Virus record (IMG/VR): IMGVR_UViG_3300044712_001142
Coordinates: 1-45,114 of that record
Length of the DNA stretch: 45,114 nt
Origin: a virus
Strand: one strand, 5' to 3'
The translations under genes were made by a program, and so were the position numbers. Of this stretch, positions 1 to 45,114 are shown one piece after another; positions within the stretch are counted from its first letter, which is position 1, and the number at the start of each line of letters is the position of its first letter. A model generated the notes under the pieces. It was given only the letters and a program-made list of their open reading frames with translations, ran no database searches and was not told where the DNA came from.

Positions 1-108
1 TGATTTTAGAATCACATTTTGGCTGTACTTTTTTTGCTTCCTGAATACACTCTAACTAGAAATATTTACTTCAACAATTCTCTTAAGCATTTTTGGAGGT
101 ATTAACTT
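1..108 (+). promoter_or_regulatory. Upstream region of the HTH membrane regulator
   Basis: This AT-rich stretch precedes the only plus-strand gene at the left end. A clear Shine-Dalgarno site (TTGGAGGT) lies 8 bases before the ATG at 109. A weak promoter can be drawn as TTGGCT (19-24) with TGAATA (42-47) at a 17-base spacer, but it is poor and unproven. No end of an upstream gene is visible. Confidence 0.35.
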
Positions 109-1218
109 ATGGGGGACAAAGAAGAGGCCCTTAATAGTTTGAATGAGAGGGAAAAAGAGATTTTAAGACACTTGTTCGAAGACCCTAAATTTAAAGTGAA
201 AGATTTAGCCGAATTAATTAATTGGTCAGAAGGTTCCATCCAAACAGCAAAAACCGCCATCTTCAAAAAGCTAGGCGTTCCCGATAGTGTTGTAGGTGAG
301 AAAAAGCGGGAATGGGTCGTAGAACATTATCGCGAGGCTTTCAATAATGTGTTTAATAGGCCGGTTGAAAACCCTGTAGAACCTATTAATAGCCCCTCTG
401 AACCAGAAAGAGCCACACCACAACCAGTAAATCAACCGGAAGTAGTCAACAATACCCCGCTGGAGTTTGTTGATGGAAAAGAACCGCCTAAAAAGAAAGA
501 TACCGATATCTTCACCCGTGTATTAGCTGGGTTGTTTATTGTTTTTCTTTTGTTTAGTGTGCTTTTGTTTATTGGGAATACCAATTTACAAAATCAGGTA
601 AAAGAATCAAAACAAGTCGCATCCTCGATATCTGCTACCGCATCTGCATATTCCGCTACATCTGAAGCCAAAATTGAGGGGTTAACTCAAGATTATATTC
701 CCAGCACTTTACCTGGCCCTATCATGTACGCTAATTCGTTTGATAGTGGTATGGTCTTTTCTGACTATGTAACAGGTGGCGCGGCTCCAGTAATGACTGA
801 TGGTATCCTGCACCTTGATGGAACAGTGTCAGATGATGATGGAAAATATTTTGAGATAATTCTTGGGAATGAGGATTGGTTTAACTACATCATTTACACC
901 CGGATTATTCAACAAGAATGTAACCATCAAAATGAACGTTCTTCTATCGATGTAAGGGTACGCAAAGGTTCTGGTACTAGTGCGTTTGACTGGTACAACT
1001 GCGAGTTTAGAGACAAAGTCATGAATGTCGTAATTACGGTGCTGGATGGTGAGATTAGGTTACTCGTAAATGGTGACGACCTGAAAAATTCAGGCCATCA
1101 GACTAATAGAATTGTTAATGAATTTTGGGGCGGTGGGGTAGGTTTTCATATTTATAGCGGTAGTGCCATAGACTACATTGTCGTGTTTAATTTACCTGGC
1201 GAAGCTCCCAACAAGTAA
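109..1218 (+). CDS. Membrane-anchored LuxR-type HTH protein with extracytoplasmic beta-sandwich-like domain
   Basis: The 369-residue protein starts with a LuxR/GerE-like helix-turn-helix (about residues 9-57; NEREKEIL and the recognition stretch SEGSIQTAKTAIFKKLGV fit the family). A Pro-rich linker follows (85-128), then one membrane segment (137-157), an Ala/Ser-rich stalk and a C-terminal region of about 200 residues. That region alternates hydrophobic strands and has Trp/Gly-rich turns, resembling LamG/DUF1080-type beta-sandwiches. The expected topology is an internal DNA-binding domain and an external sensor, so a one-component membrane regulator is inferred. It is transcribed against the phage late genes and converges on the HNH gene at 1275-1622, which suggests a moron or a flanking host gene. 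The ligand is unknown and the fold assignment of the C-terminus is tentative. Confidence 0.7.
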   Translation: MGDKEEALNSLNEREKEILRHLFEDPKFKVKDLAELINWSEGSIQTAKTAIFKKLGVPDSVVGEKKREWVVEHYREAFNNVFNRPVENPVEPINSPSEPERATPQPVNQPEVVNNTPLEFVDGKEPPKKKDTDIFTRVLAGLFIVFLLFSVLLFIGNTNLQNQVKESKQVASSISATASAYSATSEAKIEGLTQDYIPSTLPGPIMYANSFDSGMVFSDYVTGGAAPVMTDGILHLDGTVSDDDGKYFEIILGNEDWFNYIIYTRIIQQECNHQNERSSIDVRVRKGSGTSAFDWYNCEFRDKVMNVVITVLDGEIRLLVNGDDLKNSGHQTNRIVNEFWGGGVGFHIYSGSAIDYIVVFNLPGEAPNK

Positions 1219-1274
1219 CGCCAGCACGATAATCAGAATCAGCCATTTAATATCAAAGCGGAAAGATATCCACA

Positions 1275-1622
1275 TTACCGGTGCGCTCCTATTAATTTAG
1301 AAAAATCCAGTTCTTTAAACTGCTCATCTCCATAATAAACTCCATAATCTAAAGCTAAAGTATCAACAATCGCGTGGCAATCGTTGCCTGTGCTTGGCCC
1401 ACATAATCCTACTGCATTGTCTATGGTATCTCTGCCATGTTGGCATTGTGGCCTAACGTGATGCACTTCCAAATGCTGATCGTATTCATGACACAACGCA
1501 CAGGTGTAATCTTGGCTCTCTCTGACTTCTCGTCTTATCCATTCTGGAAACTTTGGAAAGATGCAGTAAGCAAAATAACTAAGGTCAATTTGTTCAGGCT
1601 CGTATTTGAACCTTTCACGCAT
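1275..1622 (-). CDS. HNH endonuclease-like protein
   Basis: This is a 115-residue protein with a zinc-binding HNH layout: Cys41-x2-Cys44, His54-His55 (LEVHHVRPQ), Asn69 in DTIDNAVGLC, and Cys74 and Cys82-His83. The family cuts or nicks DNA. In phages such proteins either help packaging or are homing-type nucleases. This one is the last gene of the lysis cassette rather than next to terminase. The ATG is preceded by GAGGTG, and the gene follows the 58-residue membrane protein with only a 6-base gap. The family call is solid; the role is unknown. Confidence 0.75.
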   Translation of the reverse strand: MRERFKYEPEQIDLSYFAYCIFPKFPEWIRREVRESQDYTCALCHEYDQHLEVHHVRPQCQHGRDTIDNAVGLCGPSTGNDCHAIVDTLALDYGVYYGDEQFKELDFSKLIGAHR

Positions 1623-1628
1623 ACACCT

Positions 1629-1805
1629 CTATTTGGCTTCAGGTGCAAATTTTTGAATCACATTCCCTAGAATATATGAACCGCCGATGATCTCACAAAA
1701 ATTAAAAAAGATATCTGCCGGTACGTTTCCGGTGACTGTGAGAATAAATCCAAAGACTGTCACCAGGATCGCATACAGAAACTTGGTTGATAATAAGTTG
1801 TCCAT
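1629..1805 (-). CDS. Small membrane protein of the lysis cassette
   Basis: This 58-residue frame has an excellent ribosome binding site (GGAGG, 3 bases before ATG). It contains a hydrophobic stretch at residues 8-25 (LVTVFGFILTV core) and a second, weaker one around 30-52. It lies between the C39-like peptidase gene (1823-2320) and the HNH gene in one operon. Size and place fit a holin or holin modulator, but no family signature is visible. Confidence 0.6.
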   Translation of the reverse strand: MDNLLSTKFLYAILVTVFGFILTVTGNVPADIFFNFCEIIGGSYILGNVIQKFAPEAK

Positions 1806-1822
1806 ATTCCTCCTATAAATAA

Positions 1823-2320
1823 TTAACGTTTTTCGTATAGTGCGTAACCAGTTGTTGGATACTCTCGCGTTGATCTGATATCACCCCACCATGGATCGAC
1901 CATTTTCCCCCACCCGCAAAATAATACCCAGTGTTTAGCTGCCCCGATTTTGGCGGCGTTCACTTCAACCATTACGGGCATCTTTTTGGTGTAGCAGGAA
2001 AGCGCCACGGGAAAGTTTGAATAGTTATAAGCCCGACCACTTTTAGTCCAAAATAATTTAGGAAACACGAGCGGAATATTTTTCCACACGACCAATGCGC
2101 CTAAAAACGCACCACCAGGATTTGATTTTGCATCGTATTCACCAAGCTTTTTTAACTTGTCATTTACTGAGTCGGGTGTTTCTTCGTAACCAAGAAAATT
2201 TAGCAGACAGGTAATTGCAGTGATAGTGCAACCAACACTCTTAAACTTTAATCGACTAAAGCCCACACATTTTTCTGCCCAACGTGGATCACGTTGCGAT
2301 AGTGGTTTAACGTTTAACAT
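1823..2320 (-). CDS. C39-like cysteine peptidase, candidate endolysin
   Basis: This 165-residue protein has a papain-like/C39-type arrangement. The N-terminus carries NVKPLSQRDPRWAEK, typical of C39-like proteins. The candidate catalytic Cys31 is in SVGCTITA, His130 in AAKHWVLF and Asp142 in VDPWWGD. Such domains cleave peptide bonds, and in phages they can act as peptidoglycan endopeptidases. The ATG at 2320 is chosen because GAGAGG lies just upstream; a TTG 12 bases earlier overlaps that site. It is flanked by tiny membrane proteins, so a role as the lysis enzyme is inferred. There is no signal peptide, so export would need a holin. Confidence 0.7.
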   Translation of the reverse strand: MLNVKPLSQRDPRWAEKCVGFSRLKFKSVGCTITAITCLLNFLGYEETPDSVNDKLKKLGEYDAKSNPGGAFLGALVVWKNIPLVFPKLFWTKSGRAYNYSNFPVALSCYTKKMPVMVEVNAAKIGAAKHWVLFCGWGKMVDPWWGDIRSTREYPTTGYALYEKR

Positions 2321-2340
2321 ATAACCTCTCAAACTAATTG

Positions 2341-2505
2341 CTAAGACTTGCTTCCCCTTGGCTCATTCATCCCTAATAAAAACTCTACTACCCAGCTAAG
2401 CTTTGATAGCAGCCATTTCAAAACGATAGAGATGATTTCTAACGCCATTTTTCCGGTGATTTTCTCGAATAAGATAATAAGAGCAAGCAGAATAATGACG
2501 GCCAT
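2341..2505 (-). CDS. Small membrane protein, holin candidate
   Basis: This 54-residue frame opens with a strongly hydrophobic N-terminal segment (residues 2-14), followed by a hydrophobic or amphipathic stretch (21-45) and a charged tail. It starts one base after the stop of the 52-residue protein at 2507-2665, so translation is probably coupled. Placement directly before the endolysin candidate favours a holin or antiholin role. No sequence family is recognised. Confidence 0.5.
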   Translation of the reverse strand: MAVIILLALIILFEKITGKMALEIISIVLKWLLSKLSWVVEFLLGMNEPRGSKS

Positions 2506-2506
2506 A

Positions 2507-2665
2507 TTAAAAGTATTTTTTTATCATCTCCAGAATTAATATAAAGCCTCCAGATATACCCGTGATGATGGCTAATCCGGTGTCTTGCATGAGGGATAGG
2601 AAAATAGCCCCTACTACCAGGCCAAAGCCCAAAATAAATTTATTTGATATCGGTGCTTCGTTCAT
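2507..2665 (-). CDS. Small two-segment membrane protein, holin candidate
   Basis: This 52-residue frame has two hydrophobic segments (about 9-26 and 31-47), separated by a short polar turn (MQDTG), and a short Lys-containing C-terminus. AGGGGG lies upstream of the ATG. Two-helix proteins of this size next to a lysin gene are typical class II holins. The family is not recognised, so the call rests on size, topology and place. Confidence 0.5.
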   Translation of the reverse strand: MNEAPISNKFILGFGLVVGAIFLSLMQDTGLAIITGISGGFILILEMIKKYF

Positions 2666-2673
2666 AAATCCCC

Positions 2674-2970
2674 CTATTTAATATATTTACCTATCAAAGC
2701 ATCTACTTTGCTTTCAATGCGGTCTAGCCTGGTTGTTATTTCTCTTTCTATCTCTTCATGGGTTACAAAGGCTGGGTGCTGGTTTTGATCTAGTCGCTCA
2801 TTAGCTTCAACCCTTTGCGAGATTACAGCTAAATCTTGAGCAAGAGGAGCCAGACGAGTAGTGATGTAAAGAGCGAGGATAAGAGAAGCCACGCTAAGTA
2901 CCTGTAATAAGATGGGTAACGAGTTTTTGGTGAGGTAGTCTTTGAGGGGTTCATGGGCCATATGTAACAT
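2674..2970 (-). CDS. Single-pass membrane protein with coiled-coil tail, lysis-associated
   Basis: This 98-residue protein has one membrane segment (about residues 18-38, ending TTRLAPLAQ) and then a charged heptad-like region (45-95) that looks like a coiled coil. It heads the group of small membrane genes before the lysin candidate. It resembles holin-accessory or spanin-like products in layout but carries no diagnostic motif. An internal ATG at 2961 is an alternative start; neither has a convincing ribosome binding site. Confidence 0.55.
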   Translation of the reverse strand: MLHMAHEPLKDYLTKNSLPILLQVLSVASLILALYITTRLAPLAQDLAVISQRVEANERLDQNQHPAFVTHEEIEREITTRLDRIESKVDALIGKYIK

Positions 2971-2988
2971 TAAATTGTTAAATAATAA

Positions 2989-3045
2989 TTAAATAATTGT
3001 TGTGCTCCTATTCTTTGGTCCGCATTTTTTACGATTGAGAGTCAT
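2989..3045 (-). CDS. Possible 18-residue basic micro-protein
   Basis: A very short frame follows the Gly-rich fibre gene and has an excellent ribosome binding site (AGGAGG, 4 bases before ATG). The product is Lys/Arg-rich and contains one Cys. Length alone gives no coding support, and the strong site could be fortuitous or could serve translational coupling. Confidence 0.25.
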   Translation of the reverse strand: MTLNRKKCGPKNRSTTII

Positions 3046-3052
3046 AAGCCTC

Positions 3053-4168
3053 CTATAAAAGAGCAAAAAACATATTAGATGATGAAACATCATTTAGAGT
3101 AGTATCTTGGGTTACATCTATTGTTGGGGTGGTTGTACCTGTGTATGAGGTTTTATAGTCCATATGGATACGGCCTACCGAACCAGCACCACCTCGATTG
3201 CCACCCTCAGAGGTTCCCCCCGTTCCACCAGAAGAGGTAATTAGATTTGTACCAAGTGTGGCTGTTTGGCATTTAATTAAAACGCCACCGCCACTACCAG
3301 CACCCCCAGCTCTATAAGTTGAATTAGCTGAATTACCACCGTTATCATTTAGAGTTCCGGTAACAACTAAGTCTTTTGTAAAGATGAAAAACAATCCTCC
3401 ACCAATACCCCCGTTTGTTCCTTGTGTAGAATGACCGCCACCACCACCACCCGATCCTAAATAACATTGAGTAACTAAAGAACCAGCCCCAGGGGCACTT
3501 CCAGCATTACCCGTACCACCGTCACCAGTTATACCAACTCCACCAGTAATATACCCACCACCACCACCATTACCATTAAGCCCACCACCACCACCACCGC
3601 TATTTTGTGCCGTATTGGCTGAGCCTGTCCCCGATGTTCCTTCACCTTGCACTCCAGTACCACCAGAGCTATTACCAGCACCCCCAGCCCTACCCTTACC
3701 CAAAGCTGTTAATGATCCGGTAACGGTAGTTGTCCCAGAACAGAAAAAAGCTACGATACCTCCCACATCCCCAGTCCAAGCTTTGGCGGTTAAAGTATGA
3801 CCAGAGTTCTGGGTAAAAGAGGAATATTGAGGCATCACAATAACTTGGGCTTGTGAAGCTCCCGAATCAGTATAGGTGTTTATTAGGGCATGAGATAGGG
3901 TTATGGTTCCGGTGTTGTAACTTTCTATTCTATTTAATTCCCAATTTCCAACTCCTGTTCCTCTAGTTTGGTGAATTAAAATAAGTTGACCTGATGCAAA
4001 TGAAACGTTTGATGCTGACAATGTAGCTTGTGTGGCTGTGCCTGAACATGAAGCATCTATTGGGGCATCAGTAGCATTTCCAGCACTGCTGTAAGCCCCA
4101 CCAGATCCGTTACCAAACCCATATAGCCAGTTACTTGTATCGTCTGATCTAAATTGTCTTTGTGCCAT
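3053..4168 (-). CDS. Gly-rich tail fibre / receptor-binding-like protein
   Basis: This 371-residue protein has a long Gly/Ser/Asn-rich middle and C-terminal part with runs of five to six glycines, as in phage fibre and adhesin proteins that form elongated trimers. The ATG overlaps the stop of the gene at 4168-4902 (TAATG) and is preceded by GGAGG, so the two are translationally coupled and probably form one fibre assembly. Low-complexity Gly codons open a false proline-rich frame on the other strand. The receptor is unknown. Confidence 0.65.
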   Translation of the reverse strand: MAQRQFRSDDTSNWLYGFGNGSGGAYSSAGNATDAPIDASCSGTATQATLSASNVSFASGQLILIHQTRGTGVGNWELNRIESYNTGTITLSHALINTYTDSGASQAQVIVMPQYSSFTQNSGHTLTAKAWTGDVGGIVAFFCSGTTTVTGSLTALGKGRAGGAGNSSGGTGVQGEGTSGTGSANTAQNSGGGGGGLNGNGGGGGYITGGVGITGDGGTGNAGSAPGAGSLVTQCYLGSGGGGGGHSTQGTNGGIGGGLFFIFTKDLVVTGTLNDNGGNSANSTYRAGGAGSGGGVLIKCQTATLGTNLITSSGGTGGTSEGGNRGGAGSVGRIHMDYKTSYTGTTTPTIDVTQDTTLNDVSSSNMFFALL

Positions 4169-4902
4169 TAAGCCTCCTGAGCAGATGCGATACATCCCCA
4201 TTTGGAGGTGGTGGTATCGTATATAAAGCCTACGGTTAAGACTTTACTGATGACGGTGGTGGTTGGTAGAGCAGTTCCCCTAGCCTCAAAGCTCGCTCCC
4301 CAGGTAATAGCCCTGGCTGTCCCATTATCTTTGATCCTGACAATTAACCCTTGAAAGTTAGTCGGTGTACCCGTTAGGTTGGTTGTCATGGAAGCAATCG
4401 CCTCTGCTTGAGCGGTGATATCAACCACATCACAGTTATCAGTATTTACAGTAGGGTTAGCGTTGGAAGTGATAGCAGTAACACGCTTGGTAATTCGTTT
4501 AGTGGTGAGGGTTTGAGCTGTAGTTAAATCAACAACCTTTGTTGTATCCAATGCTCCAGTTACTTTAGAGACTAAGTTAGTAAGGGCATCAATCACATTG
4601 TTCCACATGCCGGCTGTGATAATCCCTTTAACGGTTGCCCCAGATGCGTGGGTTTGAGCTGAGCCACCCTCAAGTCCTCGGTTAGCTAAGGGAATCGTTA
4701 AAGCTCCCCCACTCTTTCCGGTAGCGTATGCAAACTCTTCGACATTCTCACCCTCGGAGATAATCACCATTCCTTCACCTGATTTAGCGCTGAAGGCTGT
4801 ATCACTGGTTAAAGGTGCGCTTGTGTCCGAGTTGGATATGCCACTTGATGCCGTAGTCGAGGCCGAGTTCCCGCTGGCGTATTTTAAATAATCTGCTGCC
4901 AT
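4168..4902 (-). CDS. Tail fibre / baseplate-like structural protein
   Basis: This 244-residue protein is rich in Thr, Ala, Ser and Asn with little charge and beta-prone repeats, as is usual in tail fibre or fibre-anchoring proteins. It is the first gene of the unit downstream of promoter-like site A and its hairpin, and has AAGGAG before ATG. It is coupled through TAATG to the Gly-rich fibre. No named family is recognised; a structural role is inferred from composition and place. Confidence 0.55.
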   Translation of the reverse strand: MAADYLKYASGNSASTTASSGISNSDTSAPLTSDTAFSAKSGEGMVIISEGENVEEFAYATGKSGGALTIPLANRGLEGGSAQTHASGATVKGIITAGMWNNVIDALTNLVSKVTGALDTTKVVDLTTAQTLTTKRITKRVTAITSNANPTVNTDNCDVVDITAQAEAIASMTTNLTGTPTNFQGLIVRIKDNGTARAITWGASFEARGTALPTTTVISKVLTVGFIYDTTTSKWGCIASAQEA

Positions 4903-4914
4903 ATGTCTCCTTAC

Positions 4915-4939
4915 GAAAAAAGACCACCTATTGGTGGCC
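4915..4939 (-). terminator. Hairpin with U-tract between the 1128-residue gene and the fibre unit
   Basis: On the minus strand GGCCACC-AATA-GGTGGTC is followed by six U. One pair is G-U on this strand and would be A-C on the other, which supports minus-strand use. It lies between promoter-like site A and the start codon at 4902. Confidence 0.75.
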
Positions 4940-4976
4940 TTGCTGATAGTGTTGTCAGAACAGGCTGATTGACTAT

Positions 4977-5004
4977 ATCCTAACTATGTTTGAGTTACAG
5001 TCAA
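4977..5004 (-). promoter_or_regulatory. Late promoter-like site A
   Basis: TTGACTGTAACT (minus strand) is followed after a 16-base spacer by TAGGAT. The TGA stop of the 1128-residue gene lies inside the -35 hexamer. This is one of five sites sharing TTGACTGTA at the same relation to a hairpin and a late gene start; the others begin at 9551, 12250, 18996 and 27659. Confidence 0.6.
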
Positions 5005-8000
5005 ATTACTTTGCGCACCTTCTTAAGCTTGCGTCTCACTAGCTTCTTGCGCTTCACGGATTTAACTTTGATGAGTTGTGATTTGGGTAGCGTAACCTTG
5101 ATGGCTTTCACTTTTTTAGGTGATTTGGTACTCGATTTTAATACTTCAGTAGAGTTTAGAAGTTCCACAGCCTTTTCTTTGGTTAATTGCCCATCTTGAT
5201 ATAGATCGACAATATCTTTTTGTCTGGATGAGATAGCACTAGCGTATTGCGATTTCAGCTTCTTATCTAAAAGTGAATTTCCTGTATACGTGGGTGTTTC
5301 GATTGGTTTACTTAGGTCTATTACTCGAACACTGCCGGTATCAGAGGCAATAACAAAGGGTTTAGACAGTCCAGTTATTGGCTTAACCGTCGTCGTTTCC
5401 TGCGCTTTAACCTGTCCTGATTTGGTGTCTTTGCTATTGATGATCTCTTGCCCATTCTGAGCTTTATACACACTTCTGGATTGTTTGACTACGTTATCAA
5501 TCGCTTTGGCTTTCTGCTCATCATCAAGAGACTGGTAAGAGGGAGATGAGATAAGTTTGTCTAGCGACTGCCTGACCAGTTCACCACTTCCGGCCTCTAA
5601 GCTGTTTAACTGTTGCGCGGTAAGCGTTACCTTTTGTTTTAAAATGGTTTGGTTCTTATTAAGCTTCGTAGGGATCGCTTCATCTCCTGCTTTATACAAC
5701 CTGCCCAATTCATCCACCACTTTATTGCTTACTGGGGTTTTTGAGTTAAAGAGATCGAAAAATGCATTTAATCCAGTTGGTTCTTGTTTGACTACATTAC
5801 CTAAAACATCCCGCTTTGGTATCAGGGTATTTCTTAATCCGGGTATTCCTGATTTAACATAATCTAAAGTGCTGTTGTTTTCTCTAGCGTATGGGTCGAG
5901 AGCCTTAGAAGTATCTTTTATAATGTTTGGAATGAGTGAAGCTGTTTGATTCCCAACGTATGATTTGCCGTATCTAGCAGGGTCAGTTAAGGCGTTTAAA
6001 GGCTGTTGAACACCTGATAAAAAGGTTTGATTTAGCTGGTCTTTCCCCAATCCAAACGCATAATTGCCAATCGAACCTTCAGGGCTACTCATCTCTTCTT
6101 TGTATTTAGCGCCTGCCAGTATAACTAAGGTTTGTGGTCCAACTGAATTGATCGAGCGCCATTTCCCACCAACTAATACTGAATTGGCTTGTTTACCTTG
6201 AGCCTGCCATAAATCAGCTTCTTTGGCGTCTTTGGGTTGTCCGGTCATTACCCCTTTACTCATCAAGTAAGATCCTAAGCCAAATAAGCCGGTTCCCATC
6301 ACCCCTCGTCCTATTTCCTGAGCTGCCTGTCGTTGTAGTTCAGGAACATTACCCACCATTACCCGCCCCATGTTCGTAATCCCTTTTACTAAACCGATGG
6401 GTGAATAATCAATCGTTTTCCCAATAATAGATGATGGGACTCCAGTAAAAGGCGCTACTACTTCGGTTGGCAGATTTGTATACCAATTTTGTCTTGACCA
6501 TCGTTTAATTGAGTTAGCCAGGCCTGATATTTTATTCTGATCTTTGAAAGTGGCGTAGCTGGCATCTTTGATAGCCGTAGTTAGCATGTTTTCAGTAGGA
6601 TTATTTACCAGGTTTTCAATAAACGCTTTATTACCCTGCTTACCAGCATTAATAGCCTCTGCCCCTGCCTGATCATATAAAGAACGAGCAAGTGCTGCGT
6701 TATAAAATGGCTTGTCTTCAGCTCCAAGCGTCCTAAATACAGCATCTGTATATTTCTTTAGCGCTTGTTCTACGGGGTGCTTACCCCAATTGATCTGATG
6801 CAGGTCGAATTTGTTAATCGTTTCTTCTGGGTCAAAACCTAACTTAACTATATCAGAGGCTGCTTGTATGCCTTTTTTCGTTCCCTGTCCGGTTCCTTGC
6901 ATAGTGGCGGTAACGGTTCTTTGTCCTGTTTTTAAAGACATGAGCTTATCCGCAGCTACCGCAATCGGATCTTTTATTGTTTCTGCTCCCGCCATGATCG
7001 TGTTACCTACTAAATTTCGCTCATGGGTTCTAAGTGAAGTTAATAAACCAGCTTTCCATACTGTGATAACTTTATCGGTCAGGCTTGAAGGAATAAAGCT
7101 ATTAATCGTGTTTTCCAGTTGGCTGATGGCGATATTCTTTTCTCTACCAGTTGCCATTTGACGGATGGCGTTGACTTGATCGGCTATTAACTTAGTCTGC
7201 TCACCGGATAACTGGGGTATTTTTGCAGAGTGTGTAGCGTTGTAGCGGTTAATCTTTCCGGCTGCTGAGAGTGCAATCGCTTCTGGTGACATCTTATCCA
7301 AGAGTGAGAAGGCCTGCACACCCCGACCTAATTCAGTCGCATGTTCAGCCAGGTTATTGTATAGTGATGCAGCTGCGTTATGGTCGCCGGCTTTATCTAA
7401 GTTAATCGCCTGTTGAATCGTAGCCGCCACTTTTTTATCCAGGTTGCTGGTATTTTTAAAGTCGATCGTGGCCCCATCTTGAAGTAAAGCCTCTGCCTCA
7501 CCCATGAGCTTTGTGTTTGGTTTTACAACATACTTACCTGCTACCGCTACCTTAGTAGGCTCAGCAACATTACTAGCCTCTTGAACAGAGGTAACTAAAC
7601 CGCGTTCCTTCATCACTTTAGGCTCTAAGCCTTCCCTAGCATTTCGAGACTGTAAGCCTGCCACCAACTTCCATTTACCCGTGTAGTTATCTGCTGACTG
7701 TAGTGATAAATCAATTAAATTCTTAAGCTGTTTGTTGGTCATGTTGCCTACATGATTTTTACCAAAGGCTTCTTCTGCTACTGTTTGGGCGTAATCAGCC
7801 ACTAAACCTAAGTTCTTTCTGTTTGCCCCTGGGTTATCCTCAACCATCTGCGCAAATTTACCCAATATTGTTCGTGCCTCTTGTGGCAGACTTTTAAAAT
7901 AACTTAGTTGATTTTTGTTTAAAGCAAAGTTTTCTTTTCCTGCACCAATACCGCTACTCATAGAGCCGACATTAGCAAGCTGTTTTGTCAGATAGTTTTT

Positions 8001-8387
8001 CTCATCCTGATTATATGAAGACCATTTATTATTAAACACTCCTAAATCTGCGCCTGGGTTTCCCTTCTGAATCAGCCTAGTTTTTAATGACTCGTCTAAG
8101 TTTTCCTGTGCTTTATTACCGGCAAGAAGCGAACTATAACGATCCACCAAAGCTTTATTTTTTGAGAGTGTATTTATTGGATTTATTCCCCGTGTCTGTA
8201 TCCCGGTTTGCACGTTTTGAATACCTTGTTGTATCGGTTTAACGATGTTTTGCTGAATAGCAGGCTGAACATTGGCAGCAATATAGTCTATATTTGCTTT
8301 GGCTGTATTCCCAAGATTGGATAATCTTTGTCCCACCGGAGCAATCATCTCTGAGTATTTGCGCTTCAGATCATCGAGAAATGCCAC
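5001..8387 (-). CDS. Large internal virion / DNA-ejection protein candidate
   Basis: This 1128-residue protein lies next to the 348-residue coiled-coil protein and downstream of the nozzle-like protein, the usual place of podovirus internal core proteins. It is Gln/Asn/Lys-rich and mainly helical. It has hydrophobic, Gly-containing stretches in the middle (for example around MGTGLFGLGSYLM). It ends in an extremely basic tail of about 40 residues with repeated Lys/Val/Arg, which could bind DNA. The GTG start is chosen because AGGAGG lies 5 bases upstream. No lysozyme motif is visible, so the ejection role is inferred from size, composition and place. Confidence 0.55.
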   Translation of the reverse strand: MAFLDDLKRKYSEMIAPVGQRLSNLGNTAKANIDYIAANVQPAIQQNIVKPIQQGIQNVQTGIQTRGINPINTLSKNKALVDRYSSLLAGNKAQENLDESLKTRLIQKGNPGADLGVFNNKWSSYNQDEKNYLTKQLANVGSMSSGIGAGKENFALNKNQLSYFKSLPQEARTILGKFAQMVEDNPGANRKNLGLVADYAQTVAEEAFGKNHVGNMTNKQLKNLIDLSLQSADNYTGKWKLVAGLQSRNAREGLEPKVMKERGLVTSVQEASNVAEPTKVAVAGKYVVKPNTKLMGEAEALLQDGATIDFKNTSNLDKKVAATIQQAINLDKAGDHNAAASLYNNLAEHATELGRGVQAFSLLDKMSPEAIALSAAGKINRYNATHSAKIPQLSGEQTKLIADQVNAIRQMATGREKNIAISQLENTINSFIPSSLTDKVITVWKAGLLTSLRTHERNLVGNTIMAGAETIKDPIAVAADKLMSLKTGQRTVTATMQGTGQGTKKGIQAASDIVKLGFDPEETINKFDLHQINWGKHPVEQALKKYTDAVFRTLGAEDKPFYNAALARSLYDQAGAEAINAGKQGNKAFIENLVNNPTENMLTTAIKDASYATFKDQNKISGLANSIKRWSRQNWYTNLPTEVVAPFTGVPSSIIGKTIDYSPIGLVKGITNMGRVMVGNVPELQRQAAQEIGRGVMGTGLFGLGSYLMSKGVMTGQPKDAKEADLWQAQGKQANSVLVGGKWRSINSVGPQTLVILAGAKYKEEMSSPEGSIGNYAFGLGKDQLNQTFLSGVQQPLNALTDPARYGKSYVGNQTASLIPNIIKDTSKALDPYARENNSTLDYVKSGIPGLRNTLIPKRDVLGNVVKQEPTGLNAFFDLFNSKTPVSNKVVDELGRLYKAGDEAIPTKLNKNQTILKQKVTLTAQQLNSLEAGSGELVRQSLDKLISSPSYQSLDDEQKAKAIDNVVKQSRSVYKAQNGQEIINSKDTKSGQVKAQETTTVKPITGLSKPFVIASDTGSVRVIDLSKPIETPTYTGNSLLDKKLKSQYASAISSRQKDIVDLYQDGQLTKEKAVELLNSTEVLKSSTKSPKKVKAIKVTLPKSQLIKVKSVKRKKLVRRKLKKVRKVI

Positions 8388-8396
8388 AGTGGCCTC

Positions 8397-9443
8397 CTAA
8401 GTTAGGGATGAGAGTTTATCTTTGTCAGAGTAAATATTCACGGCTTGAGTTTTGTTTTGTGTTGCCCCTGGATTAACCAATGTGTTTGAAAATCCGGTTT
8501 GGTCAACAGTGGGTGCAGAATAGCTTTGTAACTGAGCCATTTGAGAGGCTAGTGTTTGTTTCTGCGCTTCGGTCTGCATCTGGTACTGAGCCTGAGCATT
8601 TTTAATATCGGCCATGCGTTGAGATAAAGCCGCGTTAGCTGATCTAATCGCATCCGAGCGTTCACGATCAGAGAAACGCAAGTCTGTTTGAATCTGACTG
8701 ACAAGGTTTAGATAGTTATCTGAGATCTCTTTCGCGGCTAAGGTCAGTTCGCTTGTTTTCTGGTTGAGAAAATCATTTAACTTGTTTACTTGACCCTGGG
8801 CGGCAGACACGAAATTAGCCCGTTGTTTGTCAAACTCTTCTAAAGGCCTGGATAACACATCACCCGCAGCCGATGAGTTAAGAATCCCTAAGCCTCTGAG
8901 CATGTTGCGGTTCTTACCCTGAGTAGACCTGGCGATATCTCCAGCTTCAGCGATACTCTGATCTCTGGAGGTATTCACATCACCAATCTGGTTATTCACT
9001 TGAGAAAGTAAACCTGTTTTCTGGTTTTCAAGGTTAGAGTTGGCATTTTGATATTCAGTTTGCAAGTAACCAAGTTGGTCGTTTGCGAGGGCGGATAGCC
9101 GGTCAAATTCAGTGTTTAAAGATGCAATCTCGGCAGCATTAGCATCGGTAGCTGCTCCCTGTTGGCCTGCAAAGGGATCTGATTGTTGAGTTGTACCGCT
9201 TAAGGTTCCGGTTGGTTTAGGCTGAGCGGTTGGATATGCTCCTCCAACTTCTGTATTGCTTGTAGATAGTCCAGCAACCTGCCCCGATGTTGGTGATGGT
9301 TTGGTAGGTCCAACAAAATCAGTTGGGTAATTATAAGTACTAGGATTTATCTGATAAGCAGGATAAGATCCATAAAGATAGTTACCCTGAACAGTGGGAG
9401 TTGGGGTTGGTACTGGTGCAACATTTGGTAAGGTATATGCCAT
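8397..9443 (-). CDS. Coiled-coil virion protein candidate
   Basis: This 348-residue protein has a Pro/Thr/Gln-rich N-terminal third followed by a long helical, Gln/Asn/Ala-rich region (about 100-310) of coiled-coil type. It starts after AAAGGAAG and heads the unit downstream of promoter-like site B. It ends 9 bases before the start of the 1128-residue protein, so both are likely made together. This pairing resembles podovirus internal virion protein pairs. No specific family is recognised. Confidence 0.5.
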   Translation of the reverse strand: MAYTLPNVAPVPTPTPTVQGNYLYGSYPAYQINPSTYNYPTDFVGPTKPSPTSGQVAGLSTSNTEVGGAYPTAQPKPTGTLSGTTQQSDPFAGQQGAATDANAAEIASLNTEFDRLSALANDQLGYLQTEYQNANSNLENQKTGLLSQVNNQIGDVNTSRDQSIAEAGDIARSTQGKNRNMLRGLGILNSSAAGDVLSRPLEEFDKQRANFVSAAQGQVNKLNDFLNQKTSELTLAAKEISDNYLNLVSQIQTDLRFSDRERSDAIRSANAALSQRMADIKNAQAQYQMQTEAQKQTLASQMAQLQSYSAPTVDQTGFSNTLVNPGATQNKTQAVNIYSDKDKLSSLT

Positions 9444-9470
9444 AACTTCCTTTATTACTATTTAAACAAT

Positions 9471-9493
9471 AAAAAAGCCCCCTGGTCGGAGGC
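9471..9493 (-). terminator. Hairpin with U-tract before the coiled-coil virion gene
   Basis: On the minus strand GCCTCC-GACCA-GGGGGC, with one U-G pair, is followed by six U. It lies between promoter-like site B and the start codon at 9443. Confidence 0.7.
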
Positions 9494-9523
9494 CTGCAAC
9501 TTTATAGTTGATCGGTTGATGCT

Positions 9524-9551
9524 AGTGTAGTGACTTCATAGATACAGTCAA
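9524..9551 (-). promoter_or_regulatory. Late promoter-like site B
   Basis: TTGACTGTATCT (minus strand) directly follows the TAA stop of the nozzle-like gene. TACACT lies 16 bases further as a -10 candidate. It shares the TTGACTGTA core with sites A, C, D and E. Confidence 0.55.
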
Positions 9552-11471
9552 TTATTGAGTGACGTAGTTTTCTTGTTGGCGGTACTTATCACTTCTGGGT
9601 TTAGCCGTCATTGCTGCAAGTAATAGGGTAAATCTACCAGATGAGTTATTTTCAAACCGTAAGCCGTAAGCTCTAGCCTCGTTTAATCCTAAATTCTTTA
9701 AAGTTCTAAGTAGGTTCTCATCACTGCTGGCCACAGCGCCAGTTCCATACGACTCACCTAATAGGAATCTGCCTAAGACAAAGTGACCAAAGTTAATTGA
9801 TGGTTGAATGGTGGTTAAGTTGACCGTCTTGGCAGTTGTTACCCCATCCACAATCACCTTTAAAATAATGGTTCCGGTTGGATTTCTCAAGAGTAAGTCA
9901 ATCATGGAAAGGTTCTTGTAGTGATTGGTACCTGTTTTAAAGCTCTCACTACGTAGCTCAAAGTTAGCGTCAATCTGTGTACCAAAATCATCGGTTCCGG
10001 TTAATATTTCCTTGACATAACCGCTTGAATCATCCCCATACAATATGCAGCGTTCACCGGTTGAATCTTTATAAACTGCCCAACAATTGGCCTTAATATT
10101 TGTCCAGGTCGGCAACCAACCTAACCGTTGGCGATCATAAACCATCGCTTTATTGTTAGTGGTAGAGCCTTGCTCAGTGTAAGAAAAGATCACCAGGTTT
10201 TGCCCGTTCTTCTTAGCGTACACGGCTGAGATATTCTGAATATAGGCTGGGTCAATGGTTTCATAGGTGGGACGGATAGGGACAGATAGTTCATTAGTAC
10301 GCAGCACATCAAAGGCAAAGCCGGCCTCATTCCCCATGGTGTACACCCCATCCTCACCCGCAAAAAAGATATCATTCTCAACCGCCACAATCGAACGAGG
10401 CGCGATACAACCAACGGCAGGATTGACCTGCTCTACCTGCGGCAGGCCTGAAGTGGTAAACGCAAACTTGTAGGTCGATCTCTCCTTGAAGATGATAAGT
10501 GAGTCTTTAAATACAATCATGCCGGTTATCTTCTGGCCGTCATTCTTGGAGATATCAATAAACCCACCACCACCACCAACGGTAAAGTCATTAATCTTAT
10601 CCCCACCACCTGAGTAATAGAGCCGGGATGGATTGGCCGTGTCTCCAGCCACAAAGAGAGAATCTTTATAGACAGATAAGAGGTTGCCTTTTTGCCCACC
10701 AGTTGAGTTACCTTCAGGTGGAATGATTGCTTCATTGGGGGTAACACTTGCTTTATCGATATACGAGACAGATCCATTACCTTCAAGATAAAGCATAAAG
10801 TACCAGGCGCCATCTTTGCGGCCATACAGGTTATAGCCAATTGCGCTGGCCACTGCTGACCAAGATATAGTCATGTAATTTGAAGAATCGAGAGAGGATT
10901 GATTTAAAGTTGTTGATCCGGCTGCGGATGGGGTAGTCTCACCGTTAGCAGTCACCGCACATATCTTATAGGAAAAGGTATAAGTCCCGCCTGTCCCTGT
11001 TCGGGTAACGGTAGGTGCTGTTGGGGCTGATATTTCTGTAAAGGTTTGGATAGCTGAGCCGTCATAGTAGGATAGATTATCAGTGGCATTACCTAAGTAA
11101 AGCCGGTCATAGGCCATGACCCCGTTAGCGTTTAAATTAGAAGTATAAGTAGCGCCGGTGATGTTCGACCATGAGCCTGCGTTGTAATACTGTAAGTTTG
11201 TGCCACTCATGCGAACAAGTTTCTTTGTGCTATCAGATTTGTAGTATGGGTATAAACCAACTACTTTAGTACCTGACTCAGATCCATAATAAGCCTGGCC
11301 GTCACGCGGACATTGGATCTTGCCATCCTCAACTAATTGAATGTCGTTACCATCCACAAGTTCTGTGGGTTTTACCTGGGTTTTTGAAACAAGTTTATTA
11401 ATCGTTTTCCACGATTCATAGCGCGATTCTAAGAGCTTCTTTTTGGTACGTCTGACTTGAAACTGTCTCAT
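9552..11471 (-). CDS. Tail nozzle / tubular protein B-like
   Basis: This 639-residue protein starts with a basic segment and continues with repeated beta-strand motifs: a fibronectin-III-like stretch near residues 150-240 (SAPTAPTVTRTGTGGTYTF region), then propeller-like strands with repeated YKDSL and FKDSL. The pattern of a beta-propeller protein just after an adaptor gene fits podovirus nozzle proteins (T7 gp12 / P22 gp10 analogues). Its ATG overlaps the adaptor stop (TAATG), indicating coupled translation. The assignment is by context and fold pattern, not by a diagnostic motif. Confidence 0.6.
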   Translation of the reverse strand: MRQFQVRRTKKKLLESRYESWKTINKLVSKTQVKPTELVDGNDIQLVEDGKIQCPRDGQAYYGSESGTKVVGLYPYYKSDSTKKLVRMSGTNLQYYNAGSWSNITGATYTSNLNANGVMAYDRLYLGNATDNLSYYDGSAIQTFTEISAPTAPTVTRTGTGGTYTFSYKICAVTANGETTPSAAGSTTLNQSSLDSSNYMTISWSAVASAIGYNLYGRKDGAWYFMLYLEGNGSVSYIDKASVTPNEAIIPPEGNSTGGQKGNLLSVYKDSLFVAGDTANPSRLYYSGGGDKINDFTVGGGGGFIDISKNDGQKITGMIVFKDSLIIFKERSTYKFAFTTSGLPQVEQVNPAVGCIAPRSIVAVENDIFFAGEDGVYTMGNEAGFAFDVLRTNELSVPIRPTYETIDPAYIQNISAVYAKKNGQNLVIFSYTEQGSTTNNKAMVYDRQRLGWLPTWTNIKANCWAVYKDSTGERCILYGDDSSGYVKEILTGTDDFGTQIDANFELRSESFKTGTNHYKNLSMIDLLLRNPTGTIILKVIVDGVTTAKTVNLTTIQPSINFGHFVLGRFLLGESYGTGAVASSDENLLRTLKNLGLNEARAYGLRFENNSSGRFTLLLAAMTAKPRSDKYRQQENYVTQ

Positions 11472-12154
11472 TAATAGCTCCCGATTCCTCTATCTTTGCC
11501 CATGTTTTCAATGGCTTCAAACTTTATCAGTTGATTAACACCAGGTGCGTTATCCTGACCCATTGCTTCACTGATAATTTGCTCGCCCATGTTGCGCTGC
11601 TCGGCGGCATTTTCTGGTTCGTCCTCTGCCTCGTAGATATCACCCAAGGTAAGACGGGCTAAGGCTTCATCATCAGGGAAGTACACATAGTCAGCGGTTG
11701 TGGTGCGTTTTGGTGGAATCCAAAAATACGAATAGGTAATGGTTACGCCAGTTTCAGGGGCTGGGTTTAAATGCATTTTCCACAGTTTATTAGCGGCATC
11801 GTACCAGACATAACAGACTTTATTAGCATTGCTCTGGTTGTATAGTTCTTTAAACTTGTGATAATCAATGATCGCGTATTGTTTATCTGCGGTTGTCCCA
11901 CCCACAAAGACTTCTGATAGCCCATTTAATCTCATGGGGTTGGTTGTAGATCCTACCGTGTAATCGGCTGTCCCATCTCCGGTAGCGGTTTGATTTGGAA
12001 GGATAAAAAGCTTCCACAGTTTGCGCTTGGCTAGTGAGCGTTCACGAAATGACAGAAAGCGTAGCCGTTTGGCTGAAGTATCAGTTTGAGATTCTCCCTT
12101 TAAATCTGAAATCATTTCAAGAAGATTAGCGACAGTGTCTTCGTATAGCGTCAT
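11471..12154 (-). CDS. Head-to-tail adaptor-like protein
   Basis: This 227-residue protein begins with a helical segment (TLYEDTVANLLEMISDL). It has a middle beta region with Trp/Tyr-rich strands (VCYVWYDAANKLWKMHLNP) and a helical C-terminal part (DDEALARLTLGDIYEAEDEP). This matches the general layout of phage adaptor or tail tubular A-like proteins that sit between portal and nozzle. The gene is directly upstream of, and coupled to, the nozzle-like gene. GGGGA precedes the ATG. The role rests on context plus fold pattern. Confidence 0.6.
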   Translation of the reverse strand: MTLYEDTVANLLEMISDLKGESQTDTSAKRLRFLSFRERSLAKRKLWKLFILPNQTATGDGTADYTVGSTTNPMRLNGLSEVFVGGTTADKQYAIIDYHKFKELYNQSNANKVCYVWYDAANKLWKMHLNPAPETGVTITYSYFWIPPKRTTTADYVYFPDDEALARLTLGDIYEAEDEPENAAEQRNMGEQIISEAMGQDNAPGVNQLIKFEAIENMGKDRGIGSY

Positions 12155-12166
12155 AGTTCCCCATGT

Positions 12167-12191
12167 AAAAAGGCCACCGGTTAAAGTGGCC
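12167..12191 (-). terminator. Hairpin with U-tract before the adaptor gene
   Basis: On the minus strand GGCCAC-TTTAACCG-GTGGCC is followed by five U. It lies between promoter-like site C and the adaptor start at 12154. Confidence 0.75.
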
Positions 12192-12222
12192 TGCTTGATA
12201 TTTCAAGTGTAGCTTGACACCT

Positions 12223-12250
12223 ATATTAGGTAGATTTGAGTTACAGTCAA
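12223..12250 (-). promoter_or_regulatory. Late promoter-like site C
   Basis: TTGACTGTAACTCAAA (minus strand) follows the stop of the 1041-residue fibre gene by one base. TAATAT lies at a 16-base spacer. It shares 16 leading bases with site A, which lies 7 kb away. Confidence 0.6.
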
Positions 12251-12251
12251 T

Positions 12252-15200
12252 TTAGAGCTTCGTGTACTGGTTGCCGGTGATATGCATTGCAGGCTTTCCA
12301 TCCACAAAGATTAAGAATGGGTAATCGGTAAATGTATCGCGAACAGAAACATTGACGGGTCCAGACCTGGCAGTAGTAATGGATTCAGTAGCGGTTAAGC
12401 TGTCGGTTATATCTACGGATAAAGCGCTAAACGTTGATATTGTTTCTTGGGTGGTGGTGGTATCGGCTACACTTGCCTGAGCATCTCCACCAATTGCGCT
12501 TACCTGATCATCTAACGTTGCTGTATCGGTTACGGTAACATCTGCATTAATGGTATATGTAACTTCTTCAACACTTACAGAATCACTTAACGTGGTTGTG
12601 TCGGCAACTGAAGCAATTCCATTACCACCCTTAATACTAATCGTTTCCAAAATGGTGGAAGTGTCTGATGTGGTTGCAAAGTTGTCCCCAGATGAGCTAA
12701 CCAACACCTGATCTGAAACAGTTGAGGTATCGGCTATGCTGGCGATTGCGTTGCCTGCTTTGGAAGTAATTGATTCCGCAATCGTGGTGATATTGATCAC
12801 ACTCGCAACTGCATCGCCAACCTTGGCGCTGATAGTTTCAGTTGTAGAAGAAGTATCAGCCACACCCGCCAAAGCATTTCCCGCTTTTGAAGTGATGGTT
12901 TCAGACATGGTGGCAGTATCTGCAATATTTCCTTTGGCTCCACCACCTACCGTACTAAGTGACTCTGTCGCAGTGGTAATATCGCTAATACTGGCGACTG
13001 CATTACCTGCTCGTGAGGTAATTACCTCACTTGCAGTAGAAGTATCAGAGCCGTTTGCCTGGGCATTACCTGCTTTACTAGTGATAAGCTCTGAAGCTGT
13101 CGAGTTATCACTAACAAATGCTTGAGCGTTTCCAGACCTTGATGTGATTAATTCGCTAGCGGTGCTGGTATCTTGAATGTTGGCGTTTAAATTAGATATG
13201 GTTGTGATTGAATCAGCCAACGTGGAAGTTTCAGATACAGACACATTATTGTTGATGACGGTTTCCGCTAGTGAAATTACTGGTGTATCAGTGATGGTGG
13301 CCATATCACTAACCAAGGTTGAGCCGCCACTAGCAATAATAGAGATTAAATCAGCAAGGGTTGAGGTATCACTTACTGACGCTTTACCGCCACTCCCAAC
13401 TGTAGTGATGGTATCTGCCAAAGTTGATGTATCTGCCACTGAAGAAACTGCATTACCCGCCTTAGAGCTGATCGCATCCGTTAGGGTTGAGGTGTCTGAA
13501 GCGCTAGCCAAAGCATTACCAGATTTTGAGGTGATTGTGTCGGCCAAGGTGGAAGTATCTGAAGCCGTGACGTTGTTTGGATCAGCAGGAGTTTTTGAGA
13601 TAGTGATTGCATCTGTCAGAGTAGAAGTGTCTGAGGTAGAAGCGTTTTGATTGCTACCAGCACTTACCACAAAACTCTCATAACCGCTACCCGCTCCAGT
13701 ACTCCAGTCTCCCCAGGTATTAGAACCAGATGGGTCAATACCACGAACCCGCCAGTAATAAGTACCTGCGGATAATGCAGATTGAACCGTATAGGTAACA
13801 GCCGTAGCTGAAGGATAAATCCCATCAGCATCGGCGGAAAAACCAGTAAGGTTAGTAGAGAGGGCGTTTATTAAAACTCCCGTACTAAAATAGGCGATAC
13901 CTAGAGAAAAATATGTTGCTGAATTTGATGATGTTGCTGTTATGGCGTGAGTTTCATCGGTTGAAATTAACCGATCCTGGCATATAAAAGCCTCATAATT
14001 AAGATTATCAGTCTGTTGATAAACCGATACATCTGACAAGCTAGAAAAACTTACCGTTCCACCATAATTAAGATTAGTCATGAAACCAATCATCATGCCA
14101 TATTGATGACCAGTGATGTTTCCAGTTGTCAAGGATGTTCCTGTTGCAGTGTTAGTTACCCCAGATCCATCTGGTGAAAACTGACCCACATACTCATTAG
14201 CTGATCCAGTCATATATTCGGCAGAGGAAGAACTAATCGATATCACCAAACTACCAGAACCAGTTATAACAATTCTGTTAATTTCCATTCTAAAATAAGC
14301 ACCACCACCATCGGTTCCCGCATAAACTGCATCCATTGAAGCAGAATTTATTGTGGCGGTACCTGAAGATTTAGTAATAGAAAAATCTCCTGGTGCTGCT
14401 GCTGCCCTATATGCCATACAGCAAACAACAATCGTATTACCAATAGTCACATCATTTGGCATGGTTAGTGTTACGGTTGATGTGGCCGTGGCTGATCCAT
14501 TATTTTGTGAAGAAACCCGAGTTATAACAGCACTGTTAAATGTATTAAGTGAGTCTACCTGCACCTGATAACTTACCGGGTCAGCGTTGACGTCAGTTCC
14601 AGTAAAAGTTAAGGTGGGCGTAGTGTCTGTAACTGTTTCCCCTGCGGTCGGATCAGTTAGGGATACAGTTGGGTTTGTAGAAATTATGGTTATACTTGGT
14701 ACATCTGCTGCGGTACATGTATCACTAGTTGAAGGAAAGTTGGCGAATGTTGATTTGAATGTTGCCGCTAAAGCGCTACAGACCGCAGAAGCATAAGTCC
14801 AAGTGATGGTGGCGGTTGTGCCAGATGTTGCAGCGGTAGCACAAGATGCCGTCTGGCTTCCCATATCCACCTCAGAGCCGGATATTTCCGTACCTGCTGT
14901 GACACTAAGCGAAGCTGGAGTTCCACCTACCGCTACCGCTCCACCCACCGCATAAGACCCAGAAGCTGCCGGACTAACCACCGCAGATGCTGATCCCGTA
15001 CCAGTTCCAGTATCATAACTATCATATCTAATACCGTTTGTTGCTGTTGAATCAATCAAACCTATAGCTGTAGCTTGGACATCGGTACAAGTTCCCCCCA
15101 TCGTAACCGCTACGTTAGCAGTCGTAATGTCTGGATTTACTAAGTACCAAATATCTTGGAAGTCAAGCCCAACCCGATACCTACCGGGTGGAATTTGAGT

Positions 15201-15377
15201 TAGAGAAACAGAATTAAAGGTAACTGATGATACTGCCGCATCGGTAGGCACTGAATCATAACCAGTAATCACTACTACTAAACATTTAGTATTTGCGGCG
15301 GTAGTAGCTGAAAAGCTAAAACTACTAACGCTTGCTTTATTCCCAGAGTTATAGCCAGTACCTAATGTTATTGCCAT
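12252..15377 (-). CDS. Giant repeat-containing tail fibre / adhesin-like protein
   Basis: This 1041-residue protein has a Thr/Ser/Ala-rich beta-structured N-terminal half with fibronectin-like strands (SLTDPTAGETVTDTTPTLTF). The C-terminal half (about 590-1000) consists of some 20 imperfect repeats of about 22 residues built on [SA]DTSTL[AT]D-[ST]I and separated by Gly/Asn-containing turns. It ends with a non-repeat cap (FLIFVDGKPAMHITG). Such repeats form long stalks in fibres and surface adhesins. No Shine-Dalgarno site is visible: the U-tract of a terminator-like hairpin abuts the ATG. The repeats leave false frames open on the other strand. A virion fibre is inferred from place between tail genes. 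Confidence 0.65.
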   Translation of the reverse strand: MAITLGTGYNSGNKASVSSFSFSATTAANTKCLVVVITGYDSVPTDAAVSSVTFNSVSLTQIPPGRYRVGLDFQDIWYLVNPDITTANVAVTMGGTCTDVQATAIGLIDSTATNGIRYDSYDTGTGTGSASAVVSPAASGSYAVGGAVAVGGTPASLSVTAGTEISGSEVDMGSQTASCATAATSGTTATITWTYASAVCSALAATFKSTFANFPSTSDTCTAADVPSITIISTNPTVSLTDPTAGETVTDTTPTLTFTGTDVNADPVSYQVQVDSLNTFNSAVITRVSSQNNGSATATSTVTLTMPNDVTIGNTIVVCCMAYRAAAAPGDFSITKSSGTATINSASMDAVYAGTDGGGAYFRMEINRIVITGSGSLVISISSSSAEYMTGSANEYVGQFSPDGSGVTNTATGTSLTTGNITGHQYGMMIGFMTNLNYGGTVSFSSLSDVSVYQQTDNLNYEAFICQDRLISTDETHAITATSSNSATYFSLGIAYFSTGVLINALSTNLTGFSADADGIYPSATAVTYTVQSALSAGTYYWRVRGIDPSGSNTWGDWSTGAGSGYESFVVSAGSNQNASTSDTSTLTDAITISKTPADPNNVTASDTSTLADTITSKSGNALASASDTSTLTDAISSKAGNAVSSVADTSTLADTITTVGSGGKASVSDTSTLADLISIIASGGSTLVSDMATITDTPVISLAETVINNNVSVSETSTLADSITTISNLNANIQDTSTASELITSRSGNAQAFVSDNSTASELITSKAGNAQANGSDTSTASEVITSRAGNAVASISDITTATESLSTVGGGAKGNIADTATMSETITSKAGNALAGVADTSSTTETISAKVGDAVASVINITTIAESITSKAGNAIASIADTSTVSDQVLVSSSGDNFATTSDTSTILETISIKGGNGIASVADTTTLSDSVSVEEVTYTINADVTVTDTATLDDQVSAIGGDAQASVADTTTTQETISTFSALSVDITDSLTATESITTARSGPVNVSVRDTFTDYPFLIFVDGKPAMHITGNQYTKL
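12800..13640 (-). repeat. Coding tandem repeats, about 22 codons per unit
   Basis: This is most of the part of the 1041-residue gene that encodes the DTST-type repeats. The units are diverged at the DNA level, but residues Asp-Thr-Ser-Thr and a following Ile or Val recur at regular spacing. Some units have degenerated, for example INITTIAESI and SDMATITDTP. Boundaries are approximate. Confidence 0.6.
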
Positions 15378-15405
15378 AAAAAAAGCCTAGCGTTACCGCA
15401 AGGCT
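15378..15405 (-). terminator. Terminator hairpin abutting the giant fibre start codon
   Basis: On the minus strand AGCCT-T-GCG-GTAA-CGC-T-AGGCT is followed by seven U that run straight into ATG (15377). The GTAA loop contains the stop codon of the upstream 69-residue gene. Any transcript crossing it must read through a strong terminator to express the fibre. Confidence 0.75.
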
Positions 15406-15602
15406 TCCTTAGTTGGTAGGCGTTCACCTATGGATATTTCCAAGGTAGGAGGCCCACGATTAATAATTTTAGTAAGCGCCAGAGTTAAGGGTGTTTCATC
15501 GCTAGAATTAAACCAGCGTTTGATTTCTGCTACCACAAATTCTACCGCTTCCTCGTAAGAGTCTACGGTGTGACAGACTTCATTTATTTTTATTTCTAAC
15601 AT
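15393..15602 (-). CDS. Small hypothetical protein
   Basis: This 69-residue protein is acidic in the middle (DSYEEAVEFVVAEIKRWF). It starts inside the end of the glycosyltransferase gene at 15580-16392 and ends inside the loop of a terminator hairpin. The ATG at 15602 is chosen over one 48 bases upstream to limit the overlap. No family is recognised. It may be an accessory to the glycan genes. Confidence 0.45.
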   Translation of the reverse strand: MLEIKINEVCHTVDSYEEAVEFVVAEIKRWFNSSDETPLTLALTKIINRGPPTLEISIGERLPTKEALR

Positions 15603-16392
15603 ATTCTTGTGGTACACCACCGAGAGGGAATTGTCTACCCTGTTCATCAATGTGGGTACAAAATAAATTAGTATCGACTAAATACGGGTATTCCATCTTG
15701 GCAAACTTTTTCCAGCCTGCTTTTTCAAGATAGTTACCTTTTATTACCCTGGAACAAAATTCCAAATCTGATGTCCCCATTTCGCCCATCATCACGTTTA
15801 ATTCTGGTTTGTAAACGATTCTGGCCGGCTCTTCAAAGACTCTCCGTACAATCCTTCCACCCACCTCATACTCTGGTGAATCTTCCCAGACTGCTTTTAT
15901 AAGTGAAGCATGAAATAGAACACAGCCAGTAGGAATACCATCTACATAAAATTTATCGCCCATCTTCCAGTCTTTAAAGTATGAGTTACCTCGACCACGG
16001 TAAACAATCGGTTCGGGTGGGTCTGACTTAGTAAAATAAAGGCCAGATACTACTGGGTGTGACTTCTTCAGCATGTATTGGTTGATCTGTATAAAAGCAT
16101 CCATAGGGATGACGTTATCTTGCTCTACCAGCCATAACCACTCAAAGCCCTCTCTAACTAGGCGGTCACAAATAACATTCTGAGCATCCGATACTTGGAA
16201 ACGTAAGGGCATTGAAGCGTTGATAAACTCTTTATGGTCTGATAAAGACCAGTTAGTAGGGATAATCTGGTTGTATCGCCTGTCGCACCACTCAATTCTC
16301 ACCAATCCGGTAACGGGTGTCCCTACTAATACTCTTTGTTTCCAGGCTCCATGATTTTCGACAATGGTTTCTTTGGGTTTAATAGTTTTCAT
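15580..16392 (-). CDS. GT2-like glycosyltransferase
   Basis: This 270-residue protein is of GT-A type. It has a Rossmann-like start (RVLVGTPVTG), an acidic metal-site candidate in WLWLVEQDNVIPMDAF (the DxD-like position) and a later GTSDLEFCSR segment typical of the acceptor side of GT2 enzymes. It probably transfers a sugar from a nucleotide-sugar donor. Its ATG overlaps the methyltransferase stop (ATGA), so it belongs to the glycan-modification cluster. Donor and acceptor are unknown. Confidence 0.65.
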   Translation of the reverse strand: MKTIKPKETIVENHGAWKQRVLVGTPVTGLVRIEWCDRRYNQIIPTNWSLSDHKEFINASMPLRFQVSDAQNVICDRLVREGFEWLWLVEQDNVIPMDAFIQINQYMLKKSHPVVSGLYFTKSDPPEPIVYRGRGNSYFKDWKMGDKFYVDGIPTGCVLFHASLIKAVWEDSPEYEVGGRIVRRVFEEPARIVYKPELNVMMGEMGTSDLEFCSRVIKGNYLEKAGWKKFAKMEYPYLVDTNLFCTHIDEQGRQFPLGGVPQEYVRNKNK

Positions 16393-17018
16393 TTTTCTAC
16401 CTCAATATACAGTGTGTCATTACGCAAGACCCTTTTGTTTTCTGGGTATTTGATAAATGACTTGTGTACTTTTAATTGAAACTTATCCTCAAACTTAGTC
16501 GCTTTTGATCCTGCTCGGTGCAGGCCGATAAAGCCTTTAGTAAATCCAGCTTGGACAATAATCCAGTTCATCGAATTTACGTTTAAAGGAATCTTGTGTG
16601 ATTCACCCTCATGTGCCTGGTTGCCGTAGATTGTCTCAGCTACCTGAAACCATCGTTTAGGATCAAAATCAGGCCAGGTCAGAAGGTTCAACCAATCTAA
16701 CATCAGGCCATCAAACGATGGGGCTGAGGCTAGTAGTTTAGCGCCTGGTTTTAATACCCGCCTAATCTCTACCAGAGCTGGGATAATCTCATGAATGCCT
16801 AGATGCTCTAAAACTTCGTGGGCTTCGGCATGATCGGCATAGTTATCAGGAAACGGCAGCTTTAAGATATCAGCCTGCACAAAGGTTGCTCCATCCTCAA
16901 AGATAGCGTTTTTACAGCCTCCAAGATGATTTTTTAACTCATCCTCAGTGAAAAACTTATCCACATTGATCCAGTCTGAAGCGCAATAAATACCACAACC
17001 CAAATTAAGCTTGACCAT
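16389..17018 (-). CDS. SAM-dependent methyltransferase (class I)
   Basis: This 209-residue protein begins directly with motif I (KLNLGCGIY) and the acidic ribose-binding residue in WINVDKF. It continues with PFPDNYADHAEAHEVLEHL and EIRRVLKPGAKLLAS, the class I methyltransferase pattern of sugar or small-molecule enzymes. The ATG at 17018 has AGAGAGGA upstream; a TTG 27 bases earlier is less likely. It overlaps the next gene upstream by 14 bases. The substrate is unknown, plausibly a glycan made by its neighbours. Confidence 0.75.
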   Translation of the reverse strand: MVKLNLGCGIYCASDWINVDKFFTEDELKNHLGGCKNAIFEDGATFVQADILKLPFPDNYADHAEAHEVLEHLGIHEIIPALVEIRRVLKPGAKLLASAPSFDGLMLDWLNLLTWPDFDPKRWFQVAETIYGNQAHEGESHKIPLNVNSMNWIIVQAGFTKGFIGLHRAGSKATKFEDKFQLKVHKSFIKYPENKRVLRNDTLYIEVEK

Positions 17019-17514
17019 ATGATGTGTCCTCTCTACGCTTTTCAAGCAATACTTCCATTAAGCCATTTACCTGAAAGCTCATATGGCAGATCTTCCATGG
17101 CTTGGGTTTGTAGATCTTGTATAGGTATTTACCTGCGATACCTTCCAGAGGGTCAAAATGAGCAAATGTGGCCTCATTCATTGGGTTGACGTTTAGTGGG
17201 TCTTGGTAAAACAGGTAGGAGTTAGGATAAGCAGCAGATACCATGAATTGACCTTCTGGTTTTAATACACGCCAGACTTCATTCATAAATTGAAAGATTT
17301 TTTTTCTGGGAACCTTGGTAATAACCTGATCTGCTCTAACGAGAGAAAAGGTATTATCAGGAAATATCCAGGGTAATTTGTTAAAGTGCCAAGCAACATC
17401 TACGTTGTCCTCACCTCGTGAATCCATGGTTAGGAAGCCTTTTTGAGGGTTTAATTTCCCCTCTATGTCGAGGTTAACGAAAGATTTGTCTTTCAATAGT
17501 TTTTTAATATCCAT
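17005..17514 (-). CDS. Methyltransferase-like protein with degenerate SAM site
   Basis: This 169-residue protein is related in layout to the methyltransferase next door (PDNTFSLVRADQVITKV and VWRVLKPEGQFMVSAA match motifs IV to VI). The Gly-rich motif I is missing: the equivalent place reads NLDIEGKLNPQKGFLTMD. It overlaps the active-looking paralogue by 14 bases. It could be an inactive partner or use a changed cofactor site. The call of a degenerate copy is inference from motif absence. Confidence 0.55.
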   Translation of the reverse strand: MDIKKLLKDKSFVNLDIEGKLNPQKGFLTMDSRGEDNVDVAWHFNKLPWIFPDNTFSLVRADQVITKVPRKKIFQFMNEVWRVLKPEGQFMVSAAYPNSYLFYQDPLNVNPMNEATFAHFDPLEGIAGKYLYKIYKPKPWKICHMSFQVNGLMEVLLEKRREDTSYGQA

Positions 17515-17590
17515 AAATTTTTAATTCAATGTAGCCGTAAACGAGACCGTAAACGGCTACACAGAATTGGTCTCGTTTAATTGTTAAATC
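17515..17590 (-). promoter_or_regulatory. Intergenic region with interlocked inverted repeats
   Basis: GTAGCCG (17531) pairs with CGGCTAC (17554), and TAAACGAGACC (17538) pairs with GGTCTCGTTTA (17569). The two helices cross, so they would form either a pseudoknot or two exclusive hairpins. There is no U-tract right after them. The region separates virion-like genes from the methyltransferase genes. Confidence 0.55.
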
Positions 17591-18070
17591 CTACGTGGTC
17601 GGGAATTGGATATCGTAGGTGAGGTTTACAGCTTGATTAGTAGCTAAGGTACTTGATGCAAACGTATTTCCCGCAAACATGGTTCCTGCGCCAGTGGTAG
17701 AGACGGCAAATAAGCCGACATTACCAACGGTGGTGGATGCTAGTACATTACTTTGTAATGAGCCAGTAAAGCGTAGCGTTCTTGAAGCTGATACAGCACC
17801 AGCAACAGCGAAACGACCAGCCGCAACTGCCACTTCAGCAGGTAATGAGGTCATGGTTGAGGCCACAGTACCACCAGAACCTAAAGCAGCACTAGATACT
17901 AATGAACCACCACCAGTCATTTTCTCAACAATAAATTGCTGAGCGCCAGCGTTGGTGATCATGTTTTTGTGCCAGCCGGAATCTCCAACTACTTTCACTT
18001 GACCCTCTTTGGTTGGTTCAGTGATTTGTAAGCGGAAAAACCCTCCATATCCTTGTTTATCATGTAGCAT
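17591..18070 (-). CDS. Virion-associated hypothetical protein
   Basis: This 159-residue protein has an N-terminal polar part (GYGGFFRLQITEPTKEGQ) and then a Gly/Ala/Ser/Thr-rich beta-prone region without cysteines. The ATG at 18070 is preceded by GGGGGTG at good spacing. It follows the 109-residue gene by 12 bases. Composition fits a capsid decoration or fibre-related protein, but no family is recognised. Confidence 0.5.
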   Translation of the reverse strand: MLHDKQGYGGFFRLQITEPTKEGQVKVVGDSGWHKNMITNAGAQQFIVEKMTGGGSLVSSAALGSGGTVASTMTSLPAEVAVAAGRFAVAGAVSASRTLRFTGSLQSNVLASTTVGNVGLFAVSTTGAGTMFAGNTFASSTLATNQAVNLTYDIQFPTT

Positions 18071-18082
18071 ATTATTCACCCC

Positions 18083-18412
18083 CTAACTGTATGAATAGGT
18101 TAATATAGTCGGATCTGTCGCGATATTGTTATAAATTAAATCAGCGTCGGCATACATTTTATTGCCGGTAGCATCAATGCGGTATATTTTCCATGACGCT
18201 TCACTTTCTGCTGTTCCCACTCTAGCCTTGCAGATATAAGTATATGTGCCGTCATTGACGATTTTAATTTGCAGGTCATCGGCTTCCTGCTTAACTAATC
18301 CCTTACCATCAAAACCAACACCTTCAGTCATGTTCATCTGAAGATCTTTATCAAAGGATGCATTACCCATGTGGGTCAGTGAGTGTTGTTTGTCGGTGTT
18401 GTTTATCGCCAT
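18083..18412 (-). CDS. Hypothetical phage structural protein
   Basis: This 109-residue protein has a conserved-looking C-terminal beta region (DGTYTYICKARVGTAESEASWKI is interrupted here as DGTYTYICKA then ESEASWKIYR) that ends YSYS. It overlaps the upstream gene by 10 bases and lies among virion genes. The Trp/Tyr-rich beta pattern resembles small virion proteins that accompany podovirus tail genes. The function is not known. Confidence 0.5.
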   Translation of the reverse strand: MAINNTDKQHSLTHMGNASFDKDLQMNMTEGVGFDGKGLVKQEADDLQIKIVNDGTYTYICKARVGTAESEASWKIYRIDATGNKMYADADLIYNNIATDPTILTYSYS

Positions 18413-18915
18413 ACGGAAAAATGCTCCATCTCATCGAGAACGATCTTATTCATGTCTTTACCCGAGGTTGACCGGGCTAGTTTCATAAATATGCGCCGCT
18501 TTTCATGGGGATCGTTAACGAAAGAAAGACTTTTCCAGGCTTTCACCACTCCGCCAATCCGTTCTAAGATTACGGACGGGTCAGAAGTATCAGTGAGGCC
18601 AAATTCCGCCTTTATATCGTTAAGCGCTTGTTTAAACGCTCCCATCGTTGGGCTGTCGCCTCTGGTTTTAATAATGTCAAATAAATATTGCTTGGTTTCT
18701 TTTAAGTTTTCCTGGTCTTCTGGGGGCATGTTCTTAACGGAATCATCGATACCCAGGCTTTCTAACAAGATGTCACTGCCCTGGCTTTCTCTGACTTCAA
18801 TTGGTTCTAAATCAGCCTCATTGGAAGCTGCCCCGTGAATGTTCTGTTCAGGTTCAGGCAATGATTCCTGTGGTGCGGGTGGAGTGTAGGTTCTAACGAC
18901 TGGATCGATTGCCAT
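18403..18915 (-). CDS. Hypothetical protein, first gene of unit D
   Basis: This 170-residue protein has a Pro/Glu-rich N-terminus (VVRTYTPPAPQESLPEPEQN) and a helical acidic remainder. The ATG at 18915 follows a hairpin whose loop and 3' arm contain the candidate ribosome binding site (AAAGGTGG); a GTG 12 bases upstream lies inside the hairpin. It overlaps the next gene by 10 bases. No family is recognised; an assembly or regulatory role in late expression is possible. Confidence 0.5.
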   Translation of the reverse strand: MAIDPVVRTYTPPAPQESLPEPEQNIHGAASNEADLEPIEVRESQGSDILLESLGIDDSVKNMPPEDQENLKETKQYLFDIIKTRGDSPTMGAFKQALNDIKAEFGLTDTSDPSVILERIGGVVKAWKSLSFVNDPHEKRRIFMKLARSTSGKDMNKIVLDEMEHFSVWR

Positions 18916-18939
18916 AAAATAACCCACCTTTCGTGGGTC
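18916..18939 (-). terminator. Hairpin with weak U-tract before unit D
   Basis: On the minus strand ACCCAC-GAAAG-GTGGGT is followed by UAUUUU, immediately before ATG 18915. It may act as a weak terminator or as a 5' hairpin that masks the Shine-Dalgarno site. Confidence 0.5.
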
Positions 18940-18966
18940 TGCGATTTACTTATCGAATGACTGACC

Positions 18967-19977
18967 CTATTTAACCTTAGTTTTAGGTACAGTCAACGAA
19001 TTAAACGCATCAACCCACTGGTATATGTTGTGCTTTAGGTCATAGACCTGCCGTACGTTGGCATAGGCCCCATCAACAATATCTTCGCGGATGTGCTTAC
19101 AAATAATCATGTTTTTTAAACATGGGTACCACTCTTCAACAGATCGGGCAATCATGCCTCTACGTCTAATGTCAAAATTCTTTACACCATATACTGTCTT
19201 GGAGTATACGGATGGTATCTGAGCGATGCCGTACTCAAGATATTTGATGTTTGATTTGCAGCGGTTAAACTCTGTTCGCCTTAAAGGTGCCAGGCCAATA
19301 TCAAGTCTTAAGCCATGCAAGCGTGACGGCCAGGCCTCAAAGGGTACCCCCAGCATGTATTCCGCTTTTAAACCGGGTAATAGATCTGCTGCTCGCGGTT
19401 CACCTAAAAAGACAAAGTCTAAGTTTTTAAATTCTCGACTAATCCTTAATATCGTTGGCGCTATCGAGGCTAAATCGCTAAGATGGGTGATTGATCCAGC
19501 CCAACCAATCCGCAGCCGGTCAGAAGTATTGCGCTTTTTGGGTAAGTCCCATACTTCCATATCCATAAAGTTATGTATGACGCGCACTTTTTTATTATAT
19601 TTTCTGAGCTTATTAGCTAAATATGAATTGGTCGTCGTGACCATATCAGCGATCTTCATGGTGATTTTAATCACGTCAGCCGCGTCACTGATTTCATGCT
19701 CGCGTTTATGTGGGTTATCCTCGGCTACTTCGATCTGGTCATCCTGTTCGACTACAATCCTTTTACCCTGCTCTTGTTGGTAAGCATGTAAGAGCGCTAT
19801 AGCCTGTTTATCTACAATCCCTTGAAGGACAAACACATCACCCCATTGTATGATCTCTTCTGTAATCTGATCTCTCCACACTACAGTCTCAAACCCTTCC
19901 CGATTTAAGTATTTAAACGGCGCTTCTATTCGCCAGTGGGCTGAGGCTGACGAGTTGGGGAAGCCGACGATGCGCAT
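18967..19977 (-). CDS. GT4-type glycosyltransferase
   Basis: This 336-residue protein has the two-lobed GT-B layout. The N-terminal lobe starts MRIVGFPNSSASAHWRIE, the interdomain link is VRVIHNFMDMEVWDLP, and the C-terminal lobe has LRIGWAGSITHLSDL and the donor-side acidic region with KYLEYGIAQIPSVYS. These are the hallmarks of GT4 enzymes. It starts 52 bases inside the deacetylase-like gene. Promoter-like site D lies within its last codons. The target glycan is unknown. Confidence 0.75.
   Translation of the reverse strand: MRIVGFPNSSASAHWRIEAPFKYLNREGFETVVWRDQITEEIIQWGDVFVLQGIVDKQAIALLHAYQQEQGKRIVVEQDDQIEVAEDNPHKREHEISDAADVIKITMKIADMVTTTNSYLANKLRKYNKKVRVIHNFMDMEVWDLPKKRNTSDRLRIGWAGSITHLSDLASIAPTILRISREFKNLDFVFLGEPRAADLLPGLKAEYMLGVPFEAWPSRLHGLRLDIGLAPLRRTEFNRCKSNIKYLEYGIAQIPSVYSKTVYGVKNFDIRRRGMIARSVEEWYPCLKNMIICKHIREDIVDGAYANVRQVYDLKHNIYQWVDAFNSLTVPKTKVK
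18969..18996 (-). promoter_or_regulatory. Late promoter-like site D
   Basis: TTGACTGTACCT (minus strand) is followed by TTAAAT at a 16-base spacer. Here the site is embedded in the last codons of the GT4 gene (Leu-Thr-Val-Pro). The same core therefore exists where coding constraints apply, and this copy could be partly coincidental. Confidence 0.5.
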
Positions 19978-20594
19978 ACATCCTCCACCAGTTCTGATGC
20001 AAAGACAAACTTAGCATCTCGTGGCATTTTCATTAGGTTAATAAAACAGTCTTCTAAGTTGTTTTTGCTGGGTTCGGTCATGTGGCCGTGGAGTTTTAAT
20101 ACAGAAAGATTTGATAAGTGGAATGGTTCATCAATGGAGTGAGTATATTGGTAAATACGTTTGGTCTTCAGCATCTTTGGCTGATTGCGGTCCACTGCTC
20201 CCCACCAGCCGTGCTTATCCAGCTCTTTAACCACATCCTCATTCCATAGCCATTGTGGCGCTTTAAAGCCTTTGACATACGGCAGACCCATAAACGCCTC
20301 ATCGTAGTGATCTAAAATCATCTTCATGGTTTGGCGATCACACTGTTCAAACTCTCTAGGGATATGCATCACACCATGGGGGATCAGCTCCACCCAATCA
20401 AGGATGTCTTTTAGCTCTTGCAGCTTCTTTTCTTTCATAAGCCCCATGCCTACATTACGTTCGACCTCGTAATCAAAGGGAATATAGAAAAGCGAGACTT
20501 TTAGATCTGGGTAGAACTCTTTGAGCTGCCTTAGTAAGTCGTAGCGGGTACGCAATATTGAGGCATCATCCAAATCAAGGGCTATCGTGGTCAT
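19926..20594 (-). CDS. Polysaccharide deacetylase-like protein
   Basis: This 222-residue protein starts with a NodB-like metal-site stretch (IALDLDDASILR, the DD pair). It continues with a His motif (ELIPHGVMHIPREFEQC), a GFKAPQWLWNEDVV segment and a late KLHGHMTEPS His pair. Family members hydrolyse N-acetyl groups on sugars. It overlaps the methyltransferase stop by 4 bases and sits inside the glycan cluster. The order of motifs supports the superfamily, but the enzyme could act on another acyl substrate. Confidence 0.6.
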   Translation of the reverse strand: MTTIALDLDDASILRTRYDLLRQLKEFYPDLKVSLFYIPFDYEVERNVGMGLMKEKKLQELKDILDWVELIPHGVMHIPREFEQCDRQTMKMILDHYDEAFMGLPYVKGFKAPQWLWNEDVVKELDKHGWWGAVDRNQPKMLKTKRIYQYTHSIDEPFHLSNLSVLKLHGHMTEPSKNNLEDCFINLMKMPRDAKFVFASELVEDVCASSASPTRQPQPTGE

Positions 20595-21229
20595 TTCTTG
20601 TATCCCACCGCCATAATCACGTATAGATGTTCCATGTCAGGCAGGTATATAAACTGAACCCGATCAAAACCGCATGAATGGTAGAGGTCTTCGACATCAT
20701 CGTGTGTGAAAAACCACATATGCTCGTCACTGTGGATGTGATCTTCGCAGGGAGTCGTTAAAACAAATTTACCTCTGGGGACCAAGACTCTGTAGGCGTC
20801 CAAAAACAGGTCTTTTGGGTTATCCAGGTGCTCTAATACCTCCCCAGAGAAGACAACATTGAAGTAATTGTCGGGTAATTCAGTTTGGTTGCCGATTTTC
20901 TGACATAAGTATTTAATATTCGGGTTATATAAGGTGTTGTCTGTACAAACTTGGTTGGAAATGTCTGTACCCCATATTTCACACTTGGGACGCTCTCTAA
21001 ATACAAGATCGGTAAACTGACCCACACCACAACCCATATCCACGACTTTATCACCCGGCTTGACCTCTTCCATTGCCCGATAAAAGCGCATGGTGGGCTT
21101 AATGTACATATCACCCACTAAGGATTGTTGAGTGCCTTGGGCGGCATACTCAGCTCGTTTCTGCTTATCGCCATAAACCATGTTCCAGTATTGTTTACTG
21201 TTCAGTTGTTGATTACCGGTTGGTTTCAT
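20591..21229 (-). CDS. SAM-dependent methyltransferase (class I)
   Basis: This 212-residue protein has motif I (VVDMGCGVGQFTDLV), an acidic motif II region (EIWGTDISNQVC), motif IV (VVFSGEVLEHLDNPKDL) and the LVPRGKFVLTTP strand. The ATG at 21229 gives a 17-base overlap with the glycosyltransferase upstream; an earlier start would overlap 89 bases. It probably modifies the glycan or its precursor made by the cluster. The specificity is unknown. Confidence 0.8.
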   Translation of the reverse strand: MKPTGNQQLNSKQYWNMVYGDKQKRAEYAAQGTQQSLVGDMYIKPTMRFYRAMEEVKPGDKVVDMGCGVGQFTDLVFRERPKCEIWGTDISNQVCTDNTLYNPNIKYLCQKIGNQTELPDNYFNVVFSGEVLEHLDNPKDLFLDAYRVLVPRGKFVLTTPCEDHIHSDEHMWFFTHDDVEDLYHSCGFDRVQFIYLPDMEHLYVIMAVGYKK

Positions 21230-22670
21230 AGCTGATGACTCTTTCTGTTTTACGACGTTCAAAATAATCTGGATATCGTTTGTGCTGGCCTTCGGTGCCA
21301 TCCATGTGTTCGCAGTAATAGTTTTCTAAGTAGCCCATCTGATAACCTGTGTTTAATAGGTGGTGAGAGAAAATTAAATCCTGCACTCCATGCAACGTGT
21401 CGTCTTCATCCCAGCGAAAGGTGTTATAAGCCTTGGCATCGACAAAGTGACAGATACCGCCTAAGTGTTTGGTCATGCCCATGACTTCATCTTTGATATT
21501 CCCGTAAGCAATCCGAGGCGATCCACCTGGGTTATCCTTTAAACCCTGCACGTAGCAGGACATAGCGATCATATGGTTGACTTTCCAGATCTCCACCATC
21601 TTGGCTAACCAGCCATCAGTTAAGAAGAGACAATCGTTATCAACCTTGACAATAATGTCGTACTCACCGTGTTCATTAATCATATCGATGGCTTCGTTGG
21701 AGGCTTTCGAGATGCCGTGATTGTCAGGATTTGGTAGCAGATCCATAAAGAAATCATTTTTATGTTGGTTAGCGTATTCAAATATCCAAGAAGCCGTGTA
21801 GTCTTTTGAGCCATTATCCACAACAAAGTGGTCAAAGGCATACCCGGCAGTCTTGTGCAGGCTTTCAAAGCAGCGCTTGGTGTAGTCTAAGCGGTCATGA
21901 GTGAGGGTAAATATCGCTATTTTTGGTGGGGACAACGTCATCAAATAGGGCAAGTGTATCTCCAGCTCGTGTGCATCCCAATCAGGCAGATTAGGTGATA
22001 CCCCATCATGGGTCTTCATGTAATCAATTTCTTTTTTGGTCTGCTTTTTAATGGATTTAGAATCGGACAGATAGTAATAATCGGTAATGATGAGGGGCAC
22101 ATGCTTTAACCTGTAGCCGGCTTTTGCAATTCTTAACCATAGATTCCAATCAACGTACTTACTGTAGCGCTCATCAAACCCACCCACGGCAAATAAGACC
22201 TCGCGCTTGATTAAAATATCTGAGGTGTCAATAAAGTTTTTGTGTAGCAGCATGGTAGGGCTAAACTCTGACCAGTTGCCTAAATGGGGTGGGATATTTT
22301 TCACCTTATCAATAATCATCCGGTCCCCGTATACCCCTTCTACATCGTTGGTGGTGATGGCGTTATAAAGAACCTGCAAGTGATCGGGCCTATAGGTATT
22401 ATCGCTATCCAAAAAGGCAATATATTCACCCGTAGAGGCTTTAATCCCTCGGTTTTTGGGTAGAGTATCGTTGCCAAAGCACCTGGTACGCCTGATGTAT
22501 TTAATTCGTGGATCGTCAATCCCCTCTACCATCTCTTTGGTGCCGTCATGTGATGCATCATCCACCACAATTAGCTCATAATCGGTAAATGTTTGATTTA
22601 AGACGCTCTTAATAGCCGCTTGGCAGGTGTCTTTGCGGCCATGGTGTGTCGTGAGGATAACTGAAATCAT
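21213..22670 (-). CDS. Two-domain GT2 glycosyltransferase
   Basis: This 485-residue protein carries two GT-A domains in tandem. The first (residues 1-230) has MISVILTTHHGRKDTC, YELIVVDDASHDGT and the metal-binding FLDSDNTYRP. The second (about 250-450) has IAIFTLTHDRLDYTKRC, FVVDNGSKDYT and VKVDNDCLFLTDGW. Such fusions add two sugars or build a repeat unit. It begins right after the stop of the GroES-domain gene with GGAGG upstream. Both metal sites look intact. Confidence 0.85.
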   Translation of the reverse strand: MISVILTTHHGRKDTCQAAIKSVLNQTFTDYELIVVDDASHDGTKEMVEGIDDPRIKYIRRTRCFGNDTLPKNRGIKASTGEYIAFLDSDNTYRPDHLQVLYNAITTNDVEGVYGDRMIIDKVKNIPPHLGNWSEFSPTMLLHKNFIDTSDILIKREVLFAVGGFDERYSKYVDWNLWLRIAKAGYRLKHVPLIITDYYYLSDSKSIKKQTKKEIDYMKTHDGVSPNLPDWDAHELEIHLPYLMTLSPPKIAIFTLTHDRLDYTKRCFESLHKTAGYAFDHFVVDNGSKDYTASWIFEYANQHKNDFFMDLLPNPDNHGISKASNEAIDMINEHGEYDIIVKVDNDCLFLTDGWLAKMVEIWKVNHMIAMSCYVQGLKDNPGGSPRIAYGNIKDEVMGMTKHLGGICHFVDAKAYNTFRWDEDDTLHGVQDLIFSHHLLNTGYQMGYLENYYCEHMDGTEGQHKRYPDYFERRKTERVISYETNR

Positions 22671-23228
22671 TTATTCCTCCACCACGCCAAAGACTTCATC
22701 AAAGCGGATCAGTAAGTGGGGGATATTGTTGATCTTAACGTTAAGGCCGGCTGCTTTACGGAATAGGATAGTGTCACCTTCTTTACAAGGTGGATCAACA
22801 ACTTGCATCATGCCTTGAACAGAAGCGCCCACCCGCACGACCTTAGCCAGGTTTGATTCATACTCAACTGATTCAGGTAAGAAGATTCCCCCCTGTGTCG
22901 TTTCTGTTTGTTCAGTTTTAACAACTAGCAATAATCCTGAGGCAGGCTTTAATCCACCCATAAGATATCCCCCTTCACGTAATTCATTGATAATTTTTTG
23001 CTCTTGAAGTTGTTGCTCGCGGTTGCGTTCCTTAACCCACTGGGGCTTATCCTTGGACCAGGCTTCCTTGCGCGATTCCTCAAACCTTCTTGCTTTGGCG
23101 CTGTTGTTTATCTCGTTTTTGCGTGTCTCATCAAACGCAATACCGGCTTTAAATGCTGTTTGACTATCGGGAGAGTGAAGATCTTTCTCGTACTTGGACC
23201 ATTCAGGGGTGTATTTAAGTTTGGGCAT
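22671..23228 (-). CDS. GroES-domain (Cpn10-like) protein with N-terminal extension
   Basis: This 185-residue protein has a C-terminal Cpn10 domain (about 90-185): the mobile-loop motif TQGGIFLPES, the NLAKVVRVGAS strand, CKEGDTILFRKAAG and the final EVFGVVEE. The first 90 residues are charged and helical. The ATG at 23228 (PKLKYTPEW) is chosen because the longer frame upstream crosses the capsid terminator. Co-chaperonins cap GroEL. Phage versions (T4 gp31) help capsid protein folding, which fits the place just after the major capsid gene. The extension is unusual. It starts the transcription unit that also carries the glycan cluster. Confidence 0.8.
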   Translation of the reverse strand: MPKLKYTPEWSKYEKDLHSPDSQTAFKAGIAFDETRKNEINNSAKARRFEESRKEAWSKDKPQWVKERNREQQLQEQKIINELREGGYLMGGLKPASGLLLVVKTEQTETTQGGIFLPESVEYESNLAKVVRVGASVQGMMQVVDPPCKEGDTILFRKAAGLNVKINNIPHLLIRFDEVFGVVEE

Positions 23229-23259
23229 ATAAAAGATGAGCTTTGTTATTATTCTAGCA

Positions 23260-23286
23260 CAAGAAAGCCCCCGATTTCTCGGGGGC
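23260..23286 (-). terminator. Intrinsic terminator after the major capsid gene
   Basis: On the minus strand GCCCCCGA-GAAA-TCGGGGGC is a perfect 8-bp stem with a GNRA loop, followed by UUUCUUGU. It lies 25 bases after the capsid stop, which suggests the abundant capsid transcript ends here. Confidence 0.85.
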
Positions 23287-23310
23287 AAACTTGACAGTAA
23301 CAAAAAAATA

Positions 23311-24288
23311 CTAAGCAGTTGTAGAAACGGTGTGGTTCATGTTTACATAGAAAGCACCGTTCAAGGAAGCTGCACCAAAGGTGGTCTTCCAACCGGCAGT
23401 CGCTAACTTATCGGTAGGATCTCCAGCACCAGCTGAACCGAAGTCTTTAACATAAGTTTTCAGACTTTGCAGTTCAGTGACACCAAAGGCATCACGACCG
23501 AAGAAGGAAGTGACATACAACGAACCGGAAGCAACGACACCAGTTCTAGGTACAGAGGCGTTGGTGGTTGATAAGAAGCGTACACCCATTAGTTTACCGA
23601 CTTCACCCGATAAGAGTTTGGTCGCATTTTCTGCGGTGTATTTGTTCGCATCCATCCATCCCCCGGTGGTCGTATCAGCTTGCAGATCATACAAAGAATC
23701 AGGATGGATCACAGAGACCCAAGAGCCATCTTCTAATTGCATGGTATCAGCTCGTTGTAAGCGACGCACAGCCCTACGCACACCACCAATAGTCATGGTA
23801 GCGGTTGCAGGAACTGAGGTCCAAGCAGCGGTAGCAATACCCCCGACAACTGTGTCAAAAGTACCAGAGTTCTGGATTTCTTTTGCGACAATTGTATCAA
23901 TGGACAGACCAGCATTATAAGCTAACCGTTCCATAGCGGCTTTCATCACATCCCCAAAACTCACGTAGGCGAGAATATCAGAGATAGAGACGGCAGCGTC
24001 ATATTGAGCGGTAGAGCCGGTCACGTTGGTAGCAGTCATGGAGACGGCGGTAGTTGGCACACCTTCACCTTGACCGGCAGTTACTAATGGGAGATTAACC
24101 CATTTGGTCCAGGTAACAACACCAGTACCATAACCACCTTCACCAGATTCAATCTTGCGATTGGTCTGGCCTAATTGTTTGTGAACCAATTTCGATTCGG
24201 CAATCCGTAAGAACAATTTGTCATAGTAAGCGCTTTTAATCGCTTTACTAACGGTTGTCGTATTCGACTTGGCTGTTTCAAGAGCCAT
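23311..24288 (-). CDS. Major capsid protein, N4-gp56-like family
   Basis: This 325-residue protein has the N4-gp56-family pattern. It has a helical start with KAIKSAYYDKLFLRIAESK and the strand GVVTWTKWVNLPLV followed by a Gly/Glu loop and VPTTAVSMTATNVT. The motif QYDAAVSISDILAYVSFGDV carries the typical SD within the P-domain, and IHPDSLYDLQ and GVRFLSTTNA follow. It is preceded by the scaffold gene and followed by a strong terminator. It forms the icosahedral shell. AAAGG lies 6 bases before the ATG. Confidence 0.85.
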   Translation of the reverse strand: MALETAKSNTTTVSKAIKSAYYDKLFLRIAESKLVHKQLGQTNRKIESGEGGYGTGVVTWTKWVNLPLVTAGQGEGVPTTAVSMTATNVTGSTAQYDAAVSISDILAYVSFGDVMKAAMERLAYNAGLSIDTIVAKEIQNSGTFDTVVGGIATAAWTSVPATATMTIGGVRRAVRRLQRADTMQLEDGSWVSVIHPDSLYDLQADTTTGGWMDANKYTAENATKLLSGEVGKLMGVRFLSTTNASVPRTGVVASGSLYVTSFFGRDAFGVTELQSLKTYVKDFGSAGAGDPTDKLATAGWKTTFGAASLNGAFYVNMNHTVSTTA

Positions 24289-24307
24289 AAAAGCCTTTAA
24301 ATTTCAA

Positions 24308-25030
24308 TTACCATTGACCGTTTTGTTTGAGCCATGCTTCCATCTCTTTATCAGACATAGAGTTAAAGTCAGGTTGGGCGCCTGCTCTCGATACAACTCG
24401 GTTGGTAATGCCACTGTCACTCTGTTGGACTTTAACAGAGCGTGCCTCGGTTTTGGCTTCTACGATGCGTTTGGTTAGCTTCGCGGCTCGTTGAAGAGCC
24501 TGTCTGCCAGCCTGCAAGGGTGTTATCCCTGGGTTTGCTCGTAGTATCTCAAAACCCCATTGGTCTAACTCAGAATCATATTGATCTGAATCTGGGTTAA
24601 ACTGCGGCAACGCCATCTTCAATTCAAGGACATCAGCTTTATCGATTTTGATTTCAGGCTGTTTAACGGGTTTAGTACCTTTGTTTTGCAAAAGTGCTTC
24701 ACCTTGAGCTATACGGGCTTTAAACTCCGCTAACTCTCGTTCATTCGCCTTCATCTTTCCATAAATCTTGTCGAACCTCGATTGAGGGACGTACTTTTTA
24801 CCTGATTCATCCTCTGCGAGTGTTTCTTCCTCAGTCTCTTGAGGCTTGGCGTCCTCTTGATTCTGGGCTGGCGGTGTCTCTACCGGTGCAGATTCTTCCT
24901 CAGTCGTTTGGTTTTCAGGGGCTGATGCCTGGACGGGAGTTTCTGACTCTTCCGTAATATTTCCCTCTTCATCAGTTACCTGATGCCCATTAAGGGAAGC
25001 AGCTAATTGAGCCATCATGTCTTCTGACAT
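24308..25030 (-). CDS. Scaffolding-like protein
   Basis: This 240-residue, highly acidic protein has a Glu/Gln/Pro-rich N-terminal half (EESETPVQASAPENQTTEEE) and a helical, charged C-terminal half (SRFDKIYGKMKANERELAEF). It lies directly upstream of the capsid gene. These are the usual properties of phage scaffold proteins, which drive procapsid assembly. The ATG at 25030 is chosen for the AAAGGA site 6 bases upstream. Confidence 0.75.
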   Translation of the reverse strand: MSEDMMAQLAASLNGHQVTDEEGNITEESETPVQASAPENQTTEEESAPVETPPAQNQEDAKPQETEEETLAEDESGKKYVPQSRFDKIYGKMKANERELAEFKARIAQGEALLQNKGTKPVKQPEIKIDKADVLELKMALPQFNPDSDQYDSELDQWGFEILRANPGITPLQAGRQALQRAAKLTKRIVEAKTEARSVKVQQSDSGITNRVVSRAGAQPDFNSMSDKEMEAWLKQNGQW

Positions 25031-25100
25031 AATGTCCTTTCTTGCATGGTTTAAATACGTAAACCAAGAAACGGCCAATTAATAACATGCAGCCTTGTGG

Positions 25101-25130
25101 GGCTGGATCTAGGTTATCCCAGATCTAGCC
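25101..25130 (-). other. Long hairpin at the end of the 81-residue gene
   Basis: GGCTGGATCT (25101) pairs with AGATCTAGCC (25121) around a 10-base loop, a 10-bp stem with one wobble pair. It overlaps the stop of the 81-residue gene and has no U-tract. It could be an RNA processing or stability element upstream of the scaffold gene. No function is shown. Confidence 0.4.
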
Positions 25131-25370
25131 ACGCAAATCTACAATCCGTTCATCAATTACCCGGTAATAGCCAGGTAGTTTAGAACCCCAGGGGCAGTAC
25201 TTGCACCTGATGGTTCCATCATGGTTGTTAATGTACCCAACATGCTCGATCCAGTTCTTTTTATCGTGTGTCGAACAGATGTTGATGCTGACTGGTAAGG
25301 TTTTAAAGGTCTTGGCTCCTTCCCAATAGTCATCACTCGTTGGTGGTAGGTTTGGTACGCTCTCGCTCAT
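25125..25370 (-). CDS. Hypothetical protein with CxxC pair
   Basis: This 81-residue protein is polar with a C-terminal RCKYCPWG motif and an earlier Cys-His (ICSTHDKKNW), so a small zinc site is possible. It overlaps the end of the 99-residue gene by 38 bases and sits between portal and scaffold. No family is recognised. Confidence 0.5.
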   Translation of the reverse strand: MSESVPNLPPTSDDYWEGAKTFKTLPVSINICSTHDKKNWIEHVGYINNHDGTIRCKYCPWGSKLPGYYRVIDERIVDLRG

Positions 25371-25632
25371 CTCTTAATACCTTTAGGTCTGACTCGATTG
25401 AGCCAAATAATTTACGTAAACCGATCAACTCATAGCGTTCGTTCTCAAACTCTTCGATCTTCTTCTCATCGTGCAACAGTAAGTTATTCACAAATAGTCT
25501 GATGCGGTTCTCATAGTTGGCCCTGATACGTTCAAAGCCTTTGGAGCGTACGATTTCTTCAAACTCAACCCCGCGTTGCATGGTTTCGGTGAGCTGTTCT
25601 TGTTGGGCGTCTGTTAGTTCAGGCCTGTCCAT
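25333..25632 (-). CDS. Hypothetical helical protein downstream of portal
   Basis: This 99-residue, highly charged protein is mainly helical (FEEIVRSKGFERIRANYENR, then EKKIEEFENERYELIGLRK). The ATG at 25632 has GGAGG 6 bases upstream and overlaps the portal stop by 14 bases. Small helical proteins at this place are common in podoviruses, but I cannot assign a role. Confidence 0.5.
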   Translation of the reverse strand: MDRPELTDAQQEQLTETMQRGVEFEEIVRSKGFERIRANYENRIRLFVNNLLLHDEKKIEEFENERYELIGLRKLFGSIESDLKVLRDERERTKPTTNE

Positions 25633-27571
25633 TGGCACCTCCTAATATTTGGTTCATATCCGGTAATGGATTTTGTACGGGTGCGCCTAAGGTAGCATCA
25701 ATCTGCTCCTGGGGTACAGGCATACCGTCCATAGTTTGTTGTGGCGGTTGAATATCAGTTACAGCGTCTTTGCCTTCAATCCCAAGCTGTAACTTATCAA
25801 ACATCTTCTCAGTTAAGACGGCAAAGTTGGGCATCTTTTGCTGCTGCATCAAGCCTTGCATCCATTGAGGATTCGAGAGCCTGTCAATCGCGGTAAAGAA
25901 GTTCTCTTGCATGATCACTGGATCAGTAAGCTGTTCAGATGAGACAGAGGCGATAAAGTCATAATCTCCGGCTACTGATGGTTGGATGTCTTCAGGTAAG
26001 AGGTTTAAGAAAGCAAAGTTACCGTCTTTGGATAAGGTAAGCTTTGAAGCTGTCTCTAAGTCACCTGGCACAATGGGCTGACCCATCATGTCAGTCTTGG
26101 CAAGATCGGTTTCTTTCTTCAAATAATCAATCTGGTCTTTACCGATAATGCGTAGTTTTTGCGCTTCGGTTGTGTATTGGATGCGTAGGTCTTTCCATTG
26201 GTTGGCGATGCGTTGAATGACCATGTGGTTAAAGAGCTGCACCTTTAATTTAAACTGGGCGTTGGCTTCCTGTTGAATTAACCGTGTACCGGTGGCCGTC
26301 TTATTGGCTACATTGGCTTCACCGTTAATGCCCATGGTGTAATCAGTGATACCCGTACCATTTTGTAAAGCGCTGGTTAAATAGTTCATGGTTTGCACAA
26401 AGGTAGCCCCAGTGACATCGGGAATCGCCACAGGTTCTACAGCGTTCATATCATCCGTGGTGATGATGTTGCCTGGGGCAGAGACTAAGGTGTGTAAATC
26501 CACCCCTGAGTTTTTCTTGACCTTCCACATGTTGCGTAACACTAGCTGCACGTTATCCAGTCTCTGGTTTAATACCGCATTAATCGCGCGTTGTACCCGG
26601 TCTACGGGTTCAATCTCACCCATGCCGAATAATTCACCTGGATATGGATAATCAACACCATAGATGATGGGGATTTCACCGTGGAAGTAGGGGTTTTCTA
26701 CTTCGCGGATGATCACATCATGCTCGATGGCATAATCAACCCAGCCAGTATTAGTAAAGCGGCGTAAAATCACCAGTTCCGGTGAGCTTTCGTCCTGACC
26801 AATCAGCTCTGAGGTAGACAGCATGATGCGTCTGTGTTCGCGATACTCCATGTGTTCAGGATTCGCATTGCCGGTGGTCTTCTTCTCTTTCTTGTCTTTG
26901 ATCTTTTGTTCGAGTACGTCCAGGTTTTTATAGTATTCTTCGCCTCTTAAATCATTTTGCTGCTTTAATTCCTCAATCGTCTTGAAAGTACGATAGATAA
27001 ACCAACGCATGTTGTGAATATTAGTGGCGTTAGGATCAGGGAAGCAGTCATAGATATTTAATGTCTCAAAGTTAGGCCCATCAAACTCAGTCACCATGAT
27101 CTCTTCGGTGTTTTTAGGTGTCCATACGGTGCGCCCATTGATCTCTTTGGGCACCATGCGCCGTTTAGATTTCTCTCTAAAGTCCCAGTAGGTGCGCCCA
27201 AAGGATGTTCCAAAGATCAACATGGATTTAACAAACTCAACCACCTTCGGGAACATTTCAGCTCTTCGCCAGTCATACTTCATGAGTGCATTTAATATCT
27301 GCGAGGTGGCTACATCCCCTGATTCAGTCGGGTAGAACGAGCCAGTCGGTTCATTAGCTACCATTCTGGGCGTGACCGTCTCAATGACTCTAAAGACTCT
27401 GGGGTCAAAGACACGGGCATTGTGGGGGTAATTAGTCTTGTCGATGTAAGTACGGTAAAGCTCTTCTTGTTGGTTCATCCTCTCGTGGATGCTGTCTAGG
27501 TAACGCTTGGAGAATGTAAACTGTTCATGAATCTCTGACTTTAAATCGGCTTCTGCTTGTGTTTTACTCAT
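25619..27571 (-). CDS. Portal protein
   Basis: This 650-residue protein fits podovirus portal proteins. It has a helical N-terminus (KRYLDSIHERMNQQEELYR), the segment ARVFDPRVFRVIETVTPRMV, the middle strand FGTSFGRTYWDF, the segment EIPIIYGVDYPYPGELFGMG and the crown-side QRAINAVLNQRLDN, and it ends in a Pro/Gln/Met-rich tail. The portal forms the dodecameric ring for DNA entry. It heads unit E: promoter-like site E, then a terminator-like hairpin whose U-tract abuts the ATG. No Shine-Dalgarno site is seen. Confidence 0.85.
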   Translation of the reverse strand: MSKTQAEADLKSEIHEQFTFSKRYLDSIHERMNQQEELYRTYIDKTNYPHNARVFDPRVFRVIETVTPRMVANEPTGSFYPTESGDVATSQILNALMKYDWRRAEMFPKVVEFVKSMLIFGTSFGRTYWDFREKSKRRMVPKEINGRTVWTPKNTEEIMVTEFDGPNFETLNIYDCFPDPNATNIHNMRWFIYRTFKTIEELKQQNDLRGEEYYKNLDVLEQKIKDKKEKKTTGNANPEHMEYREHRRIMLSTSELIGQDESSPELVILRRFTNTGWVDYAIEHDVIIREVENPYFHGEIPIIYGVDYPYPGELFGMGEIEPVDRVQRAINAVLNQRLDNVQLVLRNMWKVKKNSGVDLHTLVSAPGNIITTDDMNAVEPVAIPDVTGATFVQTMNYLTSALQNGTGITDYTMGINGEANVANKTATGTRLIQQEANAQFKLKVQLFNHMVIQRIANQWKDLRIQYTTEAQKLRIIGKDQIDYLKKETDLAKTDMMGQPIVPGDLETASKLTLSKDGNFAFLNLLPEDIQPSVAGDYDFIASVSSEQLTDPVIMQENFFTAIDRLSNPQWMQGLMQQQKMPNFAVLTEKMFDKLQLGIEGKDAVTDIQPPQQTMDGMPVPQEQIDATLGAPVQNPLPDMNQILGGANGQA

Positions 27572-27598
27572 AAAAAAAGGACGCTTTTAAATGCGTCC
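27572..27598 (-). terminator. Terminator hairpin abutting the portal start codon
   Basis: On the minus strand GGACGC-ATTTAAAA-GCGTCC is followed by seven U that run straight into the portal ATG (27571). It lies between promoter-like site E and portal. Confidence 0.75.
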
Positions 27599-27631
27599 TG
27601 CCTACTAATTAGTGGATCAGACTTTGATGTC

Positions 27632-27659
27632 ATTTAACACTAGAAATAGATACAGTCAA
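27632..27659 (-). promoter_or_regulatory. Late promoter-like site E
   Basis: TTGACTGTATCT (minus strand) lies one base after the stop of the 69-residue gene. TTAAAT follows at a 16-base spacer. This is the best fit to a sigma70-type site among the five copies. Confidence 0.65.
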
Positions 27660-27660
27660 C

Positions 27661-27870
27661 CTAACGCTTCTCTTTTAGCCAGGTTCCCCCACGGTAAAAG
27701 CTAGCCTTATTTACGATCCCAGCTCTAAACTCGACTTTAATATCAATCGTGCCATAGCCATTAGGTGAGTCGGCAATGGCTTTCTGGATCTGGCTATCAA
27801 TCTCAGCTAGGTAATCCTTCTGTTCGTGCCAGATCTCGGTGTATTGTTCAACAGTGAGCAGGTTGGGCAT
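27661..27870 (-). CDS. Small hypothetical protein between terminase and portal
   Basis: This 69-residue protein has a helical acidic first half (QYTEIWHEQKDYLAEIDSQ) and a basic beta-like second half ending KEKR. It lies 8 bases after the terminase nuclease frame and just before promoter-like site E. It is unassigned. Confidence 0.5.
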   Translation of the reverse strand: MPNLLTVEQYTEIWHEQKDYLAEIDSQIQKAIADSPNGYGTIDIKVEFRAGIVNKASFYRGGTWLKEKR

Positions 27871-27878
27871 GGTTTCTC

Positions 27879-28514
27879 CTAAATTCCTATTACGGAATCG
27901 GTTGGTTGATATGTGGGTAGATCTTGTCGGACATCTAAACGTCTTAAGGGTACAAGCTGGTAGAGCTGCCAGGCAATCGCCAGGCTCATGACTAGATCAT
28001 CGTGGGCGTTTTCTTCGGCTTCTGGCTTACCCTGCTTGTTGATAATAAAGGTGAATAGCTCTTTGACGGTGGGTGGATCATACAGGGTGATAACTTTGCC
28101 ATTAATCGCGTCTTGTAAGTCTTGCAGCATCTTAGGCCTGGTGGCTGTGTTTGTGTCCCAACCGATCTTGTTGGGGTCGCTATTCTCAGTTGAGCCATAG
28201 GTAGGCATGGTAAAGAGCGTGTACTTACCGTTACGGTTTAATCTGCCTAAACGTTCTAGCTCAAACAATCCACCATTCTGGCGCTCATACGCAATCATTG
28301 GCTGTAAACCAGTGTCAGTGTAGATCTTCTCCAACTCATCATGAATAAATGGGGTAATTGCCGTGATTGATTTCTGATCGTGTATCACCACGGGTACATC
28401 CAAGTGAGTCTTTGAGAGGAATTGGGCTGAGGTGTAGTCAGCACCACCGGCTGAGGTGTCCACCCCGACCACAATAAATTCACCTCGTTGATAGGTTCTA
28501 TAGCGTCTTAACAT
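27879..28514 (-). CDS. terL: Terminase large subunit, nuclease half (separate frame)
   Basis: This 211-residue frame holds the RNase H-like nuclease domain of the packaging motor: FIVVGVDTSAGGADYTSA with Asp19, IAYERQNGG with Glu77, and NAHDDLVMSLAIAW with Asp172/173. These are the acidic metal ligands. It lacks an ATPase domain, which lies in the frame immediately upstream. The two overlap by 17 bases and are offset by one base. It could be translated from its own ATG by coupling, through +1 frameshifting, or the split could be a sequencing or assembly indel. The domain assignment is firm, the gene structure is not. Confidence 0.85.
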   Translation of the reverse strand: MLRRYRTYQRGEFIVVGVDTSAGGADYTSAQFLSKTHLDVPVVIHDQKSITAITPFIHDELEKIYTDTGLQPMIAYERQNGGLFELERLGRLNRNGKYTLFTMPTYGSTENSDPNKIGWDTNTATRPKMLQDLQDAINGKVITLYDPPTVKELFTFIINKQGKPEAEENAHDDLVMSLAIAWQLYQLVPLRRLDVRQDLPTYQPTDSVIGI

Positions 28515-29292
28515 GCTTGGTGGCCTCTAAATAATGTTTTAATGCTTCTTTGTCAAAGTAATTCTGTCCCGATGTGATAAACGCCTCTAGTGCAGTCTCA
28601 GGATACTCTTGTGGGTATAGTTCTCTTAACTCGCGCTTCTTCTGCTCTAAAAACTCAGGCGTGTAAAAGAGCGAGGCAGAGAAGAACAAGGGATTAAACC
28701 CGGTCACGCCCAGTTCTGACTCATCCCAAAACTCTTTAAACTCATTAAAGCCATTAGCGGTAGTCTCAATCACAACCCGACCATCAGGCCTAACCGCTTG
28801 TAAGGCAGAAGCTAAGAGCTTGCGAAAATGCTTATAGAACGCTGCTTCGGACATATGCAGGTTTTTAATGGTCTTGGAGCGGCCAAACTCGGTATTCTCT
28901 GCGGTGCCAATCTGGTACCGTGAGTTCATCATCTCGTTGACCATCTCATATTTAGAGTTGTACTTTAATGGGATTTTAAAGCCGGTCTTATGCTCATAAC
29001 TTTTTAAGTAGAATTTAACTTTATCAAGTAAGCCAGTTGCGTTATCAGAGATATCAGCAATAACCACTGAGTGTGAGTTTTGATCTAAGATAAAATCCCC
29101 GATATAAATGCCGCCTATAAGTGAGCTAAACCCTTCTTGTCGGGCTTTTAAAAGAATATCTTTGCCGGTTGACTGCTCTACAAACAGCTTTTGTGGTCCG
29201 TTGGGGATAAAGTCCACAATCTGTCCCTGCTTATCAATGATCTGCAATCGTTCTTGGATGAACTTTTCGTATGGCTTATATACCGAACTCAT
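28498..29292 (-). CDS. terL: Terminase large subunit, ATPase half (separate frame)
   Basis: This 264-residue frame carries the packaging ATPase: the deviant Walker A KARQEGFSS (residues 49-57), Walker B LHMSEAAF with Ser148-Glu149, and coupling motif ETTANG (176-181). It stops just after QNYFDKEALKHYLEATKHV, where a full-length protein would lead into the nuclease domain. The ATG overlaps the small-subunit stop region by 17 bases. Full-length terminases usually have 450-600 residues; the two halves together give about that. Confidence 0.85.
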   Translation of the reverse strand: MSSVYKPYEKFIQERLQIIDKQGQIVDFIPNGPQKLFVEQSTGKDILLKARQEGFSSLIGGIYIGDFILDQNSHSVVIADISDNATGLLDKVKFYLKSYEHKTGFKIPLKYNSKYEMVNEMMNSRYQIGTAENTEFGRSKTIKNLHMSEAAFYKHFRKLLASALQAVRPDGRVVIETTANGFNEFKEFWDESELGVTGFNPLFFSASLFYTPEFLEQKKRELRELYPQEYPETALEAFITSGQNYFDKEALKHYLEATKHVKTL

Positions 29293-29665
29293 CTTTTTCG
29301 TTCTTTACAAAGGTATTTACCTGCACATTTACCTGTGATCCATCATTCATCCCGTGGTTAGCTTTTAATAAGAATATCGCCATTGCCTGGTTTACTTCTT
29401 TGCCTCCATAAAGGCCGTCATTGATCAATTGATTCTTCTGTTTTTGCTTCAAACTTTTTATTGCAGCGGAAAACTCGGGGTATTTGCCTGCATATATATT
29501 AATTTGCTCATCATCAATATCTAGCTTTAATGCCAATCCCTCAATGGTGGGTAGCTCTGTTTGTTCCCTACCACATGAATCTATGTATTCCTTTGCTATC
29601 TGAATAAAGCTAGGATCATATTTAGTTGGTGCTCCACCTGGATGTTTGGCAAGTGCTTTAGTCAT
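29276..29665 (-). CDS. terS: Terminase small subunit-like DNA-binding protein
   Basis: This 129-residue protein shows the P22 gp3-like pattern: GGAPTKYDPSFIQIAKEYI, then a helix-turn-helix region (TIEGLALKLDIDDEQINIYA) and YPEFSAAIKSLKQKQKNQL. The protein recognises phage DNA and stimulates the large subunit. It sits directly upstream of, and overlaps, the ATPase gene, as usual for terminase pairs. Confidence 0.75.
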   Translation of the reverse strand: MTKALAKHPGGAPTKYDPSFIQIAKEYIDSCGREQTELPTIEGLALKLDIDDEQINIYAGKYPEFSAAIKSLKQKQKNQLINDGLYGGKEVNQAMAIFLLKANHGMNDGSQVNVQVNTFVKNEKDEFGI

Positions 29666-30581
29666 ATCGATCTAAATACATCCCTAAGTCTTCATACTCA
29701 TTTACTTCTGCGTCGATATCTCTCTCAGGTGGTTCTGGCTCTACTTCAGGAGTTGAATTAGCTAATTGATTTAAAGTCTCATGCACCGCAGTACTGGCAA
29801 GCACTAAATAAACCTCGTGGCCGGTTTTTTCCTCGCATGGCTGGTGTCTGAGTCGTGGATCTTCTTTAATCCCCATCCGAACATTTAAACCACATTCGGG
29901 ACAATGCCACTTAGTCAGTGATGATCTACCTTTTCGCTCTATACCTTTAAACCTTAAAATAAAGTCCCACCAATCTTCACTGATCTTGATACCTGAATAA
30001 TCAAATGGAGATTGTAACGGGATGCCCCATACTTTCAACAATACCCCAACTGGTGAATTTGGATCGTCACAGGGTCGATCATGGGCGCCTTGTGAGTTGC
30101 AATGAATCCCTAATGGTGACAATACCACATCTCTAAAATAATCGCCGTGGGGTGGGGTATCTTCAGGTAACTTACCCTGCTTAATCAAGTAATTAACTTT
30201 CTCATGAGCAAGTTCGTGAGAAATTGTTTCGACTAAAGCAGCCTCACCAAATAACCATACATGCTTGCCTTTTTCTTCTATTACATGGATTTTGTTTAAA
30301 GTTAGCTTATCAGATAATCCATAGCCATCCGGCACCAAATGATAGGAAGCCAGGTATCGATAATTACGCATGTCCTCAATGGCAACTGGTGGAGTAGGTA
30401 AATCAAATTTATTAGTTGGAGTGTAAAAGTCTGGGAAGAATCGCTGTTTAATAACGTCTAATCTGTTGTGCCACAAATTACGAAAGTCTCTGTATTTGTC
30501 CTCAACATTAGCCTCAGCAGCTCTCCTAATCGCTTCGGTTGCGTTGGCTGCACCCAATAAATGGATACTTTCTTTCCCCAT
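29658..30581 (-). CDS. SprT-like zinc metalloprotease
   Basis: This 307-residue protein has the metalloprotease motif H122-E-L-A-H126 in VETISHELAHEKVN, followed by HGDYFRDVVLSPLGIHC. A C-terminal zinc ribbon starts at WHCPECGLNVRMG and ends in QPCEEKTGHEVY. This is the SprT/SPRTN architecture. SPRTN-type enzymes cleave DNA-bound proteins. Here it lies directly upstream of the terminase genes and overlaps them by 8 bases, suggesting a role in clearing or processing DNA-protein complexes. The ATG at 30581 is chosen over a GTG 15 bases earlier. Confidence 0.75.
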   Translation of the reverse strand: MGKESIHLLGAANATEAIRRAAEANVEDKYRDFRNLWHNRLDVIKQRFFPDFYTPTNKFDLPTPPVAIEDMRNYRYLASYHLVPDGYGLSDKLTLNKIHVIEEKGKHVWLFGEAALVETISHELAHEKVNYLIKQGKLPEDTPPHGDYFRDVVLSPLGIHCNSQGAHDRPCDDPNSPVGVLLKVWGIPLQSPFDYSGIKISEDWWDFILRFKGIERKGRSSLTKWHCPECGLNVRMGIKEDPRLRHQPCEEKTGHEVYLVLASTAVHETLNQLANSTPEVEPEPPERDIDAEVNEYEDLGMYLDRYD

Positions 30582-30612
30582 ATTTGGATCTTCCACCCTC
30601 GGGCTTCAATTG

Positions 30613-30708
30613 TCAACCCATCTTCTCTTTAATGGTGGTGAGGGCTTTGTTAAAACCAGCTTTATATCTATTTTTTATGTCATCTTCTTTTTCGTCATAA
30701 CAAGACAT
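30613..30708 (-). CDS. Small hypothetical protein (31 residues)
   Basis: This short frame has GGAGTGG just before the ATG and a charged helical product (CYDEKEDDIKNRYKAGFNKA). It fills the gap between the 79-residue gene and the protease gene. There is no homology evidence; support comes only from the ribosome binding site and from filling a gap in a dense operon. Confidence 0.35.
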   Translation of the reverse strand: MSCYDEKEDDIKNRYKAGFNKALTTIKEKMG

Positions 30709-30717
30709 CCACTCCAA

Positions 30718-30957
30718 CTAATCTTTTGTTAGTGGCTTTCTCATCCCCTCTAATTCTTTTAACCACTCATTATCACGGGCTTTGAGGGTAGAGGTGATAA
30801 CGTCATGTGGGTTAATCCTCATGCAGAACCAAGTACCGTCTTTGTCGGTTTTAAACATTGTTACGGGAAATTGTTCCTCCCACTCTGGTTTTACTGCCTC
30901 GTCATAGGCTTGTTTAAGGGATGATTGTGGGCCTTCAAATAAATCAGATCGTTTCAT
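30718..30957 (-). CDS. Hypothetical protein
   Basis: This 79-residue protein is charged (KRSDLFEGPQSSLKQAYDEA start) and has a Trp-rich middle. It starts 2 bases after the stop of the gene at 30960-31199 in a tightly packed early operon. No family is recognised. Confidence 0.5.
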   Translation of the reverse strand: MKRSDLFEGPQSSLKQAYDEAVKPEWEEQFPVTMFKTDKDGTWFCMRINPHDVITSTLKARDNEWLKELEGMRKPLTKD

Positions 30958-30959
30958 AT

Positions 30960-31199
30960 TTATCCCCTTCTAATATGTTCTGCAATAATATCCTTCAGTG
31001 GTTTTGCATCTTCTAACATCTGGACTTGTTTTCTAATTCGTTCTTCTGAGTCTTCGTCTATTGGCAATTCACCATAAAGTGATTTATAAAGCTGGTTTTC
31101 TCCATAAATTTTAACTATATTGGCAAAAAAGTCCCTGGCTTTTCTTATATCGTCATCCTTTGTCAGCTTTTTATTGTTAGTTGTCATGTTGGTTGTCAT
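30960..31199 (-). CDS. Hypothetical protein with duplicated start region
   Basis: This 79-residue helical, charged protein begins MTTNMTTNN. The DNA across its start is nearly identical (24 of 26 bases) to that across the start of the 60-residue gene 179 bases upstream. It overlaps that gene's stop by 4 bases (ATGA). The function is unknown. Confidence 0.5.
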   Translation of the reverse strand: MTTNMTTNNKKLTKDDDIRKARDFFANIVKIYGENQLYKSLYGELPIDEDSEERIRKQVQMLEDAKPLKDIIAEHIRRG

Positions 31200-31378
31200 A
31201 TCGCCTCACGATGGGATAAATAAACAAATTCTTTTTCTACCACCATAGGGACTATTACAAACTCTCCAGATATAGAGCCATCTTCATGAATATGCTGAAT
31301 CCATTGATAGGCACAATTTCTACAGCCTTTTCTCCGCAACCAATGCCTATTGCCGTCCTTTTTCATGTTGGTTGTCAT
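31196..31378 (-). CDS. Small protein with CxxC motif
   Basis: This 60-residue protein begins MTTNMKKDGNRHWL and carries GCRNCAYQW, then a beta-like C-terminus. A single CxxC pair suggests metal or redox chemistry or an incomplete zinc ribbon. It overlaps both neighbours by ATGA junctions. It is unassigned. Confidence 0.5.
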   Translation of the reverse strand: MTTNMKKDGNRHWLRRKGCRNCAYQWIQHIHEDGSISGEFVIVPMVVEKEFVYLSHREAI

Positions 31379-31551
31379 ATTGACTCACTTTCATTTTTAC
31401 AATCTAATGAACAATACCTCAGCCAATTACTCGGATCATCTTTGACAAATATCCACCCATCGGCTTTAGCTTCGTTTATAAAAGCTCGCCAATCCTCATC
31501 TTCTGTTTCAAACTTCTTATCCTGTTCTTGTTGGGTAGTGGTAAAGGTCAT
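31375..31551 (-). CDS. Small acidic hypothetical protein
   Basis: This 58-residue frame starts MTFTTTQQEQDKKFE and is acidic, with a C-terminal pair of cysteines (YCSLDCKNE). AAGGAG lies upstream (minus strand ...AAGGAGTCTATG). It ends in an ATGA overlap with the 60-residue gene, which supports it as a real cistron. Confidence 0.5.
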   Translation of the reverse strand: MTFTTTQQEQDKKFETEDEDWRAFINEAKADGWIFVKDDPSNWLRYCSLDCKNESESI

Positions 31552-31558
31552 AGACTCC

Positions 31559-31948
31559 TTATCTATTTGTGATTTTTGTTGTTATGTTTTTAAACTTGTT
31601 CCACACATAATTACCCTCTTGTAAGTGTTCTAAAATGTGGACGATTCCCATTGCTAAGTATTCTGCATCTTCAATGTCGATAGGTTTAAATCTTAAAGTA
31701 AGGCTTGTAGTCGTTGGGATAAGATCTATGTGACTAAGTGAAGCATCCTCGAACCAATCAGGGTTATCCCAAATAAGATCAATTATTCCTTTTTCGTTTG
31801 AGTTACACACAAAACAACCGTTATCAGAATGGCCTGTTTCATAGTATGTTTTACCATTATTCAACTGATAACTACCATTAACTCTATATAGAACGGTATC
31901 TTTATTAAGATTTCCAAATGGTAAATCTTTAAGTAATCGTTTCTTCAT
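31559..31948 (-). CDS. Hypothetical protein
   Basis: This 129-residue protein has a beta-like N-terminal half with a CFVCNSNEKG turn and an acidic helical C-terminal half (PIDIEDAEYLAMGIVHILEH). AAAGGAAAG precedes the ATG. It lies in the early operon. No family is recognised. Confidence 0.5.
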   Translation of the reverse strand: MKKRLLKDLPFGNLNKDTVLYRVNGSYQLNNGKTYYETGHSDNGCFVCNSNEKGIIDLIWDNPDWFEDASLSHIDLIPTTTSLTLRFKPIDIEDAEYLAMGIVHILEHLQEGNYVWNKFKNITTKITNR

Positions 31949-31979
31949 ACTTTCCTTTGTAATTTAATTATTAATTCTT

Positions 31980-32966
31980 CTATTTAATTACTGGTTTCTT
32001 GCCATTAATTAGGGGAACGTAGATAAGGAATTTGCCCTTAACTAGTCCGATGGGATATAGTCCCATTTCCCACAATTCAAATATTGGGTGGAATGGTGAA
32101 GATGGATATTTTTCTTTGTATGCTTTAATGTCCTCAACAATGATTGATTCGGCATCCCAAGCGGCATCCCGAGCGGCACCACAAGCGGCATCCCGAGCGG
32201 CACCCCAAGCCGCATCCCAAGCGGCACCACAAGCGGCATCCCAAGCGGCATCCCGAGCGGCACCCCAAGCCGCATCCCAAGCGGCACCACAAGCGGCACC
32301 CCAAGCCGCATCCCAAGCGGCATCCCCAGCGGCATCCCGAGCGGCATCCCGAGCGGCATCCCGAGCGGCATCCCGAGCGGCATCCCAAGCGGCACCCCAA
32401 TCATTACTTGTTTTTAGATATTTAAAAGAAATTGATGCTTTCTTTAAACCAAATAGATTTAGATTTAACTCAACTTTGGCCTCGATTGCGGTTTTATCAA
32501 GATGTGTTTCTGGTTTAAACCATTTAACCTGCTTCACTCTTTCGATAAACTTTTCAACCTTTTTTTGTTTCTCTTTTAAGGATTTCTTATTCTCTGCTGG
32601 AGTCATTCCCACAATTTGAGTGAATAGGTAATTTTTAATCTTAGAGTTTTTAACCTCTTGTAGTCTTTTCCACTCATCAGGCACATCTTTCAACCAAGCA
32701 TAGATTTGTTCGGGTGTTTTTAAATCTGTTTTAACTAGGTTTTTAGCGTTTAAGTTAGCCTTTTTAGGGTCTATCTTGGATACAACACTCTCAGCAAAAT
32801 CATCATATTTATCCGCTATTAGTTTATTTTCCCACCAATGATACTCAAACTTTCTATAATCATCCTCTTTAATTTTTAGGTTCTCTGCCGCTTGTGAGTG
32901 GCTATTGGTACCAGTCCCAAGTAAGGCCCGGTTGTTATCAGCAAAGATTGGACATCCGTCACACAT
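31980..32966 (-). CDS. Protein with Ala-rich tetrapeptide repeat (DAAR/DAAW/GAAC) domain
   Basis: This 328-residue protein has an N-terminal helical region of about 190 residues with MCDGCPIF at the start and Lys-rich coiled stretches. It then has 20 tandem tetrapeptides of the form [DG]-A-A-[RWCG] (residues 191-270) and a short C-terminal domain (ESIIVEDIKAYKEKYPSS). The repeat would form a continuous helix with one face of Ala and alternating Arg or Trp. The 12-base unit also leaves other frames open. Related low-complexity helices occur in uncharacterised phage proteins; no function is known. Confidence 0.6.
   Translation of the reverse strand: MCDGCPIFADNNRALLGTGTNSHSQAAENLKIKEDDYRKFEYHWWENKLIADKYDDFAESVVSKIDPKKANLNAKNLVKTDLKTPEQIYAWLKDVPDEWKRLQEVKNSKIKNYLFTQIVGMTPAENKKSLKEKQKKVEKFIERVKQVKWFKPETHLDKTAIEAKVELNLNLFGLKKASISFKYLKTSNDWGAAWDAARDAARDAARDAARDAAGDAAWDAAWGAACGAAWDAAWGAARDAAWDAACGAAWDAAWGAARDAACGAARDAAWDAESIIVEDIKAYKEKYPSSPFHPIFELWEMGLYPIGLVKGKFLIYVPLINGKKPVIK
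32157..32396 (-). repeat. 20-unit, 12-bp tandem repeat inside a gene
   Basis: The plus strand reads repeated GCGGCATCCCGA and GCGGCACCCCAA variants in strict 12-base register. Each unit encodes one tetrapeptide on the minus strand. The absence of frame breaks shows that length changes occur in whole units, which marks a likely variable locus. Confidence 0.9.
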
Positions 32967-33195
32967 ATAATCCTTTCGCCCGTAGGCTAATTATTAATTC
33001 TTCTAGTTGTTCGTCTTTATCCATCGCCCACTTGATGAGTAGAGCTAGCTTCTCGCTGTCATTCTTGGCTCTCATGACAGTCTCGTAATCGCTGTTTTTA
33101 AGCATTAGGTGGTCTTGATAGTCGGTTCTAAGAAACATAAACTCCTTATAATTCAGCGGTTCCACCTTTTTCAACTTGTCTTTCGTACTCTTCAT
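32959..33195 (-). CDS. Hypothetical helical protein
   Basis: This 78-residue charged helical protein (STKDKLKKVEPLNYKEFMF start) ends in an 8-base overlap with the repeat protein gene and starts 50 bases inside the zinc-ribbon gene. It is unassigned; the overlap pattern fits a dense phage early operon. Confidence 0.45.
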   Translation of the reverse strand: MKSTKDKLKKVEPLNYKEFMFLRTDYQDHLMLKNSDYETVMRAKNDSEKLALLIKWAMDKDEQLEELIISLRAKGLYV

Positions 33196-33319
33196 TAGTG
33201 GCTTTCTGCTGCATCCGTAACTGACACTCGCGGCAGATGGTTGCGGTATAGGCTAACATCTCGTTACCGCATAGTTTGCAATACTTCCAGGTTGATTTAT
33301 GACTTGCTTCGCCTTTCAT
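33146..33319 (-). CDS. Zinc-ribbon micro-protein
   Basis: This 57-residue frame has two CxxC pairs (YCKLCGNE and ICRECQLR), a compact zinc ribbon, followed by a charged helix. GGAGG lies 6 bases before the ATG. It overlaps the preceding gene by ATGA. Such proteins often bind nucleic acids or partner proteins; the role is unknown. Confidence 0.6.
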   Translation of the reverse strand: MKGEASHKSTWKYCKLCGNEMLAYTATICRECQLRMQQKATNEEYERQVEKGGTAEL

Positions 33320-33462
33320 TGTGCGCCTCCATTGGTAAATCTAGCTTTAGACTTGTAGCAAGCGTTATTACAATATTGTTGCCACCTAAACCCGGATCTT
33401 CTAGCAAGAAACTTCTTACCACAACCTTCACAGGTGCGCTCTTTGTGTAGGGGTACTTTCAT
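33316..33462 (-). CDS. Zinc-finger micro-protein
   Basis: This 48-residue frame reads CEGCGKKFLARRSG, then YCNNACYKSK, a Cys4 zinc finger of the CxxC-x16-CxxxC type. It has ATGA overlaps on both sides, with the transglycosylase gene upstream and the zinc-ribbon gene downstream. It probably folds around one zinc; the target is unknown. Confidence 0.6.
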   Translation of the reverse strand: MKVPLHKERTCEGCGKKFLARRSGFRWQQYCNNACYKSKARFTNGGAQ

Positions 33463-33917
33463 TTAGACCCCCAGCATGATTTACTAGCGTTCCAAGGATT
33501 GGTACCTGACGCATCAAATAAAGCCTTAGCAATTTGGATATTTATATGTTCATTAGTCAGCCAATCCCGCCTCACGCCATGAACCGAGGCCATGATTTGA
33601 AAAACGCCCGTTGCAGTACTCTCTTTGTTCTTAGCTCCAGGTTTTAATCCTGACTCACAACGTGCGACTTTAATCATGAGTGAAGCATCTTTGCCAAATA
33701 CGGCTCTGATCTCTTCTTCTATGCTTTGAGGTAATCGTGGTACTTCCACTAGCTTCTCAACCTCTCGTTCTATCACGGCTAAATCAGAGGCAGGCGAAAC
33801 AAACGCGGCCTTGGCTTGCAGTTGGTGGTGGATGAGATTAATCGCAAACACTACCAGTAGCGTGAATGTGGTAACTTTGTAAATATCCTTACGGACTTTA
33901 ATTTGTCGGGATGTCAT
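33459..33917 (-). CDS. Membrane-anchored lytic transglycosylase-like protein
   Basis: This 152-residue protein has a basic N-terminus, a membrane segment (about 14-31) and a C-terminal SLT domain. The catalytic Glu88 lies in VARCESGLKP, followed by ESTATGVFQIM and NPWNASKSCW. SLT enzymes cut glycan strands of peptidoglycan. Its place in the early operon, far from the lysis cassette, suggests a role in entry or wall remodelling rather than lysis. The ATG at 33917 overlaps the upstream gene by 20 bases. Confidence 0.7.
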   Translation of the reverse strand: MTSRQIKVRKDIYKVTTFTLLVVFAINLIHHQLQAKAAFVSPASDLAVIEREVEKLVEVPRLPQSIEEEIRAVFGKDASLMIKVARCESGLKPGAKNKESTATGVFQIMASVHGVRRDWLTNEHINIQIAKALFDASGTNPWNASKSCWGSK

Positions 33918-34500
33918 TGAATACCTCCTCTGCTGCTGGTCTAGCATCACGCAAATATTTTTGTTCTTCTAACCTGGCTATTAATTCGTTGAGCTGGGTT
34001 AGGTTCAGCTCGTTAAACTTGCTGACTCCATACCGGGTGATTGCTCGTTGTTTAGCCTTTGTTACATCGTGTTTTAATTCCTTGCACAGATCGACAAACC
34101 TACAGGATTGAGCGTATAAATCCTTATTAGCCTTACTGGTGGTGAGTGAAGCTGCTTTCTGTTTTAAATCTTCAAAACCCATAGTTTCCTTTACTGCTGA
34201 ATCTGATTGATAACTTTGGCTCATGTTGTGGGTGTATTCGTGATACCAGGCTGAGTGAGTCTCAATACCCACCTTTTTAGTCAGGCAATATATATGCTGA
34301 TTGGCTGAACATAATATATTTCTACCTTTACCCCTAAGCTTGCAGGTACAGCCCCATTTAGACCGGATATGATTAATTGCCCGGTTTTGCTGGGTTTCTG
34401 TTTCCCGTTGCAGCTCAAAGACGGATATCCCTGGATGGTTGATAATTAAATCAACCAGGTGTTGTTCTTTAAGGTTCAGTGGTACACCCAATAGTTTCAT
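33898..34500 (-). CDS. Winged-helix DNA-binding-like protein
   Basis: This 200-residue protein has an N-terminal winged-helix-like segment (KEQHLVDLIINHPGISVFEL, then QQNRAINHIRSKWGC) and a cysteine-containing wing. The helical C-terminal half includes TLTQLNEL-like repeats (NELNLTQLNELIARLEEQ). It follows the gene-free structured region and has AAAGGAAAG before the ATG. It could be a replication or regulatory protein of the early operon. There is no specific family. Confidence 0.45.
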   Translation of the reverse strand: MKLLGVPLNLKEQHLVDLIINHPGISVFELQRETETQQNRAINHIRSKWGCTCKLRGKGRNILCSANQHIYCLTKKVGIETHSAWYHEYTHNMSQSYQSDSAVKETMGFEDLKQKAASLTTSKANKDLYAQSCRFVDLCKELKHDVTKAKQRAITRYGVSKFNELNLTQLNELIARLEEQKYLRDARPAAEEVFNDIPTN

Positions 34501-34959
34501 ACTTTCCTTTGTCTGTCCTCTAATATTTGATTTTTAAATTGAAAGGGGCCACCTGGCCTCGATGGTAGTAGCCCCTTTCGCTTGCTCTCTCTCAAAAAAG
34601 CAGTTAGTGACTGGTGGCGCAGAGCCTCAGTGCGCCGCTCAAAGGTGTCTGAGGTTGCGCGCCATCAATCACGAACCGTTAGTAAATGTGCGTTCAAAAC
34701 ATTCAGTGAGAGAGGCAAGGATTTGACGAGAGGCAGATTGTTCCGAACTGCCTAGTTTTCACAGTCGTTTCAGACTTGCTTTTGATACTCGTTTAGTCAC
34801 CTTGCATGAGTCGGGTTCAGCGTTTCTATTCCCGGCTGCTCAACCAATGCTGACTTGTGCGTTACTTTTCCGCCACTCTCTCATTCAATGTTCTGTTAAA
34901 GTACCTAGTGATCTCTGGGGTGGGGCTATGCTCGTAGCCCCATGTCACAAATCGCTAGT
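34501..34959. ncRNA. Gene-free, highly structured region: candidate large phage RNA
   Basis: No convincing frame occupies these 459 bases between the ERF gene and the winged-helix gene. The region holds many nested helices. GAAAGGGGC (34541) pairs with GCCCCTTTC (34571). TGGCGC (34615) with GCGCCA (34659) encloses CCTCAG (34625) with CTGAGG (34649). A 17-base helix joins 34698-34714 to 34876-34892 (one mismatch, one G-U on the plus strand). Inside it GCAAGG (34715) pairs with CCTTGC (34800), and GGCAG with CTGCC (34732/34748). GGGGCTA (34922) pairs with TAGCCCC (34935). No intrinsic terminator ends it. The strand is unsettled: the G-U pair favours plus, the operon favours minus. GOLLD and ROOL are precedents for such phage RNAs, but I cannot match either. 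Confidence 0.5.
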
Positions 34960-35613
34960 TTATTCCCATGATTGCATTTTAATTAATTGGTCGATGATTT
35001 GAGAAGCTTGAGAGGATGATAAGCTCGTGATGTGATCAAAACCAAACTTGGCTTTTACTTCATCTTCCGTAGTTTTTAATCTGCTTATGTTGTAAAAAAT
35101 CATTCCCCTTTGTTTGTCGGTCAAAGGTGTAAATGATCGCTGCTCTGATGGCTGGGATGGTGCTTGTGCGGGTCTGTTGGGTTGTGGTGTAGGTTGTGAT
35201 GCTTGTTTCTCTTTACCGTGTGTGTTGGTGGTGTCGGAGTCTTTGGTATCGTCTATGGCAAATAGACCATTTAAAGCGTACTTTCTAGCATAACTGGATG
35301 CAGCCCCGGTAACCTGTGCGCCATCCATTCCTTTCTTTGTTTCTTCTTCTCGGGCGTAGGCTGGTATTGATATAGATTCTGAACCTTCCATAATTGTGGC
35401 GGTAGCTTTGACATAGTAGCGTGTACCTATTTGGATAATCTCATCTGCTAGTAAGATCACAGCCCCACCAAGTAAGGGTTTGAGAGCGTTTAAAATATCC
35501 TCACATGATCGGTATTCATAATTGCCGAAATTGTTTCGTTGGTTCTTGGGGGCTTTTAATTTCTGTTGGATTTCCGATAATTTAGCTTGCAACATAGGTT
35601 CTCTTTCTGACAT
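34960..35613 (-). CDS. erf: ERF family single-strand annealing protein
   Basis: This 217-residue protein fits the ERF superfamily: KLSEIQQKLKAPKNQRNNFG, YEYRSCEDILNALKPLL, strands AVILLADEIIQIGTRYYVKA, and the signature GAASSYARKYALNGLFAIDD. A Gln/Pro-rich linker (150-170) leads to a short C-terminal helical domain. ERF proteins anneal single strands for recombination and genome circularisation. AAGGAAAT precedes the ATG. It marks the recombination part of the early operon. Confidence 0.9.
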   Translation of the reverse strand: MSEREPMLQAKLSEIQQKLKAPKNQRNNFGNYEYRSCEDILNALKPLLGGAVILLADEIIQIGTRYYVKATATIMEGSESISIPAYAREEETKKGMDGAQVTGAASSYARKYALNGLFAIDDTKDSDTTNTHGKEKQASQPTPQPNRPAQAPSQPSEQRSFTPLTDKQRGMIFYNISRLKTTEDEVKAKFGFDHITSLSSSQASQIIDQLIKMQSWE

Positions 35614-35633
35614 ATATTTCCTTATAAACTAAT

Positions 35634-35870
35634 TTAGATAACCTCGCTGCCAATGGCGAATGTGTTTTGGGCTTGTTTTAATTTACTGATTACCCAGGTT
35701 AGATCTTCGCCCATGTAAAGTGCAGCTCTCATTTTTAGTAGGGTCATGGGTGAAATACTTGTTAGTAGGGCATTGCCTACTAGGGTCATAAATTCTGGAT
35801 CTCCACCCTTGCATCGTTTGGCTTCAAAGCGGAATTTTTTAATCTGCTCTGCTGTTGGTTGATGGTTCAT
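35634..35870 (-). CDS. Hypothetical early protein
   Basis: This 78-residue protein starts NHQPTAEQIKKFRFEAKRC and has a helical core with TLLKMRAALYMGEDLTW. GGGGGGAAG lies before the ATG, and the start overlaps the 53-residue gene by 4 bases. It precedes the ERF gene. It is unassigned. Confidence 0.5.
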   Translation of the reverse strand: MNHQPTAEQIKKFRFEAKRCKGGDPEFMTLVGNALLTSISPMTLLKMRAALYMGEDLTWVISKLKQAQNTFAIGSEVI

Positions 35871-36028
35871 TCTTCCCCCCTCATAATGCTTTGAGCTAAT
35901 AACATGCCGTCACTGATAGCGGCTAGCATATTTGTTTCTATTACTATCTTTCTGATTTTCTCATCTTTGATGGCTGCGGACAGCTTAGCTAATTTGTTAT
36001 ATTTTTCGTGTAATTGTTCGAGGCTCAT
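35867..36028 (-). CDS. Small helical early protein
   Basis: This 53-residue, all-helical protein reads SLEQLHEKYNKLAKLSAAIK at its start. The ATG at 36028 makes an ATGA overlap with the 72-residue gene upstream and is therefore preferred over a longer frame. No family is recognised. Confidence 0.5.
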   Translation of the reverse strand: MSLEQLHEKYNKLAKLSAAIKDEKIRKIVIETNMLAAISDGMLLAQSIMRGEE

Positions 36029-36243
36029 ACACGGACCATTAACCTTTCTTCTACGTGACGGAATCGAGGCCACACGTAGCTAATTTGTAAAGGCAGGTAG
36101 CGTCCATGGGTATCACGGTTTTGAACGTGAATCCGTTTAATTTCTTGCTTTTTGGTTGGTTTCTTACTGGTTTTGTGGAAGTCGTGGGAAGAGAGGTAAA
36201 TGAGAGCCAGGGTGGTGATAATGCTGGCGATTACTTCGATCAT
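36025..36243 (-). CDS. Small membrane protein, first gene of the early operon
   Basis: This 72-residue protein has an N-terminal membrane segment (residues 2-18, IEVIASIITTLALIYL) and a basic cytoplasmic tail (KTSKKPTKKQEIKRIH). It follows the early promoter candidate at 36272-36301 and an inverted repeat across the start region. AGGGAAAT precedes the ATG. It may be a superinfection or host-interaction protein; this is inference. Confidence 0.5.
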   Translation of the reverse strand: MIEVIASIITTLALIYLSSHDFHKTSKKPTKKQEIKRIHVQNRDTHGRYLPLQISYVWPRFRHVEERLMVRV

Positions 36244-36248
36244 ATTTC

Positions 36249-36271
36249 CCTTGTTTTATTTAGTAACAAGG
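36249..36271 (-). promoter_or_regulatory. Inverted repeat at the early transcription start: operator candidate
   Basis: CCTTGTT (36249) and AACAAGG (36265) are perfect inverted arms of 7 bases around 9 bases. They lie just downstream of the -10 of the early promoter, where a repressor would block initiation. Confidence 0.45.
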
Positions 36272-36301
36272 TTATCATCTCACTTATTTGGGTAATGTCA
36301 A
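36272..36301 (-). promoter_or_regulatory. Early leftward promoter candidate
   Basis: On the minus strand TTGACA (36301-36296) and TGATAA (36277-36272) are separated by 18 bases. The -35 is a perfect consensus. The site precedes the long minus-strand early operon. Confidence 0.55.
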
Positions 36302-36513
36302 CACGCAGTTACATGATGTGTGTCTGTTTGAGGTTTAGAGTTTTTGATGATAAAAAATATCCGGCTGGCGCTGATACGGTACTTAAGTACCATCTCCATT
36401 AGGCTTAGTTTCTTGTAATCTCTGAGAATGGCGTTGTTGCGCTCTGCCTTAGTGTTTTTTTGATATAACAGTTTGCGTTTCTCGCTCCAATAGTTTCCTT
36501 TTGTACGTTTCAT
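36298..36513 (-). CDS. Small HTH-like protein divergent from integrase
   Basis: This 71-residue basic protein has a helix-turn-helix-like C-terminal half (LSLMEMVLKYRISASRIFFI) after a Lys/Arg-rich region (KGNYWSEKRKLLYQKN). The ATG at 36513 follows GGGGG at good spacing and replaces a longer frame that crosses the promoter. It is transcribed divergently from the integrase, with a shared palindrome between the promoters. A regulator of the lysis-lysogeny choice or an excisionase is plausible. The family is not recognised. Confidence 0.5.
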   Translation of the reverse strand: MKRTKGNYWSEKRKLLYQKNTKAERNNAILRDYKKLSLMEMVLKYRISASRIFFIIKNSKPQTDTHHVTAC

Positions 36514-36538
36514 GAATCCCCCTATAGGTAATGGCGAT

Positions 36539-36567
36539 ATTTTAAGTAACAGATTGACCAATGTCAA
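36539..36567 (-). promoter_or_regulatory. Promoter of the HTH gene
   Basis: On the minus strand TTGACA and TAAAAT are separated by exactly 17 bases, close to the sigma70 consensus. The -35 overlaps the palindrome TTGAC-CAAT-GTCAA (36554-36567) and the -35 of the integrase promoter. Confidence 0.65.
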
Positions 36568-36583
36568 TGTATAATAATATATA
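36554..36583 (+). promoter_or_regulatory. Integrase promoter with shared palindrome
   Basis: TTGACC (36554) and TATATA (36578) are separated by 18 bases and lie 27 bases before the integrase ATG. The first 14 bases are a perfect palindrome (TTGAC-CAAT-GTCAA), which would cover both divergent -35 elements and so is an operator candidate. Confidence 0.5.
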
Positions 36584-36609
36584 GGACGGATGATCTAGGA
36601 AGGTGCAAG

Positions 36610-37710
36610 ATGGCTACAAAACGGCGTGTAAATGGTGATGGTTCCCTGTTCTGGTCTGAATCTGAAAAGGTTTGGATTGGGCAAATCCTGCTGCCTGATG
36701 GTAAGAGGAAGCGCAAGCGCAACAAGCTCCAGCGTGTAGTCAAAGCCTGGTTAGATGAGCAAAAGGAACAGATTAAAACCGGGTCATGGGTATCGGATGA
36801 ATCAACCAAGTATGGTGATTTTCTTGACCGTTATATGTCAGAAATTGCCGCCCACACCCTCAAACCAAAGACTCTGGAAAACTACTACTTCATCATCAAG
36901 AACCACATCAAGCCGGAATTAGGTGATATGAAGCTGTCTGCAATCCGGCCTGAGCATCTGCAATCTTTATATGCCTCTAGGCTGTCAAGAGGCCTCTCAA
37001 AGCACACAGTGGTGTATATCCACTCCGTGATACATAAAACCCTGGAAACAGCCCTCAAATGGGGTCTGGTGGGTCGTAATGTGGCCGATGCGGTCAATGT
37101 ACCCCGACCAGAAAAGAATGAGATACACCCCTTATCAGTGGATGAGGTTAAGAGGCTCTTAACAGTCTTAGAGGGTGACAGACTGTATGCTTATTATGTG
37201 CTCATGTCTACTTCTGGCATCAGAAAAGGGGAGTGCTTAGGTATCCAGAAAGAGGATTTAAACCTCAATCAAGGCACCATGATCATTCGCCACTCAATCT
37301 CACAGGTGAGAGGTAAGGGCATGATCTTGCAAGATCCAAAAAGCGAAAAGTCACGCCGGGAGCTGGCTTTGCCTCCGTTTACAGTCAAGGTGCTGCGGGA
37401 ACATCTCGAAAAACACCCGACCACGTGCGGTTATGTGTTCGCTACTTCCAACAATACGCCATTTTCACCCCGAAATATCCTGAGACATTTCAAATCCAAG
37501 CTAAAAGAGGTAGGCTTGCCCGAGGGAACGCGGATACACGACTTACGACATTCCTTTATCAGCTGGCTGTTAGCGTCTGGAGTCCCACCCAAAGATGTCC
37601 AAGTTATTGCTGGCCATGCACAATTTAATACCACGATGGATATTTATGGCCATGTGATGCCGGGTGCAAACAAGGAAGCAGCCAAAAAGATCGAGGGAAT
37701 GTTTGGATAG
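36610..37710 (+). CDS. int: Tyrosine recombinase (phage integrase)
   Basis: This 366-residue protein has an N-terminal AP2-like arm-binding region (GDGSLFWSESEKVWIGQILL), a core-binding SAM-like domain (about 65-165) and the catalytic domain. The catalytic residues are Arg205 in TSGIRKGE, Lys244 in DPKSEKS, His310 and Arg313 in HDLRHSF, His336 in AGHAQF and nucleophile Tyr346 in MDIYGHV. All are present, so the enzyme looks active. AGGAAGGTGC precedes the ATG. The gene ends 163 bases before a tRNA-His 3' fragment, its expected attachment site. Confidence 0.95.
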   Translation: MATKRRVNGDGSLFWSESEKVWIGQILLPDGKRKRKRNKLQRVVKAWLDEQKEQIKTGSWVSDESTKYGDFLDRYMSEIAAHTLKPKTLENYYFIIKNHIKPELGDMKLSAIRPEHLQSLYASRLSRGLSKHTVVYIHSVIHKTLETALKWGLVGRNVADAVNVPRPEKNEIHPLSVDEVKRLLTVLEGDRLYAYYVLMSTSGIRKGECLGIQKEDLNLNQGTMIIRHSISQVRGKGMILQDPKSEKSRRELALPPFTVKVLREHLEKHPTTCGYVFATSNNTPFSPRNILRHFKSKLKEVGLPEGTRIHDLRHSFISWLLASGVPPKDVQVIAGHAQFNTTMDIYGHVMPGANKEAAKKIEGMFG

Positions 37711-37732
37711 TATCAATTCTGTATCAGATGGA
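37711..37732 (+). repeat. Direct repeat copy 1 flanking the att region
   Basis: The 22 bases directly after the integrase stop (TATCAATTCTGTATCAGATG...) recur with two changes at 37987-38008, on the far side of the tRNA fragment and its terminator. Confidence 0.7.
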
Positions 37733-37736
37733 TAAA

Positions 37737-37746
37737 ACACAGTAGA
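37737..37746 (+). repeat. Candidate integrase arm-type site 1
   Basis: ACACAGTAGA recurs at 37818-37827, and both copies are followed shortly by GAATGTA. Short direct repeats between integrase and att core are typical arm-type binding sites; this is inference. Confidence 0.3.
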
Positions 37747-37817
37747 TACATTGGAGAGAATGTACAAGCAAACCTCTTAATAGGGGTCTTAAAAACCAAA
37801 TATATTGGTCGTATTTG

Positions 37818-37827
37818 ACACAGTAGA
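37818..37827 (+). repeat. Candidate integrase arm-type site 2
   Basis: This is the second copy of ACACAGTAGA, 81 bases after the first and 47 bases before the tRNA-His fragment. Confidence 0.3.
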
Positions 37828-37873
37828 CAGAATGTATGCGGAATATTCAATATAGATTGATGCAACCACATTC

Positions 37874-37918
37874 CTGTGGATGAGGAGGTTGTGGGTTCGA
37901 AACCGACTAGGCACCCCA
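37874..37918 (+). other. 3' half of tRNA-His: att core
   Basis: The sequence matches a tRNA-His from the anticodon loop onward: loop CTGTGGA with anticodon GTG (37876-37878), 3' anticodon stem TGAGG, T-arm GTGGG-TTCGAAA-CCGAC, acceptor strand TAGGCAC, discriminator C (the bacterial tRNA-His identity base) and encoded CCA. The 5' half is absent: no GTGCCTA acceptor strand lies upstream and the 5' anticodon stem does not pair. A T-stem G-G mismatch suggests drift. This is the expected attR or attP core of an integrase that uses the tRNA-His 3' end. Confidence 0.8.
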
Positions 37919-37942
37919 ACATTTAGGGGTACGTAAGGAAAG

Positions 37943-37974
37943 GCGACCAATATCTAAGGATACTGGTCGTTTTT
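37943..37974 (+). terminator. Intrinsic terminator downstream of the tRNA-His fragment
   Basis: CGACCA-A-TATC-TAAG-GATA-C-TGGTCG is followed by five T on the plus strand. It lies 25 bases after the CCA, as for a tRNA transcription unit, and insulates the downstream genes. Confidence 0.8.
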
Positions 37975-37986
37975 CGTTTTAATCCG

Positions 37987-38008
37987 TATCAGTTTTGTAT
38001 CAGATGGA
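37987..38008 (+). repeat. Direct repeat copy 2 flanking the att region
   Basis: These 22 bases match 37711-37732 at 20 positions. The end of the repeat provides the ribosome binding site region of the HNH gene at 38016. It may be the remnant of a second element's integrase end. Confidence 0.7.
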
Positions 38009-38015
38009 GGAAAGC

Positions 38016-38453
38016 ATGGGTACAAAGCGCTGTTCTAAGTGTGGACTCTTAAAAGATGAGTCCGAATTTCCCTGGCATTTCGTAGGTCTTAAGAGGCACT
38101 CTGCCTGTTCAGAGTGCAGGAAAATATACCAGACTGATTACTACCAGCGGAAAAAGGATGATTTCATAGAGAAAAGGAAAAACTGGATTGTAGATGCTCG
38201 GGAAGCAGCCAGGCATTATGTCTATTCCTACTTACAAACCCATCCATGCGAAATGTGTGGGGAATCTGACCCTGCTGTTTTGACCTTCCACCATGTCCGA
38301 GGTAAGAAGAAGATGAATCTATCGCAGATGGTGAATCAAGGCTATTCCATTGAGGCATTGCAAGAAGAGATAGATAAGTGCCAGGTGTTATGCGCTAATG
38401 ACCATATGAGAGTGGAAAAGGGAAAACGGGGGACTATTTACTGGCTTTTATAA
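38016..38453 (+). CDS. HNH endonuclease with N-terminal zinc finger
   Basis: This 145-residue protein begins with a Cys4 finger (KRCSKCGLLKDESEF, CSECRKIYQ) followed by a basic helix and an HNH core: HPCEMCGESDPAVLTFHHV with the His-His pair, then CQVLCANDHMRVEKG. The ATG at 38016 has GGAGGAAAG upstream. The family nicks or cuts DNA. It lies just after the att region and ahead of the restriction-modification pair. Confidence 0.75.
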   Translation: MGTKRCSKCGLLKDESEFPWHFVGLKRHSACSECRKIYQTDYYQRKKDDFIEKRKNWIVDAREAARHYVYSYLQTHPCEMCGESDPAVLTFHHVRGKKKMNLSQMVNQGYSIEALQEEIDKCQVLCANDHMRVEKGKRGTIYWLL

Positions 38454-38492
38454 ATTCAGCCAATATTTAGCTCTTTTGTTCTGCTTCTAGAG

Positions 38493-38498
38493 TATAAT
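38493..38498 (+). promoter_or_regulatory. Consensus -10 box before the methylase gene
   Basis: A perfect TATAAT lies 23 bases before the methylase start codon candidate; no good -35 is visible at 17 bases. Transcription from here would give a very short leader. Confidence 0.4.
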
Positions 38499-38521
38499 TA
38501 TTCAATCTTCTTGACCATGGT

Positions 38522-39442
38522 GTGTGCTGCTTGGACACTCTTCTTATCCAACCCATTCCCTATCAAGGTTCAAAACGAAATTTGGCTAAGTACATCTTGT
38601 CGTACTTTCCCAAACGAATTGTGAACCTCTATGAGCCATTTGTTGGAAGCGGAGCCATCACCTTGGCCTCTGCCTACCATCAAAGGGCTACTCATTACTA
38701 TCTGAATGATTTAAACGCACCATTGATGACTCTATGGGACTGGATGATTAACTATCCTGATGAATTGTCGGATGGTTATGAACAGCTATGGAACGAACAA
38801 CTACCCAATCCAAAATTGTTTTATAGTCAAGTCAGAGAAAGGTTTAACACTTCCTTTGAAGCTTGCGACTTCCTGTATCTGCTTGCCAGAGGGGTAAAGG
38901 GAGCGATTCGCTATAACTCATCCGGTCAGTATAACCAAAGCCCAGATAACAGACGGTTAGGGAAAAGGCCAGAAACCATGAGGCAAGATATTCAAGCGGT
39001 TTCGGGCTGGCTTAGTGGAAGATCTACGCTCACAGCCGTAGACTATCGGCTAGCCACTCAACAAGCCACGCCTAATGATTTGGTTTACCTGGACCCACCA
39101 TATCAGGGTACATGTACTGGCCGGGACAACCGTTATTATTCCGGCATTAAATTTGATGATTTGGTGGAATACCTGGAAGATTTAAACAATAGATTGGTTC
39201 CATGGATACTTTCATACGATGGCACAACGGGGGAAAAAACCTACGGCAAGGAATTGCCTAAAGAAGTTCATGGATATCACCTGCTGATCAATGCCGGTCG
39301 GTCATCGCAGGATACTTTAAATGGCGGTAATGCCATAACTTACGAATCTGTATACCTATCTGAGATTTTAAAGTCACAAATTGATATGTCACCTCAGGAG
39401 AACAAGGGTAAAATCAAAATATCCCAACCCTCTCTCCTGTAG
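38522..39442 (+). CDS. D12-class DNA adenine N6-methyltransferase
   Basis: This 306-residue enzyme shows the Dam-like D12 order: PIPYQGSKRNLAKYI, SAM motif I YEPFVGSGAIT (38-48), target domain, catalytic motif IV YLDPPYQGT (DPPY 191-194) and a C-terminal WILSYDG strand. It methylates adenine in a short site. It is followed within 6 bases by an HNH nuclease, which points to a type II restriction-modification pair. The start is uncertain: a GTG at 38522 has no clear ribosome binding site. Confidence 0.9.
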   Translation: MCCLDTLLIQPIPYQGSKRNLAKYILSYFPKRIVNLYEPFVGSGAITLASAYHQRATHYYLNDLNAPLMTLWDWMINYPDELSDGYEQLWNEQLPNPKLFYSQVRERFNTSFEACDFLYLLARGVKGAIRYNSSGQYNQSPDNRRLGKRPETMRQDIQAVSGWLSGRSTLTAVDYRLATQQATPNDLVYLDPPYQGTCTGRDNRYYSGIKFDDLVEYLEDLNNRLVPWILSYDGTTGEKTYGKELPKEVHGYHLLINAGRSSQDTLNGGNAITYESVYLSEILKSQIDMSPQENKGKIKISQPSLL

Positions 39443-39448
39443 GTGGTC

Positions 39449-40171
39449 ATGACAGATATCATTGATGAAGTAAAACGTCTTTTGCCATCAATAACAAATA
39501 AACGGGCAAGAATTGTTATTAACCACATCCTAGAACATGGACAAATAACTACCGAGGATCTTTTAAATTACGGCTACAAACACGCTCCTAGAGCTGCTAG
39601 AGATGTGCGTGAAGCAGGTATTCCCTTAACTACATTTAATGCCAAAGACAAAGACGGTAAAAACATTGCCGCCTATAAATTTGCCGATATAAGTGCAATT
39701 CAAGAGGGTAGACTTGCCGGACGGTCTACCTTCCCGAAAGCGTTTAAATCTTCCCTTTACATTCTTCATAAGGGAAAATGCACCATTTGCAATACTACCT
39801 ATGAGGAAAGATACCTACAGGTAGATCACCGTGTTCCATATGAGGTTGGTGGCGACGATCCAGGTGGCGTTCTTGATACTAGCAAATTTATGCTTCTGTG
39901 CGGTTCGTGTAATCGGGCTAAGAGCTGGTCTTGCGAACATTGTCATAACTGGCAAGCGTACAAAAATGCAGGCGTATGTGCTACCTGCTACTGGGCATAT
40001 CCTGAATCTTATGGTCACATTGCCACGGTTATGGAACGAAGGCTAGAAGTTACCTGGTTAGCCGATGAAGTTATAAGCTATGAATGGCTGATTCTGGTCG
40101 CAAAGGAACAAGGGTTAACTCCGCAAGAAATCATTAAGTTGCTACTGAAAGACCAACAGAAAAAAAACTAG
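39449..40171 (+). CDS. HNH restriction endonuclease, partner of the D12 methylase
   Basis: This 240-residue protein has an N-terminal winged-helix-like half (ITNKRARIVINHILEHGQIT, HAPRAARDVREAGIPL) and an HNH nuclease with Cys111-x2-Cys114, LQVDHRVPYEVGG (Asp126-His127) and LLCGSCNRAKSWSC. The ATG at 39449 follows AGGTGG. Direct pairing with a site-specific methylase supports the restriction role. The recognition sequence is unknown. Confidence 0.8.
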   Translation: MTDIIDEVKRLLPSITNKRARIVINHILEHGQITTEDLLNYGYKHAPRAARDVREAGIPLTTFNAKDKDGKNIAAYKFADISAIQEGRLAGRSTFPKAFKSSLYILHKGKCTICNTTYEERYLQVDHRVPYEVGGDDPGGVLDTSKFMLLCGSCNRAKSWSCEHCHNWQAYKNAGVCATCYWAYPESYGHIATVMERRLEVTWLADEVISYEWLILVAKEQGLTPQEIIKLLLKDQQKKN

Positions 40172-40365
40172 ACTCTTTAAATATACCCAAGCATACAAGC
40201 GCCTATTGCACATCTTTAATAGTTGTGCTAGTTTGGGTATAGAGAAGAGTTATATAGGGTCGATTTTTTGTACCTACCTCAAATTCAAGTCGACTATAAC
40301 AACCCCCCAGTTGGTGACTCTTCTCTAAAGACCCGCCAGCTGGGGGATTTTTGTAATTTAAACAT
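40172..40365 (+). promoter_or_regulatory. Structured leader of the replication gene
   Basis: A 9-bp helix (TATACCCAA 40182 with TTGGGTATA 40233) encloses GCACA (40208) with TGTGC (40224). GAGAAGAGT (40242) is complementary to ACTCTTCTC (40317), which lies in the loop of the terminator at 40304-40352. The layout suggests transcription attenuation or an RNA-based copy-number control of the downstream gene. No ribosome binding site is evident before ATG 40366. Confidence 0.5.
40304..40352 (+). terminator. Terminator just upstream of the replication gene
   Basis: CCCCCAGTTGGTG pairs with CGCCAGCTGGGGG (13 bp with two G-U) around a 17-base loop, followed by ATTTTTG. It ends 13 bases before ATG 40366, so it acts as an attenuator unless bypassed. 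Confidence 0.8.
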
Positions 40366-41043
40366 ATGCCCAATCCACAAATCGAAGACGGTTACACCAA
40401 AATAGCCAATGAAATATTGGATGAACTAATGAAAAGACATCTCAGCTCATATGAATGGCGGTGTTTATTGTTTGTCTTAAGGAAAACATATGGGTGGAAT
40501 AAAAAAGAAGATTGGATCAGTCTTAGCCAGTTTGTTGAAGCAACAGAAATTCAAAGACCTCACGTTTGTAGAGCATTAAAAATGCTATCAAAACAAAATA
40601 TCATTACCAAAGGGGGCACTATTACCCAGCCACTATATAGCTTTCAAAAATACTCAAGTAAATGGACGGCATTACCAAAGGGGGCACGCAGTCATCACAT
40701 TACCAAAGGGGGTAATGAGGTGTTACCAAAGGGGGTAATTGGGGTAGTGCCAAAGGGGGCACATACAAAAGAAACAATTACAAAAGAAACTATACAAAAG
40801 AAAGAATATATACCCATCACAGAATTAAATGATTTACATTTTCAGCAAATAGCAGACCGTTATAGCGTACCTATTAGCTTTGTAAGATCAAAATATGACG
40901 ATATGGTTAATTGGCATGAAAGCACCGGAAAGAAAAAAAAGGATTGGATAGCCACCCTTAGAAACTTCGTTAAAAACGATTCATTAAAATTACGAAAGGA
41001 TGCTTATGGAAAAAGCAATATCGCCTTTATTGAAACCCAATGA
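40366..41043 (+). CDS. Phage replication protein O-like (N-terminal winged helix)
   Basis: This 225-residue protein starts QIEDGYTKIANEILDELMKR and continues WRCLLFVLRKTYGWNKKEDW and RPHVCRALKMLSKQNI, the lambda O-type N-terminal domain that binds replication origins. The middle is repetitive, with five PKGG/TKGG-type tripeptides (residues 85-140). The C-terminal part is basic. O proteins load the helicase. Its leader has an attenuator-like structure. It is the only replication initiator candidate seen in the window. Confidence 0.8.
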   Translation: MPNPQIEDGYTKIANEILDELMKRHLSSYEWRCLLFVLRKTYGWNKKEDWISLSQFVEATEIQRPHVCRALKMLSKQNIITKGGTITQPLYSFQKYSSKWTALPKGARSHHITKGGNEVLPKGVIGVVPKGAHTKETITKETIQKKEYIPITELNDLHFQQIADRYSVPISFVRSKYDDMVNWHESTGKKKKDWIATLRNFVKNDSLKLRKDAYGKSNIAFIETQ

Positions 41044-41323
41044 TTACTTACCGGCCTTTGCCGATAGAATGTCACTTATCCGTGAGTCTAAAAAGTACTC
41101 TCAAAATTATGTAGTTTATCGTGTAAATTTAAAGGCCATTGAAATCGACCAGGAAACAAGAAACACTATTTTAGATCTGATGGGCCAAGCAAAAAAATTC
41201 GTTCAAATAGATGATTACACCATCATGCTTAATTCTATTTGTGCCATTGAACCGATGCCAGTAAAGCCACAACCGAAGACAGGCCACTATGAAGGCAAGG
41301 TATGGATTCAAGACGAAGTATGA
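41006..41323 (+). CDS. Hypothetical protein of the replication block
   Basis: This 105-residue protein starts MEKAISPLLKPND; the ATG at 41006 has AAAGGA 6 bases upstream and overlaps the replication gene by 38 bases. It has beta-alpha character with YVVYRVNLKAIEID and ends KVWIQDEV. It overlaps the VRR-NUC gene by ATGA. It is unassigned. Confidence 0.5.
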   Translation: MEKAISPLLKPNDYLPAFADRMSLIRESKKYSQNYVVYRVNLKAIEIDQETRNTILDLMGQAKKFVQIDDYTIMLNSICAIEPMPVKPQPKTGHYEGKVWIQDEV

Positions 41324-41673
41324 AAAACTTAACTCCATCAGAATATGAAGAATGTAAAGTCTTCGTGCAATATTTGAAGCTGAAACAAGCAAGTAAACGA
41401 GTGCTGCTCTACTCACACATCCCAAATGAGACATATACAACATCGTGGAATCAGAAGATTAAAAACAAACAAATGGGGGTAGTGCCTGGTATTCCTGATT
41501 ATCTCGTCATTACCAGGAACAAAATCATATTTGTAGAAATGAAGCGGGTGAAAGGCAACAAATCAACTCCTGCACAAGATGTATGGATCAATACGCTAAA
41601 TAGCTTAGGAACCCCGGCCAAAGTCTGCTATGGTGCAGATGAGGCCATTAAATTCGTTGAGGAAAATACTTAA
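41320..41673 (+). CDS. VRR-NUC domain nuclease
   Basis: This 117-residue protein has the VRR-NUC core: VVPGIPDYLVI with the metal-site Asp, IIFVEMKRVKGNKSTPAQ with the Glu and Lys of the active site, and VWINTLNSLGTPAKVCYG. Phage VRR-NUC proteins are stand-alone structure-specific nucleases linked to replication or repair. It starts at an ATGA overlap and ends 4 bases inside the convergent HTH gene. Confidence 0.85.
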   Translation: MKNLTPSEYEECKVFVQYLKLKQASKRVLLYSHIPNETYTTSWNQKIKNKQMGVVPGIPDYLVITRNKIIFVEMKRVKGNKSTPAQDVWINTLNSLGTPAKVCYGADEAIKFVEENT

Positions 41674-41849
41674 GTCTTTGCCGGTTCGGTCTGCTTCTCC
41701 AACCAGCGCACCAGATCAGACTCTCTCACCCTGACATTTTTGCCGATCTTAATGTGTGGTATCTGCTTGTTTTTAATCATCATGTAGATCTTTGCCTTGG
41801 AGATCTTCAAATACTTAGCCACATCGGGGACGGTCATAATCGTTTCCAT
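41670..41849 (-). CDS. Excisionase-like helix-turn-helix protein
   Basis: This 59-residue protein reads TVPDVAKYLKISKAKIYMM, then IPHIKIGKNVRVRESDLVRW, the MerR/Xis-like single-domain pattern (HTH_17). Such proteins are excisionases or plasmid regulators. It ends a minus-strand operon and overlaps the convergent VRR-NUC gene by 4 bases. TGAGGTTACC lies before the ATG, with GAGG as a ribosome binding site. Confidence 0.8.
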   Translation of the reverse strand: METIMTVPDVAKYLKISKAKIYMMIKNKQIPHIKIGKNVRVRESDLVRWLEKQTEPAKT

Positions 41850-41856
41850 GGTAACC

Positions 41857-42225
41857 TCAGATCGAATAGTCTTCAGGGTAGGTGTGGTACTTGTTCCAGT
41901 ATTCCCGGTTCTTCTGGTACTCGTCCATGTGCTGTAAGTAGTCAGTGATGGCTGCCAGGTAAACGCAGATCGCTACCAACCTATCGCGTGGGTCTTCGTC
42001 GTTTAAAACCTGGTCAATCGGAAAGGCCGGCATTTCTTTAATGTCGGTACCAGGCCGTTGTTTGTAGTGTTTGAAATCACCCACAAAGATGCAGTCATCA
42101 GCACAGACAGGAGTAAGGATGTTGACACACGACTTACACGGAAAGAAGCCGTTGGTGTTTAAAACCAGCGGGGTATTCTTCAGCCGTTGGGCGGTTGTAT
42201 GTAGGGTTTCGACCATCTTTTTCAT
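41857..42225 (-). CDS. Cys-rich hypothetical protein
   Basis: This 122-residue protein has FFPCKSCVNILTPVCADDC, a possible zinc site, followed by an aromatic-rich C-terminus (YQKNREYWNKYHTYPEDY). AAAGGAGGT lies just before the ATG. It is the second to last gene of the minus-strand block. It is unassigned. Confidence 0.55.
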   Translation of the reverse strand: MKKMVETLHTTAQRLKNTPLVLNTNGFFPCKSCVNILTPVCADDCIFVGDFKHYKQRPGTDIKEMPAFPIDQVLNDEDPRDRLVAICVYLAAITDYLQHMDEYQKNREYWNKYHTYPEDYSI

Positions 42226-42284
42226 CTTACCTCCTTTGTAAATACCACGGCCATAGCCCAGAGGGATAGCCGTGTGATGAGCAA

Positions 42285-42464
42285 CTAACTCGCCTTGCTC
42301 TCAATCACCCATCTAAATGGATTGATTAAGATGGCAGAACCACAATTGGGGCATTCGTAATACTTCCACCCCTCGTATCCCTCACCAAGTTTCACTCTAT
42401 TGGTAAGTTCTCTTAGTTGGTTCCTGCACATAGGGCAAGGTCGGTAAAGTGGTCGCTCAAACAT
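42285..42464 (-). CDS. Zinc-ribbon protein
   Basis: This 59-residue protein has two CPxC pairs (RPCPMCRNQL and YECPNCGSAI), a classic zinc ribbon. The ATG at 42464 follows GGAGGTG at 6 bases. It lies between the ATPase gene and the Cys-rich gene. It probably makes a nucleic-acid or protein contact; the function is unknown. Confidence 0.65.
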   Translation of the reverse strand: MFERPLYRPCPMCRNQLRELTNRVKLGEGYEGWKYYECPNCGSAILINPFRWVIESKAS

Positions 42465-42542
42465 AGCTATCACCTCCAGACTATGGCCTGCTTTATCAGG
42501 GACTTAAGCCCTGGTGCAGCCTATCAGTTTTAAAGGTTCAAA

Positions 42543-42577
42543 GCGTCCAAATGCGTCCAAATGCGTCCAAATGCGTC
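42543..42577. repeat. 10-bp tandem repeats after the ATPase gene
   Basis: GCGTCCAAAT is repeated three times, followed by a fourth, changed copy (GCGTCTAAC). The array starts at the stop codon of the HerA/VirD4-like gene. It could be an iteron set or a simple repeat. Confidence 0.6.
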
Positions 42578-44073
42578 TAACTTACGGTTGGCGGGGTCTG
42601 CGGTGCCGGTTGTTGATGCCGCCTGTTTATCTGCTCTAAAGCGTCATGGATGCGTATACTTCTTTCCCTCACCAGTTCATCCTTGAGCGCTTCCAGGCTC
42701 TCATGACTGGCGTTGATCTGCACCGTCATGGTTTGGGGTACATGCCGGATATATTCGTCCCGTAGCTGCTCTGATACCTGGCGCCTCATGATGCACTCGC
42801 GTTTCTTCAATTTCATCAGCAAATTGGCAATAATCAGGTATTGCCCCCGGTCACTCTCCATAATTGGGTTTCCTGAGCCTGCCGCTGGTAATCTTGCCAA
42901 AAGTGGCTCATAGGGGAATAGTTGCTGGGCCAACTCGTAAGCGTCATCAAAGTTGAAAATACCGAAGCACACCATATTCCCGAGTGACCAAATATGCGGC
43001 CTCAGCTCGTCACTGATCTGTTTTAAGTGCTGCAAGACCACATATAGCTGTAGTTTGCGGCTGCGATATTGCGGGGCAAGTGAGGCCAGTTCTGGGGCCA
43101 TGCTGGGCATTTCAAAGAAGGTCTTAACCTCATCCAGTACCAGGGATATCGGTTTGTCGTTGGGGTTGGCAGGCCTGCGGCGGTTAAGTTCTGCCATGAT
43201 GAGGCTGAAGACCTGCAAGAACAAATAATCCTTCGCTGCTTTCTGGTTGATTAATTTCGCTCCATCCACAATTACCAGTTTCCCGGTAGCGATGGCATCC
43301 TTTGGCGTCCAGCCGGGGTGATAGTAGCCCAACCTCGCGCGCACTTCCCGAATGTCGGTGATGTTTAAAATCGCTCTGAGTGCGTAGGTTCTTAGCTCAC
43401 GTTCAGAGGCTTTAATATCGGATGATAGATACTCACGGGTCAGGTACCAGGTTGTTTCGGGGATCTTAGAGCCGTATTTGGTCAGCATTTTCTTGAGTAG
43501 GTTCGGGTCTACCATAAGCCGCTTTGTTTCCGTAATCTGCCAGGTTTCGTTCGGGTCAACCGCGTCATTGGTGGCAGAGGTGATGAGCCGTAAAAAGTGC
43601 GGGGCAATTTCGGAGATGGCAAGACCACCCAGTAATGGCGCGTTGGCAATCAGAGCCGGCGAGAGCTTACGGAAGTTTTCTATCACCCGTTGAATTTGAT
43701 CCTCATAAGATCCACCATAAGCCGCTGAAAACTCCGGCAGAGGCATCACATACTCGTCATTGCCGAGCTGATCGTATATCACCCGTTTTAGTAAGCTTTC
43801 ACGGTCTTTCACGGACATAATTATGGACAGAAGCGAGTCCGTAATTGAGCCTGACCAGTCCAATACAAAGATTGCCCGTTCTGGGTACTTGTGCATATAC
43901 TCAACCAGGTGGCGAGCTAATGAGATTGTCTTGCCCTTACCCTGAGAGCCAATATAGAGCGTTCCCATGGTGAGGCCCTCGTCGTAAAGCTTGTCCTCGT
44001 TGCACAGTACCAGAGCGCTATTTGAGGGTTGGTCGCCTATGAAGAGTCTGCTAAGCGTTTTGAGGTTCAACAT
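42577..44073 (-). CDS. HerA/VirD4-type P-loop ATPase
   Basis: This 498-residue protein has Walker A GSQGKGKT (42-49), a Trp-Asp strand (FVLDWSGSITDS), Walker B ISLVLDEVKTFF (309-320) and an Arg-rich C-terminal segment (MKLKKRECIMRRQ). This is the FtsK-HerA/VirD4 coupling ATPase layout used by conjugative and integrative elements to move DNA. The ATG at 44073 follows the upstream stop by 2 bases, so translation is coupled. Its winged-helix neighbour fits a mobilisation module. Base composition looks more GC-rich than the phage part. Confidence 0.8.
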   Translation of the reverse strand: MLNLKTLSRLFIGDQPSNSALVLCNEDKLYDEGLTMGTLYIGSQGKGKTISLARHLVEYMHKYPERAIFVLDWSGSITDSLLSIIMSVKDRESLLKRVIYDQLGNDEYVMPLPEFSAAYGGSYEDQIQRVIENFRKLSPALIANAPLLGGLAISEIAPHFLRLITSATNDAVDPNETWQITETKRLMVDPNLLKKMLTKYGSKIPETTWYLTREYLSSDIKASERELRTYALRAILNITDIREVRARLGYYHPGWTPKDAIATGKLVIVDGAKLINQKAAKDYLFLQVFSLIMAELNRRRPANPNDKPISLVLDEVKTFFEMPSMAPELASLAPQYRSRKLQLYVVLQHLKQISDELRPHIWSLGNMVCFGIFNFDDAYELAQQLFPYEPLLARLPAAGSGNPIMESDRGQYLIIANLLMKLKKRECIMRRQVSEQLRDEYIRHVPQTMTVQINASHESLEALKDELVRERSIRIHDALEQINRRHQQPAPQTPPTVS

Positions 44074-44075
44074 GA

Positions 44076-44756
44076 TTACACCAGCGGGTAAAGTTTCCCG
44101 TCCTGTTCCCATAGGTAGATTGACGAATCTAACTGGTGACCGATTGGCACCTGTGTAAATGTGTTCAAATCGGTAAAAAGCACCGGTAAGCCGGTAGGTT
44201 TTACCTTATCAACAAAAGAACGAAGCTTATCGGGCGTGGTATCGCAGACAAATAAGATCCGGCTAAGGCTGTTGAATTTGTTGTTGATGTTCTCCAGGTT
44301 GTAGCGGTAGGCCGTGAGCTTGTTGCGCATCACGCCCATGCGTGAAAAGTTATCGGCGGTGCAGTATTCAAACAAAAGCATTTTGCCGGATGGGTAGCGC
44401 AAACCCCATTCAGGGATTGAGCCGCAGCCGTAAAAGAAGCGTTCTTCGATAATCTCAACGTTCATGTTTGACCAATAGAAGCGGATTAGACCCTCCGTAC
44501 ACATGAGCCCATGTTCGATTTCAGAAATAAAGCCGGGGTGCCGAACCTTTCGAGGGCAGGCATAAACCAGCTTCTTACCGTGTTTCACAGCCACCAGCAG
44601 ACCCTTTTTCACGAGTCGAGCAGTAATAACCTCGGTCCTTTTTGAGCGTTTCGTGGAGCCGGTAAACCACATTGTGAAATGATCTCGTGAAGCCCAATGA
44701 AAAACCTGCGACGCTGCTAAATATCGCTTCTGTGAGATGGTTAGATGAGGGTTCAT
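44076..44756 (-). CDS. Winged-helix protein, replication-relaxation-like
   Basis: This 226-residue protein has an N-terminal winged helix (SQKRYLAASQVFHWASRDHF, then VITARLVKKGLLVAVKHGK) and a nuclease-like C-terminal half (WGLRYPSGKMLLFEYCTADN, RILFVCDTTPDKL). It resembles replication-relaxation family proteins that pair with HerA/VirD4-type ATPases in mobile elements. The ATG at 44756 is preceded by AAGGAG at 7 bases; a TTG further upstream is less likely. The family call is moderate. Confidence 0.55.
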   Translation of the reverse strand: MNPHLTISQKRYLAASQVFHWASRDHFTMWFTGSTKRSKRTEVITARLVKKGLLVAVKHGKKLVYACPRKVRHPGFISEIEHGLMCTEGLIRFYWSNMNVEIIEERFFYGCGSIPEWGLRYPSGKMLLFEYCTADNFSRMGVMRNKLTAYRYNLENINNKFNSLSRILFVCDTTPDKLRSFVDKVKPTGLPVLFTDLNTFTQVPIGHQLDSSIYLWEQDGKLYPLV

Positions 44757-44813
44757 TTCCAGCTCCTTGGGTGGTGAAGAACGCCACTGGTTGACATTCT
44801 CCACCTCCAAACC

Positions 44814-45114
44814 TTAGTTTGCAAACTGCATCACCACCAGTAGCAGGATGCCGATCAGAGTGATAACGCCCACCACCAGCCCGTAGATGATTTTGACCCC
44901 GGCCAGGAAGTCCAGAAACTTACGACCAGCCGGCAGGTAGCCGATCCTAAAGCCGCCCCCAGCAGCTTCTTCAATCCATATATCCGTGATGCGTTTCTTG
45001 GACAGTTCAAAGCCCACTGACATGTACATAATGGATGAGGTAATGCTCCTCACCAGGCCCCAGACGATCCAAAACGCAATGGATAAGAGGAACCATATCA
45101 GATCGAATACAAAG
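44814..45114 (-). CDS. Membrane protein, partial at the window edge
   Basis: The frame is open to the right edge, so the N-terminus is missing. The visible 100 codons contain a hydrophobic segment at the start (FDLIWFLLSIAFWIVWGL), a Gly-containing polar middle (EEAAGGGFRIGYLPAG) and a C-terminal hydrophobic segment (IIYGLVVGVITLIGILLLVV). It lies upstream of the mobilisation-like genes and may be a membrane partner of the ATPase. An internal GTG would give a 79-residue product. Confidence 0.55.
   Translation of the reverse strand, partial: FVFDLIWFLLSIAFWIVWGLVRSITSSIMYMSVGFELSKKRITDIWIEEAAGGGFRIGYLPAGRKFLDFLAGVKIIYGLVVGVITLIGILLLVVMQFAN

Follow-up and report, generated by a model that had tools for sequence, protein, structure and literature searches.

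Each of the five predicted late promoters in this phage genome runs into a small hairpin followed by an intrinsic terminator, both of them located ahead of the next start codon, a feature that the preliminary description of this DNA had missed, and among related phages the terminator ahead of the portal gene co-occurs with a small gene, g31. Our reading is that the late promoters are gated by antitermination and that g31 is a candidate partner in this process, to which we give a probability of roughly 0.55. As judged from the sequence, late genes in this phage family are probably silent as long as RNA polymerase is not let through all of these stops. The window, that is, the whole stretch of DNA analysed, comprises 45,114 nt (IMGVR_UViG_3300044712_001142, positions 1 to 45,114).

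The preliminary description had reported five copies of one promoter-like site, and this claim is confirmed: the motif TTGACTGTA[ATC]CT is found exactly five times in the window and on the minus strand only (5004, 9551, 12250, 18996 and 27659), compared with a mean of 0.01 and a maximum of 1 in dinucleotide shuffles. The accompanying claims, that TTGACT is followed by a 16-base spacer and a -10 hexamer (TAGGAT, TACACT, TAATAT, TTAAAT and TTAAAT) and that each site lies at the end of the preceding gene, also hold, with the -35 overlapping or directly following the stop codon or lying within the last codons. The -10 hexamers of all five are weak, and the next start codons (4902, 9443, 12154, 18915 and 27571) are located 80-110 nt downstream of the sites. 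The promoters and the first gene of the first gated unit are as follows.

4977-5004, minus strand: late promoter 1, TTGACTGTAACT, N16, TAGGAT; shares bases with the TGA stop of the 1128-aa gene before it
9524-9551, minus strand: late promoter 2, TTGACTGTATCT, N16, TACACT
12223-12250, minus strand: late promoter 3, TTGACTGTAACT, N16, TAATAT
18969-18996, minus strand: late promoter 4, TTGACTGTACCT, N16, TTAAAT; in the last codons of a 336-aa glycosyltransferase-like gene
27632-27659, minus strand: late promoter 5, TTGACTGTATCT, N16, TTAAAT
25619-27571, minus strand: portal gene, the first gene of the first gated unit

Among the names earlier given to the first genes of the late units, adaptor (SU10-type, after promoter 3) and portal (after promoter 5) stand, whereas "fibre" and "virion" were loose labels: the gene after promoter 1 encodes an uncharacterised conserved protein (PHROG 3030) and that after promoter 2 an uncharacterised virion-region protein. 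Promoter 4 precedes an uncharacterised unit. We interpret the five sites as putative sigma70-type late promoters of a temperate phage, with predicted transcript starts, and the phage is probably podovirus-like. A recent duplication of a single regulatory cassette is ruled out, because the copies share the motif only and their leaders differ.

Each -10 precedes a leader of about 28-35 nt carrying a small hairpin, followed by a second, GC-rich hairpin and a U run; hairpin and terminator together are placed 30-55 nt past the -10. The stems of the leader hairpins measure 4-9 bp. In a terminator listing the five leader terminators rank among the clearest on the late strand, and RNA folding of the five leaders gave z-scores of -2.1 to -4.0, with competing folds in units 1 and 5.

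4943-4958, minus strand: leader hairpin 1 of unit 1, CTGA-8-TCAG; a competing fold is present
4920-4941, minus strand: intrinsic terminator 1, before the ATG at 4902
9497-9510, minus strand: leader hairpin 1 of unit 2, CAACT-4-AGTTG
9475-9495, minus strand: intrinsic terminator 2, before the ATG at 9443
12194-12207, minus strand: leader hairpin 1 of unit 3, CTTGA-4-TCAAG
12171-12192, minus strand: intrinsic terminator 3, before the ATG at 12154 of the SU10-type adaptor
18942-18955, minus strand: leader hairpin 1 of unit 4, CGAT-6-ATCG
18921-18939, minus strand: intrinsic terminator 4, before the ATG at 18915
27605-27620, minus strand: leader hairpin 1 of unit 5, weak, CTGAT-6-ATTAG; alternatives exist
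27578-27599, minus strand: intrinsic terminator 5, with its U run touching the portal ATG at 27571

A promoter that runs into a terminator is sensible only if termination is regulated or leaky, and because these promoters run straight into a hairpin and an intrinsic terminator, initiation alone is not expected to express the late genes. Two more terminators are located inside the late units without a promoter motif (23286-23267 and 15406-15383, minus strand). The former is strong and lies directly after the major capsid gene, as it does in most relatives; the latter lies directly before the ATG of a 1041-aa gene, likewise in the relative G001.

The relatives that we compared are viral contigs found through the major capsid, portal and virion proteins, and as several of them are near duplicates, the independent phages are fewer than the records. 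A search for the portal protein among 85,000 genomes of bacteria and archaea returned no relative. By de novo terminator listing, the unit of promoter, hairpin 1, terminator and ATG is present in most of the related contigs, and several relatives, among the better covered genomes, carry it at 3-5 late positions. Upstream of the portal gene, read phage by phage, the unit is found both in the window's own clade (portal identity 62-78%) and in a second clade (26-31%), where it recurs at portal identities as low as 28-30%. G004 uses the motif TTGACCCAATCT once with a leader terminator and once without, and the named records with a distant major capsid protein or portal (L151, L152 and L153) have no gated promoters.

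Across these phages hairpin 1 mostly has 4-6 pairs and ends 1-3 nt before the terminator hairpin, while its sequence varies from site to site. The hairpin is better than in shuffled leaders (41 leaders together, Fisher p=7.6e-8), and at least four Watson-Crick pairs form in 30 of 34 leaders, compared with 3.9 +/- 1.8 when the 5' parts are swapped between phages (maximum 11 in 1000 trials); the arms were picked for complementarity, and both controls apply the identical choice. Ahead of the hairpin we observe a conserved A, G, C and T/C at -7 to -4 (AGCY), and the hairpin opens with C in 34 of the 39 leaders of an alignment to which some rows were added by hand. This pattern indicates that hairpin 1 is conserved as a structure while its sequence changes, that is, by covariation.

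A conserved leader structure also bears on two explanations in which the RNA itself would be the agent. The put RNA of phage HK022 consists of two long stem-loops without a U-run terminator of its own and acts independently of protein (PMC9378689); with the leaders described here it shares two hairpins near the transcript start and a link to antitermination. A leader of this type would alter polymerase and suppress its own and later terminators with no dedicated protein, in keeping with two hairpins of conserved structure that lie close to the 5' end, separated by 1-3 nt, and with the failure to find a Q homologue. We consider it very unlikely, given that the stems here are 4-9 bp, that the second hairpin, with its U run, resembles a terminator, that put RNA (about 70 nt) targets terminators further downstream, and that constitutive antitermination would leave the terminator pointless. 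It is also very improbable, in our view, that the leaders, once terminated, serve as trans-acting small RNAs: the predicted RNAs of 50-60 nt, with a 5' hairpin and a 3' terminator, have a suitable form, but stems and loops differ among the five copies, so that no common target site is apparent, and the leaders match no Rfam family at either gathering or permissive thresholds.

The spacer adjoining the -35 carries a second, phage-specific signal. Sites of the same phage share 0.75 identity at bases 7-10 compared with 0.40 for shuffled labels (p=0.0005), and 0.75 compared with 0.43 at bases 6-10, values from a table compiled by hand in which the selection of sites may add bias; bases 13-22 are close to random (0.33 compared with 0.28), and the constancy of TTGAC was itself the criterion by which sites were selected. 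The window has TGTA at bases 6-9, G010 mostly TTTA, and G014 TTGAT, while G009 has two types. This pattern fits a fast-evolving DNA-binding factor that would contact the promoter-proximal spacer beside sigma region 4. TAGTCT, a possible -10-like element of the kind that causes a sigma-dependent pause in the Q, AlpA and GafZ class, is seen near the predicted start in some relatives (G001, G002 and G005), and the window sites mostly do not have it.

The promoter motif is found without a gate in G015, in which neither g31 nor a gated promoter is detectable. Six copies of TTGACACGAAA precede its late genes, and each ATG begins exactly 35 nt after the first T.

G015 contig positions 39846, 12321, 11476, 7751, 3810 and one more, minus strand: TTGACACGAAA promoters (loci L080-L082)

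Since the ATG falls where transcription is expected to start, G015 is predicted to make leaderless late mRNAs. The presence of the motif without the leader implies that the gate is a layer of its own, which can be separated from the promoter motif.

These observations can be set against the proposal of the preliminary description, that a phage-specific activator or sigma factor reads the motif. In a rival explanation built on it, the terminators would serve to close off the units upstream or to dampen expression, with leaky read-through being sufficient. A phage-specific reader gains from our data, through the phage-specific bases beside the -35, the weak -10 hexamers and the motif without terminators in G015, and a late promoter set with a phage-specific helper fits what we observe. 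As an account of the whole it is incomplete, because each promoter runs into a hairpin and terminator: the usual order is terminator and then promoter, whereas here it is promoter and then terminator in five of five cases and in many relatives, and the conserved hairpin 1 and the co-occurrence of g31 are left unexplained. A search for a phage sigma factor gave no confident match, and the only sigma-like HTH of the window is a weak region-4-like one (22.1 bits, cut-off 24.1). We regard activation or a sigma factor as quite unlikely to suffice. This LuxR/sigma-region-4-like HTH lies in a 369-aa protein (109-1218, plus strand) that also has a C-terminal domain and a predicted membrane segment; the protein is absent from most relatives, has a distant homologue in G001, and is encoded on the strand opposite to the late genes.

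Gating by antitermination has precedents in systems in which a protein binds within the promoter. AlpA of Pseudomonas aeruginosa has a binding element between -35 and -10 with an intrinsic terminator just downstream, at two target operons (PMC7969949, PMC9371919). The Q proteins of lambda and phage 21 act at a late promoter with a specific element inside it and an early terminator (pR' and tR' in lambda; PMC6606751, PMC7171158), and GafZ uses an element between -35 and -10 for antitermination of the virion-type cluster of the Caulobacter gene transfer agent (PMC11150451). The window shares with AlpA the position of the element and the terminator just downstream of it, and with lambda and 21 the in-promoter element, the early terminator and the position of a candidate regulator gene, which directly precedes the first of the late promoters. 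By analogy, the arrangement would work like the promoter-proximal antitermination of lambda Q, AlpA and GafZ. Two features of that class, the element between -35 and -10 (here bases 6-10) and the downstream intrinsic terminator (five of five), are present. We do not file it as a member of the class, because no homologous protein was found: a search for the Q/Antiterm Pfam families (PF06530 and PF03589) returned no homologue among 13 genomes. The systems also differ in their layout. Lambda has one late promoter and GafZ one promoter with the terminator after the first gene, whereas here five promoters in one phage are each followed by a terminator in the leader; relative to AlpA, the conserved hairpin before the terminator and the variation of the spacer motif by phage are found here only.

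It is possible, although we judge it unlikely, that a single DNA-binding antiterminator of the Q, AlpA or GafZ type recognises the spacer motif, loads onto polymerase at the promoter and makes it pass both the terminator in the leader and those further on, with g31 uninvolved. Specific bases between -35 and -10, as in the AlpA and GafZ elements and reportedly those of lambda Q, are followed here by a terminator; AlpA serves two promoters with downstream terminators; and the internal terminators at 23286-23267 and 15406-15383 would need read-through too. The lack of a Q/Antiterm homologue argues against it, as does G015, which keeps six motifs with the ATG at the expected start and has no leader terminator, and it leaves both the conserved hairpin 1 and the link to g31 without explanation.

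Antitermination with g31 as a partner also draws on the distribution of this gene.

27661-27870, minus strand: g31, 69 aa, candidate partner in antitermination; located after TerL and ahead of the first late promoter

All 29 portal records of the window's clade that have the portal terminator also have g31. Four records (G015, L100, L012 and G008), which occupy four separate places on the portal tree, have neither; g31 without the portal terminator is found in four records of three lineages (L090, L108 and G009/L095). With relatedness ignored, all four records lacking g31 would fall among the eight lacking the terminator with a probability of C(8,4)/C(37,4), about 0.001. G009 has gated promoters elsewhere despite its missing portal terminator, and G008 has no g31, yet carries one gate-like element before a non-structural gene. 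A single deletion does not explain the joint loss, because at least L012, L100 and G015 retain a TTGAC promoter between the sites of the lost g31 (upstream) and the lost terminator (downstream). Just as lambda Q lies before pR', g31 lies before the first gate, and because it co-occurs with the gate and sits where lambda keeps Q, we take it as a candidate for the antitermination layer. Alternatively, g31 could have a role in packaging and be inherited together with the portal module.

AlphaFold models g31 with a beta hairpin and two helices but no HTH, at a mean pLDDT of 77, and a fold comparison with the PDB gave nothing better than E=1.3. Against DUF2292/YezD the best score was 17.3 bits, obtained with a distant-clade protein and below the Pfam cut-off of 22. 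The second clade that carries the unit encodes a small protein in the matching region with a similar beta-hairpin pattern (GxGxVxI); the comparison of the near and distant g31 profiles was not significant, and we do not claim homology. A SprT-like gene (29658-30596, minus strand), which lies before the terminase genes, has zinc-ribbon cysteines and has relatives in G001, G008 and G009, was considered as a Q analogue on account of its place and cysteines and was rejected, since an HExxH-type motif points to a candidate metalloprotease.

From these patterns in the DNA we infer transcript start and stop at the five sites, antitermination and the participation of g31. In the proposed mechanism host RNA polymerase, probably with a phage-specific factor on bases 6-10, would initiate a few tens of nucleotides before the terminator, and the nascent leader would present the AGCY-like stretch, the short structured hairpin, a CA linker and the terminator hairpin with its U run. 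By default transcription would stop at the leader terminator after roughly 50-60 nt of RNA. Later in the cycle, in the late phase, polymerase would be carried past all five terminators by an antitermination activity, so that the late units are turned on together. There would thus be two layers: initiation that needs or gains from the spacer-binding factor, which may be a pure activator or itself the antiterminator, and elongation into the late genes that needs antitermination at the leader, for which g31 is the best candidate partner. Points against this gate model are that no Q/Antiterm homologue was found in the 13 genomes, that the g31 model has neither an HTH nor a fold match, and that partial read-through of leaky terminators could suffice. 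A more specific version, in which every late operon begins with a promoter, a structured leader and a terminator, g31 opens all of these gates together by recognising the leader RNA, a separate fast-evolving factor reads the spacer, and the whole is widespread, is tentative and, taken together, rather doubtful.

The literature that we searched holds no description of a genome with multiple gates, a conserved hairpin-terminator leader or an association with g31. A partial likeness is found in the PeSLs of T4-like phages (cited in PMC4503421), which are reported to be composite promoter-terminator motifs of early genes tied to module shuffling; both are repeated units of promoter and stem-loop between phage genes, but the units here are late, begin with the promoter and carry phage-specific spacer bases. 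Known Q-type switches have one late promoter and AlpA has two, whereas here five late operons would be gated in parallel. If the model is true, such parallel gating, with a conserved RNA leader and a candidate partner of 60-100 residues, would represent a new way of timing virion assembly and silencing the prophage. The natural joint losses of g31 and terminator, with the promoter kept, make the roles directly testable, and the leaders together with g31 can be used to look for gates of this kind among uncultured phages.

Other genes near the gated units also show recurrent features. TerL, next to g31, appears to be split into two overlapping frames (27879-28514 and 28498-29292, minus strand), likewise in G004, G009 and G010, and its place in G001, G002 and G016 is taken by a single ORF of about 430 aa. 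A GroES-like co-chaperonin domain (22671-23228, minus strand) follows the capsid gene and is conserved in relatives.

Follow-up and report, generated by a model that had tools for sequence, protein, structure and literature searches.

A delimited, structured segment without a gene behind erf of a temperate podovirus-like phage: a candidate RNA or control element

The gap and its place in the leftward operon

The 459 bases between the genes erf and orf200 (34501-34959) form a real, delimited and acquired-looking structured element. The gap is free of genes, lies between genes of one operon orientation and folds into significant hairpins, and the main hairpin has a run of six U residues (U6) behind it. 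Our tentatively favored explanation is that the leftward transcript has a structured intercistronic segment here, which acts in cis where erf meets the downstream unit. Such a cis-acting boundary element was considered more likely than any of its rivals, namely a discrete or antisense RNA, a DNA element, and a remnant. At present the gap is a candidate RNA or control element, not a demonstrated ornate phage RNA.

The window analyzed was the 45,114-base IMG/VR virus record IMGVR_UViG_3300044712_001142 (positions 1 to 45,114). Its genes encode an SU10/P22-like portal, terminase, major head protein, integrase, O-like initiator, and Erf-like annealing protein, and its source is a temperate podovirus-like phage. 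The upstream neighbor of the gap is erf (34960-35613, - strand), which encodes an Erf-like ssDNA annealing protein, and the downstream neighbor is orf200 (33898-34500, - strand), encoding 200 aa of no known family. The two genes are co-directional and both abut the gap; on the - strand, orf200 is followed by an SLT-domain gene and then by the terminase and head genes. The leftward operon is headed by a good promoter match, TTGACA-17-TAAAAT (36539-36567, - strand), and the hairpins of the gap are found about 1.6 kb into that operon, behind erf. The initial annotation had placed the gap in an early operon, which is reasonable since this match is the nearest good - strand promoter (36567-36539), and its description of the region as early, noncoding, and structured held in all three respects. 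The limits of the gene-free stretch were exact, with no ORF of 60 aa on the operon strand. A hidden or decayed gene was rejected: five of the six frames had no Pfam match, and the two frames scanned against PHROG had none there.

Other features were recorded in the window. An identical 17-mer leader with a ribosome-binding site was present upstream of orf200 (34495-34511) and upstream of ORF 31559-31948 (31944-31960), and a related 39-base leader (32970-33008) preceded the 328-aa ORF 31980-32966 (- strand), inside which a 12-base unit is repeated in tandem about 21 times (32150-32400). The large terminase (27879-29292) was apparently split into the overlapping ORFs 28498-29292 and 27879-28514; several relatives had a single ORF of about 390-440 aa at this place.

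Folding of the gap and the question of an origin

The minimum free energy of the gap was -156.7 kcal/mol on the - strand (z -5.87) and -167.9 kcal/mol on the + strand (z -5.88) relative to dinucleotide shuffles, none of which was as stable in 100 on either strand. The gap was therefore more stable than shuffled sequence, with z about -5.9, but symmetrically in strand. In per-base stability it ranked first among the gaps of the window on the + strand and within the best two on the - strand.

Three simple local hairpins and one long-range helix account for the excess stability. The 5' hairpin (34905-34958, - strand; 11 + 8 pairs) begins at the erf stop codon, with z -6.6 (-) and -6.8 (+) and pair probabilities of about 0.98. 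Among the significant hairpins of the window, no 80-base stretch was more stable than the two-part hairpin (34600-34682, - strand; z -5.2 on -, -6.7 on +). The initial annotation had drawn its helix at 34615-34664; the helix exists (probability 0.96), but its true span is wider and consists of 17 pairs (34603-34621/34658-34676) plus 9 pairs (34625-34636/34644-34654). The last hairpin (34540-34580, - strand; z -5.3 on -, -4.0 on +) lies upstream of the orf200 ribosome-binding site. The previously reported 17-base long-range helix (34698-34714/34876-34892) was recovered with 15 of 17 pairs Watson-Crick and a mean pair probability of 0.94. It belongs to a helix of 18 pairs (34695-34714/34876-34895, - strand) whose domain, 34695-34895, had z -2.9. 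The 161 bases enclosed by this helix (34715-34875) folded at chance level (z -0.19 on -, -1.03 on +), leaving an ornate nested fold unsupported. The helices named in the initial annotation were thus present with pair probabilities above 0.9, but the nested complexity that it claimed, of six or more helices, was not confirmed.

Strong intergenic hairpins were also found elsewhere in the same phage, for example at 40172-40365 (z -7.3), so the gap is the longest hairpin-rich stretch rather than the sole one. The gap serves as a caution that a highly significant folding energy is by itself no proof of an ornate RNA, since here it derives entirely from three local hairpins and one long helix. The 40172-40365 stretch, which separates the HNH gene from the O-like gene, contains two long hairpins and a terminator-like hairpin, its z of -7.3 being that of the + strand. 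A second structured gap, 42226-42576 (z -4.6 on -), holds a small zinc-ribbon ORF (42285-42464, - strand) between inverted arms, which may allow the ribosome-binding site of the ORF to pair with the 3' end of the ORF. Next to this gap are four 10-bp repeats, CAAATGCGTC (42539-42577).

The 17-base inverted arms flanking 161 bases could also be read as the ends of a small element or of a decayed gene, with the gap a remnant of an inserted cassette that has no present function. The gap looks acquired because erf relatives in other phages have none behind erf, and the inverted arms around a small ORF at 42226-42576 provide a similar layout. However, no target duplication was seen, no protein family was detected in the frames scanned, no second copy existed in the window, and three other strong hairpins would be left unexplained, which made a remnant improbable.

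Inverted repeats are strand-symmetric, and the equal z values on both strands would equally suit an element acting as DNA, such as a second replication origin, a site of single-strand initiation, or a packaging or recombination site. The gap adjoins erf and falls within the minimum of the cumulative GC skew, a broad plateau of about 1.3 kb (about 33.7-35.0 kb), although this plateau is no strong argument for an origin there. When folded as DNA, the gap was less exceptional (z -2.6) than when folded as RNA, which is a weak hint for RNA. The initial annotation had offered an origin of replication as an alternative, but no iterons or DnaA boxes were found in the gap, and the lambda-O-like gene (40366-41043) carries its own five iterons, TTACCAAAGGGGG, at 40600-40762. 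AT-rich direct repeats (40764-40807) follow directly after these iterons inside the same gene, the layout of a lambda-type origin. The replication origin is thus probably located at 40600-40807, an origin in the gap is disfavored, and a DNA-level role for the gap in general was considered quite improbable.

Strand, transcription signals, and the proposed boundary element

The U6 run (34594-34599, - strand; the A6 run starts at 34594) is located one base behind the two-part hairpin. From the 18 runs of A6 or longer in the 45 kb window, we estimated that such a placement would occur by chance in about 1% of cases, counted over three hairpins and two strands. The operon direction and the position of U6 behind the most stable hairpin favor the - strand. 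Three further signs of strand were rejected: enrichment of unpaired A on the - strand was 0.466 versus 0.463 in shuffles, G-U pair counts were not above shuffles on either strand and gave no wobble asymmetry for the + strand, and the energy advantage of the + strand (11.2 versus 7.9 ± 5.2 in shuffles) was an effect of composition.

An antisense RNA on the + strand, ending at hairpin 34905-34958 with TTTATT, was evaluated with these results. The lower minimum free energy on the + strand and the best terminator score in the gap (-3.9, for this end hairpin) are consistent with it. However, the energy difference is accounted for by composition, the TTTATT overlaps the erf stop codon, and no + strand promoter match was found in or just before the gap, so that this was the least probable of the explanations.

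None of the hairpins in the gap was a good terminator by the d'Aubenton-Carafa-type score. The two-part hairpin with U6 scored -25, below the classical range, and the best score on the - strand was that of the last hairpin, 34540-34580 (d = -13). By comparison, the three clear terminators of this phage, each a hairpin with a U tract at another - strand gene boundary (15385, 23267, and 27579), scored +21 to +28. The gap resembles intrinsic terminators and attenuators in that U6 comes directly after a stable hairpin in the direction of the operon, and it differs from them in its 78-base stem-loop with low energy per base and in the score of -25 versus +21 to +28. Hairpins for RNase III processing or retroregulation occur in phage operons, as in lambda sib and T7; the gap shares with them long stems (17-26 pairs) behind a gene.

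The cis-boundary explanation was favored because of the fold significance, the co-directional abutting genes, and the promoter at the operon head, because U6 follows the most stable hairpin by one base, with a probability of about 1% by chance, and because terminators of the hairpin-U-tract type are in use at further - strand gene boundaries of the phage. It was weakened by the low terminator scores (best -13 on -, -3.9 on +), by the length of 459 bases, which far exceeds what an attenuator needs, and by the fact that composition and energy do not decide the strand. In the proposed mechanism, a leftward transcript of the - strand would run through the gap between erf and orf200. The hairpins, the largest with U6 behind it, would most probably stop some of the transcripts by attenuation, and/or would shield the erf message at its 3' end or direct its processing there. 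By such regulated read-through, orf200, the SLT-domain gene, and the terminase and head genes would be made later or at a different level. It is possible that the largest hairpin together with U6 is the attenuator or processing site.

The same signals could instead delimit a discrete trans-acting noncoding RNA of about 375 nt, extending from about 34969 to 34592 on the - strand and transcribed from its own weak promoter. Hairpins are situated at both ends of such an RNA, with U6 behind the last one, the GC content of the gap was above that of 95% of same-length stretches of the early region, and a weak sigma-70-like site, TTCTCA-18-TAAAAT (34976-35005, - strand; 9/12), is placed such that an RNA started from it would begin about 10 bases ahead of the 5' hairpin. 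However, matches like this one were as frequent in shuffles, the interior folded at chance level, and neither a homologue nor an Rfam match was found, so we regarded a discrete RNA as rather unlikely.

Known RNA families and relatives of the gap

The size and nesting of the gap had been likened to the ornate phage RNAs GOLLD and ROOL. Rfam 15 at gathering scores gave no match in the gap. At E <= 10, the gap and its surroundings returned just chance-level fragments of unrelated families, and a search of the whole window placed nothing in the gap. Covariance model searches with GOLLD (RF02032) and ROOL (RF03087) singly, as proposed with the initial annotation, gave no match at E <= 10; the silence of ROOL carries little weight, as control genomes were likewise silent. 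GOLLD and ROOL are RNAs of phages and prophages, often near tRNA islands, and GOLLD members are often >800 nt (PMC12286853). The gap is similar to them in being a large structured gene-free stretch in a phage genome (PMC12286853), and differs in having no family match, no tRNA gene in the 45,114-base window, and a long-range helix whose interior folds at chance level; the resemblance was therefore not upheld. A group II intron, suggested by a look at the sequence, was rejected, with no Rfam match at E <= 10. Downstream of the integrase gene (36610-37710), the stretch 37880-37920, GGTTGTGGGTTCGAAACCGACTAGGCACCCCA, resembles by eye a tRNA 3' end, His-like with C before CCA, and is probably attP; cmscan of this fragment gave no tRNA match.

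The put elements of HK022 act on the transcription of early genes, as an RNA that makes the polymerase transcribing it less prone to pause and terminate (PMC9378689). Stem-loops in an early phage operon with a possible influence on RNA polymerase are common to both, whereas the hairpins of the gap come after erf, about 1.6 kb into the operon; the gap and put were compared through Rfam only.

Relatives of the gap were sought by several routes. Sensitive blastn found no match in phages at 1e-5 or in plasmids at 1, and raising the limit to 10 yielded nothing from phages beyond short chance pieces. IMG/VR was searched by way of the ERF, orf200, portal, integrase, and SLT proteins and with three exact DNA patterns; these protein-neighborhood and pattern searches returned an identical contig and chance matches, with no diverged homologue. 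The identical contig, IMGVR_UViG_3300042876_000502, agreed at 100% wherever the two were compared and was the only copy found, and 16-mer matches in IMG/VR were judged to be chance. No such gap was present behind erf in about 80 other phages, no homologue was found at 17 portal-relative loci, and three near full-length portal relatives had no stretch similar to it. Two covariance models, one of the central domain and one of the two-part hairpin, matched only the window itself over 1.03 Mb, and scanning 84,980 species genomes with the portal turned up no relative. One candidate homologue, L106:1490-1640 (- strand; GAGAG..GGGAAAAGCAAGCG..CCTCTC), had looked convincing by eye but was rejected, since it scored 96 versus 101.9 ± 14.6 in shuffles and was missed by the covariance model. 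In this related phage it is a strongly structured gap in its own right, situated after a holin-like ORF and unrelated in sequence to that of the window.

A new class of phage noncoding RNA of about 375 nt, expressed from the early operon to act either in trans or on polymerase, with its other members unsequenced so far, was considered unlikely. The cis-acting boundary element remained the explanation that we tentatively favored. If transcribed, the gap would add to the early control or noncoding RNAs of phages one without a known relative. Its present value is that of a well-delimited candidate with exact coordinates.
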